Source: Tenacibaculum sp. | GTDB taxonomy: Bacteria; Bacteroidota; Bacteroidia; Flavobacteriales; Flavobacteriaceae | DNA: 64,000 nucleotides | Direction: 5' to 3' | Assembly: GCA_022448525.1 (NCBI GenBank) | Contig: JAKVCX010000001.1 | Coordinates: 422,734 to 486,733, forward strand | Shown: one piece after another, positions 1-64,000 of the stretch | Numbering within the stretch: position 1 is the first letter of the stretch | Layout: every line of letters begins with the position of its first letter | Translations under genes and position numbers: made by a program | Notes under the pieces: model-generated | What the model saw: the letters and a program-made list of their open reading frames with translations, nothing else | Database searches by the model: none | Told to the model about the DNA's origin: nothing

Positions 1-32
1 GCTTCAAATTAATCAACCAACCCCTGTAAATC

Positions 33-2306
33 ATGAAAAAACTTTTTTTATTGATATTGATATTATTTGTTAGTATCAATGCAAACGCATCAAACGATAA
101 ATATCGTTTAACTTTAAGAGGAAATCCATCTACTTCAATTGTTATCGGATGGAATCAAATTTCAGGAAGTAATGCACGTGTGTATTACGGAACAACGGAT
201 TACGGAACTAATTATACAAGTTATCCAAATTCCGCTGCACCAAGTAGAAGCTCTTCTTACAAAGGAATGAATAACAATTTTGTAAGATTAACCGGTTTAC
301 AACCTAACACTGCCTATTATTTTGTTGTTAGAGATAACGAAGGAACAAGTCGTCGTTTATGGTTTAAAACAGCTCCAAGTGATAGAAGCAGATTGTCTTT
401 TATTGCTGGTGGAGATTCAAGAAACAACAGAACTCCACGTAGAAATGCAAATCTTTTAGTTTCAAAACTAAAGCCTCATGCCGTTTTATTCGGTGGAGAT
501 ATGACTGATGACGATACAAATAGCCAATGGCAAAATTGGTTTAACGATTGGCAATTAACCATTGCTTCCGATGGAAGAATGTTCCCAATTATTGCAGCTC
601 GTGGAAATCATGAAGACAGTAACAATAGTATTTACAATTTATTTGATACACCATCTACAAGTGTTTATTATGCTATTACTTTCGGAAACAACTTAGTAAG
701 AACATATACTTTAAATACTGAAATTTCTATTTCAGGAAATCAAACTACTTGGTTACGTAACGATTTAAGTGCTAATTCAGGTGCTACTTGGAAAATTGCA
801 CAATATCACAAACCAATGCGCCCACATGTTTCTTATAAATCAGAAGGAAATAGCCAATATAGCAATTGGGCACAAACTTTTTACGACAACAAAGTTCAAT
901 TAGTTGTTGAGTGTGATGCGCACACTGTAAAAACTACATGGCCAGTAAGACCTTCAACTGGTTCTGGTAACGATGAAGGATTCGTGAGAGATAATACAAA
1001 CGGAACAGTATACGTAGGTGAAGGATGCTGGGGGGCTCCTCTACGTTCTAACGGAGACAACAAAAGCTGGACTCGTAACTCTGGACGTTTCAATCAATTC
1101 AAGTGGATATTTGTTGATGAAAACAAAATTGAAACGAGAACTATTCAGGTTGATAATGCTTCAAGTGTTGGAGAAGTATCTAACAACAATGTTTTTCAAA
1201 TTCCATCAAACTTAGACATTTGGAATCCATCCAACGGAAGTGTTGTAACAATTAATAAATCTGGATCTACAGGTGGTGGCGATACTGGAAATGGAAATAT
1301 TGATGTAGCTATATCGAACGGAAGTGATGATGTCGAAGAAGATAAGGACGGAAAAATTTACGATGATAGCAGCGATTTAGAATTGGTTTATGATTCTTAT
1401 AACAACTCTAGCTACCAAACTATTGGATTACGATTCAGAAATATAAATCTACCAAAAAATGCTACAATTACTAGTGCTTATATTCAGTTTACAGCAGACG
1501 AAAGCCATAGCAACAGTGCTGATTTAGAAATAAGTTTACACAACTCAACAAACTCTCCAGTATTTACAGATTCGAACAATGTTTCAGGTAGAAGTACTTT
1601 TGCATCAAAAGTAACTTGGCAACCAAGCGGATGGTCGAGCGGGCAAACTGGAAGTGCACAAAGAACTCCGAGTTTAAAAAACATGGTCCAAAGTTTAGTA
1701 AATCAATCTGGTTGGTCTTCAGGAAATAGTGCTAGTTTCATTATCAAGGGAAGAGGAACAAGTTTAACAAGTACTTCCGCTAAAAGAGTAGCCGATTCTT
1801 TTGAAGGAGGATCAAGTAAAGCTCCAAGATTAATTGTTTCTTACACAACGGAAGGAAACGGAGGTTCTACTCCTCCATCTGATATTTGTGATGGTATTTC
1901 GGAATGGCAAAGTGGTGTTAGCTACTCAGTTGGAGCAAAAGTTACCTACAACGGAAACCTATTTGAAAGAACCTCTAGTGGATGGAACTTTTTAGGAGCT
2001 TGTGGAACAGCAGCTGCACGAAATGCTAAAGTGACTTACCCTCCAATTGTTAATTCAGAGATAGAAGTTTATCCGAATCCTTTTACAAATAAAATAAAAG
2101 TAACAGTTGGCAATCAATATTTTCAAAAACCACTACATTTGCAGCTTTTTAACACAAACGGAAAACAGATTTACGAAGAACATTTCTCTTTAGACGCTAG
2201 TGTTGAGAAAGTTATTTCTCCTAAAATTATAGCTACAGGAATTTATATTCTTACTATAAAACATGGTGAAAACACAATTAAGAAACAACGATTGATCAAA
2301 AAATAG
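33..2306 (+). CDS. secreted purple-acid-phosphatase-like metallophosphoesterase with carbohydrate-binding-like module and T9SS C-terminal sorting domain
   Basis: Signal peptide; GGDSRNNR...LFGGDMTDD...RGNHED metallophosphatase motifs; CDGISEWQSGVSYSVGAKVTYNGNLFE chitin-binding-like module; C-terminal EVYPNPFTNKI...GIYILTIKHGENTIKKQRLIKK T9SS tail. Confidence 0.85.
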   Translation: MKKLFLLILILFVSINANASNDKYRLTLRGNPSTSIVIGWNQISGSNARVYYGTTDYGTNYTSYPNSAAPSRSSSYKGMNNNFVRLTGLQPNTAYYFVVRDNEGTSRRLWFKTAPSDRSRLSFIAGGDSRNNRTPRRNANLLVSKLKPHAVLFGGDMTDDDTNSQWQNWFNDWQLTIASDGRMFPIIAARGNHEDSNNSIYNLFDTPSTSVYYAITFGNNLVRTYTLNTEISISGNQTTWLRNDLSANSGATWKIAQYHKPMRPHVSYKSEGNSQYSNWAQTFYDNKVQLVVECDAHTVKTTWPVRPSTGSGNDEGFVRDNTNGTVYVGEGCWGAPLRSNGDNKSWTRNSGRFNQFKWIFVDENKIETRTIQVDNASSVGEVSNNNVFQIPSNLDIWNPSNGSVVTINKSGSTGGGDTGNGNIDVAISNGSDDVEEDKDGKIYDDSSDLELVYDSYNNSSYQTIGLRFRNINLPKNATITSAYIQFTADESHSNSADLEISLHNSTNSPVFTDSNNVSGRSTFASKVTWQPSGWSSGQTGSAQRTPSLKNMVQSLVNQSGWSSGNSASFIIKGRGTSLTSTSAKRVADSFEGGSSKAPRLIVSYTTEGNGGSTPPSDICDGISEWQSGVSYSVGAKVTYNGNLFERTSSGWNFLGACGTAAARNAKVTYPPIVNSEIEVYPNPFTNKIKVTVGNQYFQKPLHLQLFNTNGKQIYEEHFSLDASVEKVISPKIIATGIYILTIKHGENTIKKQRLIKK

Positions 2307-2350
2307 ATCATTTCATCAAAGAAAACCGGGAGAATTTTTTTTGATATTTT

Positions 2351-2386
2351 TAGCCGCCTATTCTTTACGAGTAGGCGGTTTTTATT
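2351..2386 (+). terminator. intrinsic terminator after metallophosphatase gene
   Basis: CCGCCTA ttctttacgag TAGGCGG followed by TTTTTATTT. Confidence 0.8.
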
Positions 2387-2429
2387 TGATACTTACCACA
2401 AGATGGTTCCCTTTAAATCATAGGTTGAT

Positions 2430-2460
2430 TTTGGAGGTTCCAATTAAAAGCTTACTTTTA
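2430..2460 (+). promoter_or_regulatory. candidate Bacteroidota-type promoter for the recombinase gene
   Basis: TTTG (2430-2433), 19 bp, TACTTTTA (2453-2460), resembling TTTG-N19-TAnnTTTG; only 8 bp before the ATG. Confidence 0.3.
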
Positions 2461-2468
2461 TCAACGCT

Positions 2469-3605
2469 ATGAAAACAATCACTTTATCTTTAAAAAGGCA
2501 TAAAGGAAAAATATGCATTTTTATCTTTTTCGATTACGATTCGGAAATAATTACTTTATTAAAGAGTGAAACTTCTGCTCATTGGAGCAATTCAAAAAGA
2601 GCTTGGTACTTACCTTTTACGAACGAGAATAAAAATCTCTTATTAAAAACGTTATCAAAGTATCACGTTAAAAACAACATTCATGATAATCAACTTGACT
2701 TAACTGAAGAACAAAAAACGTTTTTAAATGGATATTATTTATTTTTAAAAGGAAAGAGATACAGTAAAAGTACTGTTAAAACTTATACTCATTTTATTGC
2801 CTTATTTGTCAATCATTATAAAGAGAAAGAGTTAAATACATTAAGCAATTTAGAGGTTCGAAAATTTATTGAGGACGTTTTCCTTAAAAGAAACTATTCC
2901 ATAAGTACACAACGTCAATTCATTAGTGCAGTTAAACTATTCTGCATTTATTACCCAGAATGTAATATTAAAAATTTAGAATTAACACGTCCGAAAAAGT
3001 CAAAAAAACTACCTGTAGTTCTATCTCAAAAAGAAGTTATCTCAATCATCAGAGTAACTAAAAACTTAAAACATCGTGCTATTATTACACTGCTGTATTC
3101 ATCTGGAATTCGAATAAGTGAATTACTTGCTTTGAAATTAGCTGATATAAATATTGAACGTAGACAACTTCGAATTGTTAATGCAAAAGGTAGAAAAGAC
3201 AGATATGTAATTTTAGCTGAGAATTTTATTCCCTTATTATTGAATTACTACCATACTTATCGGCCTAAAGAGTATTTAATAGAAAATTTAAATGGAAATC
3301 AATATTCAGCAAGTAGTGTTCGAAAATTTATCAAAAAGTCTTGTAAATTGACTGGAATATTAAAAAATGTAACTCCTCATACTTTCAGGCACAGTTTTGC
3401 AACACATTTGTTAGAAGACGGAGTAAATTTAAGATATATACAAGATTTACTAGGGCATAGTAAACCAGAAACGACCATGATTTATACTCAAGTAACACAA
3501 AAAAGTTTACTAAATATTAAAAGTCCATTAGATCAAATAACCAATAACAAAAAGATTAGTGAATTAGAACAAAAGTTCCCGTTATCCGGAATATTAAACC
3601 GATAA
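2469..3605 (+). CDS. tyrosine recombinase, integron-integrase-like (Xer-like, with N-terminal extension)
   Basis: Catalytic residues R (SSGIRISEL), K (AKGRKDRY), HxxR (TPHTFRHSFATH), H (DLLGHSKPETT), Y (MIYTQV), C-terminal IKSPLD; directly precedes the cassette array. Confidence 0.93.
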   Translation: MKTITLSLKRHKGKICIFIFFDYDSEIITLLKSETSAHWSNSKRAWYLPFTNENKNLLLKTLSKYHVKNNIHDNQLDLTEEQKTFLNGYYLFLKGKRYSKSTVKTYTHFIALFVNHYKEKELNTLSNLEVRKFIEDVFLKRNYSISTQRQFISAVKLFCIYYPECNIKNLELTRPKKSKKLPVVLSQKEVISIIRVTKNLKHRAIITLLYSSGIRISELLALKLADINIERRQLRIVNAKGRKDRYVILAENFIPLLLNYYHTYRPKEYLIENLNGNQYSASSVRKFIKKSCKLTGILKNVTPHTFRHSFATHLLEDGVNLRYIQDLLGHSKPETTMIYTQVTQKSLLNIKSPLDQITNNKKISELEQKFPLSGILNR

Positions 3606-3608
3606 ACA

Positions 3609-3641
3609 GGTATATTTGTTTTGATATAACTAGTTAGCACC
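3609..3641 (+). promoter_or_regulatory. putative attI-like site and first cassette junction
   Basis: TATATTTG (3611-3618, -7-like), palindrome TAACTAGTTA (3627-3636), crossover-type GTTAGCACCAAT starting at 3633. Confidence 0.55.
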
Positions 3642-3645
3642 AATT

Positions 3646-4440
3646 ATGAAATCGAACACTTTAATAATATTTCTGCTTTTATTTGGGTTGTTTCATTCTT
3701 GTAATGAAAAATCGGAAAATAAGAAAGGAGAATTTATTGAAAGTAAATTATTTGGTAAAGTGAAAAGTGTCGAAACAAGAACTTTTGAAAATGATACTTT
3801 AAAATCAAGAGTATTGGAATTCTATAACGAAAATGGAATAATTGAAAAAGAAGAAACACATTTTGAACCGAATTTATCCTCTATTGTTAAACATTACAAA
3901 TATGATCAAAAGAATAGATTAATAAGAGAACAAATTATTACAGACGGAGATTCTACTTTTTCGAGTAAATATTCATACAATAATCTCGGACTTGTAAAAA
4001 AAGAAGAATCTTACTTAAATAAACTTCAAACAGTTACAGAATTTAAACTTGATAGTTTAGGAAAAACCATTGAAAAGAAATTTGGATATGTGAAAACAAA
4101 TGGATTTAGGAATTGGGAATATGAATATCCTAATGAAAACACAACTCTGACAAAGGAATTTTTTAAAAGTAATTCGCCAGAGAAAATAACTGAATTAAAA
4201 ATTATTCCTCAAAAAAACAAAAAAGTTCGGACTACAAAATATTCATTTCCGATATCAGAATCAAAAGAAACTTTCTATCATAACAACTTAGGAAACCTAA
4301 TTAAAATGGAAAAATACTATAACGGTAAATTGATAGAAAGCAAGAATTTCACCTATGTATTAGATTTTAATCAAAATTGGATAAAGTCAGAAAGTGAATT
4401 GACAAAAAAAGAAAGAATTATAGAATATTATAAAAAGTAA
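3646..4440 (+). CDS. cassette 1: predicted lipoprotein, unknown function
   Basis: LLLFGLFHSCNEK lipobox; flanked by GTTAGCACC / GGTGCTAAC. Confidence 0.8.
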   Translation: MKSNTLIIFLLLFGLFHSCNEKSENKKGEFIESKLFGKVKSVETRTFENDTLKSRVLEFYNENGIIEKEETHFEPNLSSIVKHYKYDQKNRLIREQIITDGDSTFSSKYSYNNLGLVKKEESYLNKLQTVTEFKLDSLGKTIEKKFGYVKTNGFRNWEYEYPNENTTLTKEFFKSNSPEKITELKIIPQKNKKVRTTKYSFPISESKETFYHNNLGNLIKMEKYYNGKLIESKNFTYVLDFNQNWIKSESELTKKERIIEYYKK

Positions 4441-4442
4441 CA

Positions 4443-4579
4443 GGTGCTAACACCGTGTATAATTAATTGCGACTGAATTTCCTCGGCGGAAATTCAATCT
4501 TATTAATTATCTTTCCGAAACATCGGAAAATGACTCGTGTCCTTTCCCGCAAAAAATCATACACAAAGTCGTTGTGAGC
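4443..4579 (+). repeat. attC-like site 1 (class A)
   Basis: GGTGCTAAC...gtgtataattaattgcgactgaatttcctc...atacacaaagtcGTTGTGAGC. Confidence 0.9.
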
Positions 4580-4582
4580 AAT

Positions 4583-5107
4583 ATGAAAAAACTCTTTGCA
4601 TTATTAATTTTGACCATTATTTCAGCTTGCGGTAGAATGAAAAACAATTGCGTGAATGCAAATAAAATTGAAAAAAAATCGACCGAATATTTAATTTCAA
4701 AATCAGATAGTATTTCTGCAATTAGAGAAAGTGAGTGGGAACAAAAAGCAGAATTAGAAAAGCAAGGAATTATAAGTGAAATTAATTTTGAGAGTAATAT
4801 TTACTTCAACCAGAATTGCTTTACAACAGAGAAGTTAGAATTTGCTTATTGCGCAATTGGAGCTATGCTTAAAAACGAGAATTTAAGAATTCGGATAGTT
4901 GGTAACTTGGATAAATTTGAATTAAAAAACAATCCTGAATTATCACTCAAGCGGGCTGAATTTGTTCAGATGATTATGATTAAGAATGGAATTAAAAAAA
5001 ACCGGATTGAAATACTTGATGTTAAAAACGACCGACCAAACACTCCTTTAAATGAAAAAGGGAGAAAAGAAAATCGTCGAATTGATTTTGAAATTATTAA
5101 TGAATAA
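4583..5107 (+). CDS. cassette 2: OmpA-like lipoprotein
   Basis: Lipobox ISAC; INFESNIYFNQN...LKRAEFVQMIMIKNGIKKNRIEI...NRRIDFEI OmpA-like pattern. Confidence 0.7.
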   Translation: MKKLFALLILTIISACGRMKNNCVNANKIEKKSTEYLISKSDSISAIRESEWEQKAELEKQGIISEINFESNIYFNQNCFTTEKLEFAYCAIGAMLKNENLRIRIVGNLDKFELKNNPELSLKRAEFVQMIMIKNGIKKNRIEILDVKNDRPNTPLNEKGRKENRRIDFEIINE

Positions 5108-5114
5108 AATACTT

Positions 5115-5248
5115 CTCACAACAATGTATAACCGCAATTACGGCGGATTCGACTTCGTCCGAATTCACTCGGTAATTACTATCACTAGTTTTTAATCAAA
5201 ATATGTAACTTTAATCCCGTAACAACAGTTATACAAATATGTTACACC
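5115..5248 (+). repeat. attC-like site 2 (class B)
   Basis: CTCACAACaatgtataaccgcaattacggcggattcgac...GTTACACC. Confidence 0.88.
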
Positions 5249-5252
5249 ACAT

Positions 5253-5807
5253 TTGAAAAGTACAACCGAAATAGAAGTTAATAAATACGAAAAACCGATT
5301 AGAGAATTAGTTGGAATGTCGATTGTTAACGTAAACTATTATGAAATAGATTACGGAAAACCAATGTGGAATGAAATTGATTATCACTCGTTAGATTACG
5401 GTATTGAATTAGTTACCTCTGACAAATCGAAATTCTATTTTGTGTGGGGAAACAACTATACTCAATACGATTTAATATTTCGAAAAGGGAATATATTAAC
5501 TGAATTTAGCAAGGAAAATGGAGTAAAAAAACATATTGTAACCAATAACCAAAAATGGACTGAATTAATTGGAGCAAAAATAAACGGAATTGAAAGTTAT
5601 TGGTCTTATTGGAGCTTAATTAACGATGGTAAGCCAAATTACTATCCCCAAGATGTTCGTGTTGAATTTGAAAATGGAAAAGAAATATGGATATCTGCAC
5701 TTGAAATAAGAGACGGAAATATAAACCGAATGATAGACAATCTAACTGTAGTATTCGATAAAAAAACAGCGAAAAAATATAAAATCGGAATTAAAAACGA
5801 GGTGTAA
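5253..5807 (+). CDS. cassette 3: hypothetical protein
   Basis: 184-aa ORF filling the cassette; TTG start just after R'. Confidence 0.7.
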   Translation: MKSTTEIEVNKYEKPIRELVGMSIVNVNYYEIDYGKPMWNEIDYHSLDYGIELVTSDKSKFYFVWGNNYTQYDLIFRKGNILTEFSKENGVKKHIVTNNQKWTELIGAKINGIESYWSYWSLINDGKPNYYPQDVRVEFENGKEIWISALEIRDGNINRMIDNLTVVFDKKTAKKYKIGIKNEV

Positions 5808-5938
5808 CAACGCGTATAATTAATTGCGGCTGAATTTCCTCACCGGAAATTCAATCTTATTAATTATCTTTCCGAAACATCGGAAAATGACTTGCGTCCT
5901 TTTCTCGCAAAAAAATCATACACAAATACGTTGTAAGT
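5801..5938 (+). repeat. attC-like site 3 (class A)
   Basis: GGTGTAACaacgcgtataattaattgcggctg...acacaaatacGTTGTAAGT. Confidence 0.9.
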
Positions 5939-5962
5939 AATGCCGAAAAACCCAGAAACCAA

Positions 5963-6757
5963 GTGAATAAAACAACATTTGAAATTACCAAAATGGATTG
6001 TCCTTCAGAGGAAAATCTTATCCGAATGAAATTGGACGGAATTTCAAGCATTGCGAATTTGGACTTTGATATTCCGAATCGAAAATTGACCGTTTTTCAC
6101 AGCGGAGAAATTGACCAAATCGAAAAGTCCGTTATCGAATTGAATTTAGGTGGAAAAAAAATCTCAACGGAACAAACCGACCAAACGGAATTTAAAGAAA
6201 ACGAAAATCAGAAAAAACTACTTTGGTCTGTACTTGCCATAAATTTTGCTTTTTTCATTATTGAAATGACAACAGGAATTATCTCAAAATCTATAGGACT
6301 TGTTGCCGATAGTTTAGATATGCTTGCGGACAGTTTTGTGTACGGAATTAGTTTGTTTGCGGTTGGCGGAACAGTAATAAAGAAAAAACGGATTGCCAAA
6401 CTTGCTGGATATTTTCAAATAATACTTGCGATTATTGGATTTGTGGAAGTTTTAAGAAGATTTTTTGGAAACGAGAAACTTCCCGATTTTTCGACAATGA
6501 TTATCGTTTCGATTTTTGCACTTATTGCAAACGGAATTTGTCTTTACATTTTGCAAAAGTCAAAAAGCAAAGAAGAGGCTCATATGAAAGCGAGTATGAT
6601 TTTCACATCAAATGACGTGATTATCAATTTAGGAGTAATAATTGCTGGAATTTTGGTAAATTGGTTGAGTTCGAGCAAACCTGATTTGATTATCGGAACA
6701 ATCGTTTTTGTTTTGGTAATTCAAGGAGCGTTTCGAATTTTGAAATTAAGTAAGTGA
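5963..6757 (+). CDS. cassette 4: cation diffusion facilitator (CDF)-type transporter with N-terminal HMA-like segment
   Basis: EITKMDCPSEENLIRMKLDGI HMA-like start; multiple TM helices, SIGLVADSLDMLADSFVYGISL CDF-type motif. Confidence 0.75.
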   Translation: MNKTTFEITKMDCPSEENLIRMKLDGISSIANLDFDIPNRKLTVFHSGEIDQIEKSVIELNLGGKKISTEQTDQTEFKENENQKKLLWSVLAINFAFFIIEMTTGIISKSIGLVADSLDMLADSFVYGISLFAVGGTVIKKKRIAKLAGYFQIILAIIGFVEVLRRFFGNEKLPDFSTMIIVSIFALIANGICLYILQKSKSKEEAHMKASMIFTSNDVIINLGVIIAGILVNWLSSSKPDLIIGTIVFVLVIQGAFRILKLSK

Positions 6758-6770
6758 ATAAAAAAGCACT

Positions 6771-6966
6771 ACTTACAACAATGGCTATACGTAATGCGGG
6801 TTTTCTGCTAAACGAAAGGTCAGTGCATTTTAAGAAGTCCGCCAATACTTTAATTTGGTATTTAAAGTGAATAAAATAAAAACAAAATATAAACTATTGG
6901 CTCAGTGCAAATTTGAAACTTTCCGCTTTCAAATCCCGCACTACGCATAGCCGGGTCGTTGCCAGT
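6771..6966 (+). repeat. attC-like site 4 (class E)
   Basis: ACTTACAACaatggctatacgtaatgcggg...catagccgggtcGTTGCCAGT. Confidence 0.85.
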
Positions 6967-6969
6967 AAT

Positions 6970-7707
6970 TTGAAAAACACATTGAAAAGATTAATAATTA
7001 TATTTCTGACTTTGACAATTTGTTCTTGCAATAGACAAGATAAAATTCCCAAAGAGCTAAAATTTTCGTTTGAATATATCAATGAAAAATGGGATTCAAA
7101 AGAAATTGAAATTTTTAAAAACATTTCGGAAAATGATTCAACAACACCGAGAAATTATCATTTCGGAATAGGGATGCATTTAAGAAATAATCTTTTAAGA
7201 CATCACGAACAATCAGAAAATCTGACTAATTTTTTTGACTCAATTGGAATCCATCATTACGATGATATGTCTTCAATAATTCTGACTTCTTATCATAGGT
7301 ATTTAAATAAGCAAGACATAAAATTACAATCTCAAGTTGATAAATATGTTGAATATTGGAAACCAATAATTGAATGTGATAAGAATCTAAAAATAAAAGC
7401 AGTTGAACTTTATAATAAATACAAAATTGGAGACACTTTAAGTATAAAAATGCCAGTAAGCGAGAATAATAGCGTTGTAGATTATCCTTGCTCAAACGGA
7501 GCTTTGCAATGGGAATTTGATGAATCCAAAGACCTATCTATTAGCGGAATAATTACTGACAAGAACAATATTAATAGTGAGAAAAGTGTATTTTTTACAG
7601 TCAAGATTTTGACTAAAAATCATTTAGAAACAGAAATTATGATGGAAGAAGTAAACATCGGAGACGAATTCAAAGTCGGACTTTCAACAGCTTGGAAAAT
7701 TGAGTAA
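6970..7707 (+). CDS. cassette 5: predicted lipoprotein
   Basis: IIIFLTLTICSCNRQ lipobox; TTG start after R' more plausible than the track start. Confidence 0.65.
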   Translation: MKNTLKRLIIIFLTLTICSCNRQDKIPKELKFSFEYINEKWDSKEIEIFKNISENDSTTPRNYHFGIGMHLRNNLLRHHEQSENLTNFFDSIGIHHYDDMSSIILTSYHRYLNKQDIKLQSQVDKYVEYWKPIIECDKNLKIKAVELYNKYKIGDTLSIKMPVSENNSVVDYPCSNGALQWEFDESKDLSISGIITDKNNINSEKSVFFTVKILTKNHLETEIMMEEVNIGDEFKVGLSTAWKIE

Positions 7708-7712
7708 AAAAC

Positions 7713-7915
7713 TACTGGCAACACGGTGTATAAAACATAGCTAAAAAGTGCTAAATCGAGAGGTTTGTGTATATTTATAGAGTACGCCAAATTTTTAATT
7801 TGGCTTTTTAAAAGAGAAAAATTAAAAACAAAATATAAAAATTCGGCTCTGTGTTAAACCGAAAAGTTAGTGTGTTTTTGCACGCTACGTTTCATACACA
7901 AGTCCGTTGGTAAAC
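7713..7915 (+). repeat. attC-like site 5 (class C)
   Basis: ACTGGCAACacggtgtataaaacatagc...gccaaatttttaatttggc...gctacgtttcatacacaagtccGTTGGTAAAC. Confidence 0.87.
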
Positions 7916-7923
7916 ATTCAAAT

Positions 7924-8523
7924 ATGAAAAAGTATATAATTACACTTAAATTGACTCTTTTATTATTTATCTCTTGTAACCAGAAGAAAACTGAAAAGAC
8001 TGAGAATATAAAATCTGTAAAAAAGGCTCTTAAAATTGATAACAAAATAATAGAAAATAAAAAAGATTCAAATTCACAAAAAAAACAAAAGACTAACCAA
8101 ATACAGAATACTATTCCAGACCAATATTTTGAGAATGACAGTCTATTAGACCTTTTTGAGACTGATTTAGATAAGCTTCCTTTAAATCTAAAGTTTGAAT
8201 TATTAGCTAAACCAAAAACCAATAACTTCGACGAAACTGTTATTGATACAATTAAAAAATACACTTTTGATAAAACTATTATTTACTCATATAAAGCAAC
8301 AAACTGGGAGTCCATTTATTTCGCCAAAATTGAGAATTCTGTATTTAAATTTTTAGACTCTTTATCTGTCGGAACTAAAAAGCAGAGTTTTGAAAACTTA
8401 CTAAAAACTGAATTGAATACTGATTTGGTTAAAATCGGGAATTTGGAACAAACTTCTGTTTTTTCGTTCACTTTTGAAAATGAAAGATTAAAAACAATCG
8501 AATATGATGGTTACGTGGACTAA
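7924..8523 (+). CDS. cassette 6: predicted lipoprotein
   Basis: LTLLLFISCNQKK lipobox. Confidence 0.72.
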   Translation: MKKYIITLKLTLLLFISCNQKKTEKTENIKSVKKALKIDNKIIENKKDSNSQKKQKTNQIQNTIPDQYFENDSLLDLFETDLDKLPLNLKFELLAKPKTNNFDETVIDTIKKYTFDKTIIYSYKATNWESIYFAKIENSVFKFLDSLSVGTKKQSFENLLKTELNTDLVKIGNLEQTSVFSFTFENERLKTIEYDGYVD

Positions 8524-8529
8524 AAATAC

Positions 8530-8668
8530 GTTTACCAACAAAGCGTATAATTAATTGCGGCTGAATTTCCTCACCGGAAATTCAATCTTATTAATTATCT
8601 TTCCGAAACATCGGAAAATGACTCGCGTCCTTTCCCGCAACAAAATCATACACAAATACGTTGGCAAA
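8530..8668 (+). repeat. attC-like site 6 (class A)
   Basis: GTTTACCAAC...GTTGGCAAA around class A body. Confidence 0.92.
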
Positions 8669-8672
8669 CATT

Positions 8673-9311
8673 ATGAAAAAGATTCTTCAAATAATTATAC
8701 TTCTAACTTCTATATTAACTTTTTCACAAGAAAAGTTAAGTGGAAAATATTGCTCGATTCCAATTGGAGAGTCAGATGTTACTTGCATTGATTTTAAACA
8801 AAATAATCAGTTTGAATATTCTATTAATGGTTGTTTAGGAACTTCTCATATTGGAACCGGAATTTTTGAATTAAAAAACAAAACTCTAAGACTGACATTT
8901 GATAAAAAAAAACAGCCGACAAGAAATATAGTTAATGTTAAAGAGGTTAAATCAAATTCTGAAAAGATAGAATTTGAATTTGTAATAAAAGATGAATATG
9001 GATTTTCTCTTTACGCAGACGTAATTGAAAAACCTAAAATCAAAGTTTTAGAGATTAACAATGAGAAAAAAACTATGGAAGTTGAGAAAAAAGATTCTAA
9101 AATAAAATATCAAATAAGTTCATTAGGATATGAAATTGTTGAATTGGAACTGGAACATAATTCAAGCAAGTTAATTGAAATTACTATGTTTCCGTTTCAA
9201 ACAAAATTAATTTCTGAAAAAGTGTTTGAATGGAATTTAACGGAAATAAATGATGGAGAGTTTAAAACTGGACCAAATATTTGGAATACATATCGAAAAA
9301 TTGAAAAATAA
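8673..9311 (+). CDS. cassette 7: secreted hypothetical protein
   Basis: Signal peptide MKKILQIIILLTSILTFSQ. Confidence 0.7.
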   Translation: MKKILQIIILLTSILTFSQEKLSGKYCSIPIGESDVTCIDFKQNNQFEYSINGCLGTSHIGTGIFELKNKTLRLTFDKKKQPTRNIVNVKEVKSNSEKIEFEFVIKDEYGFSLYADVIEKPKIKVLEINNEKKTMEVEKKDSKIKYQISSLGYEIVELELEHNSSKLIEITMFPFQTKLISEKVFEWNLTEINDGEFKTGPNIWNTYRKIEK

Positions 9312-9313
9312 CG

Positions 9314-9453
9314 ATTTGCCAACAAGGTGTATAATTAATTGCGGCTGAATTTCCTCGTCGGAAATTCAATCTTATTAATTATCTTTCCGCAATATCGGAA
9401 AATGACTCGCGTCCTTTTCCCGCAAAAAATCATACACAAATACGTTACCACCA
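9314..9453 (+). repeat. attC-like site 7 (class A)
   Basis: TTTGCCAAC...GTTACCACCA around class A body. Confidence 0.92.
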
Positions 9454-9464
9454 ATTACGCAAAA

Positions 9465-10274
9465 ATGAGCGAAATAGAAAATAAAAATCTATATCCAGAC
9501 GAGGAAATATCTGTGTTGAAACACTACTCTGAATTTGATAGTGTTTACGTTGGGCTTCTGCCATTTTTCAGACTTGACAAAAAACATTGTGATACTAACA
9601 GCTCTAAAAAAATAATTTCAATCGAACATGCTAGAGAAAAGGACGAGATTTTTGAAAAAATTGGTAATCACTCAAATGTGACAGTTTATTCTTCAAATGA
9701 ATGCTATCCAACTGATGAAGAAATATCTCAAAATGGAAATAAAGTAACTTGGAAAGAAATAATTCTAAACACAAATCTGAATAACAATAAGGAACTTAAT
9801 AAAGCTTTAATGACTTCCATTGGAGCTTTTAAAAAGAAATTACAACGAGAAGATTTATTAAAGGTTTTAAATCAATATTCGGACAAGAATAAGGTTTGGC
9901 ACCCGACAGAAGGTACTTTTGATTTTTTTACTAAATCGTTAATCTATGAAATATTGACACTGAATGGAATCAGAGAAATAGATGTAGAAGACGAATTTTA
10001 TGAAAACAAAAAAACAATTAATTTGAACGAACTAACCAACGGAGAGTTCTGTGATAAAATTGATTTTAATGATTATTATATTTATGATAAAAACAAGTCA
10101 ATTCTTTTTGCAATCAGTTGGGACTATTTCTTCTTTTTCATTGCTATAAATGAAAGAGTTTTTTCAAAACAATCAATTGAAATAAGTTTTGAAGGATTTT
10201 GGGCAGACGAAAAGTGCAATCATTTATGGACTTGGGAAGAAGGAGAAATCGAAAGGTTATTGAGCAAAAAATAA
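9465..10274 (+). CDS. cassette 8: hypothetical protein
   Basis: ORF with ATG 12 nt after R'; upstream part of track ORF is attC sequence. Confidence 0.7.
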   Translation: MSEIENKNLYPDEEISVLKHYSEFDSVYVGLLPFFRLDKKHCDTNSSKKIISIEHAREKDEIFEKIGNHSNVTVYSSNECYPTDEEISQNGNKVTWKEIILNTNLNNNKELNKALMTSIGAFKKKLQREDLLKVLNQYSDKNKVWHPTEGTFDFFTKSLIYEILTLNGIREIDVEDEFYENKKTINLNELTNGEFCDKIDFNDYYIYDKNKSILFAISWDYFFFFIAINERVFSKQSIEISFEGFWADEKCNHLWTWEEGEIERLLSKK

Positions 10275-10279
10275 AAAAC

Positions 10280-10481
10280 TGGTGGTAACACGGTGTATAA
10301 AACATAGCTAATAAGTGCTAAACCCAAAGGTTTCTGCTTATTTATAAAGTCCGCCAAATTTTTAATTTGGCTTTTAAAATGAGAAAAATTAAAAACAAAA
10401 TATAAAAATTCGGCTCTGTGTTAATCCGAAAAGTTAGTGTCTTTTTGCACGCTACGTTTCATACACAAGTCCGTTAACTAA
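10280..10481 (+). repeat. attC-like site 8 (class C)
   Basis: TGGTGGTAACacggtgtataaaacatag...cacaagtccGTTAACTAA. Confidence 0.88.
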
Positions 10482-10956
10482 CATTGTCGAAAATGATGTG
10501 AAGCTTTCTTTTTGATTAATAAAAGTCAGTTTCAAAATTTAACTTTCTAATAATAATTCCAGTTTTATCCTTTTTTTAGAGAACTAAACGTTTTATGCGT
10601 CGGCTTTTTTTGCCAGCTTCTCTCCTATTTGATTGTCGGTTCTTAGTTTCTGTTTGATACGCTTTTGTTTGATTCCGATAACTCAGCTTATTTTTAACTT
10701 TATGAAAGAACCTCTTTGAGCTTTTAGCAAATGATCGCTTAACGTTCTGTCCCGTTCTTTTTCTAAAAAAAGGCTTTACACAAAACTCAAATCACGCAAA
10801 CTAAATGCAAATAAGGCTTGTAATTACTAATTCACTTTTGGCTGAAAATTGTTCCTTTTTGTAAACGCAAGTATTTGCATTCTGTCTCGTTTGCTTTCTG
10901 TATAAAATTTTCTAATCGCATTAAACTTTGGCTAGTGTTCTCCAACATTAGTTAAC
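10473..10956 (+). other. cassette 9: cassette without detectable ORF
   Basis: Complete ends GTTAACTAA / TTAGTTAAC but no ORF of at least 60 aa on either strand in the track. Confidence 0.75.
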
Positions 10957-11084
10957 AGCGTGTATAAAAAATTGCTGCATTCTCTATAAATCAAAAATTA
11001 TATTTACTTTTAAATCATGAAAAACGAATGAAAAATTGCTACTCAAATCATCGCAACTTTTCATACACAATTACGTTGTAAGTA
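10948..11084 (+). repeat. attC-like site 9 (class D)
   Basis: TTAGTTAACagcgtgtataaaaaattgctgcattc...tcatacacaattacGTTGTAAGTA. Confidence 0.82.
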
Positions 11085-11096
11085 ATACGAAAATCT

Positions 11097-11705
11097 ATGA
11101 AACTGACTTTTTTACTGATTCTATTCCTTTCAATATTTTCCTGTAAATCAGATAAAAAAAAGCACTCGTTAAAGGAAAAGACAAATAAAATTGGAATTAA
11201 AACATTCAAAGTTGACGATAAAAATATTAAAGACAGCATTGTAGAATATATAAAAATTGACGGAGATGAATATGCGAATCAAATTTGGTTAATTAATGAG
11301 TCCAACGATACTATCGGAGGGAATTATTTTAACTCTTACATAAAGGACACAATCAAATTAGGTGAAATAGCAAGATTAAGATTTGTGCTAACCAAACCTA
11401 CAATTGATTGGAATTCTGAAATGTTTGTTTTACTACCTTACGATGATGATGAATTGAACTCGGACTTTTCTAATTTGAGAGAAATAAAGCTTGATACTTT
11501 CCACAGTTTAAAAAATGATGGAATTCCACATCCTGAACTTAATGGCTTAGATTTACCTTTAAATCATATTACAGAGTTTGGATTGGATTTTGAAAATTCT
11601 GGAAAAAAAAGAGTTAGAGGAATTGTAGTTGAAAGAGGAGAAAAGTATAATCAAAAATATGAACGTAGATTATTTTTCGACGAGTCAATTTATATACAAG
11701 AATGA
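11097..11705 (+). CDS. cassette 10: predicted lipoprotein
   Basis: LLILFLSIFSCKSDKK lipobox. Confidence 0.75.
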   Translation: MKLTFLLILFLSIFSCKSDKKKHSLKEKTNKIGIKTFKVDDKNIKDSIVEYIKIDGDEYANQIWLINESNDTIGGNYFNSYIKDTIKLGEIARLRFVLTKPTIDWNSEMFVLLPYDDDELNSDFSNLREIKLDTFHSLKNDGIPHPELNGLDLPLNHITEFGLDFENSGKKRVRGIVVERGEKYNQKYERRLFFDESIYIQE

Positions 11706-11717
11706 ATAAAATAAAAC

Positions 11718-11921
11718 TACTTACAACAAGGGCTATAATTAATACGGGGTTTGGTATTTAATCCAAAGTTTAGTGTATTTTTATAATTTCGTCAAATCAT
11801 TTAGATTTGACTTTTGAATAAGAAAAAATAAAAGCAAACAAAATGCTTCGTCTTAGTGCTTAACCGTGAAGCTATCGCTTCCCTATTCCCGCACTAATCA
11901 TAGCCGAAGCCGTTGTACACA
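11718..11921 (+). repeat. attC-like site 10 (class E)
   Basis: TACTTACAACaagggctataattaatacgggg...catagccgaagccGTTGTACACA. Confidence 0.88.
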
Positions 11922-11943
11922 ATACGCTTGACGTGAAAACATA

Positions 11944-12873
11944 ATGAAAAAACATCTGATTCTAATGACAATTTTATCTTCACTATTTGGCTTCGGTCAA
12001 AATAAATTTGAAAAAATTAAAAAGCACATTATCGAATCTAACTATGATATTGAAAGTTCAGATAAATTAGAAATACTTGATTTAATAAAACCTACAATTG
12101 GAATAAAAACCAAATCGAAAGACGACAATGAAATAGAAATTGGAACTTCTAAAATTGGAGGAAATCCAGACTTACCAAAAGATTTTAAATGGCCAAAATT
12201 TGAAAATGAATATTTGACTTTTTGCGCACAATACGATTTAAGTGAATTGAGTAAATACGATTTACAAAATAATCTTCCAAAAAATGGAATGCTGTATGCT
12301 TTTGTGTTTATTGACCAAAATTATCCTGGCTTTACAAATAAAGAATCAAGTTACAAACTGATTTATCTTGAAAATACTAAAAATATTGAACGGATTGAAT
12401 TCCCGAAAGAATACTTTTTGGAAGGTAAATTTAAGCCTGCTCAAATTGAATATTTTGAGTATTATACATTACCAGATGACGAAAATTATAAAATAAAAAA
12501 ATACGACTCGAAATACAATGACTTTAGCTATTTCTATGAAACTGTAACTGAATTTATTGATAATCTTACTAATCAAGAAACTGATAATTTTCATCAAATT
12601 CTTGGAGAAGATAGGTCTGTTCAGTCAAGTGTAGTATTTGACTTCGCAACTAAAAAATTGGAAATTAAAACTATTGAGGAATACGAATCAAAAAAAGCTG
12701 AAATTGAGGAAATTTCAAAAAAATATAGAATATTATTACAACTCGACTGTAATGACAGAAATTCAGATTTAAGTAGGTTTGGAGGAAATGCAGTAATGTA
12801 TTTTGGAATTGAACCTGAAAATATAGAAAAGAATAATATTGAAAATGTAATTATGGCTTTTCAAGGAACATAG
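11944..12873 (+). CDS. cassette 11: DUF1963 (YwqG-like) protein
   Basis: KIGGNPDLPKDFKWP...FCAQYDLSEL...ILLQLDCNDRNSDLSRFGGNAVMYFGI pattern. Confidence 0.75.
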   Translation: MKKHLILMTILSSLFGFGQNKFEKIKKHIIESNYDIESSDKLEILDLIKPTIGIKTKSKDDNEIEIGTSKIGGNPDLPKDFKWPKFENEYLTFCAQYDLSELSKYDLQNNLPKNGMLYAFVFIDQNYPGFTNKESSYKLIYLENTKNIERIEFPKEYFLEGKFKPAQIEYFEYYTLPDDENYKIKKYDSKYNDFSYFYETVTEFIDNLTNQETDNFHQILGEDRSVQSSVVFDFATKKLEIKTIEEYESKKAEIEEISKKYRILLQLDCNDRNSDLSRFGGNAVMYFGIEPENIEKNNIENVIMAFQGT

Positions 12874-12887
12874 AAAATAAAAAGTAC

Positions 12888-13026
12888 TGTGTACAACAAT
12901 GTATAACCGCAATTACGGCGGATTCGACTACGTCCGAATCCACGCGGAATTGCTAACGTCTGTGCCAAACCGAAAAATAAAAGCATATTAACCCGTAACT
13001 GACGGTTATACCAGACCGTTGGCATT
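12888..13026 (+). repeat. attC-like site 11 (class B)
   Basis: TGTGTACAACaatgtataaccgcaattacggcgg...gacggttataccagaccGTTGGCATT. Confidence 0.88.
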
Positions 13027-13063
13027 CATTAACCAACATTTTCGCAAAAATTGATATTTAGAA

Positions 13064-13435
13064 ATGAAAAAGATTTATTCACTTTTAGCAATCTGTATAT
13101 TATTAACAAGTTGTTTTGATTTATTTGACCCAGCTTATTGGAAGGATGGAGATTATATTTTATCCACTAATCCTGGAGAGCATAGTTGCTTATCACTTAC
13201 CAATGACGGAACTGTACTTTTGGATTGTGTTAAAAGCATTGGAAGCAATAAGGAATATATAATAGCTCAAGAGACAAACGGAAAAAAACAGTTAAATTAT
13301 TGGATAATCAAAAAACTTGAAAACAAATACAAAGAAAAACCAGAAGGTCCTTTTGGATATGATGAATTTGTTGAAATGAAGAAAAAACTTTCAATAGCGG
13401 ATTTGAAATTTGAAAAGGAATTTGGGAAAAATTAA
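13064..13435 (+). CDS. cassette 12: small predicted lipoprotein
   Basis: LLAICILLTSCFDLFDP lipobox. Confidence 0.72.
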   Translation: MKKIYSLLAICILLTSCFDLFDPAYWKDGDYILSTNPGEHSCLSLTNDGTVLLDCVKSIGSNKEYIIAQETNGKKQLNYWIIKKLENKYKEKPEGPFGYDEFVEMKKKLSIADLKFEKEFGKN

Positions 13436-13462
13436 AATATATTACTCAAAGTACTAAAACGA

Positions 13463-13601
13463 AATGCCAACAAGGTGTATAATTAATTGCGGCTGAATTT
13501 CCTTGGCGGAAATTCAATCTTATTAATTATCTTTCCACATCATCGGAAAATGACTCGCGTCCTTTACCCGCAAAAAATCATACACAAATACGTTGTAGCA
13601 C
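13463..13601 (+). repeat. attC-like site 12 (class A)
   Basis: AATGCCAAC...GTTGTAGCAC. Confidence 0.92.
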
Positions 13602-13616
13602 ATTTAAGAAAACCAA

Positions 13617-14168
13617 ATGGCAATAAACCAATTTCTAACATTTGTACTTCCAAGAAAGCCGATTGAAGATAAATATGGCGGAATACCAAAACAGCTTGAA
13701 ATTAAACACGCTGAATGGGAAAAGTATTGGGAAAACTACGATATGGAATTGAATGACGCACCAGAACCTGAATTTGAAGATGCGATTTCAACAAAATGGT
13801 GGAAAGGAATTGAAATTGATATTGTGGAATTGAGAAAAGACATTGACAAAATAATCACTCGTGCGGAATGGAATGGCGGAACGAGTTGGAAAACGGAAAA
13901 AGCGGAATTTGACCACGACTTGAGCATAGATTTTAACGACAAAGAAAATTACATTGAGGATTTTCGATTTCGGACTGACTTAACCGACTCAACTCTGACT
14001 TTTATAAAATCAATGTTGGAATTATGCGACAGAAAAGAATGGATTTTAATGGATGACAAAGGAAATTTGTGCGAACCGAAAATTCAAAATTTAGCTGAAT
14101 TAATTAAAGATTCAGATACGGACAGATTTTTGAGAAATCCGACTGAATTTTTTGAGAATATGAAATAA
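13617..14168 (+). CDS. cassette 13: hypothetical protein
   Basis: 183-aa ORF filling cassette, no signal peptide. Confidence 0.7.
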   Translation: MAINQFLTFVLPRKPIEDKYGGIPKQLEIKHAEWEKYWENYDMELNDAPEPEFEDAISTKWWKGIEIDIVELRKDIDKIITRAEWNGGTSWKTEKAEFDHDLSIDFNDKENYIEDFRFRTDLTDSTLTFIKSMLELCDRKEWILMDDKGNLCEPKIQNLAELIKDSDTDRFLRNPTEFFENMK

Positions 14169-14174
14169 AAAAAC

Positions 14175-14312
14175 GTGCTACAACAATGTATAACCGCAAT
14201 TACGGCGGATTCGACTACGTCCGAATCCACTCGGAATTGCGAGCGTCAGTGCTTAATCGAAAAACAGTAACTTAAAACCCGTAACTGACGGTTATACGAG
14301 ACCGTTATGTGT
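14175..14312 (+). repeat. attC-like site 13 (class B)
   Basis: GTGCTACAACaatgtataaccgcaattacggcgg...GTTATGTGT. Confidence 0.9.
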
Positions 14313-14326
14313 AATTAAAAAAGAAA

Positions 14327-14998
14327 ATGGGCTTAGACTATTCAATAAAGACATATGTTAAAAAAGATAAGATTTCTAAATGCTTAGAGTGGTTTTACAA
14401 AAACACTTACCAATTTGATAAAAAAACTTTTTCAGTTCTAATAAATAATGAACTGTTTGAAATAAATGGAGATGGTGTAAAATTAAATGATTATCAATCC
14501 AATTATATCGATAAAAATGAAGATATTCAGGAGTTTGAAAAAATTTATTTTAATACAAGTTTAATATTTGACATTGATCCCAAGATTATTGCTTCAATTC
14601 CTGGATGGGAATTAGATTACGATATGAATCGACTTAAAGATTTTAAAGAGGATTTTGAAAGTCTATATCTAGGAAACGGGAAAATTATAATTGGCGGATT
14701 TGATTCTACAATTACCAAGTTGAAGAATAGTGAAATTTATGAAATTGAACTAACTGCAGTTACTAGTGATATGAGTATAATGTTGGAAACTTCCATTTCA
14801 GTAAAAAAATGGATTTTAGAATTCTCTAGAATTTCTGATTCTATCCTGTCATATTTAGACTTAGAGCATAACGGTCATAAAATAATGTACTATAAAGGAA
14901 AAGAAATTGAGATCACAATAAGAGAAGGCTTTGAGGAAGGTGAAGAAAATGAATTGAGTTGTTTACTAGATGACTATTTTGCCTTCACATATAAATAA
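14327..14998 (+). CDS. cassette 14: hypothetical protein
   Basis: 223-aa ORF, no recognised motif. Confidence 0.7.
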   Translation: MGLDYSIKTYVKKDKISKCLEWFYKNTYQFDKKTFSVLINNELFEINGDGVKLNDYQSNYIDKNEDIQEFEKIYFNTSLIFDIDPKIIASIPGWELDYDMNRLKDFKEDFESLYLGNGKIIIGGFDSTITKLKNSEIYEIELTAVTSDMSIMLETSISVKKWILEFSRISDSILSYLDLEHNGHKIMYYKGKEIEITIREGFEEGEENELSCLLDDYFAFTYK

Positions 14999-15013
14999 AG
15001 ATTAAACTAAAAA

Positions 15014-15070
15014 ACACATAACACGATGTAAAAATGCATTAAAACGCATTTTACACAAACAGTTGGCTTT
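15014..15070 (+). repeat. attC-like site 14 (short class F, 57 nt)
   Basis: ACACATAACacgatGTAAAAATGCattaaaacGCATTTTACacaaacaGTTGGCTTT single hairpin. Confidence 0.75.
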
Positions 15071-15073
15071 AAT

Positions 15074-15481
15074 ATGAAAATTGAAAATCTAAAACTGACA
15101 ATTGTACTATTATTTTTATTTAGGTTAACCTATGCACAGAAAAATGATATTTTAGATAAACTATGTCATAAAGTGAGATTCTTAAACTCAAAATCATTAG
15201 TTCTAGAAAAAAATTCTCATTTAGTATTAGACTCTATATGTAATATTATTAAAAAAGACTCACTGAATTATATTGTTGAATCCCATTCAGCAACAATGCA
15301 AAACGCAATTGAAAAAACTAAAAATAGAGCTGAATTATTAAGAAAAGAATTAATAAAAAGAGGAGTTAAAAAATCTCGACTGAATTCAATTGGACATGGA
15401 GTAAGCAAAAGAAAATTTATTTGTACAACTAGAGTATGCAACATGCAAAACGAAAGAATTGAAATAAAAAGAATCGATTAA
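15074..15481 (+). CDS. cassette 15: secreted OmpA-like domain protein
   Basis: Signal peptide; KNRAELLRKELIKRGVKKSRLNSIGHG OmpA-like pattern. Confidence 0.6.
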   Translation: MKIENLKLTIVLLFLFRLTYAQKNDILDKLCHKVRFLNSKSLVLEKNSHLVLDSICNIIKKDSLNYIVESHSATMQNAIEKTKNRAELLRKELIKRGVKKSRLNSIGHGVSKRKFICTTRVCNMQNERIEIKRID

Positions 15482-15485
15482 TACA

Positions 15486-15625
15486 AAAGCCAACAAGGTG
15501 TATAATTAATTGCGGCTGAATTTCCTCACCGGAAATTCAATCTTATTAATTATCTTTCCGCAACAACGGAAAATGACTCGTGTCCTTTTCCCGCAAAAAA
15601 CATCATACACAAATACGTTACCTGC
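15486..15625 (+). repeat. attC-like site 15 (class A)
   Basis: AAAGCCAAC...GTTACCTGC. Confidence 0.92.
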
Positions 15626-15635
15626 AAGCCAAAAA

Positions 15636-16328
15636 ATGAGAATCCGAAAGAATATACTGATAATAATAATTTTGCTTATTTGCTCTTGCAATGCAAAAAC
15701 TGAAAGACAAAATCTCAAACAAAATTCGGAACTAATTATAGAGTCGAAAGTAGAGCAAAAAAAAGAATCTGAATCAGATAATGATTACTTAATATCTGCA
15801 GAGCTCTTCGCTAAAGAAGTATTAAAAGAAAACATCAGAACACATGAATTTGACTTGACAAAATTGGAAAAGCCAAGGCACTTGCGAATTTTCCGTGCTG
15901 ATGGACTTGAAAATATAATCGCATATTCTGATAAGAAGTACTCGAAAAATTACAATCTAACTTATTATGAGCAATTCATTCTTTTCGTTGCAACCTATGA
16001 AAACTCCGAAAGCGCAAGGAAAACTTTTGACCGAATAAAATCTGACTCAAAACATGAATATTGGTTTGAATTAAAAGGAGACCTTTCGAAACGAGTAAGA
16101 GCCTTGAATATTGGAGCAAAACCTGGCGGAATGATAACTCAAAATGGAAAGCAAATTTTTAGTTTGGTAAAAACTTGTAGGAAAGTTCCTTTAGGAGCAA
16201 ATTGGACTGAATATGAAAATCGACTATTAAGGTATCTGACAAGAACTGGAAATGAAGAATTTGGAGTTCTACATTCAGGTTGCGGATATGATAAATATGA
16301 ATATAAAACAATAAAAGTCAGCAGGTAA
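15636..16328 (+). CDS. cassette 16: lipoprotein, paralogous to 49239-49934
   Basis: LLICSCNAK lipobox; shared NIRTHEFDLTKLEKP...GAKPGGMI...NRLLRYLTRTGNEEF. Confidence 0.75.
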   Translation: MRIRKNILIIIILLICSCNAKTERQNLKQNSELIIESKVEQKKESESDNDYLISAELFAKEVLKENIRTHEFDLTKLEKPRHLRIFRADGLENIIAYSDKKYSKNYNLTYYEQFILFVATYENSESARKTFDRIKSDSKHEYWFELKGDLSKRVRALNIGAKPGGMITQNGKQIFSLVKTCRKVPLGANWTEYENRLLRYLTRTGNEEFGVLHSGCGYDKYEYKTIKVSR

Positions 16329-16457
16329 CAAAGTGTATAATTAATTGCGGCTGAATTTCCTCCTCGGAAATTCAATCTTATTAATTATCTTTCCAAAACA
16401 TCGGTAAATGACTCGCGTCCTTTCCCGCAAAAAATCATACACAAATACGTTAGCTAC
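16321..16457 (+). repeat. attC-like site 16 (class A)
   Basis: GCAGGTAAC...GTTAGCTAC. Confidence 0.92.
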
Positions 16458-16468
16458 AATTCTTTGAA

Positions 16469-16996
16469 ATGAAAAGACTACTATACCTATTAATTATACT
16501 TTCTATTTATTCTTGTAAAAAAGATTGTATTCTTAATTATGAAATTATTGGACCAGAATATCCATCTCCTTTTATTACTGTCCAAAATGAATTGTTTAAA
16601 AAATTTGATCCTGACATTGATTATGACGTCTATAAGCCAATAAACGTAAATGAATACGAGATTCCTTATATAATGGAAATGATTAAAATCAAGATAACTG
16701 AGCATAAGAGAGCTACAGACAGAATCAAAAATGAGATCTGTAATTATAGCGTTCAGATTTCTGGATTCTATGATGTTAGAAGTAAAACTAAAAAGATATA
16801 TCTAATTTTTGACTACGGTTATATAGATTTTGAAGGCAATAAAGAACTTGAAAAAAAACTTGAAAAAGAGATTGATAATGAGTTGATTGATTCAAGGTAT
16901 TTAGATGTAATGGACGGAGGTGATACTTTTTTTACAGTTATTATAAATACAAAAACTAATACAATTCATAACTTCCATATCAATGGAGAAGCGTAA
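16469..16996 (+). CDS. cassette 17: predicted lipoprotein
   Basis: LLIILSIYSCKKDC lipobox. Confidence 0.72.
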   Translation: MKRLLYLLIILSIYSCKKDCILNYEIIGPEYPSPFITVQNELFKKFDPDIDYDVYKPINVNEYEIPYIMEMIKIKITEHKRATDRIKNEICNYSVQISGFYDVRSKTKKIYLIFDYGYIDFEGNKELEKKLEKEIDNELIDSRYLDVMDGGDTFFTVIINTKTNTIHNFHINGEA

Positions 16997-16999
16997 ACA

Positions 17000-17136
17000 G
17001 TAGCTAACAAAGCGTATAATTAATTGCGGCTGAATTTCCTCATCGGAAATTCAATCTTATTAATTATCTTTCCGCAACATCGGAAAATGACTCGCGTCCT
17101 TTTCCCGCAAAAAATCATACACAAATACGTTGGCAG
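17000..17136 (+). repeat. attC-like site 17 (class A)
   Basis: GTAGCTAAC...GTTGGCAG. Confidence 0.92.
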
Positions 17137-17156
17137 CAATATAACGAAACACGAAA

Positions 17157-17843
17157 ATGGATTGGAGATTTAACACAATATGGTTTGAACAAATAAATTC
17201 CGAATTATTTACGAAATGGGATTTTAAAGAAAAAACTAAAGATAATCTAAATCTTGAAAGTATTGAATATGCAATTCTTTGGTATTTTAAGTATAAAGGA
17301 ATCTCATTTGACTTACTTCCAGAGTCTGATAAGTTGTTGTATTTAGAAATGAATTGGGCAAATTTTAAAGACCTAAATGGAATTGAAAAATACAGTAACT
17401 TAAAAAGATTGGAATTGCATTATTGCACAAAATTAGAAAATGACAGCGGAATTTCCTCACTAAAAAATTCTCTTGAAATTTTGCATATAAATCAGTCAAA
17501 AAAGTTTAAACCTACGCCTGAACTGAATGAATTAAAAAAGTTACAAGTATTGCGACTAAATTCTTGTGGAGAATTGGAAAACTTGAATTTTCTGAAAAAT
17601 TTCCCTGATTTAATTGACTTTAGATTTACAAATACAACAATACTAAATGGAGATTTGACACCAATTTTGGAACATCCTTCAATACGTTCAGTTGGATTTA
17701 TGAATAAACGTCATTACAATTATAAAGACACGCAAATAGGAAAAGAACTGAATTTGAAATCATCGATTGAATACAAAGATTTTGTTTATAAAGGAGAATT
17801 TTCAACTTTTAAGTATAAAAATACTACTGCCAACACCATATAA
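17157..17843 (+). CDS. cassette 18: leucine-rich-repeat-like protein
   Basis: Repeated LxxLxLxxC/N segments (NLKRLELHYCTKLEN, KLQVLRLNSCGELENLNFL). Confidence 0.6.
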   Translation: MDWRFNTIWFEQINSELFTKWDFKEKTKDNLNLESIEYAILWYFKYKGISFDLLPESDKLLYLEMNWANFKDLNGIEKYSNLKRLELHYCTKLENDSGISSLKNSLEILHINQSKKFKPTPELNELKKLQVLRLNSCGELENLNFLKNFPDLIDFRFTNTTILNGDLTPILEHPSIRSVGFMNKRHYNYKDTQIGKELNLKSSIEYKDFVYKGEFSTFKYKNTTANTI

Positions 17844-17963
17844 AATTAATTGCTAATTTTAGATTACTCATGAAAAGTCCTCGCGAACTTCCCGTCTGCG
17901 ATTCATTTACTAACTTTAGTGCGTAGAATACGCAACTAATTTTATACAAATACGTTGTACATT
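17827..17963 (+). repeat. attC-like site 18 (divergent body)
   Basis: CTGCCAACaccatataaaattaattgctaattttag...aattttatacaaatacGTTGTACATT. Confidence 0.8.
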
Positions 17964-17972
17964 ATTAGAAAA

Positions 17973-18497
17973 ATGAACTTTAATCAATACTTTGGGAAAT
18001 ATATATGTGGAGATTTATCTGAAATTGAATACCCTGAATTTGCCATTGCTGGACTTTTGGATGATTTGGATTCAAAATATCTCAGAATTTTGGCTGGAAT
18101 GAAAAGAACTGACGAAATATCTGAACTAAGAAAATATTTAAAATGGTCATTGGAAGAATTGAATATTAAGAAACCAACGATACGAGAAGCAACTCTAACT
18201 TATTCCTCTGGAATTTTAGAAGATATTTTAAATGGAGAAAAAGAAATAATACAAGGCGTTTATGAAATAAAAAACAATGCTTTATCAAACTATGACTTTT
18301 ATGCAGAAAGTGACAAGTATTATTTTGATAGTATTGGTTTTGAACATATTTTTGGTTTATTTAATGCATATTATGACTCATTAGATGAGTTGAAAATTGA
18401 CACAATACATTTAGAAAAGATTGAAAAAGAGCTTTTATTGGAATTGAAAAAATGGAAGCCAAAAATAAAAACAATGTACAACATTGGCTATAATTAA
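17973..18497 (+). CDS. cassette 19: hypothetical protein
   Basis: ORF ends at a stop inside the attC-like site. Confidence 0.7.
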   Translation: MNFNQYFGKYICGDLSEIEYPEFAIAGLLDDLDSKYLRILAGMKRTDEISELRKYLKWSLEELNIKKPTIREATLTYSSGILEDILNGEKEIIQGVYEIKNNALSNYDFYAESDKYYFDSIGFEHIFGLFNAYYDSLDELKIDTIHLEKIEKELLLELKKWKPKIKTMYNIGYN

Positions 18498-18677
18498 TGC
18501 GGATTTTGGTTTTTAATCCAAAGTTTAGTGTATTTTTTATAAGGTCGTCAAATCATTTTGATTTGACTTTTGAATAAGAAAAAATAAAAGCAAACAAAAT
18601 GCTTCGCCTTAGTGCTAAATCGGAAAGCTTCCGCTTCCATATTCCCGCACTAATCATAGCCGAAGCCGTTGTATGCA
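18473..18677 (+). repeat. attC-like site 19 (class E)
   Basis: AATGTACAACattggctataattaatgcgg...catagccgaagccGTTGTATGCA. Confidence 0.88.
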
Positions 18678-18688
18678 ATTAAACCCAA

Positions 18689-19201
18689 ATGACCGAAAAA
18701 GAGGTAAGAAACAAAATAATTGAGATTTTTAAATCGGAAAGAAGTGATTCTTCAGCGGAATTTAATGAATCACATTTTATGGACTTCTTAACAAATCCAG
18801 CGCACGATAAAAACACAATCAAGAATTCATTTAGAGGAGTTAGGAAATACTACCGATTTATGGACAAACTTGAGTTAGAATTTGGAATTTGTTTCAGTCT
18901 TTCTGATTTAGACAAATATTATAGCGTTGACAAACTGACCAAAAAAGTATTGGAAAGAATAAACAAAGGAAAAGGGAATAAAATCATTCTTCAAAGAAGA
19001 AATGAAGAGAAAGAAAAATACACTTTTGAATTCATTCTTTTAATAATTCTCATTGGACTGTTTTACTGGCAAGGAATCAATTGGATTTCAATATTGGCGA
19101 CAATAATATTCGGAATAATAATCTATTGGATTTTAAGTAGTAAGTTTTACAATAAAGGACATATTAAAAAAATGAACGAAAGATTAATGATGAATAAATA
19201 A
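18689..19201 (+). CDS. cassette 20: hypothetical protein with C-terminal TM helices
   Basis: FEFILLIILIGLFYWQGINWISILATIIFGIIIYWIL. Confidence 0.7.
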   Translation: MTEKEVRNKIIEIFKSERSDSSAEFNESHFMDFLTNPAHDKNTIKNSFRGVRKYYRFMDKLELEFGICFSLSDLDKYYSVDKLTKKVLERINKGKGNKIILQRRNEEKEKYTFEFILLIILIGLFYWQGINWISILATIIFGIIIYWILSSKFYNKGHIKKMNERLMMNK

Positions 19202-19202
19202 C

Positions 19203-19342
19203 TGCATACAACAAAGCGTATAATTAATTGCGGCTGAATTTCCTCACCAGAAATTCAATCTTATTAATTATCTTTCCGAAACATCGGAAAATGACTCACG
19301 TCCTTTTCCCGCAAAAAACCATACACAAATACGTTGGTTACA
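19203..19342 (+). repeat. attC-like site 20 (class A)
   Basis: TGCATACAAC...GTTGGTTACA. Confidence 0.92.
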
Positions 19343-19351
19343 ATTTGAGAA

Positions 19352-19861
19352 ATGAAGAAATATATTCAAATACTTATGAGCTTTTTGACCATATCAGGAT
19401 GTGGAATTAAAGAGACGGAAAAGAAAACAAGTGATAATATAGAAAGGAATAATACTAAATCTGAGCAACTAACTAAGTCTGAAAAAGATGAAAAATGGAT
19501 AGATAAACACGGAAATACTTTTATCAAAAAAGGAAAATACGTTTCTATAATTCCAGCTAAGTATAAGAAAGCTGAAAAATCCTTTAAAGTGTTTATTTTC
19601 AATGAGACTCCAAATAAAATTCAAGTTTCAGAAAGACTAAAAATACATCCAAATGAATTTATAATTTTTAATATGATGGACTCAGATACGCTTGACCTAA
19701 ACAATGGCGTAAAATTTATGTTTGGTAAAACCTTTGGCCTTGAAGTAGAGGACAAAAAATCTCAAGTTAGTGGACTCGGTGGAGAATATTTAAAAAAGTA
19801 TAGTGTTCCTGATGAAGCTGAATGGGCATTTGTTATTGTACCTGAAGGAGAAGGAGATTAA
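19352..19861 (+). CDS. cassette 21: predicted lipoprotein
   Basis: MSFLTISGCGIKE lipobox. Confidence 0.72.
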   Translation: MKKYIQILMSFLTISGCGIKETEKKTSDNIERNNTKSEQLTKSEKDEKWIDKHGNTFIKKGKYVSIIPAKYKKAEKSFKVFIFNETPNKIQVSERLKIHPNEFIIFNMMDSDTLDLNNGVKFMFGKTFGLEVEDKKSQVSGLGGEYLKKYSVPDEAEWAFVIVPEGEGD

Positions 19862-19873
19862 AAAAATAAGAAC

Positions 19874-20013
19874 TGTAACCAACAAGGCGTATAATTAATT
19901 GCGGCTGAATTTCCTCAACGGAAATTCAATCTTATTAATTATCTTTCCGCAACATCGGAAAATGACTCGCGTCCTTTTCTCGCAAAAAATCATACACAAA
20001 TACGTTGTAGCAC
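19874..20013 (+). repeat. attC-like site 21 (class A)
   Basis: TGTAACCAAC...GTTGTAGCAC. Confidence 0.92.
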
Positions 20014-20015
20014 AT

Positions 20016-20714
20016 ATGAAGAAACCTATGAACAAAACTTTAACCTTACTACTTTTAACATTAATTATAACTGCTTGTAAAAAAGACATTGGAGTAACTG
20101 AAAAAGAAGTTAATTCAATCCAACAAGTACTCAATTTTTACGGCGGAGAATGTTTAAGACATAAGGGATTTGAATCCAAAAGCGGAGAGACAAAAACTTA
20201 CTTTGAACTCGAAATGAGTAAAAGCTCGTTACTTGAAAATAATTCTGAAAGGTTAATTCCACACTCTGGAAATATTGCCTATTTATTTTATTCAAGTTTA
20301 GACGATGAAAAGTCAAACTATAATCAAGTTAGAGTTAAAATAAATCTTGAAAACGGAACGAGTTCTGAATTTTCATATTCGGACAAAGAAATAGAGGAAA
20401 TTGAAAATCTTATGCCGAAAATTGACAACATTTCGGACTTAATAAAAAAGAAAGACTTTGAATCTATGACAAAAACTTTCGATAAATCTATTGAACTGGA
20501 AACAAGCCAAATTGCCGAATTATTTAACAATATTGATAATCAATACGGAGTTATAAAACAATCTCAATTTCAAGGTTTTCAATTCAAAGACACTAATAAT
20601 TTTGGCCAAGTTATAAAGGCCAATATTGTGCAAATAAGAGAAAAAGTTGCTTTAACAATGGTTTTGATTTTTAAAAGAAATAATCGAAATTTAATAGCAA
20701 TAGAATTTGAATAA
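20016..20714 (+). CDS. cassette 22: predicted lipoprotein
   Basis: LLLTLIITACKKD lipobox. Confidence 0.72.
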   Translation: MKKPMNKTLTLLLLTLIITACKKDIGVTEKEVNSIQQVLNFYGGECLRHKGFESKSGETKTYFELEMSKSSLLENNSERLIPHSGNIAYLFYSSLDDEKSNYNQVRVKINLENGTSSEFSYSDKEIEEIENLMPKIDNISDLIKKKDFESMTKTFDKSIELETSQIAELFNNIDNQYGVIKQSQFQGFQFKDTNNFGQVIKANIVQIREKVALTMVLIFKRNNRNLIAIEFE

Positions 20715-20719
20715 AATAC

Positions 20720-20858
20720 GTGCTACAACAATGTATAACCACAATTACGGCGGATTCGACTACGTCCTAATCCACTCGGAATTGCGAGCGTTAGTGCTTA
20801 ATGGAAAAACAGTAATTTAAAACCCGTAACTGACGGTTATACGAGACCGTTGTGCAAC
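20720..20858 (+). repeat. attC-like site 22 (class B)
   Basis: GTGCTACAACaatgtataaccacaattacggcgg...GTTGTGCAAC. Confidence 0.9.
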
Positions 20859-20873
20859 ATAGAACCAAGCCTC

Positions 20874-21278
20874 ATGAAAATAATAAAAACCCTCATTTTA
20901 TCGTTAATTGGAGCATTTCTTTTATTCCTGACTTATATTTTGATTTCAAATGCTTACGTCCTTCCGTGGAAAAAAAAAGAAGCAATTCAAGCAACACTTG
21001 ATATAGGGGGACTGAATGAATTACCAAGCGGAATTAAAAACTTACAAATTGACAAAAGAGGAAGCTTTTTTACACGACAATTCATAATTGAATTTGAATT
21101 TGAGGATTCCAAGATAATAGATAATTGGATTAAACATAGTAAAAGACTGAAAAATAATATTCCGAAAATAAAGGGCGATATAAAGACGTATGAAATTTAT
21201 CCTGGAGAAAATGATGCTTACGGTGGAAAAGTGGAAATTCAAGATAAAAAAATACGGATTGATATGAGTTGGAGTTAG
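20874..21278 (+). CDS. cassette 23: membrane-anchored hypothetical protein
   Basis: N-terminal TM helix MKIIKTLILSLIGAFLLFLTYILI. Confidence 0.68.
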   Translation: MKIIKTLILSLIGAFLLFLTYILISNAYVLPWKKKEAIQATLDIGGLNELPSGIKNLQIDKRGSFFTRQFIIEFEFEDSKIIDNWIKHSKRLKNNIPKIKGDIKTYEIYPGENDAYGGKVEIQDKKIRIDMSWS

Positions 21279-21286
21279 TAAAAAAC

Positions 21287-21426
21287 GTTGCACAACAAGG
21301 TGTATAACTAATTGCGGCTGAATTTCCTCATCGGAAATTCAATCTTATTAATTATCTTTCCGCAACATCGGAAAACGACTCGCGTCCTTTTCCCGCAAAA
21401 AATCATACACAAATACGTTAGCAAAA
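21287..21426 (+). repeat. attC-like site 23 (class A)
   Basis: GTTGCACAAC...GTTAGCAAAA. Confidence 0.92.
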
Positions 21427-21523
21427 ATTATCATCAGGTTGATAATTTTGTTGATAATTAAAAATATTACACTAATCCTTTCTATGTAATTTTAATATTT
21501 TTGATAGCCAAAAAATTACTTAT

Positions 21524-22405
21524 ATGACTGACTATATTAAAGTTGGAAAGGAAAAGATAAACACACTAACCCCCGATTCTGTTGTAAATTTACACCAACT
21601 GTTATCTGAAAATGCTCATTTACTAGAAGAAATGGACCCTGTTGAACCTAAAGGAATAAAAAGTGTGTCCATGTTGGAAAGTGCTATCAGTAGACAAAAA
21701 ACAGGTTTTGGAGATATTTATAAATATGATAATGCCTTTTCTAATTGTGCAACTTTAGTTTACGGTATAATTAAAAATCATTCTTTTCATAATGGGAATA
21801 AAAGAACTGGCTTATTAGCACTAATTAAGCATTTATACATTAACGGTTACGTTTTAAACCCAAGTTTAAGTTCAGATGAACTTTATGATTTCCTTGTCGC
21901 TATAGCCGACTCAAAACTTAAAGAGTTTAGCCTCAAGAAAAAGAGAAAATATACATTCATCCGTTCAAAAACAGAAAAAAGAGAAAACCCTGAATGGGAT
22001 ACTGACACTAATGTAAAATATATGGCTTTATGGATTAAGCGCAATGCAAAACCAAAGAGAAAAACCTTCAAAGGAGAAATCAAAATATCAGATTTAAAAA
22101 AATGTCTTAATGATAAAGACATTATGTTAGTTCAAAATGGTAGTAAGCTTGAGATATTTATTGAAAAGGAAAATAAATTTCTTGGACTTTTCCCTATAGG
22201 AACTAAAAAATCAAATATAAAAAGATACTCTTTGGGTAATAATAGATCTTCAATTAACAAACAGATATTGGATAAAATAAGAAAAGATTTTAATCTAACT
22301 AAATCAGATGGAATCGACGAAACTTTCTTTTATAATGAAGACTCTTTATTAGATTTTGAAATTAAAACTTACAAAAAATTAATATATAGATTATCGAAAA
22401 CTTAA
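21524..22405 (+). CDS. cassette 24: Fic/Doc-family protein with C-terminal extension
   Basis: Fic motif HSFHNGNKRTGLLAL. Confidence 0.85.
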   Translation: MTDYIKVGKEKINTLTPDSVVNLHQLLSENAHLLEEMDPVEPKGIKSVSMLESAISRQKTGFGDIYKYDNAFSNCATLVYGIIKNHSFHNGNKRTGLLALIKHLYINGYVLNPSLSSDELYDFLVAIADSKLKEFSLKKKRKYTFIRSKTEKRENPEWDTDTNVKYMALWIKRNAKPKRKTFKGEIKISDLKKCLNDKDIMLVQNGSKLEIFIEKENKFLGLFPIGTKKSNIKRYSLGNNRSSINKQILDKIRKDFNLTKSDGIDETFFYNEDSLLDFEIKTYKKLIYRLSKT

Positions 22406-22406
22406 C

Positions 22407-22546
22407 TTTTGCTAACACTGTGTATAGTTAATTGCGGCTGAATTTCCTCATCGAAAATTCAATCTTATTAATTATCTTTCCGAAACAACGGAAAAGAACT
22501 CGCGTCCTTTTCCCGCAAAAAATCATACACAAATACGTTGTACAAC
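22407..22546 (+). repeat. attC-like site 24 (class A)
   Basis: TTTTGCTAAC...GTTGTACAAC. Confidence 0.92.
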
Positions 22547-22560
22547 ATTTACCTAAACAA

Positions 22561-23277
22561 ATGAGTAATCGAAATGAAGCAATTTTTCCTATTATAACTT
22601 TTGACCCTGAAAAGAATATATGGAAATGTTTAGGAACTGGATTTTTCATAAATCCAGTTGGTGCTTTTGCTACTGCCAAGCACTTATTCTTTAAAGATGG
22701 AAAACAAACTGAACAGACTCTCTATGGAGTTCAAAATATAGAGAATAAAGAATATCATTTACGCCCAGTAACTCAATTAGTTCCAAATAAAAATGCGGAT
22801 GTAATGATTGGCACTTTAGGGAAAAGACGATTGCCTGACAAAACAGATGTTAATGCTAACATTTCTGCATATTTTGCATTAGATTTTGAAAAACTAGATA
22901 ATGGAGAAAAGATTTCCACATTTGCTTATCCTAATAGTGAAAAAACGGATTTAGAAACTGGAGAAACTGAATTTTTGTTTAAAGGCATTAACTCCTTTGG
23001 AACGATAGTAGATTTTTGCGAAAACGGTTCCTTTAAAGTAAAAAATAGATGCTATCAAACGAATATGGATATTCAAGGAGGTGCAAGTGGCGGTCCAGTA
23101 TTCAAAAACGGTTACGTTATAGGCATTAACTCAAGTTCTTTTGACCTAATTCAAGGAGAAGAACCAATATCTTATATTACACCTATTGATTTTATATCTG
23201 AATTAAGTGTAAAGGAAAACGGAAAATTAATTTCTGTAAAAGAGTTGATAGAAAAAGAATACATAAAAGTAAAATAA
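22561..23277 (+). CDS. cassette 25: trypsin-like serine protease (no signal peptide)
   Basis: GTGFFINPVGAFATAKH (His), NADVMIGTL (Asp), GGASGGPVFKNGYVIGINS (Ser). Confidence 0.78.
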   Translation: MSNRNEAIFPIITFDPEKNIWKCLGTGFFINPVGAFATAKHLFFKDGKQTEQTLYGVQNIENKEYHLRPVTQLVPNKNADVMIGTLGKRRLPDKTDVNANISAYFALDFEKLDNGEKISTFAYPNSEKTDLETGETEFLFKGINSFGTIVDFCENGSFKVKNRCYQTNMDIQGGASGGPVFKNGYVIGINSSSFDLIQGEEPISYITPIDFISELSVKENGKLISVKELIEKEYIKVK

Positions 23278-23278
23278 C

Positions 23279-23480
23279 GTTGTACAACACGGTGTATAAA
23301 ACATAGTAATAAGTGTTAAACCGAAAGGTTAATGTATATTTAGAAAGTCCGCCAAATTTTTAATTTGGCTTTAAAAAAATGATAAATTAAAAATAAAATA
23401 TAAAAATTCGGCTCTGTGTTAACCCGAAAAGTTAGTGTCTTTTTGTACGCTACATTTCATACACAAGTCCGTTGTAAAAC
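23279..23480 (+). repeat. attC-like site 25 (class C)
   Basis: GTTGTACAACacggtgtataaaacatag...cacaagtccGTTGTAAAAC. Confidence 0.88.
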
Positions 23481-23505
23481 ATACAAAAAACTACTATAGA
23501 AAGGA

Positions 23506-24030
23506 ATGAGTAAAAATTTATTGGAATTATCAAGACATTGTAAAATATGTCAAAATTTAGATTTTGACATAAGCTATGGAACAAGGTGTGGATTGACTAA
23601 TGAGCAACCAGACTTTGAAAGTCGTTGTGGAGAAATAGACTTTGGAAACAAAGCTCAGAACTACATTACTGAGATATCTGTGGAAAAAGAATTGGTAAAC
23701 AGGGCCAGATTTGATTATATAGGTACTTTTATTATGTTCCTGATTATTAGTCTAGCTTTTATTGTTGGTGGAGCAATCTTAACAAATAAAATATTTGGAT
23801 TTGGAATCTTTCATACAGCTACTCTAGTCCTAATGGGAATTGGATTATTAGCATTGCCTAAAGCTTTTGGAGCATTAAAAACTTACAGAGCCAAAAAAGA
23901 AGTGGCAGATCAGAAAATTAAAATTCTTAATGACACTCTAAACAAATACGGAAAGAAATATGAGATTGATTTAGAAATCAATGAAATTCATGGTATTAAT
24001 GAAATTAAATCTAACGTAAGAATATACTAA
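23506..24030 (+). CDS. cassette 26: membrane protein with N-terminal Cys-rich segment
   Basis: CKICQNLDFDISYGTRCGL...CG then two TM helices. Confidence 0.7.
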   Translation: MSKNLLELSRHCKICQNLDFDISYGTRCGLTNEQPDFESRCGEIDFGNKAQNYITEISVEKELVNRARFDYIGTFIMFLIISLAFIVGGAILTNKIFGFGIFHTATLVLMGIGLLALPKAFGALKTYRAKKEVADQKIKILNDTLNKYGKKYEIDLEINEIHGINEIKSNVRIY

Positions 24031-24032
24031 AC

Positions 24033-24172
24033 GTTTTACAACAAAGCGTATAATTAATTGCGGCTGAATTTCCTCGCCGGAAATTCAATCTTATTAATTA
24101 TCTTTCCGCAACAACGGAAAACGACTCGCGTCCTTTTCCCGCAAAAAATCATACACAAATACGTTGGCAACA
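24033..24172 (+). repeat. attC-like site 26 (class A)
   Basis: GTTTTACAAC...GTTGGCAACA. Confidence 0.92.
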
Positions 24173-24196
24173 ATACCCAAACTGAAAGCAAAACGA

Positions 24197-24682
24197 ATGG
24201 AAAAGAAATTAAAACAAAGTATTCTGACTTCTTATCTCGTTGGAACACCAATTGGAATTTTGACTGTAGCGGCTACGATTTGGATTCCTTTTTCATTAAC
24301 TGGAGAAGGACTTTTGTCAATTGTTATTCTTGGAGCTTATAGAATTTCAACAATCGGACTTTTAGTAGCGTTTCTGATTGCTCTTTGGGTTGGTGGAAAA
24401 TTAGCCTATCAGAATATTAAAAGGGGGAAATCATTACTTCTGACTTCCTTTAAATACTCAACTATTGTGAATTTAATAATCTGGGCTACTTTTTGTTTGA
24501 TTACAGTATTGACTGTTACTGAAGAAAAACTTTTAATGATGATTCCACCGATAATCGCCTTTCTTGTTTGTACAGTTCTGACAACATTTTCAATCGGACT
24601 TTTAATTTCTTATATGATTAAACGAAGAAATAATAAACCGACTGAATTAAAAAATACTGTTGCCAACAAGGTGTATAATTAA
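24197..24682 (+). CDS. cassette 27: multi-pass membrane protein
   Basis: Four hydrophobic segments; stop lies in attC. Confidence 0.7.
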   Translation: MEKKLKQSILTSYLVGTPIGILTVAATIWIPFSLTGEGLLSIVILGAYRISTIGLLVAFLIALWVGGKLAYQNIKRGKSLLLTSFKYSTIVNLIIWATFCLITVLTVTEEKLLMMIPPIIAFLVCTVLTTFSIGLLISYMIKRRNNKPTELKNTVANKVYN

Positions 24683-24796
24683 TTGCGGCTGAATTTCCTC
24701 AGCGGAAATTCAATCTTATTAATTATCTTTCTGCAACAACAGAAAACGACTCGCGTCCTTTCCCGCAAAAAATCATACACAAATACGTTGGCAGTA
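24658..24796 (+). repeat. attC-like site 27 (class A, compensatory stem change)
   Basis: TGTTGCCAAC...GTTGGCAGTA; TTTCTG/CAGAAA instead of TTTCCG/CGGAAA. Confidence 0.92.
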
Positions 24797-24944
24797 ATCT
24801 AAATTAAATCCCGAGTGAATAGATATTCTATAACTTAATATATTTCACACTAAAATAAATTCTAATTTAACGATTGAAAAAAACTTTTATCCAAAACTTA
24901 TATTTCCATTTGTACAAATAGTTTTCATAACTTTCTTTGTTTCA

Positions 24945-25391
24945 ATGCTTTTGTTTTTTGGCGAAAATTTGATTGAAAAAGTTAATTCAAAATTTGATTT
25001 TGGACTATTAATAGGTGCTTTATTATACATGTCTTTTATCTTTTTGATAATTTTTCATTTGACTTATTTTTTTACCTTTTACTTTAAGTCTCTTTCTATT
25101 AAGGATAAAAATCTCTCAATATTTGAATTAAATAAGTTTAAAGTGACTAAACTAAAACCAAATGAGATTAAAGGATATTCGAAATCTGAGGTTTATTTTG
25201 GAAAGTATATGTGGAAATCAAAATCAATTATAATTTACTCAAAAAACGGAATAAAATATGAATTTGTAAGTGTGTTTATTACTAAATTAAATGAATTAGA
25301 AAATGAAATGAAAAGAAATAGAATCAAATATTTAGGGTTTGAAGACTATCAAACAGGTTGGTTTTATAGAAAATATAAATTTGAAAAGTAA
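24945..25391 (+). CDS. cassette 28: membrane protein (start uncertain, frame open upstream)
   Basis: Two TM helices then a soluble domain. Confidence 0.6.
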   Translation: MLLFFGENLIEKVNSKFDFGLLIGALLYMSFIFLIIFHLTYFFTFYFKSLSIKDKNLSIFELNKFKVTKLKPNEIKGYSKSEVYFGKYMWKSKSIIIYSKNGIKYEFVSVFITKLNELENEMKRNRIKYLGFEDYQTGWFYRKYKFEK

Positions 25392-25395
25392 AAAC

Positions 25396-25533
25396 TACTG
25401 CCAACAAGGTATATAATTAATTGCGGCTGAATCTCCTCACCGGAAATTCAATCTTATTAATTATCTTTCGGCGACATCGGAAAAGAACTCGCGTCCTTTT
25501 CCCGCAAAAAATCATACACAAACACTTAGCTGC
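25396..25533 (+). repeat. attC-like site 28 (class A, altered crossover base)
   Basis: TACTGCCAAC...acacaaacaCTTAGCTGC. Confidence 0.88.
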
Positions 25534-25543
25534 AAGTTGAAAA

Positions 25544-26047
25544 ATGAAAAAAGTACTAATAACAATATTGACATTTATAAGTAGTGCAGGATTTGCTCAG
25601 AATATAGATTTTCAATTAATAAGTTTTAATGGGTTAAAATTTTATTCTCCTAAAAGTGAAATTGTAGAAAAACTCGGACAACCAGAAAAGATTTTTGAAC
25701 CTAAATATGAGTGTGGATTTTTATCCGCAGAATCTCAAAGCACTAAATACTTCACTCTTGATTTTAAAAATATTAAATTCACGGGTAACCATAAAGAATC
25801 TTACTTAATAGAATTCATTAATTTCAATAATGACAATTCTATAATTTTAAAGTACGGAAAATTCAATTTGAACAGTGAGACTAGATTATCGGAATTGATT
25901 GAGATTTTTGGGAAAGAATTTAAAGAAACCTTTAAAAATAACAATAGCGGAAAGATTTTATTACTCAACAATGACAGAGATGATGGAGTGATAATTGTAT
26001 TAAAAAAAGGAAAATTAGCTCGACTTGAATATTGGTCGCCATGTTAA
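25544..26047 (+). CDS. cassette 29: secreted hypothetical protein
   Basis: Signal peptide MKKVLITILTFISSAGFAQ. Confidence 0.72.
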   Translation: MKKVLITILTFISSAGFAQNIDFQLISFNGLKFYSPKSEIVEKLGQPEKIFEPKYECGFLSAESQSTKYFTLDFKNIKFTGNHKESYLIEFINFNNDNSIILKYGKFNLNSETRLSELIEIFGKEFKETFKNNNSGKILLLNNDRDDGVIIVLKKGKLARLEYWSPC

Positions 26048-26057
26048 TGAAATACCA

Positions 26058-26196
26058 GCAGCTAACAAGGCGTATAATTAATTGCGGCTGAATTTCCTCA
26101 ACGGAAATTCAATCTTATTAATTATCTTTCCGCAACATCGGAAAAGAACTCGCGTCCTTTTCCCGCAAAAAATCATACACAAATACGTTGTAAATA
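26058..26196 (+). repeat. attC-like site 29 (class A)
   Basis: GCAGCTAAC...GTTGTAAATA. Confidence 0.92.
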
Positions 26197-26199
26197 ATT

Positions 26200-26814
26200 T
26201 TGAGAAATACTTTAACATTCGGCTTTATTTTTTTGTTTTTTATTTCTTGTAAATATCAAAAAATAGAGAAAAAACCAGTAATTGAATTATATTTAACGAA
26301 AACAAGGATTAAAAGTTCTCAAGGTGTAGCTATTGATGATTCTATTATTGATAGCCTTGGATATACTGATTCGAAAAATCGTTTTAATTTTAATATAATC
26401 AGATTAGATACAACAAGTAATCAATTAATATTTGCCGGAGAATTTAAAGCTACCAAAAGAGATTTAAAAGACAAGCCTTTTTTGGAAGCTCACAGAATCA
26501 TTAGATTTAATCATAAAAATGGTCACTTAGTAGTTGACAGTATAGGAGCTAAAAGAATTTCTGAACTTTCTAACTCCAATAATATCGGACATCAATTTGT
26601 CTTGACATTAGATAATGAGCCGAAGTTATTCGGTTATTTTTACAGCTACCCTTTCAGCTTTTACTGCCATACATACAACTATGATTTTTCAAGAGAAATA
26701 CAAAAAAAAGAGTTTGAACTTACTCATGGGATACACGGACGAAAAGTTAATCTTGAGAAAGAAAATTATGAATTATTTTCAATATTGAATAAAACAAAAA
26801 TAAGAAGAGAATAA
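26200..26814 (+). CDS. cassette 30: predicted lipoprotein
   Basis: GFIFLFFISCKYQK lipobox. Confidence 0.72.
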   Translation: MRNTLTFGFIFLFFISCKYQKIEKKPVIELYLTKTRIKSSQGVAIDDSIIDSLGYTDSKNRFNFNIIRLDTTSNQLIFAGEFKATKRDLKDKPFLEAHRIIRFNHKNGHLVVDSIGAKRISELSNSNNIGHQFVLTLDNEPKLFGYFYSYPFSFYCHTYNYDFSREIQKKEFELTHGIHGRKVNLEKENYELFSILNKTKIRRE

Positions 26815-26818
26815 AAAC

Positions 26819-26956
26819 TATTTACAACACCGCGTATAATTAATTGCGGCTGAATTTCCTCAACGGAAATTCAATCTTATTAATTATCTTTCCGCAACAT
26901 TGGAAAAGAACTCGCGTCCTTTCCCGCAAAAAATCATACATAAATACGTTGTAAGC
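26819..26956 (+). repeat. attC-like site 30 (class A)
   Basis: TATTTACAAC...GTTGTAAGC. Confidence 0.92.
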
Positions 26957-26959
26957 AAT

Positions 26960-27412
26960 TTGAAAAAGAAACTCATAAATATTACCATAATCGGAATCAT
27001 TAATGTTCTGACTTTAATTTCCTGTAAATCCAATATAACCTTTTACCAAGGAATGAAAGTTATAACTAAAGCATGTGAATTGAATAATCGGATTAATGAT
27101 ACAATAGTAATTAGCGGTATTTATTCAAATTGTATGGAATACTCTTCTTTCAATTTAATTGATCAGGATAATTGTTATGAAGAATTTGATATGGAATTGA
27201 ATCTAAATCATATTGAGTTTTCATCAGAATTAGACAAGAGGTTTAATGAAATGCAAGGCTGCGGAGTTAGTATGAAAATGATTTTAAAGGGAATTTTACG
27301 AAAAGAAAAAAATGTTGAATATGGACATTTAGGATCGAATAATTCGGAATTAAAAGTTTTGGAATTTGTAGATTATGGAAAAGTAAAACACCAGAAACTA
27401 AAGTTGGAGTAA
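26960..27412 (+). CDS. cassette 31: predicted lipoprotein
   Basis: GIINVLTLISCKSN lipobox; TTG start after R'. Confidence 0.68.
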   Translation: MKKKLINITIIGIINVLTLISCKSNITFYQGMKVITKACELNNRINDTIVISGIYSNCMEYSSFNLIDQDNCYEEFDMELNLNHIEFSSELDKRFNEMQGCGVSMKMILKGILRKEKNVEYGHLGSNNSELKVLEFVDYGKVKHQKLKLE

Positions 27413-27414
27413 AA

Positions 27415-27552
27415 GCTTACAACAAAGCGTATAATTAATTGCGACTGAATTTTCTCACCAGAAATTCAATCTTATTAATTATCTTTCCGAAACATCGGAA
27501 AACGACTCGCGTCCTTTTCCCGCAAAAAATCATACACAAATACGTTGTATGT
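27415..27552 (+). repeat. attC-like site 31 (class A)
   Basis: GCTTACAAC...GTTGTATGT. Confidence 0.91.
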
Positions 27553-27559
27553 AATTTCT

Positions 27560-28048
27560 ATGAAAACACTATTTGAAAATTATATAACAAAAATTGACTC
27601 AAATAGAATATTGAGAGACATATTTATTAACGCTATTATCTCAGGTGTAATATTTAGTTTATTAATATCTATCTTGACCTGGACAAAACCAAATATTAAT
27701 CGAGTATTGATTTTTATATTAATCTTCGCGTTATCAAAATTATTCCAATCTCTAAAACATAATTATAAAAACCACTTGGAGAGAATTTCTCTTGACTATG
27801 AGAATGGAAAAATTATTATAAATCACATAAGACCTTCAATAAAAAAGACTGAGACCGTTATGAATTTTAAAGAATTAAGAGTCTCTAAAATCAAATACAT
27901 ACCTGTTCCTTGGTTTTCGCTTGAGAACTATTTTTGGATATCCGATAATTATTCGAAAATTAAAATCTCTACTGCCGGATATGAGAATAAAGAAATTAAT
28001 ATAAATGAGATTCACTCTGAATTAAACAACATACAACAAGGTGTATAA
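27560..28048 (+). CDS. cassette 32: membrane protein
   Basis: Two TM helices; ORF runs into attC for its stop. Confidence 0.7.
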   Translation: MKTLFENYITKIDSNRILRDIFINAIISGVIFSLLISILTWTKPNINRVLIFILIFALSKLFQSLKHNYKNHLERISLDYENGKIIINHIRPSIKKTETVMNFKELRVSKIKYIPVPWFSLENYFWISDNYSKIKISTAGYENKEININEIHSELNNIQQGV

Positions 28049-28167
28049 TTAATTGCGGCTGAATTTCCTCAGCGGAAATTCAATCTTATTAATTATCTTT
28101 CCGCAACAACGGAAAAGAACTCGCGTCCTTTTCCCGCAAAAAATCATACACAAATACGTTGTGCATA
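28029..28167 (+). repeat. attC-like site 32 (class A)
   Basis: ACATACAAC...GTTGTGCATA. Confidence 0.92.
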
Positions 28168-28183
28168 ATTCAGCTCTTCTGAA

Positions 28184-28360
28184 ATGAAAAAAAATAAATT
28201 GCTAGCAATATTGCTTATTTCAATTGGACTTTGGATACTTTTTTATAGAAGAAGTGGATTTTACGGATGGGGAGGTTATGTAGATAATTCCATAGTAAAT
28301 ATAATATCTAGCTCCATTTTAATTAGTGTTGGATTTTTAATATTAAAAAGAGTAAAATAA
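28184..28360 (+). CDS. cassette 33a: 58-aa membrane protein
   Basis: MKKNKLLAILLISIGLWILFYRRSGFYGWGG...; below track length cutoff, read directly. Confidence 0.6.
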   Translation: MKKNKLLAILLISIGLWILFYRRSGFYGWGGYVDNSIVNIISSSILISVGFLILKRVK

Positions 28361-28366
28361 TTTAAA

Positions 28367-28753
28367 ATGCCATTTGACTTAGACGAAAAATATATAATAG
28401 AGACAGAATTAGATTTAAACGTGAAATTTCCAACTCATTTTAAAAACAGGATGATGGATCAAAATGGAGGTGAAATAGAATCGGAGGATTTTTTCTTCCA
28501 AATCCACCCATTTTTTGACAAATCAAACAAGAAAAGAATAAGTCGAACTTGTAATCATATTGGACTTGAAACAAAAAACGCTAGACAATGGAGCGATTTC
28601 CCTAAAAACGGAATTGTGATTGGCGATGGAGGCTCAGGAGATTTACTCTTTTTACAACACAATGGAGATGGACTATTGACTGATGAAATTTATCTATGGG
28701 ATCACGGAGAAATTGAAAAAATAGCAGAAACGATTAATGAATTTAACGAATAA
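28367..28753 (+). CDS. cassette 33b: SMI1/KNR4 (SUKH)-like protein
   Basis: IETELDLNVKFPTHFKNRMMDQNGGEI...GIVIGDGGSGDLLFLQ...DEIYLWDHGEIEKIAETINEF. Confidence 0.6.
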   Translation: MPFDLDEKYIIETELDLNVKFPTHFKNRMMDQNGGEIESEDFFFQIHPFFDKSNKKRISRTCNHIGLETKNARQWSDFPKNGIVIGDGGSGDLLFLQHNGDGLLTDEIYLWDHGEIEKIAETINEFNE

Positions 28754-28758
28754 TAAAC

Positions 28759-28900
28759 TATGCACAACAACGCGTATAATTAATTGCGGCTGAATTTCCT
28801 CACCGGAAATTCAATCTTATTAATTATCTTTCCGCAACAACGGAAAATGACTCGTGTCCTTTTCCCGCAAAAAACATCATACACAAATACGTTGTGCAAC
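28759..28900 (+). repeat. attC-like site 33 (class A)
   Basis: TATGCACAAC...GTTGTGCAAC. Confidence 0.92.
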
Positions 28901-28925
28901 ATTATGAAAAAGAAAGTGCAGAAAT

Positions 28926-29522
28926 TTGACAAAAAAAATTAACGGAATGACTTTTCCGCTTTTAACAATTATAGCTGTAACTCTTTTAATGTATTATTCA
29001 TTTGACAAAAGTTGGTTATTCAATTGGAATGGAATTAGAGAGGAGATAAAAGACACGGTGAAAATTGCTCAAAACAAACTGGTTTCCGGAAGATTTGTTG
29101 GAGAAGGAGGCGTAAAATCTTCACAATATAACAGGAGAAAATGGATAATGAAAACTGCAACAGTATCAGAACTTTTAAAACTTACTGATTACCCTAATGG
29201 AACTATAAAAACTATTGCCTATGAAGGACTTCTGAGAAAACCTCATTTCCATGATAAGAGCAATATAGCTCTTAAAGCAATCTCTGAAACTGATTATTTT
29301 ACTAACTATGAATCTGGCTGTATGGTAACAGATATGACAATTGGAGAATATATAGTTGATTACGTTCTTCAGATTGGAGATTTAAGTCCTCCTCCTCCAC
29401 CTGGTGGTTTCGGACTGAAGTTTGGTATTTCTGAAGAAGAATGTGAAAAATTATTAAATGAATATAGGAAAGTACCTGGCTTATTAAGAAAAAATACGTT
29501 GCACAACAAAGCGTATAATTAA
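28926..29522 (+). CDS. cassette 34: hypothetical protein with N-terminal TM
   Basis: MTFPLLTIIAVTLLMYYSF; PPPPPGG; stop inside attC. Confidence 0.65.
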   Translation: MTKKINGMTFPLLTIIAVTLLMYYSFDKSWLFNWNGIREEIKDTVKIAQNKLVSGRFVGEGGVKSSQYNRRKWIMKTATVSELLKLTDYPNGTIKTIAYEGLLRKPHFHDKSNIALKAISETDYFTNYESGCMVTDMTIGEYIVDYVLQIGDLSPPPPPGGFGLKFGISEEECEKLLNEYRKVPGLLRKNTLHNKAYN

Positions 29523-29636
29523 TTGCGGCTGAATTTCCTCAGCGGAAATTCAATCTTATTAATTATCTTTCCACAACATCGGAAAAGAACTCGCGTCCTT
29601 TCCTGCAAAAAATCATACACAAATACGTTGTATGCA
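29498..29636 (+). repeat. attC-like site 34 (class A)
   Basis: GTTGCACAAC...GTTGTATGCA. Confidence 0.92.
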
Positions 29637-29733
29637 ATTAGCTCTGACACTATCAAAAATGTATAAACCTTATACCAAAATGTTTAAGTTGACGAACCAA
29701 CTACCGTAGTAATTTTACATTGTAATAAATTCA

Positions 29734-30681
29734 ATGACATTTAAAACAGAAAAAATGGAATTACAATCGGGAAAAAATAGAATTCACTTTATAAGTAAGA
29801 CAATGGCAGGCAACTTAAAATTATCAGGTGATTTATACATACCAACGAATTTTAATGCCTCAAATAAATATCCAACTGTGGTATTTACTGGACCATTTAA
29901 TCAAGTCAAAGAACAAACAGGGGCTGTTTATGGGAAAAAATTATCTCAAAAGGGCTATATAGTTTTGGCCTTTGACCACCAAGGTTATGGCGATAGTGAA
30001 GGTGTTTTTAGACATATCGAACACGTTCCTTCAAAAATTAATGGAATTCAAGATGCAGTTAGCTATTTAGGAACGCTTGACTTTGTGGACAACCAAGAAA
30101 TATATGGATTAGGTGTTTGTGCTGGTGCTGGACATATGGCATATACTGTGGTTACAGACAAGCGAATAAAAAAAGTAGCCTTTGTAAGCGGTATGTTAGC
30201 AAACAATATTGTACACTGGTTCGCTGGCAAAAAAACAATTCAGCAAAAACTAATTGAAGCAAACGAAGCACGTCAAAAATATTACGAAACTGAAGAATAC
30301 AATCCAATTGATGTTTTAGATATGGCAAATAGTGAAAATGCAAAAGTTCGTGACCAAAGAGAGGGTTATGACTATTATATGACAGATCGTGCAGGAAAAG
30401 AAACCTATCCAAATTATACACATAAAACTCCAGCTTTCTTTCTTGAAGCAGATGCACGATACGATGCTCGAAATGTTGCTAATAAAATTACTACACCGTC
30501 CATAACAATTTATGGTTCTAAAGCAAGTACCAAAATGTTTTCTTGGTTGTTTAATTTTAAAAAGAAACGTCCAAAAAAATCAGTAAGTATTAAAGGAGCA
30601 ACTCACGTTGACCTTTATGATGTAGATAAATATGTTGACCAAGTAGTTGAAAGACTTACTAACTTCTTCACCAAAGCCTAA
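29734..30681 (+). CDS. cassette 35a: alpha/beta hydrolase
   Basis: YPTVVFTGPFNQVKEQTG...VLAFDHQGYGDSEG...GLGVCAGAGHM...GATHVDLYD. Confidence 0.8.
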   Translation: MTFKTEKMELQSGKNRIHFISKTMAGNLKLSGDLYIPTNFNASNKYPTVVFTGPFNQVKEQTGAVYGKKLSQKGYIVLAFDHQGYGDSEGVFRHIEHVPSKINGIQDAVSYLGTLDFVDNQEIYGLGVCAGAGHMAYTVVTDKRIKKVAFVSGMLANNIVHWFAGKKTIQQKLIEANEARQKYYETEEYNPIDVLDMANSENAKVRDQREGYDYYMTDRAGKETYPNYTHKTPAFFLEADARYDARNVANKITTPSITIYGSKASTKMFSWLFNFKKKRPKKSVSIKGATHVDLYDVDKYVDQVVERLTNFFTKA

Positions 30682-30693
30682 TTTGCAAATCCA

Positions 30694-31062
30694 ATGACTA
30701 TTCAAGAATTAGAAAAATTAGTGAAGTCCAAAAAAGTCCACCAAATAAGAGCAGGTAGGACACATAGATTTATTGATATTACAATTGTAAGTACAGAAGG
30801 TCGATTTTTTGTTCGTCAGTACAAATTTAGAAAGAAAAGTTGGTACGATGTTTTTCTGATAAGTCCTGACGGTCAAATGAAAATAGGCGATACCATTATT
30901 GATATTGACGGAATAGTTCCAGAATGTTTGGATGTATTAAATCCTAAGGTAAATAAAGCATATCGTAAGTTGTTAGGATTAATTTATCCTATTATGGGAT
31001 TAACATACAATAGAAAAAAGCACGAAGCCTCGATCTTGGAATTGATACCTAAAAATTTATGA
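30694..31062 (+). CDS. cassette 35b: DUF2255-like small protein
   Basis: TIQELEKLVKSKKVHQIRAGRTHRFIDITIVSTEGRFFVRQY. Confidence 0.5.
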   Translation: MTIQELEKLVKSKKVHQIRAGRTHRFIDITIVSTEGRFFVRQYKFRKKSWYDVFLISPDGQMKIGDTIIDIDGIVPECLDVLNPKVNKAYRKLLGLIYPIMGLTYNRKKHEASILELIPKNL

Positions 31063-31997
31063 GAATGGAAAAGACAAGCTATACGTTCAAAAATATTTCA
31101 GCATTCAATAAGCAGTTTGGACTACCCGAACCTGAAAATCCACTGTTTAATATTTTGCGTTCTACACCAAAAGAAACTAAAAGTAACTGTGATGAACAAC
31201 CTATGAATAATGCTATGGAAATCACTTGTGATTATTATTCCATTAGTTTGAAAAATATTATTTCTGGCGAAGTTGTTTACGGTCGTACCAAATACGATTG
31301 TAGCAAGGGTTCGCTATTGTTTACAGCACCAAATCAAGCCTTGTCTTTTAAAGAAGTGGTTGTTAGTTCCGACAGTTATCATATTGCTTTTCACAAAGAC
31401 TTTTTGAACGGCAGTAAATTATTCGAAGAAATTAAAAAGTATAGCTTTTTTAACTATTATGTCAATGAAGCATTGCATTTATCACCCAAAGAAGAAGAGT
31501 TAATAAAGACAATTTTCAATAGCATAGAAACAGAATACCAAAACAACCAAGACGAATTTAGCAAAAAAATTATCCTTTCACATTTAGAAACGTTGATGCA
31601 ATATGCAGACAGATTTTACAAGCGTCAATTCTTGAATAGAAAGGAAATCAACAAAGCCTTGTTCACTCGCTTCAAAAGTATATTAAATACTTACTACGAA
31701 GAAGACAAACTAATGGAGCTAGGCATTCCGTCCGTAGAATGGTTCGCTAATCGACTAGGAGTAAGTCACAGATATATGAGTGATACCATAAAAGCAGAAA
31801 CAGGGAAAACCGCAATTGACCAAATCAACCTCTATCTGATAGAGCAAGCTAAAAATTTGTTATTAGCTCCAAATGTTTCCATATCTGAAACGGCATATAA
31901 ATTGGGATTTGAGTACCCTCAATATTTTTCAAGAATATTTAAGAAGAAAGTAGGTATAACTCCTAAACAATATATTGAAAATGCACAAATGAATTAA
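31059..31997 (+). CDS. cassette 35c: AraC-family transcriptional regulator
   Basis: C-terminal HTH: VEWFANRLGVSHRYMSDTIKAETGKTAIDQINLYLIEQAKNLLLAPNVSISETAYKLGFEYPQYFSRIFKKKVGITPKQY. Confidence 0.9.
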   Translation: MRMEKTSYTFKNISAFNKQFGLPEPENPLFNILRSTPKETKSNCDEQPMNNAMEITCDYYSISLKNIISGEVVYGRTKYDCSKGSLLFTAPNQALSFKEVVVSSDSYHIAFHKDFLNGSKLFEEIKKYSFFNYYVNEALHLSPKEEELIKTIFNSIETEYQNNQDEFSKKIILSHLETLMQYADRFYKRQFLNRKEINKALFTRFKSILNTYYEEDKLMELGIPSVEWFANRLGVSHRYMSDTIKAETGKTAIDQINLYLIEQAKNLLLAPNVSISETAYKLGFEYPQYFSRIFKKKVGITPKQYIENAQMN

Positions 31998-32006
31998 AAG
32001 AAAAAC

Positions 32007-32201
32007 TGCGTACAACAATGCCTATACGCAATGCGGGGTTTGTCGTTTAAATTAAAGTCTCTGCTCCCGTTCCACTCGCATTGTTTATATTTATCTCAAA
32101 AATTAACAAAATATAAAACAAGGCTCGTTTACAATCGTGCGAGGATTGAAACTAACGCTTCCAATCTCCCGCACTATGCATAGCCGAAACCGTTGGCAAC
32201 A
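32007..32201 (+). repeat. attC-like site 35 (class E)
   Basis: TGCGTACAACaatgcctatacgcaatgcgggg...catagccgaaaccGTTGGCAACA. Confidence 0.86.
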
Positions 32202-32207
32202 ATAAAA

Positions 32208-32795
32208 ATGAAAATACTGAAATTATCAATTTTACTTTTATTAATAATCTCATGTAACGAAAAGAAAAAAAGTAGTAAACCTGAGGATTTAAAAATCGTA
32301 GAATCTGAAAAACAGCCTGTAATCAATAATCAAGATTTACAGATTGAAAAGGATACTGTTCATGAAACTTATTTAAAAGGAAAGGTTGAAAAATATGATT
32401 GGAATCATGCCTTCAAAAAAACAGAGAATTATCAAAATATTTCTCAATCTTATTCAGATAAAAAACAAATTCCAAAAGACTTAACAGACTTTCTCAACAA
32501 GTTCTTTTCGGATAATAATTTCCAAAAAAAACATATTGATTTTAATAACCTGACTGCTGCTGTCGGTGCTTGTGAAGAGACGTATATTCTTAGTAAAAGT
32601 AATTGGATTTTTGACAATGACAACTTCATAAATCGGATTGGAATTGACCAGAAATGGAAAAACACTTTTAAGCTATCGAAAAACAGATTTTACTACGAGG
32701 TTGAACTAATTGAAATTGGTGTTTTAAGAAGTGTCGGATTTAAGAAATCAAATGGCGTTTGGAAATTAAACTTATACTTAATAACTGATTGCTAA
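32208..32795 (+). CDS. cassette 36: predicted lipoprotein
   Basis: LLLLIISCNEKKK lipobox. Confidence 0.72.
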   Translation: MKILKLSILLLLIISCNEKKKSSKPEDLKIVESEKQPVINNQDLQIEKDTVHETYLKGKVEKYDWNHAFKKTENYQNISQSYSDKKQIPKDLTDFLNKFFSDNNFQKKHIDFNNLTAAVGACEETYILSKSNWIFDNDNFINRIGIDQKWKNTFKLSKNRFYYEVELIEIGVLRSVGFKKSNGVWKLNLYLITDC

Positions 32796-32814
32796 AAATA
32801 AAGTTGCCCACAAT

Positions 32815-33693
32815 ATGAAAAAATTGCTCATAATAATATTTAGCTTAATAATTAGCTTTTGTTTTTCTCAAACGAAAGAACAACTAATTGACTCAATAAT
32901 TAAAGTCAATATAGTGGAATCTAATTGTATTGGATATGGTTGTATGCCAAGTTCACAATACAAAAGGTTTAAGAAACTTAAACAAAAACTACCTGATAAA
33001 GAACTAAGTGAGTTATTAAAACACGAAAACCCTACAATACGAACTTACACTTATATTGAATTTATTCAGTCAGGCAAAGGAAATGTTCCTGAAATGTTAT
33101 CAACTGAATTACAAAAAAATGAAATGGTTGAGACTTTTGAGGGATGTATAATGGACGTTGAACCGGTTTCATCAATCATTTATCACGAATATTGGAATAA
33201 AATCAGAATTGAAGCTTCTCGAAAAGTTAAAGGAAATAATTACGAACAAGATTTAGCTATGAAAAAGGCTCTTGCGACTGACTTAACTATGGAAAAATTA
33301 GATAGTGTAATTATCTATTCAAAGAAAGAAGTTTATTGGTTACTTTATGATAGAACATTCAAAAACAGAAAACATAAAGAAAGTTATTTACCTCGAATAA
33401 GGGAATTGGCTTTTAAAGAAAGTAATGCTTATGCATTTGATTATTTGAAAAAACATTACAATTCAAAATACTCGAATGAATTGGAAAACTATTTAAAAAA
33501 TGACTTTCCGAACGCTAAATTTAAAACCGAAAATGAAGTTTTCTATTTACACTTATTTATTAAAATATTATTGAAAAGTAAAAACGATGATTTTAAAAAA
33601 ATTGCGATTGAAAAACTAAAAACCAATCAAACTTGGAAAAAACATAAAGGTTGGTTTAATACCACTTTGAAAAAACACGGAATTTCACTCTGA
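32815..33693 (+). CDS. cassette 37: secreted hypothetical protein
   Basis: Signal peptide MKKLLIIIFSLIISFCFSQ. Confidence 0.7.
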   Translation: MKKLLIIIFSLIISFCFSQTKEQLIDSIIKVNIVESNCIGYGCMPSSQYKRFKKLKQKLPDKELSELLKHENPTIRTYTYIEFIQSGKGNVPEMLSTELQKNEMVETFEGCIMDVEPVSSIIYHEYWNKIRIEASRKVKGNNYEQDLAMKKALATDLTMEKLDSVIIYSKKEVYWLLYDRTFKNRKHKESYLPRIRELAFKESNAYAFDYLKKHYNSKYSNELENYLKNDFPNAKFKTENEVFYLHLFIKILLKSKNDDFKKIAIEKLKTNQTWKKHKGWFNTTLKKHGISL

Positions 33694-33711
33694 GAAAATA
33701 CTGTGGGCAAC

Positions 33712-33903
33712 AAAGTGTATAAAACATAGCTAATAAAGGCTAAAACGATAGGTTTATATATATTTAGAAAGTCCGCCAAATTTTTAATTTGGCTTTTAAA
33801 ATGAGAAAAATTAAAAACAAAATATAAAAATTCGGTTCTGTGTTAATCCGAAAAGTTAGTGTCTTTTTACACGCTACGTTTCATACACAAGTCCGTTACC
33901 CGC
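33712..33903 (+). repeat. attC-like site 37 (class C)
   Basis: TGTGGGCAACaaagtgtataaaacatag...cacaagtccGTTACCCGC. Confidence 0.87.
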
Positions 33904-33912
33904 AATTTTAAA

Positions 33913-34287
33913 ATGACCAAAAAAATTGAATTAATAGGAGTTTATGATGTGAAGGAAAACAAGAACGTTTATCTGGTTGAGTTGGGAATTAAAACTAATC
34001 ACGAGAATGTTGTTATTAATAAATTCACTCAAGCAATAGATGGAAAAGATAGACTAGATTGGCAAACTCCGTGGGATGAAAAATTTTTAAATATTGAAGG
34101 AACAAGAATTACTGGAGATTATATGGACTCCCCCACTGATACTTCTAATTTCACAAGACTTGTTTTTTTCTTTCACTTTCTTGACTTTGATAAACCACTT
34201 CTCACCCAATACGGTGAATTGGAATTAAGTAATCCAGAAAAAGTTCCTGAAAGAATATCATCTATTATTGAATATCAAAAACCATAG
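33913..34287 (+). CDS. cassette 38: hypothetical protein
   Basis: 125-aa ORF after R'. Confidence 0.65.
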   Translation: MTKKIELIGVYDVKENKNVYLVELGIKTNHENVVINKFTQAIDGKDRLDWQTPWDEKFLNIEGTRITGDYMDSPTDTSNFTRLVFFFHFLDFDKPLLTQYGELELSNPEKVPERISSIIEYQKP

Positions 34288-34294
34288 AACATCA

Positions 34295-34434
34295 GCAGCT
34301 AACAAAGCGTATAATTAATTGCGACTGAATTGCCTCACCAGAAATTCAATCTTATTAATTATCTTTCCGAAACAACGGAAAAGAACCCGAGTCCTTTTCT
34401 CGCAAAAAAAATCATACAATAATACGTTGTGTGT
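34295..34434 (+). repeat. attC-like site 38 (class A)
   Basis: GCAGCTAAC...GTTGTGTGT. Confidence 0.9.
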
Positions 34435-34445
34435 CATCCTAAAAA

Positions 34446-34958
34446 ATGATTGAAAAAGTCAAAAACATACTTAACAGAAAACATCTTTTAATAATTGGAA
34501 AGTCTGAAAAGGATAGACATAAGTTTATTAATAATTTAATAACAGACGTTAATTTCGAGACGTTTAGATTTCCTTCAAAAATGAAATCCTTTGACGAGTA
34601 TTTTGACTTTATAAAAAAAGAAAAACTTTATAAGCCTTGGTATAAAGCAAAAAGTTATAATATAAATCAAATATTAGATTTTCATTGGGATTGGATTTCC
34701 GAAAACAATTCACTAATCATTATGGAGGAATTTGAACAAATGGAGGAAAGATGGAGAATCGAATTAATGAGAATTTATATAAATGAAATTGAAAATCGTA
34801 AAAAAGGAGAAAAGAAAATTCATTTAATAATTTCTCAAGAGAACGAAAATAGTCTAGTTGAAAAAGTTTCTAAAGTAATCTCGACCAGAACAAATGAAAG
34901 AAGAACCAATTATCAAATTGTTCAACAGAATTTAGAAACAATTAATATTTCCGAATAA
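34446..34958 (+). CDS. cassette 39: hypothetical protein, possible degenerate P-loop/AAA-like fold
   Basis: HLLIIGKSEKDRHKFINNL; SLIIMEEFEQMEERWRIELMRI Walker-B-like segment. Confidence 0.45.
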   Translation: MIEKVKNILNRKHLLIIGKSEKDRHKFINNLITDVNFETFRFPSKMKSFDEYFDFIKKEKLYKPWYKAKSYNINQILDFHWDWISENNSLIIMEEFEQMEERWRIELMRIYINEIENRKKGEKKIHLIISQENENSLVEKVSKVISTRTNERRTNYQIVQQNLETINISE

Positions 34959-34962
34959 AACG

Positions 34963-35058
34963 AACACACAACACCGCAATTAATTATCTTTCCGAAACAT
35001 CGGAAAATGACTCGCATCCTTTTCTTGCAAAAGATTATACACAAATACGTTTTAGCAA
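34963..35058 (+). repeat. attC-like site 39 (class A, internal deletion)
   Basis: AACACACAACaccg|caattaattatctttccgaaac...GTTTTAGCAA. Confidence 0.8.
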
Positions 35059-35061
35059 ATT

Positions 35062-35487
35062 ATGAAAAACAATATGAAGAAAATCATAACTTTATTTATT
35101 TTAACTATATGCACTATTGGTTTTGGACAAAATATTAAAAAAACGGAATTAATTGGAAAATGGACTACAAATGATTTAATAATTGATTTTGGAGACACAA
35201 AACCTAAAAATGAAAATATTATCAGAGAATTAAAAAAAGGATTTCTTAATTCAGAATTTGATTTTAGAGAAAACGGAAAGTTTTATATTAAATTCCCAAA
35301 TGACAAACCAACCTTTATGGGAGAATTAGCATTTCTAAATGACCGAAATTGGAAATTGGAAAACAACCAAATAAAAGTTGGAACTAAAGAAGATAATTAT
35401 AATCTCATGCATATCCTTGTTCAAAAGGCAAATGGAAAAATATATTTCATCATTCCTGGAATGAGATTAGAAATGAATAAAAGATAA
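35062..35487 (+). CDS. cassette 40: secreted hypothetical protein
   Basis: Signal peptide IITLFILTICTIGFGQN. Confidence 0.7.
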   Translation: MKNNMKKIITLFILTICTIGFGQNIKKTELIGKWTTNDLIIDFGDTKPKNENIIRELKKGFLNSEFDFRENGKFYIKFPNDKPTFMGELAFLNDRNWKLENNQIKVGTKEDNYNLMHILVQKANGKIYFIIPGMRLEMNKR

Positions 35488-35492
35488 ACAAC

Positions 35493-35630
35493 CTGCTACA
35501 ACAATGTATAACCGCAATTACGGCGGATTCAACTTCGCCCGAATCCACTAAATAATTACTAACAGTAGTTTTTAGTCAAAATATATAAATTTAATCCCGT
35601 AACAATAGTTACACAAATACATTGGCACAC
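35493..35630 (+). repeat. attC-like site 40 (class B, altered crossover base)
   Basis: CTGCTACAACaatgtataaccgcaattacggcgg...aatacATTGGCACAC. Confidence 0.82.
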
Positions 35631-35639
35631 ATCAGGAAA

Positions 35640-36245
35640 ATGAAGAATATAATTTACATATTTGCTGTCTTGACATTTTTTGGATCTGATAACGCTGTGA
35701 AAAAAGAAAATGCTACCTCTGACAAAATGGAAATTGTTCCTGAATATAACAAAAGCCTGAGAGAAAAATATGAAAAGTCAATTGAAAAAGGTTATGAACA
35801 ACTTGCCTCTAACACTTGCTTGGGAAAAATTGAAGATTTCTTGAACCTACAAAAAAATAAACTTCAAGCAGATTTTTTTTCCAAACTTGATTCAATAAGA
35901 AAAGTACAATATCCTAATAATGATCAAGACACTTCAATAATGGTCGACTTGACACCAGAATATTTAATTAAGTTTCTTTCTGACATCAACTTAGACTCTC
36001 TAATTGCAAATAAAGGGTTTGAAAAAGAGTATCATTTTAATATTGCACCAAAGGAATACTCAGACCCTCAGATTTGTAAGGATAAAATTGCTGTGAGTTT
36101 TGATGTGGAGAATTGCACGTTTAGACTTGATATTTACAACACCTTTCTAGTAGAACCTGATTGGTGTACAGAATCAATGGTCGTTTATGGATTCAAAATA
36201 AAAAATAATAAAATCGTTGACTTTTGGAGACAAGAAGCCGGTTAA
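35640..36245 (+). CDS. cassette 41: exported hypothetical protein
   Basis: Hydrophobic N-terminus ending FFGSDN where related leaders have SC. Confidence 0.65.
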   Translation: MKNIIYIFAVLTFFGSDNAVKKENATSDKMEIVPEYNKSLREKYEKSIEKGYEQLASNTCLGKIEDFLNLQKNKLQADFFSKLDSIRKVQYPNNDQDTSIMVDLTPEYLIKFLSDINLDSLIANKGFEKEYHFNIAPKEYSDPQICKDKIAVSFDVENCTFRLDIYNTFLVEPDWCTESMVVYGFKIKNNKIVDFWRQEAG

Positions 36246-36257
36246 AGAACTAAAAAC

Positions 36258-36397
36258 GTGTTATAACAAGGTATATAATTAATCGCAGCTGAATTTCCTC
36301 GGCAGAAATTCAATCTTATTAATTATCTTTCCGTAACATCGGAAAAGGACTCCCCTCTTTTACCGCAAAAAAATAATACTCAAATACGTTGAAAACA
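36258..36397 (+). repeat. attC-like site 41 (class A)
   Basis: GTGTTATAACaaggtatataattaatcgcagctg...caaatacGTTGAAAACA. Confidence 0.87.
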
Positions 36398-36407
36398 AAT
36401 TGAAATA

Positions 36408-36845
36408 ATGAAACTGAAAATACTAATTCTAAATTTAACAATCGGATTCTCAAGTTTGACTTTCGGACAGGAAAATCGAAAACTACCGAATAATGAATTA
36501 AAAGAAATAATTGAACTAGCATTAAACCTTCCACAATTACAAAAATATTTTCAAATTGACTCAAATCCAGAAAGACTACCTTTAAAACTAAAAGAATTTG
36601 GAGAAATAAACTCTAACAATTTGATTGGAATCAAAAAATTCGGAACTGAAATTCTAATTTTAAAAAATGAAGAAATAAAACAAAAAAAAGTAAACGACTA
36701 CATAAATATAGGGGATTGGACCCAAGCAGGTAATAAATTGCGACTTCAATTGGATTATTTGATTGAAAGAATTACTGTGAATTATTTGTTTGAGCGAATT
36801 GACTCAAAATGGAAAATTAAATCAACTGAATTATGGAAGGAGTAA
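36408..36845 (+). CDS. cassette 42: secreted hypothetical protein
   Basis: Signal peptide ILILNLTIGFSSLTFGQ. Confidence 0.7.
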   Translation: MKLKILILNLTIGFSSLTFGQENRKLPNNELKEIIELALNLPQLQKYFQIDSNPERLPLKLKEFGEINSNNLIGIKKFGTEILILKNEEIKQKKVNDYINIGDWTQAGNKLRLQLDYLIERITVNYLFERIDSKWKIKSTELWKE

Positions 36846-36876
36846 AAACCAGTTAACTACAAGCCGAACAAAACGA

Positions 36877-37560
36877 ATGAAAAGACAAATAAGCATATTT
36901 TTAATATTGATTTCATCATTGAGCGGTAAAGCCCAAGATAACCTGAGAGACTTTTATTATCCATTTTCCAATAAAACAGAAACTAAAATTTACAAGTATG
37001 TAGATAAAAACGATTCGACAAAAATTGAATATTGGAAAGTGACTTCCATTCCAGAAACAAAAGAGTTAAAAACAGTTTCTTATGATTCTGAATTTAAAAT
37101 TTACAACACGTTTGATGAAAGAATAACTGATTATGGTGCTGAATTAACTGCCTATTGTGACTTTGAAGTAAATGACAAGGGAGAAAGGAAACAGATTGAA
37201 GCCAAAGTAATCGACAAAGATGTTTACAAATGGAACGGGGATAAAGAATATAAATATTCAGTCAAGTACGTTAATAAATATGGACGCTTCGACTTTATAA
37301 AGAAAAGAGCGGAATCTGGAATTGAAAATGTTACTGTAAATGGAACGGAGTATCGAGCAATAAAATTTAGAGATGATTATATAATTACTGCGCTTGACCG
37401 GGATGTTGAGCAAAGATTTTATCAAGACGCGTTCTATGTTAAAGATATTGGAATGATAAAATACAAAAGAAAAATCCCTGTTCAACATGAGATGATTGAA
37501 TTAGAATTGGTGGAAATACTTACTGAATCTCAATTTGAAAAAATAAAAGGCAGTAGGTAA
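36877..37560 (+). CDS. cassette 43: secreted hypothetical protein
   Basis: Signal peptide MKRQISIFLILISSLSGKAQ; track start lies in previous gene. Confidence 0.68.
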   Translation: MKRQISIFLILISSLSGKAQDNLRDFYYPFSNKTETKIYKYVDKNDSTKIEYWKVTSIPETKELKTVSYDSEFKIYNTFDERITDYGAELTAYCDFEVNDKGERKQIEAKVIDKDVYKWNGDKEYKYSVKYVNKYGRFDFIKKRAESGIENVTVNGTEYRAIKFRDDYIITALDRDVEQRFYQDAFYVKDIGMIKYKRKIPVQHEMIELELVEILTESQFEKIKGSR

Positions 37561-37690
37561 CAAAGCGTATAATTAATTGCGGCTGAATTTCCTCAACGGC
37601 AATTCAATCTTATTAATTATCTTTCCGAAACAACGGAAAAGAACTCGTGTCCTTTTCCTGCAAAAAATCATACACAAATACGTTGCTCAA
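37553..37690 (+). repeat. attC-like site 43 (class A)
   Basis: GTAGGTAACaaagcgtataattaattgcggctg...GTTGCTCAA. Confidence 0.9.
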
Positions 37691-37708
37691 AAAAAACCTA
37701 AACTATAT

Positions 37709-38434
37709 ATGACCATATTACAAAAAATAGCTAGAAAAATTATAAAACTGTCATTCGATCTTTCCGTTTCAATAATCGAATTATTCAGTAAAATGGAGCC
37801 TTATAAAAAAAAGGTATCTGAATTAAGAAAACTTGAAGACGGAACTTTAGGAAAGGAAATAGCGAAATATCTTGACTATAATAATCTTAATTTAGTACCA
37901 CAATATGAAAGTCACGATTTAAAACACATTTTGCTTAATTATCAAATGACAGCAGAAGACGAAATTCGTATGCAAGCATTTATGATTGGAAACGGAAATT
38001 ATTCTATTCCTTCATTTGCTATTTTAACTTTCGGAGCAATTTTACTTCCTGACTTGTGGGCAACTTTTTACTCAGACTTTCAAAAAGGTAAAAAAACGAT
38101 CGGAATATCAGAATGGACAATCGAGAAATACGCAACTAGAAACCTGATTGAATTAAGAGCTGAATTATTAAAACCAGAACTTGAACAAAAAACAACTTTT
38201 GATTTGAAACGAATTACCCAAATTGGAGCTTATGCATCAATAGCAGCAGGAACGTTTGGAATGATATTCTGTTTACCATTTCTTTTCTCATCAAATATCG
38301 CTGATTTAATTGGAGCAGGGTTTCCTTTTGTTGGTGGAGCAATATTATTCATTGGTGGTCTTTTTACCTTATCTAATTTGTCTCGATCAAATCAAAACCA
38401 GCAGGAAACAAAGCGAATAATTCATTTTGGCTAA
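37709..38434 (+). CDS. cassette 44: membrane protein
   Basis: Two TM helices near C-terminus. Confidence 0.68.
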   Translation: MTILQKIARKIIKLSFDLSVSIIELFSKMEPYKKKVSELRKLEDGTLGKEIAKYLDYNNLNLVPQYESHDLKHILLNYQMTAEDEIRMQAFMIGNGNYSIPSFAILTFGAILLPDLWATFYSDFQKGKKTIGISEWTIEKYATRNLIELRAELLKPELEQKTTFDLKRITQIGAYASIAAGTFGMIFCLPFLFSSNIADLIGAGFPFVGGAILFIGGLFTLSNLSRSNQNQQETKRIIHFG

Positions 38435-38501
38435 ATTTCCTTAACGGAAAATAATAGTGTCGTTTCCTGTAAAAAAATCATACACAAATACGTTACCACA
38501 C
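38401..38501 (+). repeat. attC-like site 44 (class A, degenerate/shortened)
   Basis: aggaaacaaagcgaataattcattttggctaaatttcc...catacacaaatacGTTACCACAC. Confidence 0.75.
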
Positions 38502-38507
38502 ATTCGA

Positions 38508-39344
38508 ATGAACAATCTAAATTACATCATAATTTTAGTTCTGACTTTAAGTCTTGTTTCTTGTAATAATGAGAAAAAAACTAAACCCAAAACTGACCAA
38601 ACGAAGTTGGTTGTTTCATCAGATTTACAAATTGACCATTTTAATATTTGGGTTACAAATCCAAAAACAGCAAAAAAGAAATTAACTGAAATCGGATTTA
38701 CCTCTGTTCCTGACTCGCTCTCGACTATTCATAAAGGACAAGGAACAACAGGACGATATTTCTATTTTTTAAATAACTACCTCGAATTAATTTTTGTGTA
38801 CGACCTAACTGAATTCGAAGAAAACAATAGAGTAAATAGAGATTTAGATTTTGCTGAGAGAGCAAATTTTGCTGAAAATGAGGCTTCCCCTTTTAGCCTT
38901 GCATTGAAAATAAAAGACTATGACATAGAAAAAATCCCATTCAAAAAAGTAAAATATCATCAAGAATGGATGAAAAATAGTGAAAGTATATATTCAGCTG
39001 TTAATTCAAAAATAAACCTGAAAGAGCCTTCTGTTTTTGCAGTTTATCCCGAATTAGAATCGGATAGGTTTGAAACACTAACTGACTTAAAGAGTATTCC
39101 AGAAGAATACGCTTTTGTAAGAACGTTTTATAAACATCCAAACGGAGCTAAAAAAGTAACGAATATCAGAATTACATCCTATGACCTTGACATGGAAACA
39201 GAAACAATCGAAGCTATTAATGAAATTGAGAACGTAAGCATTAAAAATGGTGCAGAGCATTTAATGGAGTTGACATTTGATAATAATGTTCAAGGAAAAA
39301 TATTTGATCTAAGACCTGAATTACCACTAATTATAAAAATATAA
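38508..39344 (+). CDS. cassette 45: VOC/glyoxalase-like lipoprotein
   Basis: LTLSLVSCNNEK lipobox; DLQIDHFNIWVTNPKTAKKKLTEIGFT. Confidence 0.65.
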   Translation: MNNLNYIIILVLTLSLVSCNNEKKTKPKTDQTKLVVSSDLQIDHFNIWVTNPKTAKKKLTEIGFTSVPDSLSTIHKGQGTTGRYFYFLNNYLELIFVYDLTEFEENNRVNRDLDFAERANFAENEASPFSLALKIKDYDIEKIPFKKVKYHQEWMKNSESIYSAVNSKINLKEPSVFAVYPELESDRFETLTDLKSIPEEYAFVRTFYKHPNGAKKVTNIRITSYDLDMETETIEAINEIENVSIKNGAEHLMELTFDNNVQGKIFDLRPELPLIIKI

Positions 39345-39356
39345 CAATTAGAAAAC

Positions 39357-39490
39357 GTGTGGTAACAATATATTATGAAAGCTTGCGGATTTATTCTTTT
39401 GGACTAAATCTCGCAAAACCAAAATTCCATCGCCTTTAGTTAACTTTACAATCAAAAAGTGCATATAACAATACACAGAACCTTAGCTAA
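39357..39490 (+). repeat. attC-like site 45 (degenerate)
   Basis: GTGTGGTAACaatatattatg...ttaactttacaatcaaaaagtgcatataac...cCTTAGCTAA. Confidence 0.55.
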
Positions 39491-39506
39491 TATTAAAAAC
39501 GACAAT

Positions 39507-40550
39507 TTGAAACAAAATCTTCTTACGATATTAACATTTCTAATCTGTTCGAGTTCTTTCGGACAGTTTGCTTTCAATAACATTGAATTTAAGCTAAAAG
39601 AACCGCCTAAATCAGCTTACCGAATTATCCAAACTAAAAAAGGACAAGTAAAAAAAATTCTTGAATTCAACTCTGAAAACAAAATCATATTTGATTACCG
39701 AGAAACCGAAATTCCACCTTTTTTTAAATGGAAAGAACCTCATAGGTTTATTTACGCAAATGAATATGATAAAGATGGTAGAATTGTAAAACTATATGGC
39801 TTTAATTCAAACGCAGGCTTGTCAATTTATACTTACGAGTATGGACAAAGTCCAGTAACAAAAACATTATTCACTCAAGAATATCCAAAAACAAAAGATT
39901 TCAAGCAGAATACTAATGCCTATGCTTACATTTCAAAATTTAAAGATTTTAAGCAATTAAAGAGTTCTAAAGAAGTTGAAAAGATTATTGCGTCACCTAA
40001 ACTAAAAGGTTATACAGAAATCCTTAACTATCAAAACAAACCAATTCAGAAAAAAGAATACAGTAACATGTATCGCGACACGATTTTAACTTCTTTTCTA
40101 TACAACTCAAATGGAGATGAAACTTTTAAAAAAATTGTTGGAATCAGTAATAATGAAACCAAAAAAGAAATAAATAATACTTTTGAACAAAACTCTGAGA
40201 CAACAGAGATAAAGAGTTTCAAAGATGGAGAAGTAACATCAGTTTATCGGTTTGCTAATTCAACAAATCAAGATAAGAACACAAAGACTGAATATTCTGA
40301 AAGTAGAGGTACCTTGAATATTCGTCATTACGAATATGACCAAGACGATTACTTGATAAAAGTTTCGGTTTACGAAACAGAATACAATGGTAATCTTATA
40401 GTGCCAATCACACCAGACTTACGAAAAACATCTGAAATGATTTACAAATACAACAAAGATGGACTACTTGAAAAAGAGAAAATGACAAATTTTCAAATGA
40501 ATAAGAAAGACATCAGAAAATATAAGTATAGAATTGAAATCATTGAATAA
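39507..40550 (+). CDS. cassette 46: secreted hypothetical protein with Rhs/YD-like EYD repeats
   Basis: Signal peptide; ANEYDKDGRIVKLYGF, YNSNGDETFKKI, YKYNKDGLLEKEKM. Confidence 0.6.
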   Translation: MKQNLLTILTFLICSSSFGQFAFNNIEFKLKEPPKSAYRIIQTKKGQVKKILEFNSENKIIFDYRETEIPPFFKWKEPHRFIYANEYDKDGRIVKLYGFNSNAGLSIYTYEYGQSPVTKTLFTQEYPKTKDFKQNTNAYAYISKFKDFKQLKSSKEVEKIIASPKLKGYTEILNYQNKPIQKKEYSNMYRDTILTSFLYNSNGDETFKKIVGISNNETKKEINNTFEQNSETTEIKSFKDGEVTSVYRFANSTNQDKNTKTEYSESRGTLNIRHYEYDQDDYLIKVSVYETEYNGNLIVPITPDLRKTSEMIYKYNKDGLLEKEKMTNFQMNKKDIRKYKYRIEIIE

Positions 40551-40556
40551 ATAACA

Positions 40557-40650
40557 TTTACTAACACGGTGTATAAAACGTAGCTCATAAGTCCTAAATC
40601 GCAAGATTTGTGCTTATTTACAAAACCTAACAAATTTTTAATTTGGCTTT
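40557..40650 (+). repeat. attC-like site 46 (class C, truncated left part)
   Basis: TTTACTAACacggtgtataaaacgtagctcataag...caaatttttaatttggcttttaaaaag then fused to ORF. Confidence 0.75.
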
Positions 40651-41539
40651 TAAAAAGAATAATTTAGAGAAAATAAAGTCATTCATTCGGAATTCAAAAG
40701 AAATCGAAATCGAAAAATCCGACAAAGAAAAACTAATCAAAATGATTAGACCAACTGTCGGCATTAGGACTAAATCGAGTGATGAAAAAAAACTAAAAAT
40801 TAGAAAATCAAAAATCGGCGGAAAACCTGATTTACCAAAAGACTTTGATTGGCCTAAATCAAACAATAAATCAATGTTATTTTGTGCTCAATATAATTTG
40901 TCTGAACTAACAAAATTTGATAAAGAAAACATCTTGCCGAAAAAAGGATTCTTTTACATCTTTTTAAGCCTTAACCAAGACTGGAAAGAATTTAATGGTA
41001 TAAATCAACCATATAAATTTATATTCAGCGAAACTGAAAACATCATCCGGACTGAATTCCCAGATGACCTTGCAGATAATCAAACATTGAAAACAGCGGA
41101 AATCGAGTATTTTCAATTTTACACAATTCCAGATGACGAGAATTATAAACTATACGAGTTTGAGAAAAAATATGATGATTTTTACTTTTATTTTTATCAA
41201 CCAACAGATGAATTTCTAATTGAAGAGCTTTATAATGATTCAAATCAAATGCATCAAATACTGGGATACGACAGGTCAATACAATCGAGTGTCGTTTATG
41301 AATTCGCCTCAAAAGAATTAGGCCTTTATTTAGCCGAAAGTTCAGAACATAAAAAACGTTGGAATGATATATTAGATTTATCAAAAACTTTTGAATTACT
41401 CTTGCAATTAGATTGCGAGGACTCAAATACTGATTTATCAAAATTTGGTGGAAGTGGAACTTATTATTTCGGACTATCTAAAACTGATTTAGAAAATAAG
41501 AACTTTAACGATATTAAAATGACGTTTCAAATGACATAA
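40643..41539 (+). CDS. cassette 47: DUF1963 (YwqG-like) protein, N-terminus fused to attC remnant
   Basis: Similar to 11944-12873: KIGGKPDLPKDFDWP, FCAQYNLSEL, LLLQLDCEDSNTDLSKFGGSGTYYFGL. Confidence 0.65.
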   Translation: MAFKKNNLEKIKSFIRNSKEIEIEKSDKEKLIKMIRPTVGIRTKSSDEKKLKIRKSKIGGKPDLPKDFDWPKSNNKSMLFCAQYNLSELTKFDKENILPKKGFFYIFLSLNQDWKEFNGINQPYKFIFSETENIIRTEFPDDLADNQTLKTAEIEYFQFYTIPDDENYKLYEFEKKYDDFYFYFYQPTDEFLIEELYNDSNQMHQILGYDRSIQSSVVYEFASKELGLYLAESSEHKKRWNDILDLSKTFELLLQLDCEDSNTDLSKFGGSGTYYFGLSKTDLENKNFNDIKMTFQMT

Positions 41540-41682
41540 ATTACTGCGTAAAAAAACATTTAAAAAGAATTACTTAGAAATCGCCTAATTGAAAAACTAC
41601 TTCGAGATTTTCTCTGGCTTGTGAATGTTTGCTAAATTAATCACTTAAAAACCCAACTAACCTTATAAATACTGCAGTACAT

Positions 41683-42438
41683 TTGAAAAAAATCCAACAT
41701 CCATATCAAATCTCTAGCTCCGACAAAAGAGATGACATACGAATTCTTCCATTCGTAAAAAATGGAGTTGAGTATAATTATTGTTTTGTCTTACTTAATC
41801 CATTTTATAAGAGAAAACAAAGGTTTAATAACTTTCAAAAGGAGAAACCAAATTGGATTGAAGGATCGAAATCGGAGATTTTGAATGATTATGACAAATA
41901 CTATTGGACGGATTTTATTAATCAAAGCGGGATATCAGATATTAAGGAAATATTTCATTGTCTTTATGTTTCAGACCATAACTACATAGAAAGATTTCAA
42001 AAAGTTAAAAAACAAGTTTGGGAAGCTTTCAAAAAGATAATTAATGAAAACCAATTAATCTCGAGTTCAGATAGTCACATATCTATTTTATTAATAAATG
42101 AAATTCTAGCCGCTCTCATAAAAATGGGATATGATAGTTTAGCCCTTTATGATATTTTTGATGAGAATTTTGAATTTACAAAAACATCCAAATTGATAGA
42201 ATCGGAAATCGAATTTCCAAGTGAATTTCGACTCCTAACAAATGATCGTAAATTATTATTCTATCAGGAATATGAGCATTACGAAACATTTATTTACTCA
42301 ACAGATTTAAAACTTTTAGAATACTTTTTAGAATTAACCGAAGTTGAAGGTTTTTTTGCAAACCATCGCACAACACTCTTATGGAGTGAGATAGAATATG
42401 AAGAAAATGACAAAATATTAAGTATAAAGGAAGATTAA
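41683..42438 (+). CDS. hypothetical protein
   Basis: 251-aa ORF. Confidence 0.65.
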   Translation: MKKIQHPYQISSSDKRDDIRILPFVKNGVEYNYCFVLLNPFYKRKQRFNNFQKEKPNWIEGSKSEILNDYDKYYWTDFINQSGISDIKEIFHCLYVSDHNYIERFQKVKKQVWEAFKKIINENQLISSSDSHISILLINEILAALIKMGYDSLALYDIFDENFEFTKTSKLIESEIEFPSEFRLLTNDRKLLFYQEYEHYETFIYSTDLKLLEYFLELTEVEGFFANHRTTLLWSEIEYEENDKILSIKED

Positions 42439-42440
42439 AA

Positions 42441-42578
42441 ACGAATTATAATAATGCATATAATTAACTCTTTATGAATTTCCTAAGTGGGAATTCAAAC
42501 TTAATAATTATCTTACCACAATAACGGAAAAGAATTCGCGTCCTTTTCCTGTAAAAAACATTAACAAATACGCTATTC
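42441..42578 (+). repeat. decayed attC-like site (class A)
   Basis: taatgcatataattaactctttatgaatttcctaagtgggaattcaaacttaataattatc...acaaatacGCTATTC. Confidence 0.75.
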
Positions 42579-42590
42579 CTGATTAGATAA

Positions 42591-43349
42591 ATGAAATATA
42601 TCATTCTAGTATTTACTGTCTTTTTTTTCTCTTGCCAACAAAAGACAAATTCTTATAGGAAAACTATAGAAATAGATATCAAGCCAGATAAAGAATTAAT
42701 AAATAAAAAATATAAGCCAGTACCTGGAAAAGATAGTATTTTTCTAAGAGTCAATGATCTAGTTGATAAGGTTATTGAATTCCAAGCATTAACTCCTGAA
42801 CGACTACAATGGTCTGAACATAAATTAAAGGACAACCCTCCAAGACTTTATTTGTTTCAACAAATCAAAGCGCTTTTAAAAATCCTATTCAAAAATCAAG
42901 ACTTATCAATTGAACAGTTTATAAATGGAGATTTTATTCAAGAAAATGAATCAAATACATTCGATAGTCTAAATAAAAATATTATTGAAAATTATGATTA
43001 CAAAGAATCTGATCATTATGAACGTGCTGTAAAGAATTTTAATAGATTCAAAAGTAACTCAGACATAAAAAAAATCTTTGCCTTTCATTTTAAATTTATT
43101 CTAGAATTAGAAAATTTAAGCAATTTCAATACTGGAATGATTGGATCAGGAAGACTGACTAATCACTACGCTTATTCTATGATTAGAGACGTTACAAACT
43201 CAATTGACCAAGAAAAAATTAATAATATTAGAAACGAAATTAACTATATAATAGACAAAGATCAACGTACATTTAGTATGTTAGAACTCGTTGAAAATTA
43301 TGGATATCCTGACTTAGATCTGGAGGATGTTAATTTGGATTGGTATTAA
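42591..43349 (+). CDS. predicted lipoprotein
   Basis: VFTVFFFSCQQK lipobox. Confidence 0.7.
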   Translation: MKYIILVFTVFFFSCQQKTNSYRKTIEIDIKPDKELINKKYKPVPGKDSIFLRVNDLVDKVIEFQALTPERLQWSEHKLKDNPPRLYLFQQIKALLKILFKNQDLSIEQFINGDFIQENESNTFDSLNKNIIENYDYKESDHYERAVKNFNRFKSNSDIKKIFAFHFKFILELENLSNFNTGMIGSGRLTNHYAYSMIRDVTNSIDQEKINNIRNEINYIIDKDQRTFSMLELVENYGYPDLDLEDVNLDWY

Positions 43350-43430
43350 TAAATTAGGTACAATACAATATATAAAATCTTAGTCTCTTATCAGCAGGCT
43401 AAAATTCATGTACTAAACGTTAGCACACTT

Positions 43431-44033
43431 TTGAGAAAAGCATTCTACATATCCACTATTCTTTTGATTTTAAGTTGTAAAAATAAACCGATTGAAATCC
43501 GATACTATCCTACGGACAGACCATTCTCTAATGAAACATCAGAATTAATTGGACTCGATACGACCAAATTAAATTTTAGACAATTAACAAACAAAGTTGG
43601 AACCTTCTATAAAAATTATGGAAAATTAGTTGTAGAATTCAACGATGGGAAATTAAAAAAACGAGTTACACCTTACGTGTATGACGGCGGGTTACTAAAA
43701 TACAAAAATGTTCTCGAAATAAAATCAGACTCAATTTTAATCGACGATGGCTATTCAATTAACGAATTAAAAAGAATTCTAAAGAGGCACTATTTGAACA
43801 AAGGAGAAATTCCCTACTATTCTGATTCGCCTAAAAAAGCACTTGTTGAAGTTACCCTCGACACCATAAAAACAGGAAAGGAACTTAAAGACGTTCTTAT
43901 TAAATTGACTCGGACATTCGACGAAATTAAAACGGAAATAAACGATACTATAGAATTGAGGGTTTTCTTTGATTATTTCAGACAAATCCCTCCACCTCCA
44001 CCACCTCCGAAAATGGAAGTTGATAATGAATAG
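43431..44033 (+). CDS. predicted lipoprotein
   Basis: TILLILSCKNK lipobox; C-terminal PPPPPPP. Confidence 0.65.
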   Translation: MRKAFYISTILLILSCKNKPIEIRYYPTDRPFSNETSELIGLDTTKLNFRQLTNKVGTFYKNYGKLVVEFNDGKLKKRVTPYVYDGGLLKYKNVLEIKSDSILIDDGYSINELKRILKRHYLNKGEIPYYSDSPKKALVEVTLDTIKTGKELKDVLIKLTRTFDEIKTEINDTIELRVFFDYFRQIPPPPPPPKMEVDNE

Positions 44034-44035
44034 AA

Positions 44036-44172
44036 AACGTGTAACATCAATGTGTAGGCGAAATTACAGAAGATCCCATTATCTCCGAAACTACTCAGAA
44101 ATTACTAACTCTTGTTCTTAAACAAAATATTTAACTTTAATCCCGTAACAACAATTTTACAAGTAAATTGTA
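44036..44172 (+). repeat. decayed attC-like site (class B)
   Basis: cgtgtaacatcaatgtgtaggcgaaattacag...actttaatcccgtaacaacaattttacaagtaaATTGTATGC. Confidence 0.65.
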
Positions 44173-44200
44173 TGCTAATTAAAAAACCTAGAGAATTAGA

Positions 44201-44890
44201 ATGAAAATTAAAAACTTAAAGAAATATACTTATGAATTTTTGTCTGTCTTTTTTGCTGTTACATTTGCGTTCTTATTGGACAGATGGAATCAAAACAATA
44301 ATGAAAGATTAACCGAAAAAACAATCTTGACTGAAATTTATAATGGACTGGAAAGAGATAGTATTGATTTGCACAATGATGAAAAATCGATTAAATACAA
44401 TTTAAAAGCCATTAATTATTTTAGAAAAATTGTTGACAATATTGAAGTGGATAATGATTCTTTGGCTACTTATTATTTCTTTCTAACGAGAGATTTTGTA
44501 ACTGTTCAAAATACTTCAGGCTATGAAACTTTAAAATCAGTAGGATTGGAAATAATTGAAAACGATTCATTAAGAAAAACAATAATCGATTTATATGAAG
44601 TAAGGTACAAATTACATAAAAAATTTACCGAAGAATATGATGAGAATAAATACATGAGAAACTACTTCGAGAAAATCAATAATTCAATTTCCCCAAACTT
44701 TAATTATGATACAACAGGAAATATCGTTGGTATAAAACAGCCTCTAAATCTAAATGAGAAAGAAAAGAATTTAATTAAAAGCTATTTGTGGAGATTACAA
44801 ATTAATAGGCTGGATAGAGAAAGTGCGATAAAAGGAAATAAAAATAAAATTGGAGATATAAGACAATTTATTAAAAGAAATATTAAATAA
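44201..44890 (+). CDS. DUF6090-like membrane-anchored protein
   Basis: YTYEFLSVFFAVTFAFLLDRWNQNNNERLTEKTILTEIYNGLERD. Confidence 0.6.
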   Translation: MKIKNLKKYTYEFLSVFFAVTFAFLLDRWNQNNNERLTEKTILTEIYNGLERDSIDLHNDEKSIKYNLKAINYFRKIVDNIEVDNDSLATYYFFLTRDFVTVQNTSGYETLKSVGLEIIENDSLRKTIIDLYEVRYKLHKKFTEEYDENKYMRNYFEKINNSISPNFNYDTTGNIVGIKQPLNLNEKEKNLIKSYLWRLQINRLDRESAIKGNKNKIGDIRQFIKRNIK

Positions 44891-44950
44891 AAACTGTTTA
44901 CTACCATGTATAATAACAGTTATACAAATTCGTTCGCAAAAAGCTGAAAA

Positions 44951-45448
44951 ATGGACATAGAATATTTACCTAATAAAGGATTTATTATTAATTCTGTTCA
45001 AATCTGCTGGAAAGATGAACGGAGTTCTGTTAGAAAAAAAATCGGAAACAAACATAAAGAAGACGATAAAAGAATAGACGTCTCTCATTTTTTTGATGGA
45101 GATGAAAGTATGAATATTCACCAAAAAAGAGATGTTTATGAAAATCTGAATTCAGATAATGATTTGCTGTTTCTCAATTATGACAAGGACGGAAAATTAA
45201 AGGAATTAGAAGTTCATTCTGGTTTTGACATCTTAGTTAACAATATTCGACTTGATTTTGGAAACGAAATTTTATTTTTTTTAAATCAATTTCAAAAAAA
45301 CGGAATGGAACACTTCGAAACCGAAAAAGGAAATTATCTTTTACCGAAATTAAAAATGACTATTGCAGATAGTGAATCAATGGGTGGAAATGGAACAGGA
45401 TTGTCTTATTTTTATGCTACATCTGACATTAGTCATTTAACGGAATGA
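44951..45448 (+). CDS. hypothetical protein
   Basis: 165-aa ORF. Confidence 0.65.
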   Translation: MDIEYLPNKGFIINSVQICWKDERSSVRKKIGNKHKEDDKRIDVSHFFDGDESMNIHQKRDVYENLNSDNDLLFLNYDKDGKLKELEVHSGFDILVNNIRLDFGNEILFFLNQFQKNGMEHFETEKGNYLLPKLKMTIADSESMGGNGTGLSYFYATSDISHLTE

Positions 45449-45456
45449 AAAAAGAA

Positions 45457-45598
45457 ATTTGCCAACATAGTGTATAATTAACTCCGTCTGAATTTCCTCA
45501 CTGGAAATACAATCTTATTAATTATCTTTTCTCTTCAATGGAAAAGGACTTCCCTCCTTTTCCTGCAAAAAAATCATACACGAATACATTGCGCTTAA
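45457..45598 (+). repeat. decayed attC-like site (class A)
   Basis: tttgccaacatagtgtataattaactccgtctgaatttcctcactgg...catacacgaatacATTGCGC. Confidence 0.8.
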
Positions 45599-45609
45599 AA
45601 CCAAGAAAA

Positions 45610-46161
45610 ATGAATAAATACTTTAAAATAACATATTTAATTCTATTGATTTTACCTTTTACTTTATTTAGTCAAAATGAAATAAAGGAAAAAATAGACA
45701 ATTTAAAATATGTTCAGGATATGCCATATATCTGCGAGGGATTTACGAAATGTGGAGAGGATATTTTTTGGAACGTTGTTAAACTAAAGGAAAAAGGTAT
45801 ACCATTCCTTATCGAAAAGCTGAATGACTCTACTGAAACTAAAGCTAAAGTTATGCTATTTGGCGGAAATCATACCGTTGCTGATATTGCTTATGTAGCT
45901 CTTGAAGAAATAATTCACGGAATACCAACTTTTGAATTACTTGGAACTGAGTTTGACCAAAAGGGCTGTGGATACTGTGAATATTGGTTATTTTTAAGAA
46001 AGGACTATCAAAATAGACTTAATTTTAAACTTGCTGTAAAAAACTGGTATAACAAGAATAAAAATGGTTTAGTTTGGATTTCAAGTAATGAATTTTCAAG
46101 TTGTGATTGTAGTGAAAAAAAACATCCGAATGAAGGTCATTATGAATTAAAAAAAGAGTAA
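45610..46161 (+). CDS. secreted hypothetical protein
   Basis: Signal peptide ILLILPFTLFSQ. Confidence 0.65.
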   Translation: MNKYFKITYLILLILPFTLFSQNEIKEKIDNLKYVQDMPYICEGFTKCGEDIFWNVVKLKEKGIPFLIEKLNDSTETKAKVMLFGGNHTVADIAYVALEEIIHGIPTFELLGTEFDQKGCGYCEYWLFLRKDYQNRLNFKLAVKNWYNKNKNGLVWISSNEFSSCDCSEKKHPNEGHYELKKE

Positions 46162-46170
46162 AATACGAAT

Positions 46171-46305
46171 ACACATCAGGATATAAAAAAATTGTTCCCG
46201 TCTCCATAAATCAAAAATTATAGCTAATTTTATATGGTGAAAAATGAATGAAAAATTGCTGCCAAAATTATCACAAATTTTCATACCCAAATATGTTGTT
46301 ACTAT
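46171..46305 (+). repeat. decayed attC-like site (class D, second copy of the 10948 type)
   Basis: ctccataaatcaaaaattatagctaattttatatggtgaaaaatgaatgaaaaattgct...tttcatacccaaatatGTTGTTAC. Confidence 0.7.
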
Positions 46306-46397
46306 ATGAAGAAAAGTTTATGAACTTCTTCAATTGGTGTCACTAAAAAGATCATATAAATTCAAAAATAAATTTACAATAATTAAAAAAATAGCTA

Positions 46398-47447
46398 ATG
46401 GAAATAAGAAAATCAGCATTACTTATTCTTATTTTGATAACTCAAAATATTTTTTGTCAGAGTTTTTCTACTACACCAATTGATTGGAATTTACCTGATG
46501 GTGGTGCCGTAGGATATCCAAATGAAACTCTTTATGGTTATAATTTAACTGCTAGTTTTGACTTTAGTGAAGATGTTACATGGTCAACACTTGATATAAA
46601 TGGTGATCAAAAACCCGATTTAGTAGTTACCTCTAAAGATTACTACTCTTTTGATGTCAATAATAATCAGCATTGGAAAGTTTATCTTAATACAGGAGCT
46701 GGTTTTTCTACTTCAGCGATTGAATGGACTTTACCTGATGGTGGTGCTGTAGGATATCCAAACGAAACTCTTTATGGTTATAATTTAACTGTTAGTTTCG
46801 ACTTTAGTGAAGATGTTACATGGTCAACACTCGATATAAATGGTGATAAAAAACCTGATTTAGTTGTTACCTCTAAAGATTACTACTCTTTTGACGTCAA
46901 TAATAATCAGCATTGGAGAGTTTATCTTAATACAGACTCTGGATTTTCTACTGCAGCAATAGAATGCACTTTACCTGATGGTGGTGCTCAAGGCTATCCG
47001 AATGAAACTCTTTATGGTTATAATTTAACTGCTAACTTCGACTTTAGTGAAGATGTTACATGGTCAACATTTGATATAAATGGTGATGAAAAACCTGACT
47101 TAGTAGTTACCTCTAAAGATTACTACTCTTTTGATGTCAATAATAATCAGCATTGGAGAGTTTATCTAAACACAGGCTCTACGCTTGGAACAACTGATTT
47201 AAACAATGGTAGAAATTTAGAAATATTTCCTAACCCAACAGAAGATTTTATTGAAATAAACTTATCAGACTTAAATTTTTCGGATATTATTATTTTCAAT
47301 TCTTTAGGTCAAGTCATTTATCATGAAAACAATATTGAAGAAGATGTTTTCAAATTTGATTTAAGCGCCTTAAATAATGGTGTTTATTTTGTTCAAGTAA
47401 GAATTGAAAACAAGTACATAAAGACTGCTAAAGTAATTAAAAAGTAA
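46398..47447 (+). CDS. secreted protein with three 80-aa FG-GAP/VCBS-like tandem repeats and T9SS sorting tail
   Basis: LPDGGAVGYPNETLYGYNLTASFDFSEDVTWSTLDINGDQKPDLVVTSKDYYSFDVNNNQHW x3; LEIFPNPTEDFIEI...VKK tail. Confidence 0.8.
   Translation: MEIRKSALLILILITQNIFCQSFSTTPIDWNLPDGGAVGYPNETLYGYNLTASFDFSEDVTWSTLDINGDQKPDLVVTSKDYYSFDVNNNQHWKVYLNTGAGFSTSAIEWTLPDGGAVGYPNETLYGYNLTVSFDFSEDVTWSTLDINGDKKPDLVVTSKDYYSFDVNNNQHWRVYLNTDSGFSTAAIECTLPDGGAQGYPNETLYGYNLTANFDFSEDVTWSTFDINGDEKPDLVVTSKDYYSFDVNNNQHWRVYLNTGSTLGTTDLNNGRNLEIFPNPTEDFIEINLSDLNFSDIIIFNSLGQVIYHENNIEEDVFKFDLSALNNGVYFVQVRIENKYIKTAKVIKK
46456..47176 (+). repeat. three tandem 240-bp coding repeats
   Basis: tttacctgatggtggtgc... recurs with 240-nt period. 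Confidence 0.85.
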
Positions 47448-47560
47448 ATTATGATGAATTTCACTTTTTATAGCGGAACTTATATCTATTAAATAAAGTG
47501 TATTATACACATCAAAATATAAAATGCATGTTACAAATACCTTTGTAAAATATTTAAAAA

Positions 47561-47962
47561 ATGATAGAGAAGGAAAATAGAATGATTAAGTTAGTGAATG
47601 ATTATGAAGATGGGAAAATTTCACTTGACAAAACAATAGAAGAGTTTAATAAATTATCTAATAGAAAAATTGATTCATACATTCTGGATAATTATTGGAG
47701 ATCAGAAGATCTTGAAAATTTTGTTTCTAGATTTGCAATTGACGAAATTGAGAATTGGAAAGAAATAGATGATTCTAAGGCGATTAAATTAATTGACGAA
47801 ATAAAGAATAATCCCGGTAATATAGCCGTAGAGGAACGAAATATAGTAGCACTCGAAAAAAGATATGCAAAACCTGAGGGTTCACTACAAGGATTTGTGC
47901 ACGAAGAAGATTCAACTAAGATTTTAGATTTTTTAAAGACAGATAATGTAATACGTTTATAA
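47561..47962 (+). CDS. hypothetical protein
   Basis: 133-aa ORF. Confidence 0.6.
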   Translation: MIEKENRMIKLVNDYEDGKISLDKTIEEFNKLSNRKIDSYILDNYWRSEDLENFVSRFAIDEIENWKEIDDSKAIKLIDEIKNNPGNIAVEERNIVALEKRYAKPEGSLQGFVHEEDSTKILDFLKTDNVIRL

Positions 47963-47970
47963 AAACACTT

Positions 47971-48015
47971 TACTACAATGTACATAATTAATTGTGCCTA
48001 AATTCACTATCATTA
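47971..48015 (+). repeat. attC-like left-half remnant (class A)
   Basis: tactacaatgtacataattaattgtgcctaaattcac. Confidence 0.5.
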
Positions 48016-48333
48016 AAATGTTCTGATTTAAAAAACGGAATATTTGAATTAAAGTCTGATACCGGAACAACAATAATTGAAAGAATAGGAAATACACAGA
48101 TTGCAAAAAAAGGCGGATTGAATTATTACTCTGATGTGGAATGGATAACGGACTGTAAGTATGAGTTAAAAAATCATCGAAATCATAATGGAGAATTTGA
48201 AAAAGATGAATTGAACATCGTTTATACAGTTGAAATAATTAAAATAATGAGAGATTCTGTGAGAATTAAGACAAGTGTAAATTATTCTGATAAATGTCTT
48301 GAACGAACACTGAAAATAATTGAAATAAAATAA
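47992..48333 (+). CDS. hypothetical protein, probably N-terminally truncated
   Basis: Frame opens in attC remnant; core CSDLKNGIFELKSDTGTTIIERIGN. Confidence 0.5.
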   Translation: MCLNSLSLKCSDLKNGIFELKSDTGTTIIERIGNTQIAKKGGLNYYSDVEWITDCKYELKNHRNHNGEFEKDELNIVYTVEIIKIMRDSVRIKTSVNYSDKCLERTLKIIEIK

Positions 48334-48492
48334 CTATTGCCAATACAGTAAACAAAGAATTGCTGGCTTTGACTAAACTATGGTTAGTTACTAGTTTACA
48401 TTTTTCTGATTTCTTTCGGAAAATCCAAGCAAACAAATATTCACTTTCCTTATATCAAACGTTATTAACAATTAGTTGAATCCTATTAAAAA

Positions 48493-49182
48493 ATGAAAAT
48501 AAAAAAACTAAAACTATACACTAAAACACTTGAATTAGAAAAAGAATTCTACTCTAAAATATTAGGATTTGAGGTAATTGAAAACTTCTCAAATAGTTTC
48601 ACTTTAAAAGTTGGGTGGAGTGAATTAACCTTTGAAAAATCCCAAAGAGATTGTAAGTATCATTATTGTTTTTTAATACCATCTAACAAATTGACTCAAG
48701 CATTGGAATGGATGCAAAAAAGAGTTCAAATTATTGACTTAGAAAACGGAAAAAAAACTCAAAGGTTTGAAAGTTGGAATGCTGACTCGTTTTATTTCTA
48801 TGATGCTAGTGGAAATATTGTAGAATTTATTGTTAGATACGAATTAGAAAATCACGAATATTCAGATTTTAAAATTTCAGATGTACTATGCGTGAATGAA
48901 ATTGGCATGCCAACTAAAGACGTAGTAAACCTAAATAATCAACTTCAAGATAATTTTGGTACTGAATTTTGGAAAGGAGACCCGCAAAGATTTGGAACAA
49001 ATGGCTCACAGGAAGGTTTATTTTTATTACCAAATTACAATATAAAAGAGATTTGGTTTCCTACTTCAATTAAAATAAAACCAGAACCTTTTAGTGCTGT
49101 TATTATTAATAATGGGAAAAAATATTTTATGGAATATAAAAACGAAGAATTAATTACTCCTAACAACAAAGCACATAATTAA
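48493..49182 (+). CDS. VOC/glyoxalase-family protein
   Basis: KKLKLYTKTLELEKEFYSKILGFEVI...FYFYDASGNIVEFIVRYE. Confidence 0.8.
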   Translation: MKIKKLKLYTKTLELEKEFYSKILGFEVIENFSNSFTLKVGWSELTFEKSQRDCKYHYCFLIPSNKLTQALEWMQKRVQIIDLENGKKTQRFESWNADSFYFYDASGNIVEFIVRYELENHEYSDFKISDVLCVNEIGMPTKDVVNLNNQLQDNFGTEFWKGDPQRFGTNGSQEGLFLLPNYNIKEIWFPTSIKIKPEPFSAVIINNGKKYFMEYKNEELITPNNKAHN

Positions 49183-49229
49183 TTATATTACCACAACACC
49201 AAAAAAATATACACAAACAGTTACCTTCA
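49161..49229 (+). repeat. shortened attC-like site
   Basis: taacaacaaagcacataattaattatattacc...tatacacaaacaGTTACCTTC. Confidence 0.6.
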
Positions 49230-49238
49230 AGCTAAAAA

Positions 49239-49934
49239 ATGAAAGCCTTAAAACATACACTGATAGTGTTCATTTTATTTCTGTCTTCTTGCAATAAAAC
49301 AACGAAAAAGGAAAAACCTCTATTGAATTCCGATTCAATTAACCAGTTTAAACTTAAAAGAGAAGAACAACTAAAAAATGATTACTCAACCGCTGCTAAA
49401 CTCTTTGCTGAAGAAATTTTAAGAGATAATATTAGAACTCACGAATTTGATTTGACGAAACTTGAAAAACCTAATTATTTACGAATTTTCAAATCTAACG
49501 GACTTAAAAAAATAATTGCTTATTCAAATAAAAATTATCCTCAAAAATCTGAACCTAGTTATTATAAACATTTTACTCTTTTTGTAGCAACATTTGACAA
49601 TCAAAAAAGTGCTAAATTAACTTTTGAGCGAATTAAATCTGATTCAAAATATGGACTTACAGATGACTGGAGTAACCTCAAAAATGAAACTTTGGAACGA
49701 GTAAAGGCATTGGCTGTTGGTGCAAAACCTGGCGGAATGATAATTCAAATTGGAACACAAATTTTTAGTTTAGTCGAGACTTGTGGAGAAGTTCCTTTTG
49801 GAGCAAATTGGATTGAATATGAAAATCGACTCTTGAAATATTTAACAAGAAGCGGAAATGAAGAATTTGAAATTCTAAACGCAGATTGTGGAAATGATAG
49901 ATATCGATATAAAAAAACAAAAGCCAGAAGATAA
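49239..49934 (+). CDS. lipoprotein, paralogous to cassette 16
   Basis: LFLSSCNKT lipobox; NIRTHEFDLTKLEKPNYLRIF...VGAKPGGMIIQIGTQIFSLVETCGEVPFGANW. Confidence 0.75.
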   Translation: MKALKHTLIVFILFLSSCNKTTKKEKPLLNSDSINQFKLKREEQLKNDYSTAAKLFAEEILRDNIRTHEFDLTKLEKPNYLRIFKSNGLKKIIAYSNKNYPQKSEPSYYKHFTLFVATFDNQKSAKLTFERIKSDSKYGLTDDWSNLKNETLERVKALAVGAKPGGMIIQIGTQIFSLVETCGEVPFGANWIEYENRLLKYLTRSGNEEFEILNADCGNDRYRYKKTKARR

Positions 49935-49935
49935 T

Positions 49936-50052
49936 AAAACATATAAATAATTACGACAGAGTTTCCTCAACGGAAATTCAGTGTATTTAATAGTTTCACT
50001 GCAAATCGAGTCCTTTTGCCACGAAAAATCATTCACAAATACGTTGTGTATC
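49936..50052 (+). repeat. decayed attC-like site (class A)
   Basis: aaacatataaataattacgacagagtttcctcaacggaaattcag...cacaaatacGTTGTGTATC. Confidence 0.7.
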
Positions 50053-50084
50053 ATTTTAAAAATGCACAGAACAATAAATAATAT

Positions 50085-50573
50085 ATGTCTGAAAATCAAT
50101 TTTGGGGAATACTTGCAATCGTATTTATAATTTATATCGTTTTAATAATTCTTTCAGAAAGAAAAAAAAGTAATATTAGAGATAAAATTATTGAAAAATA
50201 TGACTTCGAGAGTAATGGATTTAAAGCAATAAAAGCGAAAAAAAACTATGTAAGAAAATCAAAGAATGGATTTGAATTTATCTGGCTAAATAAAAAAACA
50301 ACTCATTTTACCTTGACTATTGGAATTAATTTCATTCCAACAGTTGAATATAAAAATCGTTCACTTGTAGAAGACTTAAAATTTAATATAGGATTTCATA
50401 AAAGGAATAAGAAAAGTCAATTACTTGGGCAAAAGAATCCAATTTTGATTTCTAAATTTAAAATTAAAAAAGAAAGTGAAATCCCAGACTTTGATGAAAT
50501 ATATAAGTATTTAACTAAAGTTTTGAAAAATGAAAGACTAACTATGATTGCATGTAACAGAATGCCTGATTAA
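50085..50573 (+). CDS. membrane-anchored hypothetical protein
   Basis: FWGILAIVFIIYIVLIILSERKK. Confidence 0.65.
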   Translation: MSENQFWGILAIVFIIYIVLIILSERKKSNIRDKIIEKYDFESNGFKAIKAKKNYVRKSKNGFEFIWLNKKTTHFTLTIGINFIPTVEYKNRSLVEDLKFNIGFHKRNKKSQLLGQKNPILISKFKIKKESEIPDFDEIYKYLTKVLKNERLTMIACNRMPD

Positions 50574-50687
50574 TTGAAGTCGAAATTCTTCAGCGGAAAT
50601 CTAATCTTATTAATTATCTTTCTGCTAAAATGAAAAGAACTTGTGCCTTTTTTCCTCAAAAAATCATATACAAATACGTTGGTAATA
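50573..50687 (+). repeat. decayed attC-like site (class A)
   Basis: gaagtcgaaattcttcagcggaaatctaatcttattaattatctttctgc...acaaatacGTTGGTAATA. Confidence 0.72.
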
Positions 50688-50695
50688 ATTTAACT

Positions 50696-51166
50696 ATGAA
50701 AAAAATAACTAAGATTTTAAGCTTACTAGTAATTTTAGTGAGCTGTAATAAAAAGGAATTTAATTTAAATGGAAAATGGACAGTTAATCATATTTACCTT
50801 AAGGTAATAAGTAAAAAAGAATATACAAAAAGATTGAAAAGCGATTTCAAAAAAGACTTTAACAGGGAAACAGACCTTGATTATGATAAATACAATAAAA
50901 TCATACAGTTAGATGAAGGAAGTATTTATGATTTTCAATTAAATGACTCAATAGAAATCACTTACTCAAACACAAAATTAAGAGATAAGAAATCTTTAAA
51001 AACGAATTATACACTATCTGAAGACAAGAAAAAATTAAGTATCGGAAATTCTATTTATGCCGTTACAATAAATAGTTATAAAAGCATTACTCTAAAAAAA
51101 GTAAGTTTGAAAAATAAAAAAGATACACTTTTCACTACTTTAATTAAAAAAAAGAAATACGATTAA
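50696..51166 (+). CDS. predicted lipoprotein
   Basis: SLLVILVSCNKK lipobox. Confidence 0.68.
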   Translation: MKKITKILSLLVILVSCNKKEFNLNGKWTVNHIYLKVISKKEYTKRLKSDFKKDFNRETDLDYDKYNKIIQLDEGSIYDFQLNDSIEITYSNTKLRDKKSLKTNYTLSEDKKKLSIGNSIYAVTINSYKSITLKKVSLKNKKDTLFTTLIKKKKYD

Positions 51167-51192
51167 TAAAAAACAACATAACTTGATGTTAG

Positions 51193-51708
51193 TTGAGATT
51201 AAAATTAAAAAGAATGAAAAACAACCTTATTGAATTACATTCCATTAGAGCTAAGTTTATGATAAATTTTTATATCATATTGACTTTGATTTCTTTATTT
51301 TTTCTATCAAAAAATCTTTATGAATGGGGATCTGGTAATAATTCCAATTATATAACAATTTGCATATTCACTCTTTTGTTGATTATTTCGGTAGGAATGT
51401 ATTCATATTCCTTTTTAGGATATATAAATAAAGATCAAAAAACCGTAATTCTAAAAAAGCCATTTATAAAAAAACAATGGATTATTAAGTTTGAAGATAT
51501 ATTGACCGTGGAAAAAGAAAGATTATTTATCGCAAGAGGAAAGCACATAAAAATAAGCACGTATAATAAGGATAAATCGGACACTAACTCTTATTATATT
51601 TTGATCAGTAGAATCAGTTCATTATTTGGTTCTGATGATGCTGACTATTTATGGAAAGAAGTTTTAAAAAGAAAAAAGGAAATAAAGGAGAATAATATAA
51701 ATAATTAA
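51193..51708 (+). CDS. membrane protein
   Basis: Two TM helices. Confidence 0.65.
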   Translation: MRLKLKRMKNNLIELHSIRAKFMINFYIILTLISLFFLSKNLYEWGSGNNSNYITICIFTLLLIISVGMYSYSFLGYINKDQKTVILKKPFIKKQWIIKFEDILTVEKERLFIARGKHIKISTYNKDKSDTNSYYILISRISSLFGSDDADYLWKEVLKRKKEIKENNINN

Positions 51709-52012
51709 CTAATTCCAACAAGAGAACATAGTTTGTTTTAGCTAACAGGATTAATTAGCAAAGTATTTATACTGAACCTAAAATTAGTTTTTATTTGTTA
51801 AACTTTATCTAACACACAAGAACAAACCATTCTCCAAACGCTATGGAGCATTGAAAAATGGAAAAAATAACAGAAAAACTGCTAGACAAATTAAAGAACG
51901 TATTGAATTCTGATTTTTTAATTATTTCAATAAAAATAAATCGGATTCTTTCATAAATAATAATACAAGAATACGATAAGAGTAATTAAACTAATAAAAT
52001 GAAAACAGTTAA

Positions 52013-52561
52013 ATGAATAAGACCATTACAACGATATTATTAGGATTGACTCTTATGAGTTGTTCTTACGGTAAACACGAAAAGACAAACTGTAGCGAAA
52101 TCAATCAACTATTAGCTGAAAAAGACAGTTTAACAACTATAATTACTCAAAACAAGAATAATATGAAAAATCAGATGATTAGGTCATTAACTTTCCAAGA
52201 TGGTAAAGCAGAAAATGCTATGAACTTTTATTTGAAAATTTTTGATAATTCTAAAATTATTAGTGTTAAACGCTGGGAAAAAAATGCACCAACTGAAGAA
52301 GGAAAAATTATGCAAGCTACATTCGAACTAGATGGAAACCTTTTTATGTGTAGTGATAGCCCTCCTATTCACGATTGGAATTTTACACCAGCCGTTGCTA
52401 ATTACATAGAATGTGAAAATGAACGCGAACTTAATTTTTTATTCACAAAACTGTCAGAAAATGGAAAAGTTATGATGCCATTAAACAACTATGGTTTTAG
52501 TCAAAAGTTTGGTTTTATTCAAGATCAATTCGGTGTTTCTTGGCAATTAAATTTAAAATAA
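52013..52561 (+). CDS. VOC/PhnB-like protein with lipoprotein leader
   Basis: LMSCSYG lipobox; FQDGKAENAMNFYLKIFDNSKIISVKRW...FGFIQDQFGVSWQL. Confidence 0.78.
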   Translation: MNKTITTILLGLTLMSCSYGKHEKTNCSEINQLLAEKDSLTTIITQNKNNMKNQMIRSLTFQDGKAENAMNFYLKIFDNSKIISVKRWEKNAPTEEGKIMQATFELDGNLFMCSDSPPIHDWNFTPAVANYIECENERELNFLFTKLSENGKVMMPLNNYGFSQKFGFIQDQFGVSWQLNLK

Positions 52562-52589
52562 ATACAATCAAAAAACGTATCAGTCAATT

Positions 52590-53540
52590 ATGAAAAATCT
52601 AATATTGATTCTTATTATATTTTTTTTAAACCTTAAATGTAATTCTCAAGAATTTCAACCAGTACCCTTAAACCTATTTGACAGTCTGTTTACAGCTACC
52701 ATAAATAATGATTACAAAAAATTTAGAAGGCAATACGTTTCAAATAAGGAGATTCGTAATTTTAGTTATATCAAAGAACTACCAGACTCCTTAAAAATTC
52801 AAGAATCAAATGATCGTACATATATGGTAGACACTACTAGTTTAAGTAATTTTAATAAGCTTAAAAGTGTTATTAAAAGATATAATTTAACGAAAAAAAA
52901 TTTATACAGTACGTCTTTTAAATATATATCGCGTTTAAATAACAAAACAAACAAAAGAAGTACATATATTAAAAACATAAGATTCTACTTGGTTAAAGAT
53001 TCAACTTTTATATCCTTAAGCCCTACTGCCACTTATTTCTATAAGAATCAACTAAAATTCTTATATGAGTTGGATATTGATTTTTATCCGAAAGAAAAAG
53101 AGTATTTTGAAAAAAACTTACCATCAACCTATTTTATAAAGTCAATTCCCGTGAACTTTGTTGAATATGGTAATGAAATATATGAATTAATAAAAAATGA
53201 AGACTTCGAAGAGTTAATTAACAAATTCGCGAAGAAAAACGATATACATATTTTATATCCTACACAAGAGAAAAGAGATGAGGCCCTAAATACAATTAAT
53301 AGAAATATTGAAAGACTTAAAAAAGACAAGAATAATTTTAAAGTTATACAAGGCTATGTCAAAGATAAAGTGAGTGTTTATTGGAAAAAAAGAAAATATC
53401 TAAATGAACCTGATCTAAGAATAGCATTATATCTGAAAACTTCAGAAGGGTTTAAACTACTTAATCTCTATTGTATAATCAATAATAATAAAATTATGAT
53501 TTGTGATATAACAACAAATTTAATAACTGCCATGTATTAA
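52590..53540 (+). CDS. secreted hypothetical protein
   Basis: 316-aa ORF with N-terminal leader. Confidence 0.65.
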   Translation: MKNLILILIIFFLNLKCNSQEFQPVPLNLFDSLFTATINNDYKKFRRQYVSNKEIRNFSYIKELPDSLKIQESNDRTYMVDTTSLSNFNKLKSVIKRYNLTKKNLYSTSFKYISRLNNKTNKRSTYIKNIRFYLVKDSTFISLSPTATYFYKNQLKFLYELDIDFYPKEKEYFEKNLPSTYFIKSIPVNFVEYGNEIYELIKNEDFEELINKFAKKNDIHILYPTQEKRDEALNTINRNIERLKKDKNNFKVIQGYVKDKVSVYWKKRKYLNEPDLRIALYLKTSEGFKLLNLYCIINNNKIMICDITTNLITAMY

Positions 53541-53558
53541 TTTAAAAATAATTACGTC

Positions 53559-53921
53559 ATGAAAAAGTTGTTATTTCTTACTGTTGTAATCCTAATGAGC
53601 TGTTATAATCATCAAAAATTTGATAGTGAACTTTGGAAAAAATCCGGTGGAGAAAATATCACTTCTGATATAAGGTTAAAAATGGTTAAAGACTTAATAG
53701 AAAGCAAAGTCTTAATACACAAATCTGAATTTGAAATTATTGAAATAATTGGTAGTCCCACGAAACTGAAAGAGATCCAAAATGATTCAACTAAATATTT
53801 TCAGGTACAAGAAGTTTATAGTTGGAATATTGATCCAGATTATATGACATTTCTAAAAATAATTTTTAATAAAGATAAAACAGCAAAAAAAGTAGAATTC
53901 CATAATCCTAATCAAGAATAA
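53559..53921 (+). CDS. small predicted lipoprotein
   Basis: VVILMSCYNH lipobox. Confidence 0.68.
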   Translation: MKKLLFLTVVILMSCYNHQKFDSELWKKSGGENITSDIRLKMVKDLIESKVLIHKSEFEIIEIIGSPTKLKEIQNDSTKYFQVQEVYSWNIDPDYMTFLKIIFNKDKTAKKVEFHNPNQE

Positions 53922-54063
53922 ATAGAGCTTTACTTTAATTTATAAGATTGCATTTATAACTAAAATTAAATCTCTTAGATTACAGTCTCACAAAACTGGA
54001 AAACGACTCTTTGTCCTTTACTGAAAAAATCGAAAACAAACACATTGTCCAAAGAATAAGCAA

Positions 54064-54540
54064 ATGATAGTTGGAAATAAAAAATCTTTCGCTGTAGAAT
54101 TCACTCAGTCAGAATCTAATCCTAAAATGGGTTTTGGAAAAATTTGGATACAAAATCAATTTTATGGAACAAATGAAGATCTGATTTATTTTAATGGTTA
54201 TTTAATTTCATTACTTGATGAATTATTAAACCTAAAGACTGTTGAGTTTAAACATGATAATTTATCGGAATTAGAATTATTTAATTGTTTTGAAAATATA
54301 GAGAATGAAAACGATTACTTAATTAACGGTTCAACTTTTACAGACGACTTTATCGCCTACGGATTCGAAAAAAAAGGATATGTTCATCTAATTTGGAAAA
54401 TAAAGAATGATAAAGAAATATTATTTTCTGATTTAAAAAATTATGGAACTGATGTAAAGTTCTGTTATTCTGAAAAAGCAGAAATTGAAAAAATAAAAAA
54501 TGAATTATTAGAAAAAGTAAGTAAACAAAAGAGGACCTGA
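54064..54540 (+). CDS. hypothetical protein
   Basis: 158-aa ORF. Confidence 0.65.
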   Translation: MIVGNKKSFAVEFTQSESNPKMGFGKIWIQNQFYGTNEDLIYFNGYLISLLDELLNLKTVEFKHDNLSELELFNCFENIENENDYLINGSTFTDDFIAYGFEKKGYVHLIWKIKNDKEILFSDLKNYGTDVKFCYSEKAEIEKIKNELLEKVSKQKRT

Positions 54541-54655
54541 GAGATTATACCGTAATTTTCCTTAGCCAAAACCTAACCTTATTAATCATTTTCCAAAACA
54601 TTAGTAAAGGACTTCCCTCCTTTTCCCAGGAAAAATAATACACAAATACATTTTA
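54541..54655 (+). repeat. decayed attC-like site (class A)
   Basis: gtaattttccttagccaaaacctaaccttattaatcattttcc...acacaaatacATTTTAC. Confidence 0.6.
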
Positions 54656-54678
54656 CTTCATTACCACTCAATTAAAAT

Positions 54679-55722
54679 ATGAACATTAAACAAATAATTT
54701 TATCGGACGAATTCTGTTATCCATGTTTTCCAATTATTGAAAACAAATTTATTTATTTAGGTTTAAGATTTACAGACGAAGACTCAGATATAAATTCAGT
54801 TAAATCTTATCAAATTCAAAAAATAGACTATAAATCGGAAGATATAATTTGGTCTATTGAATTATATGACGACACTGTATTATGCAAACCTATAATACTA
54901 GATGACAAAATATTATTTAGTACGAACAGTGGTTTAATTGCTATCAATAAACTAAACGGAAAACAAGTTTGGAAATTTAAAGCAAAAATTGGGACTAGTC
55001 ACCTGAGCTCACTAGAAGACAAAATTTACTTGACAAATAAAAATGCAATTGAAGTAATTGATATAAAATCAGGAAAGAGACTAAAACAAAAAAAATATCG
55101 GGTAAAATGGATAGATAGTCCCGTTATATATGGACATAATAAATTATTTATTTCTACATCTAACTCAAAAATACTTAAAATAGACAAAGACAGTTTAGAG
55201 ATTTTAACTGAGTATAAATACCCTGGAGGTTGGGCTATAGGAGCTACTCCCGCCTTTTATAAAAATCAAATATTATCCAATTCGTATGCTTCATATATAA
55301 CAAGCTTTGATATTGATTCTGGAGACATAATTTGGAAAATAAAGAAAAAAGTAGGCTCTGAACCAAAGCAGTTAATCACTTCTGAATTTTTATATGCCAT
55401 TGAAACCATAGGTGCTCATAAATTAATATCAATCAATCTTTCGAAAGGTAAAAAGGTGTGGTCTAAAGATTATCATATCCATGAGTTGATAGATTTTGAC
55501 AATGACACGTTACTAGCAACTTTAAAACAAGAAGATGGTCAATACATTATCGGATTCTTAAGCAAGAGAAATGGAGAATTGATAAACTCTTTACCTTTAA
55601 TTAATTTTATATTTGACAATAGATTTCAATACCGTTTATGGAGTGAAGCTATAATTGAAAAAAACAATAAAAAAATTGTAGTCTGCTATAAACCAAATGA
55701 AATAACAATAATTACAAAATAA
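54679..55722 (+). CDS. PQQ-like beta-propeller repeat protein
   Basis: Repeated GLIAINKLNGKQVWKFKAKIG, SFDIDSGDIIWKIKKKVG, SINLSKGKKVWSKDY. Confidence 0.78.
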   Translation: MNIKQIILSDEFCYPCFPIIENKFIYLGLRFTDEDSDINSVKSYQIQKIDYKSEDIIWSIELYDDTVLCKPIILDDKILFSTNSGLIAINKLNGKQVWKFKAKIGTSHLSSLEDKIYLTNKNAIEVIDIKSGKRLKQKKYRVKWIDSPVIYGHNKLFISTSNSKILKIDKDSLEILTEYKYPGGWAIGATPAFYKNQILSNSYASYITSFDIDSGDIIWKIKKKVGSEPKQLITSEFLYAIETIGAHKLISINLSKGKKVWSKDYHIHELIDFDNDTLLATLKQEDGQYIIGFLSKRNGELINSLPLINFIFDNRFQYRLWSEAIIEKNNKKIVVCYKPNEITIITK

Positions 55723-55862
55723 AACGCTAACAACTATACGTATAATTAATTACGAATAAATTTCCTCATCTGAAATCAATCATATTAATTATCTTTCCAT
55801 ATCATCAAAAAATGACTCTCATCTTTTTCCTGTAAAAAATCATCTATAAATATGTTAAGACA
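55723..55862 (+). repeat. decayed attC-like site (class A)
   Basis: cgctaacaactatacgtataattaattacgaataaatttcctcatctgaaatcaatcatattaattatctttcc...aaatatGTTAAGAC. Confidence 0.78.
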
Positions 55863-55865
55863 AAT

Positions 55866-56615
55866 TTGAGCAAACCAATGAAAAAAGGAATTATAATATC
55901 AATCATTGGAATTATATTTATTGGAATTACATATTTCGGAATTGAAATGTATGGCTTTGCAAAAGGAGTACAAGAAAATTCTGAAAAACAAATTGAGATT
56001 AATAAAACAGAACTTATTGTTCAAAATGACCAAATAGGTGAAGAAGCATTGACTATTTGTAAAGAACAGTTTGAAAATGGAATAGTATTCCAAACCTGCT
56101 TAAAAAAATATAACTTATTTACTCTAAAATCACAAAACGGAGATATTGTATATAAAAATGATAATAATCCTGCAGAATATATTTTGACAGATTTCAACGG
56201 AGATGGTTTTTTAGATATTAAACTTCAATTCATGACTAATACTTCAGGGGTAAGTGAATTATTGGTTTTTGATGCCGAATTAAAATCTTTTAAGGAAATT
56301 GAAAACTTTTCGAACTTTCCTTCTTCTTTTAAGATTAGTGGAACTAACTTATTCTACTCTTATCGCAGAAGTGGATGTGCAGATGCTAACTGGGATAGTG
56401 ATTTGTTTTATTTAAAGGAGAACAAAGCAATAAAAATTGGAAACATTCACTCTGTAGAATGCGATAATGAAAATGACATTGGAATTTATATTTTTAAAGT
56501 TAGTGGAAATAATAAAAAACAAATAAAACTTATTTCAATAGATGAAAAGTCTTTTGAGAATAAATGGAAATTCATTGAAAATTATTGGTCCGAAAATTAC
56601 AGGAAATTCGAATAA
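55866..56615 (+). CDS. membrane-anchored hypothetical protein
   Basis: N-terminal TM helix; YILTDFNGDGFLDIKLQF FG-GAP-like segment. Confidence 0.65.
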   Translation: MSKPMKKGIIISIIGIIFIGITYFGIEMYGFAKGVQENSEKQIEINKTELIVQNDQIGEEALTICKEQFENGIVFQTCLKKYNLFTLKSQNGDIVYKNDNNPAEYILTDFNGDGFLDIKLQFMTNTSGVSELLVFDAELKSFKEIENFSNFPSSFKISGTNLFYSYRRSGCADANWDSDLFYLKENKAIKIGNIHSVECDNENDIGIYIFKVSGNNKKQIKLISIDEKSFENKWKFIENYWSENYRKFE

Positions 56616-56621
56616 AAACGA

Positions 56622-56745
56622 TTTCCTAAAAAAGTATCTAATTAATTACAACTTAATTTTCCTCAGCCAAAATCTAATCTTATTAATCATTTTCCAAAAC
56701 ATCAGTAAAGGATTCCCTACTTTTCTCACAAAAAAAATTTTAGTT
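56622..56745 (+). repeat. decayed attC-like site (class A)
   Basis: tatctaattaattacaacttaattttcctcagccaaaatctaatcttattaatcattttcc. Confidence 0.55.
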
Positions 56746-56999
56746 ACTAGATGCTTTATTAGAGATTTTTTTAACTTTGAAGTCCAATTCAATTTTATGT
56801 CTATTACATCTGGAATTTCATATTCGGATATTGTAAAATAGATAGCTTTTAATCTTAGGCTATCAAAATTCTTTACTTCAGATATCTGTCTGGAGCATCA
56901 TCCCTTATTTACATTTTACAAAATAAATTTGTGAATACTACTGTATTTCAAAAAGTTAAAAATATCGTAGTGTTTACTATATATTAAAACACAGAGAAT

Positions 57000-58064
57000 A
57001 TGAAATTAGAAGATTTCGGATATACTGACGAAATAGAAAAACTAAAAGTTCAACATAATTTTTTAGACTTTGAAATCGGAAGAATTATTACAGAACATAA
57101 AGAAAGATATATAGTTAAAACTCTAAAAGGAGAGTTTGACGCGGAAATAATTGGAAAATTAAGATACACTGCTAAAACTCGAGAAGATTTCCCCGTTGTT
57201 GGAGATTGGGTTGCAATATTTAAATATGATAATAAAGCCCTCATACACTTTGTTTTTCCTAGAAAAACAATTATTAAAAGAGAGGCAATTGGTAAAAAAG
57301 GAGAACGGCAAATCATCGCTAGTAATATAGATTTTGCTTTTATAGTGCAAGCAATTGACAGAGATTTTAATATCAACCGAATTGAAAGATATCTAACGAT
57401 CTGTAATGCTTCCAATGTTAAACCAATAATCATTCTTAACAAAATTGATCTAATAAATGATACTACTTTAAAAGATTTAATATCAAAAGTTCAAAAAAGA
57501 ATAAAACAAGTACCAATAATCGCTATTAGTAATAAATCTAAAAAAGGGATTGAAAGACTAAAAGAGTATTTAATATCAGGTAAGACTTATTGTTTATTGG
57601 GTTCTTCAGGAGTGGGAAAATCAAGCCTTATGAATAATCTTTCAGAGAAACAACTAATGAAAACGGATACTATAAGTACTAGTACGAATAAAGGTAGACA
57701 CATTACAAGTCACAGAGAATTAATCGTTCTTGAAAACGGTGGAATTATAATTGACAATCCTGGAATAAGAGAAGTAGGTATTGCAGATTCAACTAGTGGA
57801 CTGGAAAAAACATTTGAGCAAATAGTTGAGCTTTCCAAAAACTGTAAATTTAATGACTGTACTCATACTGTAGAAATTGGCTGTGCTGTTATCTCAGCAG
57901 TTGAAAGCGAAAAAATTGATAAATTGTCTTATGAGAATTACCTAAAAATGAGACTAGAAAAAGAATATTTTGAATCAACTGTGGCTGAAAAACGTCAAAA
58001 AGATAAAAATTTTGGAAAAATGGTTAAACAGTTCAAGAACTTAAAGAAATCAAACAGGTTCTAA
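57000..58064 (+). CDS. rsgA: RsgA-like circularly permuted GTPase
   Basis: ILNKIDL (G4), GSSGVGKSSLMNNL (G1), NKGRHITSHRELIVLENGGIIIDNPGIREVG (G3), C-terminal Cys/His zinc site. Confidence 0.88.
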   Translation: MKLEDFGYTDEIEKLKVQHNFLDFEIGRIITEHKERYIVKTLKGEFDAEIIGKLRYTAKTREDFPVVGDWVAIFKYDNKALIHFVFPRKTIIKREAIGKKGERQIIASNIDFAFIVQAIDRDFNINRIERYLTICNASNVKPIIILNKIDLINDTTLKDLISKVQKRIKQVPIIAISNKSKKGIERLKEYLISGKTYCLLGSSGVGKSSLMNNLSEKQLMKTDTISTSTNKGRHITSHRELIVLENGGIIIDNPGIREVGIADSTSGLEKTFEQIVELSKNCKFNDCTHTVEIGCAVISAVESEKIDKLSYENYLKMRLEKEYFESTVAEKRQKDKNFGKMVKQFKNLKKSNRF

Positions 58065-58306
58065 ATTACAACAATATTTAAAAGTTAAAGCGGTTTGGAT
58101 AAATCTCGAATCGCTTTTCTCATTAAATCACATTATAATGCGAAAAATGGTAAAAAGAAATCAGTATTTGTAATATTGAAAATAAATCCTTTTACAGATT
58201 ATCAATTTTAAATTATGATTAATGTTTTTTAACAATAGATAATTAACTTTATCCTATAAAGAGAAAAAATAACCTATTCATTACAAGTCATCGAAAACTA
58301 AATTGC

Positions 58307-58891
58307 ATGAAATACTATTTATCAATCATAATTATAATATTGAATTTTAGTTGCAAAACAGACAAAAATAACTCTGTAGAGAAATCGGCGGAATTTGATA
58401 GTCAAAAAACAAAGGCATTGATCACTCAGATTTTAGAAGATGAAAGTAAAAACTACTTATCTTCAACTTGTATTTCAGAAAAAGCCAGAGCTAATTCTCA
58501 TCCTATGGTTGCGGATTTTGACAATTACATTAAAAAGCTTCTCAAAATAAAAAATGAAAACCATTATGAGACTCAAAAAAAGCGTTATATAAAATTTAAA
58601 ATCACATCAGATTTAGTTCCGAATAAAAACATTTTAACTGAAAAGCAGTTTAATGATTTTGAAAGGAAATCTAAAAATGGCAAGTTTAGTTTTTGGGATT
58701 GGCTTGAAACAAATTGTACAAATGGATATTGCTCTATAAGTAAACCAATTTTTAATGAAGCTTATAACTTAGCTTACGTGCAAATCGGAACAGTTTGTGG
58801 CGGACTCTGTGGTTTTGGGGAAGAAAGAATTTATGAACTCGTTAATAAAAAATGGATTAAAAAACAAAGTCTTGGAAGTTGGGTAAGTTAA
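58307..58891 (+). CDS. predicted lipoprotein
   Basis: IIILNFSCKTDK lipobox. Confidence 0.68.
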   Translation: MKYYLSIIIIILNFSCKTDKNNSVEKSAEFDSQKTKALITQILEDESKNYLSSTCISEKARANSHPMVADFDNYIKKLLKIKNENHYETQKKRYIKFKITSDLVPNKNILTEKQFNDFERKSKNGKFSFWDWLETNCTNGYCSISKPIFNEAYNLAYVQIGTVCGGLCGFGEERIYELVNKKWIKKQSLGSWVS

Positions 58892-58971
58892 ATAAACCTC
58901 GTTTTTCAGTAAAATATGTAACTTTATTCCTATTGCAACGGTTAAGTGAAATATTATAGGTAATTAGAAAA

Positions 58972-59424
58972 ATGGAAGAAAAAATTGATATCATAAACAA
59001 AACAGAATACCAAGAAGTAGTAGATGTATGGGAATCTTCAGTTCGAGCAACTCATCATTTCTTAAAGGAAGAGGATATCGAATACTTTAAACCTTTAATT
59101 TTAAATACCTATTTGGATGCTGTCGAATTAAGATGTATAAGAAATAAAGAAGGGAAAATAATTGGTTTTCTTGGTGTTGCAGAACAAAATTTAGAAATGT
59201 TATTTATCGATCCGAAATATCGAGGAAAAAAAATTGGAAAAACTCTGTTAAACTATTCAATCAACAAATTAAATGTTACTAAAGTTGATGTTAATGAACA
59301 GAATGAACAAGCTGTAGGTTTTTATAAGCATTGTGGGTTTGAAATAATAAATCGCTCTGAATTAGATTCCTCTGGAAAACCTTATCCAATATTGCATATG
59401 GAATTAAAAAATACCGCCAACTAG
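58972..59424 (+). CDS. GNAT-family acetyltransferase
   Basis: LEMLFIDPKYRGKKIGKTLLNYSIN...NEQAVGFYKHCGFEI. Confidence 0.85.
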   Translation: MEEKIDIINKTEYQEVVDVWESSVRATHHFLKEEDIEYFKPLILNTYLDAVELRCIRNKEGKIIGFLGVAEQNLEMLFIDPKYRGKKIGKTLLNYSINKLNVTKVDVNEQNEQAVGFYKHCGFEIINRSELDSSGKPYPILHMELKNTAN

Positions 59425-59720
59425 CGAAGTTCACTTTTATCTATAAACACATTGTAAATAGTAAAACTACAAATCATAAATGAGTTTTTTGAAAGAAAAC
59501 ACTTTCGAAATCTATTGATAAAAGGGATAAAAAACCGAAACGTTATACAAAAACTCATTATCAAAAAGTTTGAAAAAATTAATGTTACTTAATTTTGAAG
59601 CTAATGGAAGATTGAATGAAAACATTTTTATTTCTACAAGCAATCAATAATGCGAATAAAATATTAACATTGAACTTTTTTTACAAACAAAACAATGTTT
59701 CTCTAACCTATAAAAATTGA

Positions 59721-60671
59721 ATGAAAAAAATTGAAACTCAAAGGCACTTAATAAAATTTTACGGAACAATATTTTTTGGTTTCTTACCAATTGTTGGATT
59801 AGGCTCGTTGATGATTTTTATTGGTTTCAATAATGAAATGAAAAACGAGTCGGACAACGAACATATAATTACGTCAATATTTGGAAGTTTATTTTGTCTT
59901 TTAGCTATCTGGATGGTTTATTTATACTGGAAAAGTTCACCAAAAATCATAATTAATAAAAATAGCATAAAAATTGGAAAAGAAACTTTTAATTTAAACA
60001 GTATACAAGATGTCATATTAACTGGTAAAATGCCTTTGAGATTTATTTTGGATCATCCGATGGAAGGAACTGCAATTTTATTTAAAGACGGAACTGAAAA
60101 AATTTTATTTGATGATATGTATTCAAATAGTTATTTAGTGAAATCATTTCTCGAACAGGTAATAGTAAAAAAACAAGAATTTAAAATAAACTCTCCTAAG
60201 GAAATCAACAAAAACAAACTTCAATTTGAAAGCACAGAAAAATTTAAAGGAAATCAATTTACAACTTCAAGAGGAATTTCATTCTGGGGAATAATCGTAT
60301 TTATGACTTTTATCTTTACGGCAAATGGATTAATACTAAAGTTGGGAGGTTTTATATTCTTTAGTCTAGTTATTACTTTTTGGATTGTATTACATTATTG
60401 GTTATTACATTACTTTGAAATGACAAAAAAGTTTTTAATAATTAAGAACCACATTTTTATTTGGAAATTGAAAATTTATGATTTATCGGACATTAAAGAA
60501 GTTGTTTTCGAAACTCAAAGTAACCGACCAAACTGTTTGAGAGTCATAACAAACAACTTTAAAAATAAACTTTATCCTGCTGGGACTTTAAGTGATAAAA
60601 CTTGGCTGGAAATGAAAAAGAGATTAGAATCAAGAGGAGTACATGTGAGAAATGAATGTATTTATGAATAA
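59721..60671 (+). CDS. multi-pass membrane protein
   Basis: Four TM helices. Confidence 0.65.
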   Translation: MKKIETQRHLIKFYGTIFFGFLPIVGLGSLMIFIGFNNEMKNESDNEHIITSIFGSLFCLLAIWMVYLYWKSSPKIIINKNSIKIGKETFNLNSIQDVILTGKMPLRFILDHPMEGTAILFKDGTEKILFDDMYSNSYLVKSFLEQVIVKKQEFKINSPKEINKNKLQFESTEKFKGNQFTTSRGISFWGIIVFMTFIFTANGLILKLGGFIFFSLVITFWIVLHYWLLHYFEMTKKFLIIKNHIFIWKLKIYDLSDIKEVVFETQSNRPNCLRVITNNFKNKLYPAGTLSDKTWLEMKKRLESRGVHVRNECIYE

Positions 60672-60693
60672 TAATATCGTTAAATAATCTAAA

Positions 60694-61122
60694 ATGAAAA
60701 TCAGACCACCAAAGCTTATTCTTTTCATAGGATTCTTTAGTTTATTTATTGCAATATTGCTACTTTATGTATTATTAACCAACTACCAAATTGATGATAA
60801 TGGCGAGCTAATATCAGTTATATCTATGTTTCTTTTTTTCTTTTTAGTTGGAAGCTATTTATTACTTCATTATTATAATTACCAAATTTCAATCACACCA
60901 ACATTATTGACAATAACTACTGATTTCAAAAGACAAAAAGAAGTTTACTTCGATCAAATAGAAAAAGTAGGATACAATAATTCTTTGAAAATATTTATCA
61001 TATATCATCCAGGAAAAAAAGTCAGAATAAATTCCATGTATCCTTATTTTTTGAATCAAATTGAGGAATCAAAATATTCAGAAAAATTAAAAATCGCCCT
61101 AAGAAAAGGTAATTCATTATAA
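60694..61122 (+). CDS. membrane protein
   Basis: Two TM helices. Confidence 0.65.
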   Translation: MKIRPPKLILFIGFFSLFIAILLLYVLLTNYQIDDNGELISVISMFLFFFLVGSYLLLHYYNYQISITPTLLTITTDFKRQKEVYFDQIEKVGYNNSLKIFIIYHPGKKVRINSMYPYFLNQIEESKYSEKLKIALRKGNSL

Positions 61123-61242
61123 TACTAAACGAACCAAGTAAATAATACAATTATATTATTAACTCTTTAAAATAACCACTTTACTCAATGTAGATTTCAT
61201 TAAATTAAATCAACACTTATGTTTGATCTCAATTAATCCAAA

Positions 61243-61842
61243 ATGAAGAAAACATTCGTAATCATATTCTTTTCGATTTTTATAAAATCATTTACTCAAG
61301 AATATAAAATCCCACAATTTAATTTTAAATCAACAACAGATAAGCTTAACACTTACATAAGTCTACTTAAAATTAAAGACAAACAAGCATTAATAATCAA
61401 AATAGAAACTTCTAGCTATTGGTTGAAAGGGTTGTTTTCTAATTTCCTAGTGTTTGAAAATAATGGAAAAGTAACTTTTTATGAGTGTTTTATTCCTCCA
61501 GATTTCGAAAAAAAGTTAAAAATCAATAAAAGAAAAATCAGAAAATCTAAAAGAAAATTCTATTGGGACTTTCTTCAAAACTGTTTTAAAAACGATCGTT
61601 TCTCAATAGTTCAAAGCAAACTAAATATTAGATCTAAACCCAATAAAGATGGCACAAAATCAGTAATGGTAATTTCTGATGGAACAACTTATTCGTTAGA
61701 AATTACACAAGGAAATAAATTTTCCGCTTATGAAACGTATTCACCAACCACATTTATAGAAATTAAATTTCCTGGATGGAAAGAACGAAAAAAGATAGTT
61801 GACCTAATGAACGACATTTACAATCTAATTGAAAAACACTAA
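61243..61842 (+). CDS. secreted hypothetical protein
   Basis: Signal peptide FVIIFFSIFIKSFTQ. Confidence 0.62.
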   Translation: MKKTFVIIFFSIFIKSFTQEYKIPQFNFKSTTDKLNTYISLLKIKDKQALIIKIETSSYWLKGLFSNFLVFENNGKVTFYECFIPPDFEKKLKINKRKIRKSKRKFYWDFLQNCFKNDRFSIVQSKLNIRSKPNKDGTKSVMVISDGTTYSLEITQGNKFSAYETYSPTTFIEIKFPGWKERKKIVDLMNDIYNLIEKH

Positions 61843-61960
61843 CTTCTTAGCAAGGTAATTGCCTAATAAATTCTTGGAAATAAATTCAAACTTATTAATT
61901 ATCTTTCGCGAAAAAGAGAAAAGGCATCCCTCCTTTTAATTGAAAAACACAAACAAAAAA
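61841..61960 (+). repeat. last recognisable attC-like remnant (class A)
   Basis: gcaaggtaattgcctaataaattcttggaaataaattcaaacttattaattatctttcgcg. Confidence 0.5.
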
Positions 61961-61965
61961 ATTAA

Positions 61966-62421
61966 ATGAAAATTACAGAAACCCATAGAGATAATTATAC
62001 TATTTCTACCGACAGAAATAAACTAGATATTCCGACTATTCATAAATTCTTATCAAACGAAACCGATTGGGCAAATGGAATCCCGTTCAATACTCTAAAA
62101 ACATCAATTGATAATTCTTTGAATTTTGGAATTTATCATGAAAAAAAACAAATTGGCTTTGCTCGAATTATTTCTGATTTTTCAACCATTGCATATTTAG
62201 GTGATGTATATATTCTACAAGAATACAGAGGGAAAGGATTAAGTAAATGGTTAATGAATGAAATAACAGAACATCCAAATCTTCAAGGATTAAGACGCTG
62301 GATTTTATTAACTAATACAGCTGAATGGCTTTATAAAAAATATGGATTTACAGAATTACCTCATCCAGAATTTTATATGGAAAAACATAATCCCAACATA
62401 TACAAACGAGTAGAATCTTAA
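61966..62421 (+). CDS. GNAT-family acetyltransferase
   Basis: IAYLGDVYILQEYRGKGLSKWLMNEI...WLYKKYGFTEL. Confidence 0.85.
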   Translation: MKITETHRDNYTISTDRNKLDIPTIHKFLSNETDWANGIPFNTLKTSIDNSLNFGIYHEKKQIGFARIISDFSTIAYLGDVYILQEYRGKGLSKWLMNEITEHPNLQGLRRWILLTNTAEWLYKKYGFTELPHPEFYMEKHNPNIYKRVES

Positions 62422-62509
62422 TATGATATGCCCTAATTCAATTTAGTATAATTAATTTAGAATCAAATAAAAAATCCGCATATAAAAACGTTTATAACCA
62501 TTTCACAAA

Positions 62510-62983
62510 ATGATTAAACATTTAAAATTTACCATAGAAAACAATTACGATATACCTATAAAACAAGAGTGGATAAGAATAGAAAATCCCTTAAATTATT
62601 ATGAAGTAGAAGCAGGTTTAGAAAAAATTAATGACAATGAATATGTTTATAGAATTTCAGGATATTTTAGGCCAATTTTAAACTATAATTTATTTAGAAA
62701 AGACATTTTTGAGATATTGAATCGACTTGTTCCAGAACAGTTTCAAGTTAAACCTATTAAAATAATCAGAAAATCAACAGGAGAGTTTTGGACGGATTAT
62801 TATGAGATCAATCCTCTTCAAAAATTTTCATATTCAGAATACGATAAAATTCAATGTAATGGATTAATGATTTTTTATATTGATAATTCTATTTTTCTTT
62901 CTGAGAAATTAAAAGAATTACTAAGAAATGAGTTAAACTCTGACGAAATATTCTTTCGAGAAGGACCTCTTTTAATAGCCTAG
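62510..62983 (+). CDS. hypothetical protein
   Basis: 157-aa ORF. Confidence 0.62.
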   Translation: MIKHLKFTIENNYDIPIKQEWIRIENPLNYYEVEAGLEKINDNEYVYRISGYFRPILNYNLFRKDIFEILNRLVPEQFQVKPIKIIRKSTGEFWTDYYEINPLQKFSYSEYDKIQCNGLMIFYIDNSIFLSEKLKELLRNELNSDEIFFREGPLLIA

Positions 62984-63038
62984 CAGATATAATTACCCAA
63001 AACTCTAATCGCACTAAATAATTTTATCAAAATAATAG

Positions 63039-63683
63039 TTGAACCCTAACCAAATCAACTTTGATGATTACACTTTAAATGTTATGAAAAAAAACTTTAA
63101 AATTCTTATTACACTTGTTCTGTTATTTATTGAGTCTAACACTTTCGGGCAAGAATACCAATTCGATATTCTCAACACTTCCCTGAAAGAATATATTTTA
63201 CTCGAAAAGGAGTTAGGAAGTGAAATAATTCAATCCAATTCCAATCATATATCATTTACAGGAGAAGCTCAACCAATTAAATTTAAACGTACTCAAAAAA
63301 TTATTCCTAACCTGGTCACATATTTATATTTCCAAAAAAAAGATTCAACAATGTCAAAAGTACTTTATGAATGGGATATAAAAAATGATAATAAATCAGG
63401 AGAAAAACAGTCGAATAAATTCATAAAAAAACTAATTAAACAACACAAAAAATTAGAGAAACTATTAACCAAGCTTTATGGTAAGCCAGAAGGATTTGGC
63501 AATTTATCTGAAATTGAAAAAGTAGATAAAAACGGAGGATTGAAAAGAAATTGTAAATGGTACCCTAACGACAGAACAACAATTGAGCTGTATATAGTTA
63601 CTTCAAATTATACAGAAAAAAGAGGTATTATTTCCATAAAACCAACGCACCGAATTAGACTTTATATTCGAAAAGTGAACTAA
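63039..63683 (+). CDS. secreted hypothetical protein
   Basis: Leader FKILITLVLLFIESNTFGQ. Confidence 0.62.
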   Translation: MNPNQINFDDYTLNVMKKNFKILITLVLLFIESNTFGQEYQFDILNTSLKEYILLEKELGSEIIQSNSNHISFTGEAQPIKFKRTQKIIPNLVTYLYFQKKDSTMSKVLYEWDIKNDNKSGEKQSNKFIKKLIKQHKKLEKLLTKLYGKPEGFGNLSEIEKVDKNGGLKRNCKWYPNDRTTIELYIVTSNYTEKRGIISIKPTHRIRLYIRKVN

Positions 63684-63684
63684 A

Positions 63685-63996
63685 ATGAAAATTAAATATT
63701 GCTGGAGATGTAAAATGGAAGTCCCTATGTTAAACTCGGAAGAGTTTGAAATTGCCACCAAACTTTACAGAAAAGGATTTAGAATTTTAAATGAAGACAG
63801 ACAAATTGGATTCAAAGAATTACTGGAATATTATAATAACTTAACAGGGTTTGAAGAAACTGAACCTAACGCTATTATGCACCATTCCTTAGCACAAATT
63901 GGTCCTGATTGCGAAAATTGTGGAAAACCGTACCGAACTCCCAAAGCAAAACTTTGTGCTTCTTGTGGTAACAAAAGAGAAGTAAATATGGAATAA
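63685..63996 (+). CDS. zinc-ribbon-containing hypothetical protein
   Basis: CWRCKMEV...CENCGKPYRTPKAKLCASCGNKRE. Confidence 0.65.
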   Translation: MKIKYCWRCKMEVPMLNSEEFEIATKLYRKGFRILNEDRQIGFKELLEYYNNLTGFEETEPNAIMHHSLAQIGPDCENCGKPYRTPKAKLCASCGNKREVNME

Positions 63997-64000
63997 ATCG

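Follow-up and report, generated by a model that had tools for sequence, protein, structure and literature searches.

Can gene cassettes be captured in the manner of an integron by a tyrosine recombinase that is not an IntI? The question is raised by a stretch of 64,000 nucleotides of Tenacibaculum sp. DNA (hereafter the window), in which a sequence-only reading had seen a tyrosine recombinase gene followed by about 46 small co-oriented units. Here, we recovered that arrangement, and we consider it highly probable that the locus is a sedentary chromosomal integron-type system whose recombinase lies outside the IntI family and whose bottom-strand hairpins are marked by wobble pairs, with recombination itself untested. 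The main features are as follows.

2469..3605, + strand: tyrosine recombinase of 378 aa, proposed as that of the integron (ORF and profile matches)
2469..2678, + strand: its N-terminal domain, residues 1-70, probably HARP/XPB-DRD-like (model, Foldseek, Pfam)
3582..3640, + strand: attI (core conservation, aligned relatives, homology end)
3582-3589, + strand: TTATCCGG in attI, inside the 3' end of the recombinase gene
3611-3618, + strand: TATATTTG in attI, -7-type promoter box
3624-3635, + strand: ATATAAC-TA-G|TT in attI, proposed crossover between 3633 and 3634
3634..42440, + strand: about 46 gene cassettes, all co-oriented (start/own-end complementarity)
10474..11075, + strand: non-coding cassette of 602 bp, many copies in related species
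16450..17129, + strand: cassette common to congener G129 at 99.4-99.6%, exact boundaries
42445..56735, + strand: distal zone, decayed attC sites between co-oriented ORFs (at 42445, 44035, 45455, 49926, 50551, 54556, 55726 and 56618)

The units obey the rule by which integron cassettes are recognized. The start of a cassette (GTT and the next seven bases) is complementary to the end of the same cassette and not to that of its neighbour, as had been claimed: the mean match was 5.49 of 7 variable bases for own ends, 2.76 at neighbour junctions and 2.60 after shuffling (sd 0.23, maximum 3.62). At least six of the seven bases matched in 28 of 39 cassettes, and several of the failures were either missed sites (15013-15068 and about 17825-17960, both found later) or AACAAC ambiguities. 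Over 367 cassettes from the window and its relatives, own complementarity spans positions 1-10. Of the linked cassettes that carry an ORF of 60 or more, 27 lie on the + strand and none on the - strand; the cassette proteins are mostly unknown. Thus, the organizational criterion of cassettes each ending in an attC site with a G|TT core and own complementarity is met.

The YAAC..GTGTAT and ATACAC..GTTR boxes are present in the repeats, which, in keeping with the different attC families proposed before, fall into families A (about 135 bp, about 25 copies), B (about 200 bp), C (about 135 bp), D (about 195 bp) and E, besides one very short site of about 56 bp. No match near a gathering score was found in Rfam. 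The sites, all on the + strand, are these.

4442..4577, +, attC family A
5113..5247, +, attC family C
5799..5936, +, attC family A
6770..6964, +, attC family D
7713..7912, +, attC family B
8530..8666, +, attC family A
9314..9450, +, attC family A
10280..10479, +, attC family B
10947..11081, +, attC family E
11718..11918, +, attC family D
12888..13024, +, attC family C
13462..13598, +, attC family A
14175..14310, +, attC family C
15013..15068, +, the short attC
15485..15623, +, attC family A
16320..16455, +, attC family A
16999..17135, +, attC family A
17825..17960, +, attC, divergent
18473..18674, +, attC family D
19203..19339, +, attC family A
19874..20010, +, attC family A
20720..20855, +, attC family C
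21287..21423, +, attC family A
22407..22543, +, attC family A
23279..23477, +, attC family B
24033..24169, +, attC family A
24658..24793, +, attC family A
25396..25532, +, attC family A, R' core GTT mutated
26057..26193, +, attC family A
26819..26954, +, attC family A
27414..27550, +, attC family A
28028..28164, +, attC family A
28759..28897, +, attC family A
29498..29633, +, attC family A
32007..32198, +, attC family D
33702..33901, +, attC family B
34294..34432, +, attC family A
34960..35055, +, attC family A, left half shortened
35493..35627, +, attC family C, R' core mutated (ATTG)
36258..36394, +, attC family A
37552..37688, +, attC family A
38400..38498, +, attC, shortened
40554..40665, +, attC remnant, family B

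The array had been delimited at 2469-41539. Its existence stands, but its end does not: degraded sites continue to about 57 kb, matches to the covariance model weaken with distance along the array, and the region of co-oriented small genes runs on past 64000.

A conserved attI lies directly behind the recombinase gene. Its core was found in 61 of 83 recombinase loci and in 32 of 4150 random segments. In aligned downstream regions the homology of relatives ends at about G|TT (3633/3634; approximately 3635), and the relatives carry other cassettes at the same junction. On this evidence, the second organizational criterion, an attI beside the recombinase as entry point, is also met. The site carries a TAnnTTTG box, which precedes attI in 38 of the 61 loci; in the window TATATTTG is the probable origin of transcripts that read into the first cassettes, a suggestion for which there are no transcription data.

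The recombinase is unlike an integron integrase in its architecture. Pfam Phage_integrase matches it, and R215, K240, H304, R307, H330 and Y339 are invariant in our alignment A1. Its catalytic core is XerA-like: in a profile search NF040815 scored 221 bits (cut-off 220), and the IntI profile TIGR02249 scored 202 bits, under its cut-off of 265, so that the profile criterion for IntI is unmet. An additional domain serves as the defining trait of integron integrases in PMC2426708 and PMC9668308. This domain is absent here, as the KDR-to-HTxRH spacing is 56 residues versus 98 in IntI, and a gap stands opposite the insertion in the alignment with 2a3v.

The protein has an N-terminal domain, modelled with pLDDT 85. 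The best Foldseek match of this domain was SMARCAL1 HARP (4o66, E 0.068, prob 0.80), followed by XPB, and HARP (PF07443) was the best Pfam family, though for only 3 of 22 members (E 0.0055). A HARP-like nature is thus probable, although the matches are weak (E 0.0055 to 0.27). The domain occurs in 17 of 18 array-linked recombinases, L126 being the exception, and is absent from the whole IntI set and from the archaeal and Chloroflexi sets examined.

One of the conditions set for refuting the sequence-only reading was that the recombinase fall among housekeeping Xer or phage proteins. In a tree with IntI, XerC and XerD it does not group with the housekeeping ones; with its relatives it forms a clade of its own (support 98/85), separate from XerC/XerD and excluding IntI (itself 100/100), which bears out the proposed different lineage. 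In the best reduced tree IntI is the neighbour of this clade, but the join has a support of only 37/0, and whether the two are sisters remains unresolved. No IntI match at E 1e-60 was found in the window genome or in the other genomes of the family listed. Plasmids yielded only distant relatives of the recombinase, the best-covering matches (Chryseobacterium) being 40% identical; the phage integrases listed as matching the recombinase query (P0001) are more distant, at 34-38% identity over about 70%.

We assessed the predicted folding of the attC sites on both strands. The bottom strand folds better in 37 of 39 window sites, compared with 107 of 400 random segments, and in 71 of 77 site clusters from 41 loci. 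The central spacer is unpaired and asymmetric (3 versus 6 nt and similar). Such a spacer is a trait of integron attC sites, as are an R''-L'' arm with two or three extrahelical bases and recombination of the bottom strand only (PMC2727003). Window-type sites meet the spacer trait and fail that of the extrahelical bases: only 19% have any extrahelical base in the L stem, against 97% of sites in IntI arrays, and these bases sit mainly on the other arm. That only the bottom strand is used can here be inferred solely from the fold bias. The strand asymmetry appears in another form, namely G.T wobbles oriented to the bottom strand in a ratio of 335:10 (74:6 when counted by cluster), with A/C almost invariant at position 11 of the R stem, which corresponds to T.G on the bottom strand. 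The wobble bias could stem from sequence-specific contacts instead. Both the detection of arrays and the lists of sites depend on a rule biased towards the tested features, and the wobble part of this bias was later removed; since the linking rule is symmetric, a strand comparison of that rule is uninformative. Part of the wobble bias is common by descent within site families.

Comparison with relatives, made between species with one genome for each, indicates that cassettes move as units between species, excision itself not having been seen. Cassettes c2, c6 and c17 recur in G129 at 98-99.6% identity, at positions that are not colinear, and a separate cluster of that genome contains c12 at 98.9%; the shared cassettes keep exact unit boundaries in a different order. 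Since the G129 recombinase is only 91% identical to that of the window, this movement appears to be recent. In G085, the cassette at 5931 stands first in the array, at attI. Beside the recombinases of 43 relatives, 55 cassette links were found in 268 kb downstream and none in 390 kb upstream. Taken with own-end complementarity and the conserved attI, these sequence comparisons uphold the earlier inference of an integron-type capture system. Its assignment to the mobile-integron class has to be given up, as the array is large and occupies the corresponding chromosomal position in the nearest congener, and is thus sedentary. The system also occurs in other Flavobacteriaceae genera.

Could the recombinase be a true IntI that secondarily lost its insertion? 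The unresolved sister relation leaves open such loss from an IntI-like ancestor, and the shared cassette rule, G|TT core and asymmetric spacer, together with the position of IntI in the best reduced tree, speak for it. We nevertheless judge it unlikely, given the well-supported clade that excludes IntI, the weak join, the few extrahelical bases, a spacer difference of 2-3 instead of 4 and the additional N-terminal domain. That the array is an inactive relic, once active and now only decaying, fits the degraded distal sites, yet the proximal sites and the recombinase are intact and exact cassettes are found at 98-99.6% identity in a species with a 91% identical recombinase, which makes this reading improbable.

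Modules of the dif/pdif type moved by housekeeping XerC/XerD would account for a Xer-like protein; the same genome, however, has separate XerC/D-like genes (L002, L003) that group with E. coli XerD, which the window recombinase does not, the sites are structured hairpins of 56-200 bp with own-end complementarity and not dif sites of about 28 bp, and arrays occur only downstream of window-type recombinases. We give this explanation very little weight, and less still to REP/MITE-like or terminator repeats unrelated to recombination. The repeats do sit between genes and form hairpins, but private start/end complementarity, attI and the linkage to one recombinase would remain unexplained, and homology has exact unit boundaries along which cassettes have moved. 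We thus conclude that the system is an IntI-independent variant of the integron and not a member of the IntI family, pending any test of recombination.

That recombinase 2469-3605 is the enzyme moving the cassettes is inferred, as no recombination was observed. In the mechanism we propose, it would insert circular cassettes at G|TT (3633/3634) in the attI that directly follows its gene. The attC bottom strand, once single-stranded (a substrate that is likewise inferred), would fold into a hairpin, its R and L stems separated by an unpaired 3-versus-6-nt spacer and its tip variable; no other strand would be cut. The likely strand cue is the bottom-strand G.T wobbles, which turn into A.C mismatches when the top strand folds. 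The HARP-like domain may bind the hairpin. IntI reads the strand via extrahelical bases contacted by its specific insertion; here wobbles, and possibly the HARP-like domain, likely substitute for both. With the recombinase outside the IntI family and the strand marked differently, a second recombinase lineage, spread through the Flavobacteriaceae, seems to have integron-type capture. The fuller claim, that this lineage is an independent invention or a pre-insertion sister of IntI, with a G.T-wobble code and a HARP-like domain, widespread in Flavobacteriaceae, seems to us evenly balanced.

The IntI-specific insertion is treated as needed for integron recombination and search tools require it, so that they would miss arrays, reaching 165 kb, in a family of marine bacteria. 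No description of such a system was found in the open-access literature (a search that did not extend to preprints or to most subscription papers). If the system works, it would amount to a natural experiment in adapting a recombinase to folded single-stranded DNA, offering testable substitutes for the insertion and the extrahelical bases, and would give access to many unknown cassette genes. It is also relevant to the origin of integrons from Xer-like recombinases.

Among known systems, the sedentary chromosomal integron of the Vibrio superintegron type likewise has a single tyrosine recombinase (IntI), an adjacent attI and a long co-oriented array, which decays distally and encodes mostly unknown proteins; its attC sites, too, have R and L boxes around G|TT, an unpaired spacer and own-end complementarity, and their hairpins favour the bottom strand. 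The window system differs in a recombinase outside the IntI clade, without the insertion and with the HARP-like domain, which lies upstream of the cassettes and is co-oriented with them; in L stems mostly without extrahelical bases, the asymmetry appearing as G.T wobbles; and in a spacer difference of 2-3 nt instead of 4. Treponema reverse-orientation integrons share the recombinase gene oriented as the cassettes, but use an IntI with the specific insertion, unlike the window system. Their orientation is noted in PMC9668308. XerA-like recombinases (NF040815; P. abyssi XerA 4a8e, Thermoplasma XerA 5hxy) share the catalytic core and a motif spacing of 54-57 residues; the archaeal relatives lack the N-terminal extra domain, and no arrays were found beside those tested. 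In the phage collection there was no DNA match to array positions 3600-11100, and the linking rule gave no convincing array in Polaribacter phage P12002L. This phage resembles the window system in having attC-like sites linked to Polaribacter, and in PMC9892861, which describes its attC cluster, IntI1 recombined most of the phage-borne attC sites tested.

By its organisation and by comparative evidence, the window system, found in a 3.9-Mb genome of the Flavobacteriaceae, works like a sedentary chromosomal integron, although no recombination was observed. No earlier description was found in the open-access literature (preprints and most subscription papers were outside the search). The sequence-only reading had claimed about 46 co-oriented units after a tyrosine recombinase gene, and the array was seen as claimed, with all units in one orientation directly behind that gene. 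Two features of the region are referred to below:

2469-3605, + strand: tyrosine recombinase gene, 378 aa
10474-11075: 602-bp cassette without a convincing ORF

The repeats between units fall into families A to E, with one very short site in addition. Decay of the attC sites begins at about 38 kb in the window and remnants are detectable to about 57 kb, while small genes in the array orientation extend beyond the window end. The same reading held that the start of a unit is complementary to its own end and not to that of its neighbour, and this integron-like rule stood: where a cassette lies between recognised sites, its start matched the reverse complement of its own end at 5.49 of the 7 variable bases, in comparison to only 2.76 at neighbour junctions and 2.60 (sd 0.23) with shuffled ends. 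A link detector built on this rule gave 29 links within the window. Applied to 43 relatives, it gave 55 links, all of them in the 268 kb on the downstream side of the recombinase; the 390 kb on the upstream side had none.

The region 3' of the recombinase gene is kept across genera. Its attI order is TTATCCSG in the final codons of the gene, then TATATTTG, then ATATAAC-NN-G|TT, and the core was present in 61 of the 83 loci for which 60 bp or more of downstream sequence was available, against 32 of 4150 random segments. Homology of the relatives to the window ends at about 3635, and different cassettes come next. A TAnnTTTG box fits the Bacteroidota -7 box and is thus a plausible platform promoter, for which there are no transcription data. 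The exact attI pattern occurred in at least 24 of 301 sampled family genomes and 19 of 237 genera, both being lower bounds since the pattern is strict. Seven attI-like copies, each behind a long repeat (>130 bp) and followed by a different cassette-like start, were observed in locus L209 (G443:C6:37500-57499) and also in genome G655; they are perhaps scattered platforms, and they lack both a neighbouring recombinase and clear own-end complementarity.

The window recombinase scored barely over the cut-off of the XerA-type model (NF040815) and below that of the IntI model. In trees, the array-linked recombinases formed a single clade (support 98/85) apart from IntI (100/100), and it was the host's own Xer proteins, not the array recombinase, that clustered with E. 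coli XerD. The proposed different recombinase lineage is therefore upheld, and in these trees the recombinase does not fall in the housekeeping Xer clade, one part of the refuting outcome named by that reading. The KDR-to-HTxRH spacing is 56 residues in the array-linked group and 54-57 in most archaeal relatives, whereas in IntI it is 98. Of 248 sampled Bacteroidota genomes, 70 had an IntI above the curated cut-off, with none in same-family genomes among those listed, the window's included; older surveys of the phylum point to fewer, and GTDB Bacteroidota is broad.

Residues 1-70 of the recombinase are confidently modelled as a b-b-a-b-b-a-b fold. A structure search placed the substrate-recognition HARP domain of SMARCAL1 at the top (E 0.068, probability 0.80), and XPB structures ranked high too; Pfam HARP is the top family (E 0.0055, best of three members), and 4o66 was present in a profile search (E 0.27). 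These HARP matches are individually weak, but mutually consistent. The domain occurs in 17 of 18 array-linked recombinases, in contrast to none in the IntI and archaeal/Chloroflexi sets. We infer that it may read folded DNA.

The bottom strand folded better in 37 of 39 window sites and in 71 of 77 site clusters from 41 loci, while random window segments lean the opposite way (107 of 400). In IntI attC sites, two to three bases are extrahelical, and IntI is unable to recombine two sites that lack them (PMC2727003). Such bases were present, on the expected arm, in 97% of IntI-adjacent sites in the phylum; the same analysis found them in only 19% of the new sites, mostly on the opposite arm. In their place are G.T pairs nearly confined to the bottom-strand fold (335 vs 10; 74 vs 6 with one site per cluster), counted without the exact arms used for detection. 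At R stem position 11, 97% of starts carry A and 84% of ends carry C (n = 367), which gives a T.G wobble in the bottom strand with pairing again at 12-13, a pattern not seen in IntI cassettes. The unpaired spacer is retained, its arms differing by 2-3 nt instead of the 4 nt of IntI attC. The suggestion of distinct attC families was also supported. Judged by the features that define the IntI family, the system falls outside it. It may have arisen independently or be a sister lineage predating the IntI insertion; the trees leave the relation of the two clades unresolved, and we do not decide between these.

As judged from sequence comparison, cassettes move: exact units are shared between species, although excision itself was not seen. 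The congener G129 carries a recombinase 91% identical to the window's in the identical chromosomal place, followed by 106 links over 165 kb. Cassettes c2, c6 and c17 recur there at full length (98.0, 99.2 and 99.6%) at 101, 131 and 36 kb, thus the order is not conserved; c12 (98.9%) lies in a separate cluster on the opposite strand. In another congener, G085, the window's 5931 cassette stands first after attI. Homologues among the fetched loci were found for 11 of the 46 cassettes. Most of 49 downstream ORFs scanned had no Pfam match; the named proteins include cation efflux, OmpA-like, Fic, trypsin-like, SUKH, AraC and DUF1963.

Two DUF1963 proteins occur in the single array (11944-12873 and 40643-41539), and a distal-zone ORF (46398-47447) contains a 240-bp tandem repeat in two to three copies. 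Satellite attC clusters or single sites, resembling clusters without integrase, lie away from the recombinase (G129 at about 0.2, 0.91 and 3.48-3.52 Mb; G000:C17:45026), and family A sites are also present in some congeners without a recombinase match. In loci L083-L131, 12 of the 48 considered had a contig end no more than 300 bp past the recombinase on its downstream side, as expected if repetitive arrays come next. The 602-bp cassette is possibly selfish or regulatory. It has 57 matches in the fetched loci, at times in tandem, noted for the G129 and G035 arrays and locus L006; G129's array has 13 copies within its first 60 kb, and in genome G102 the cassette stands first at attI and two contigs terminate within it.
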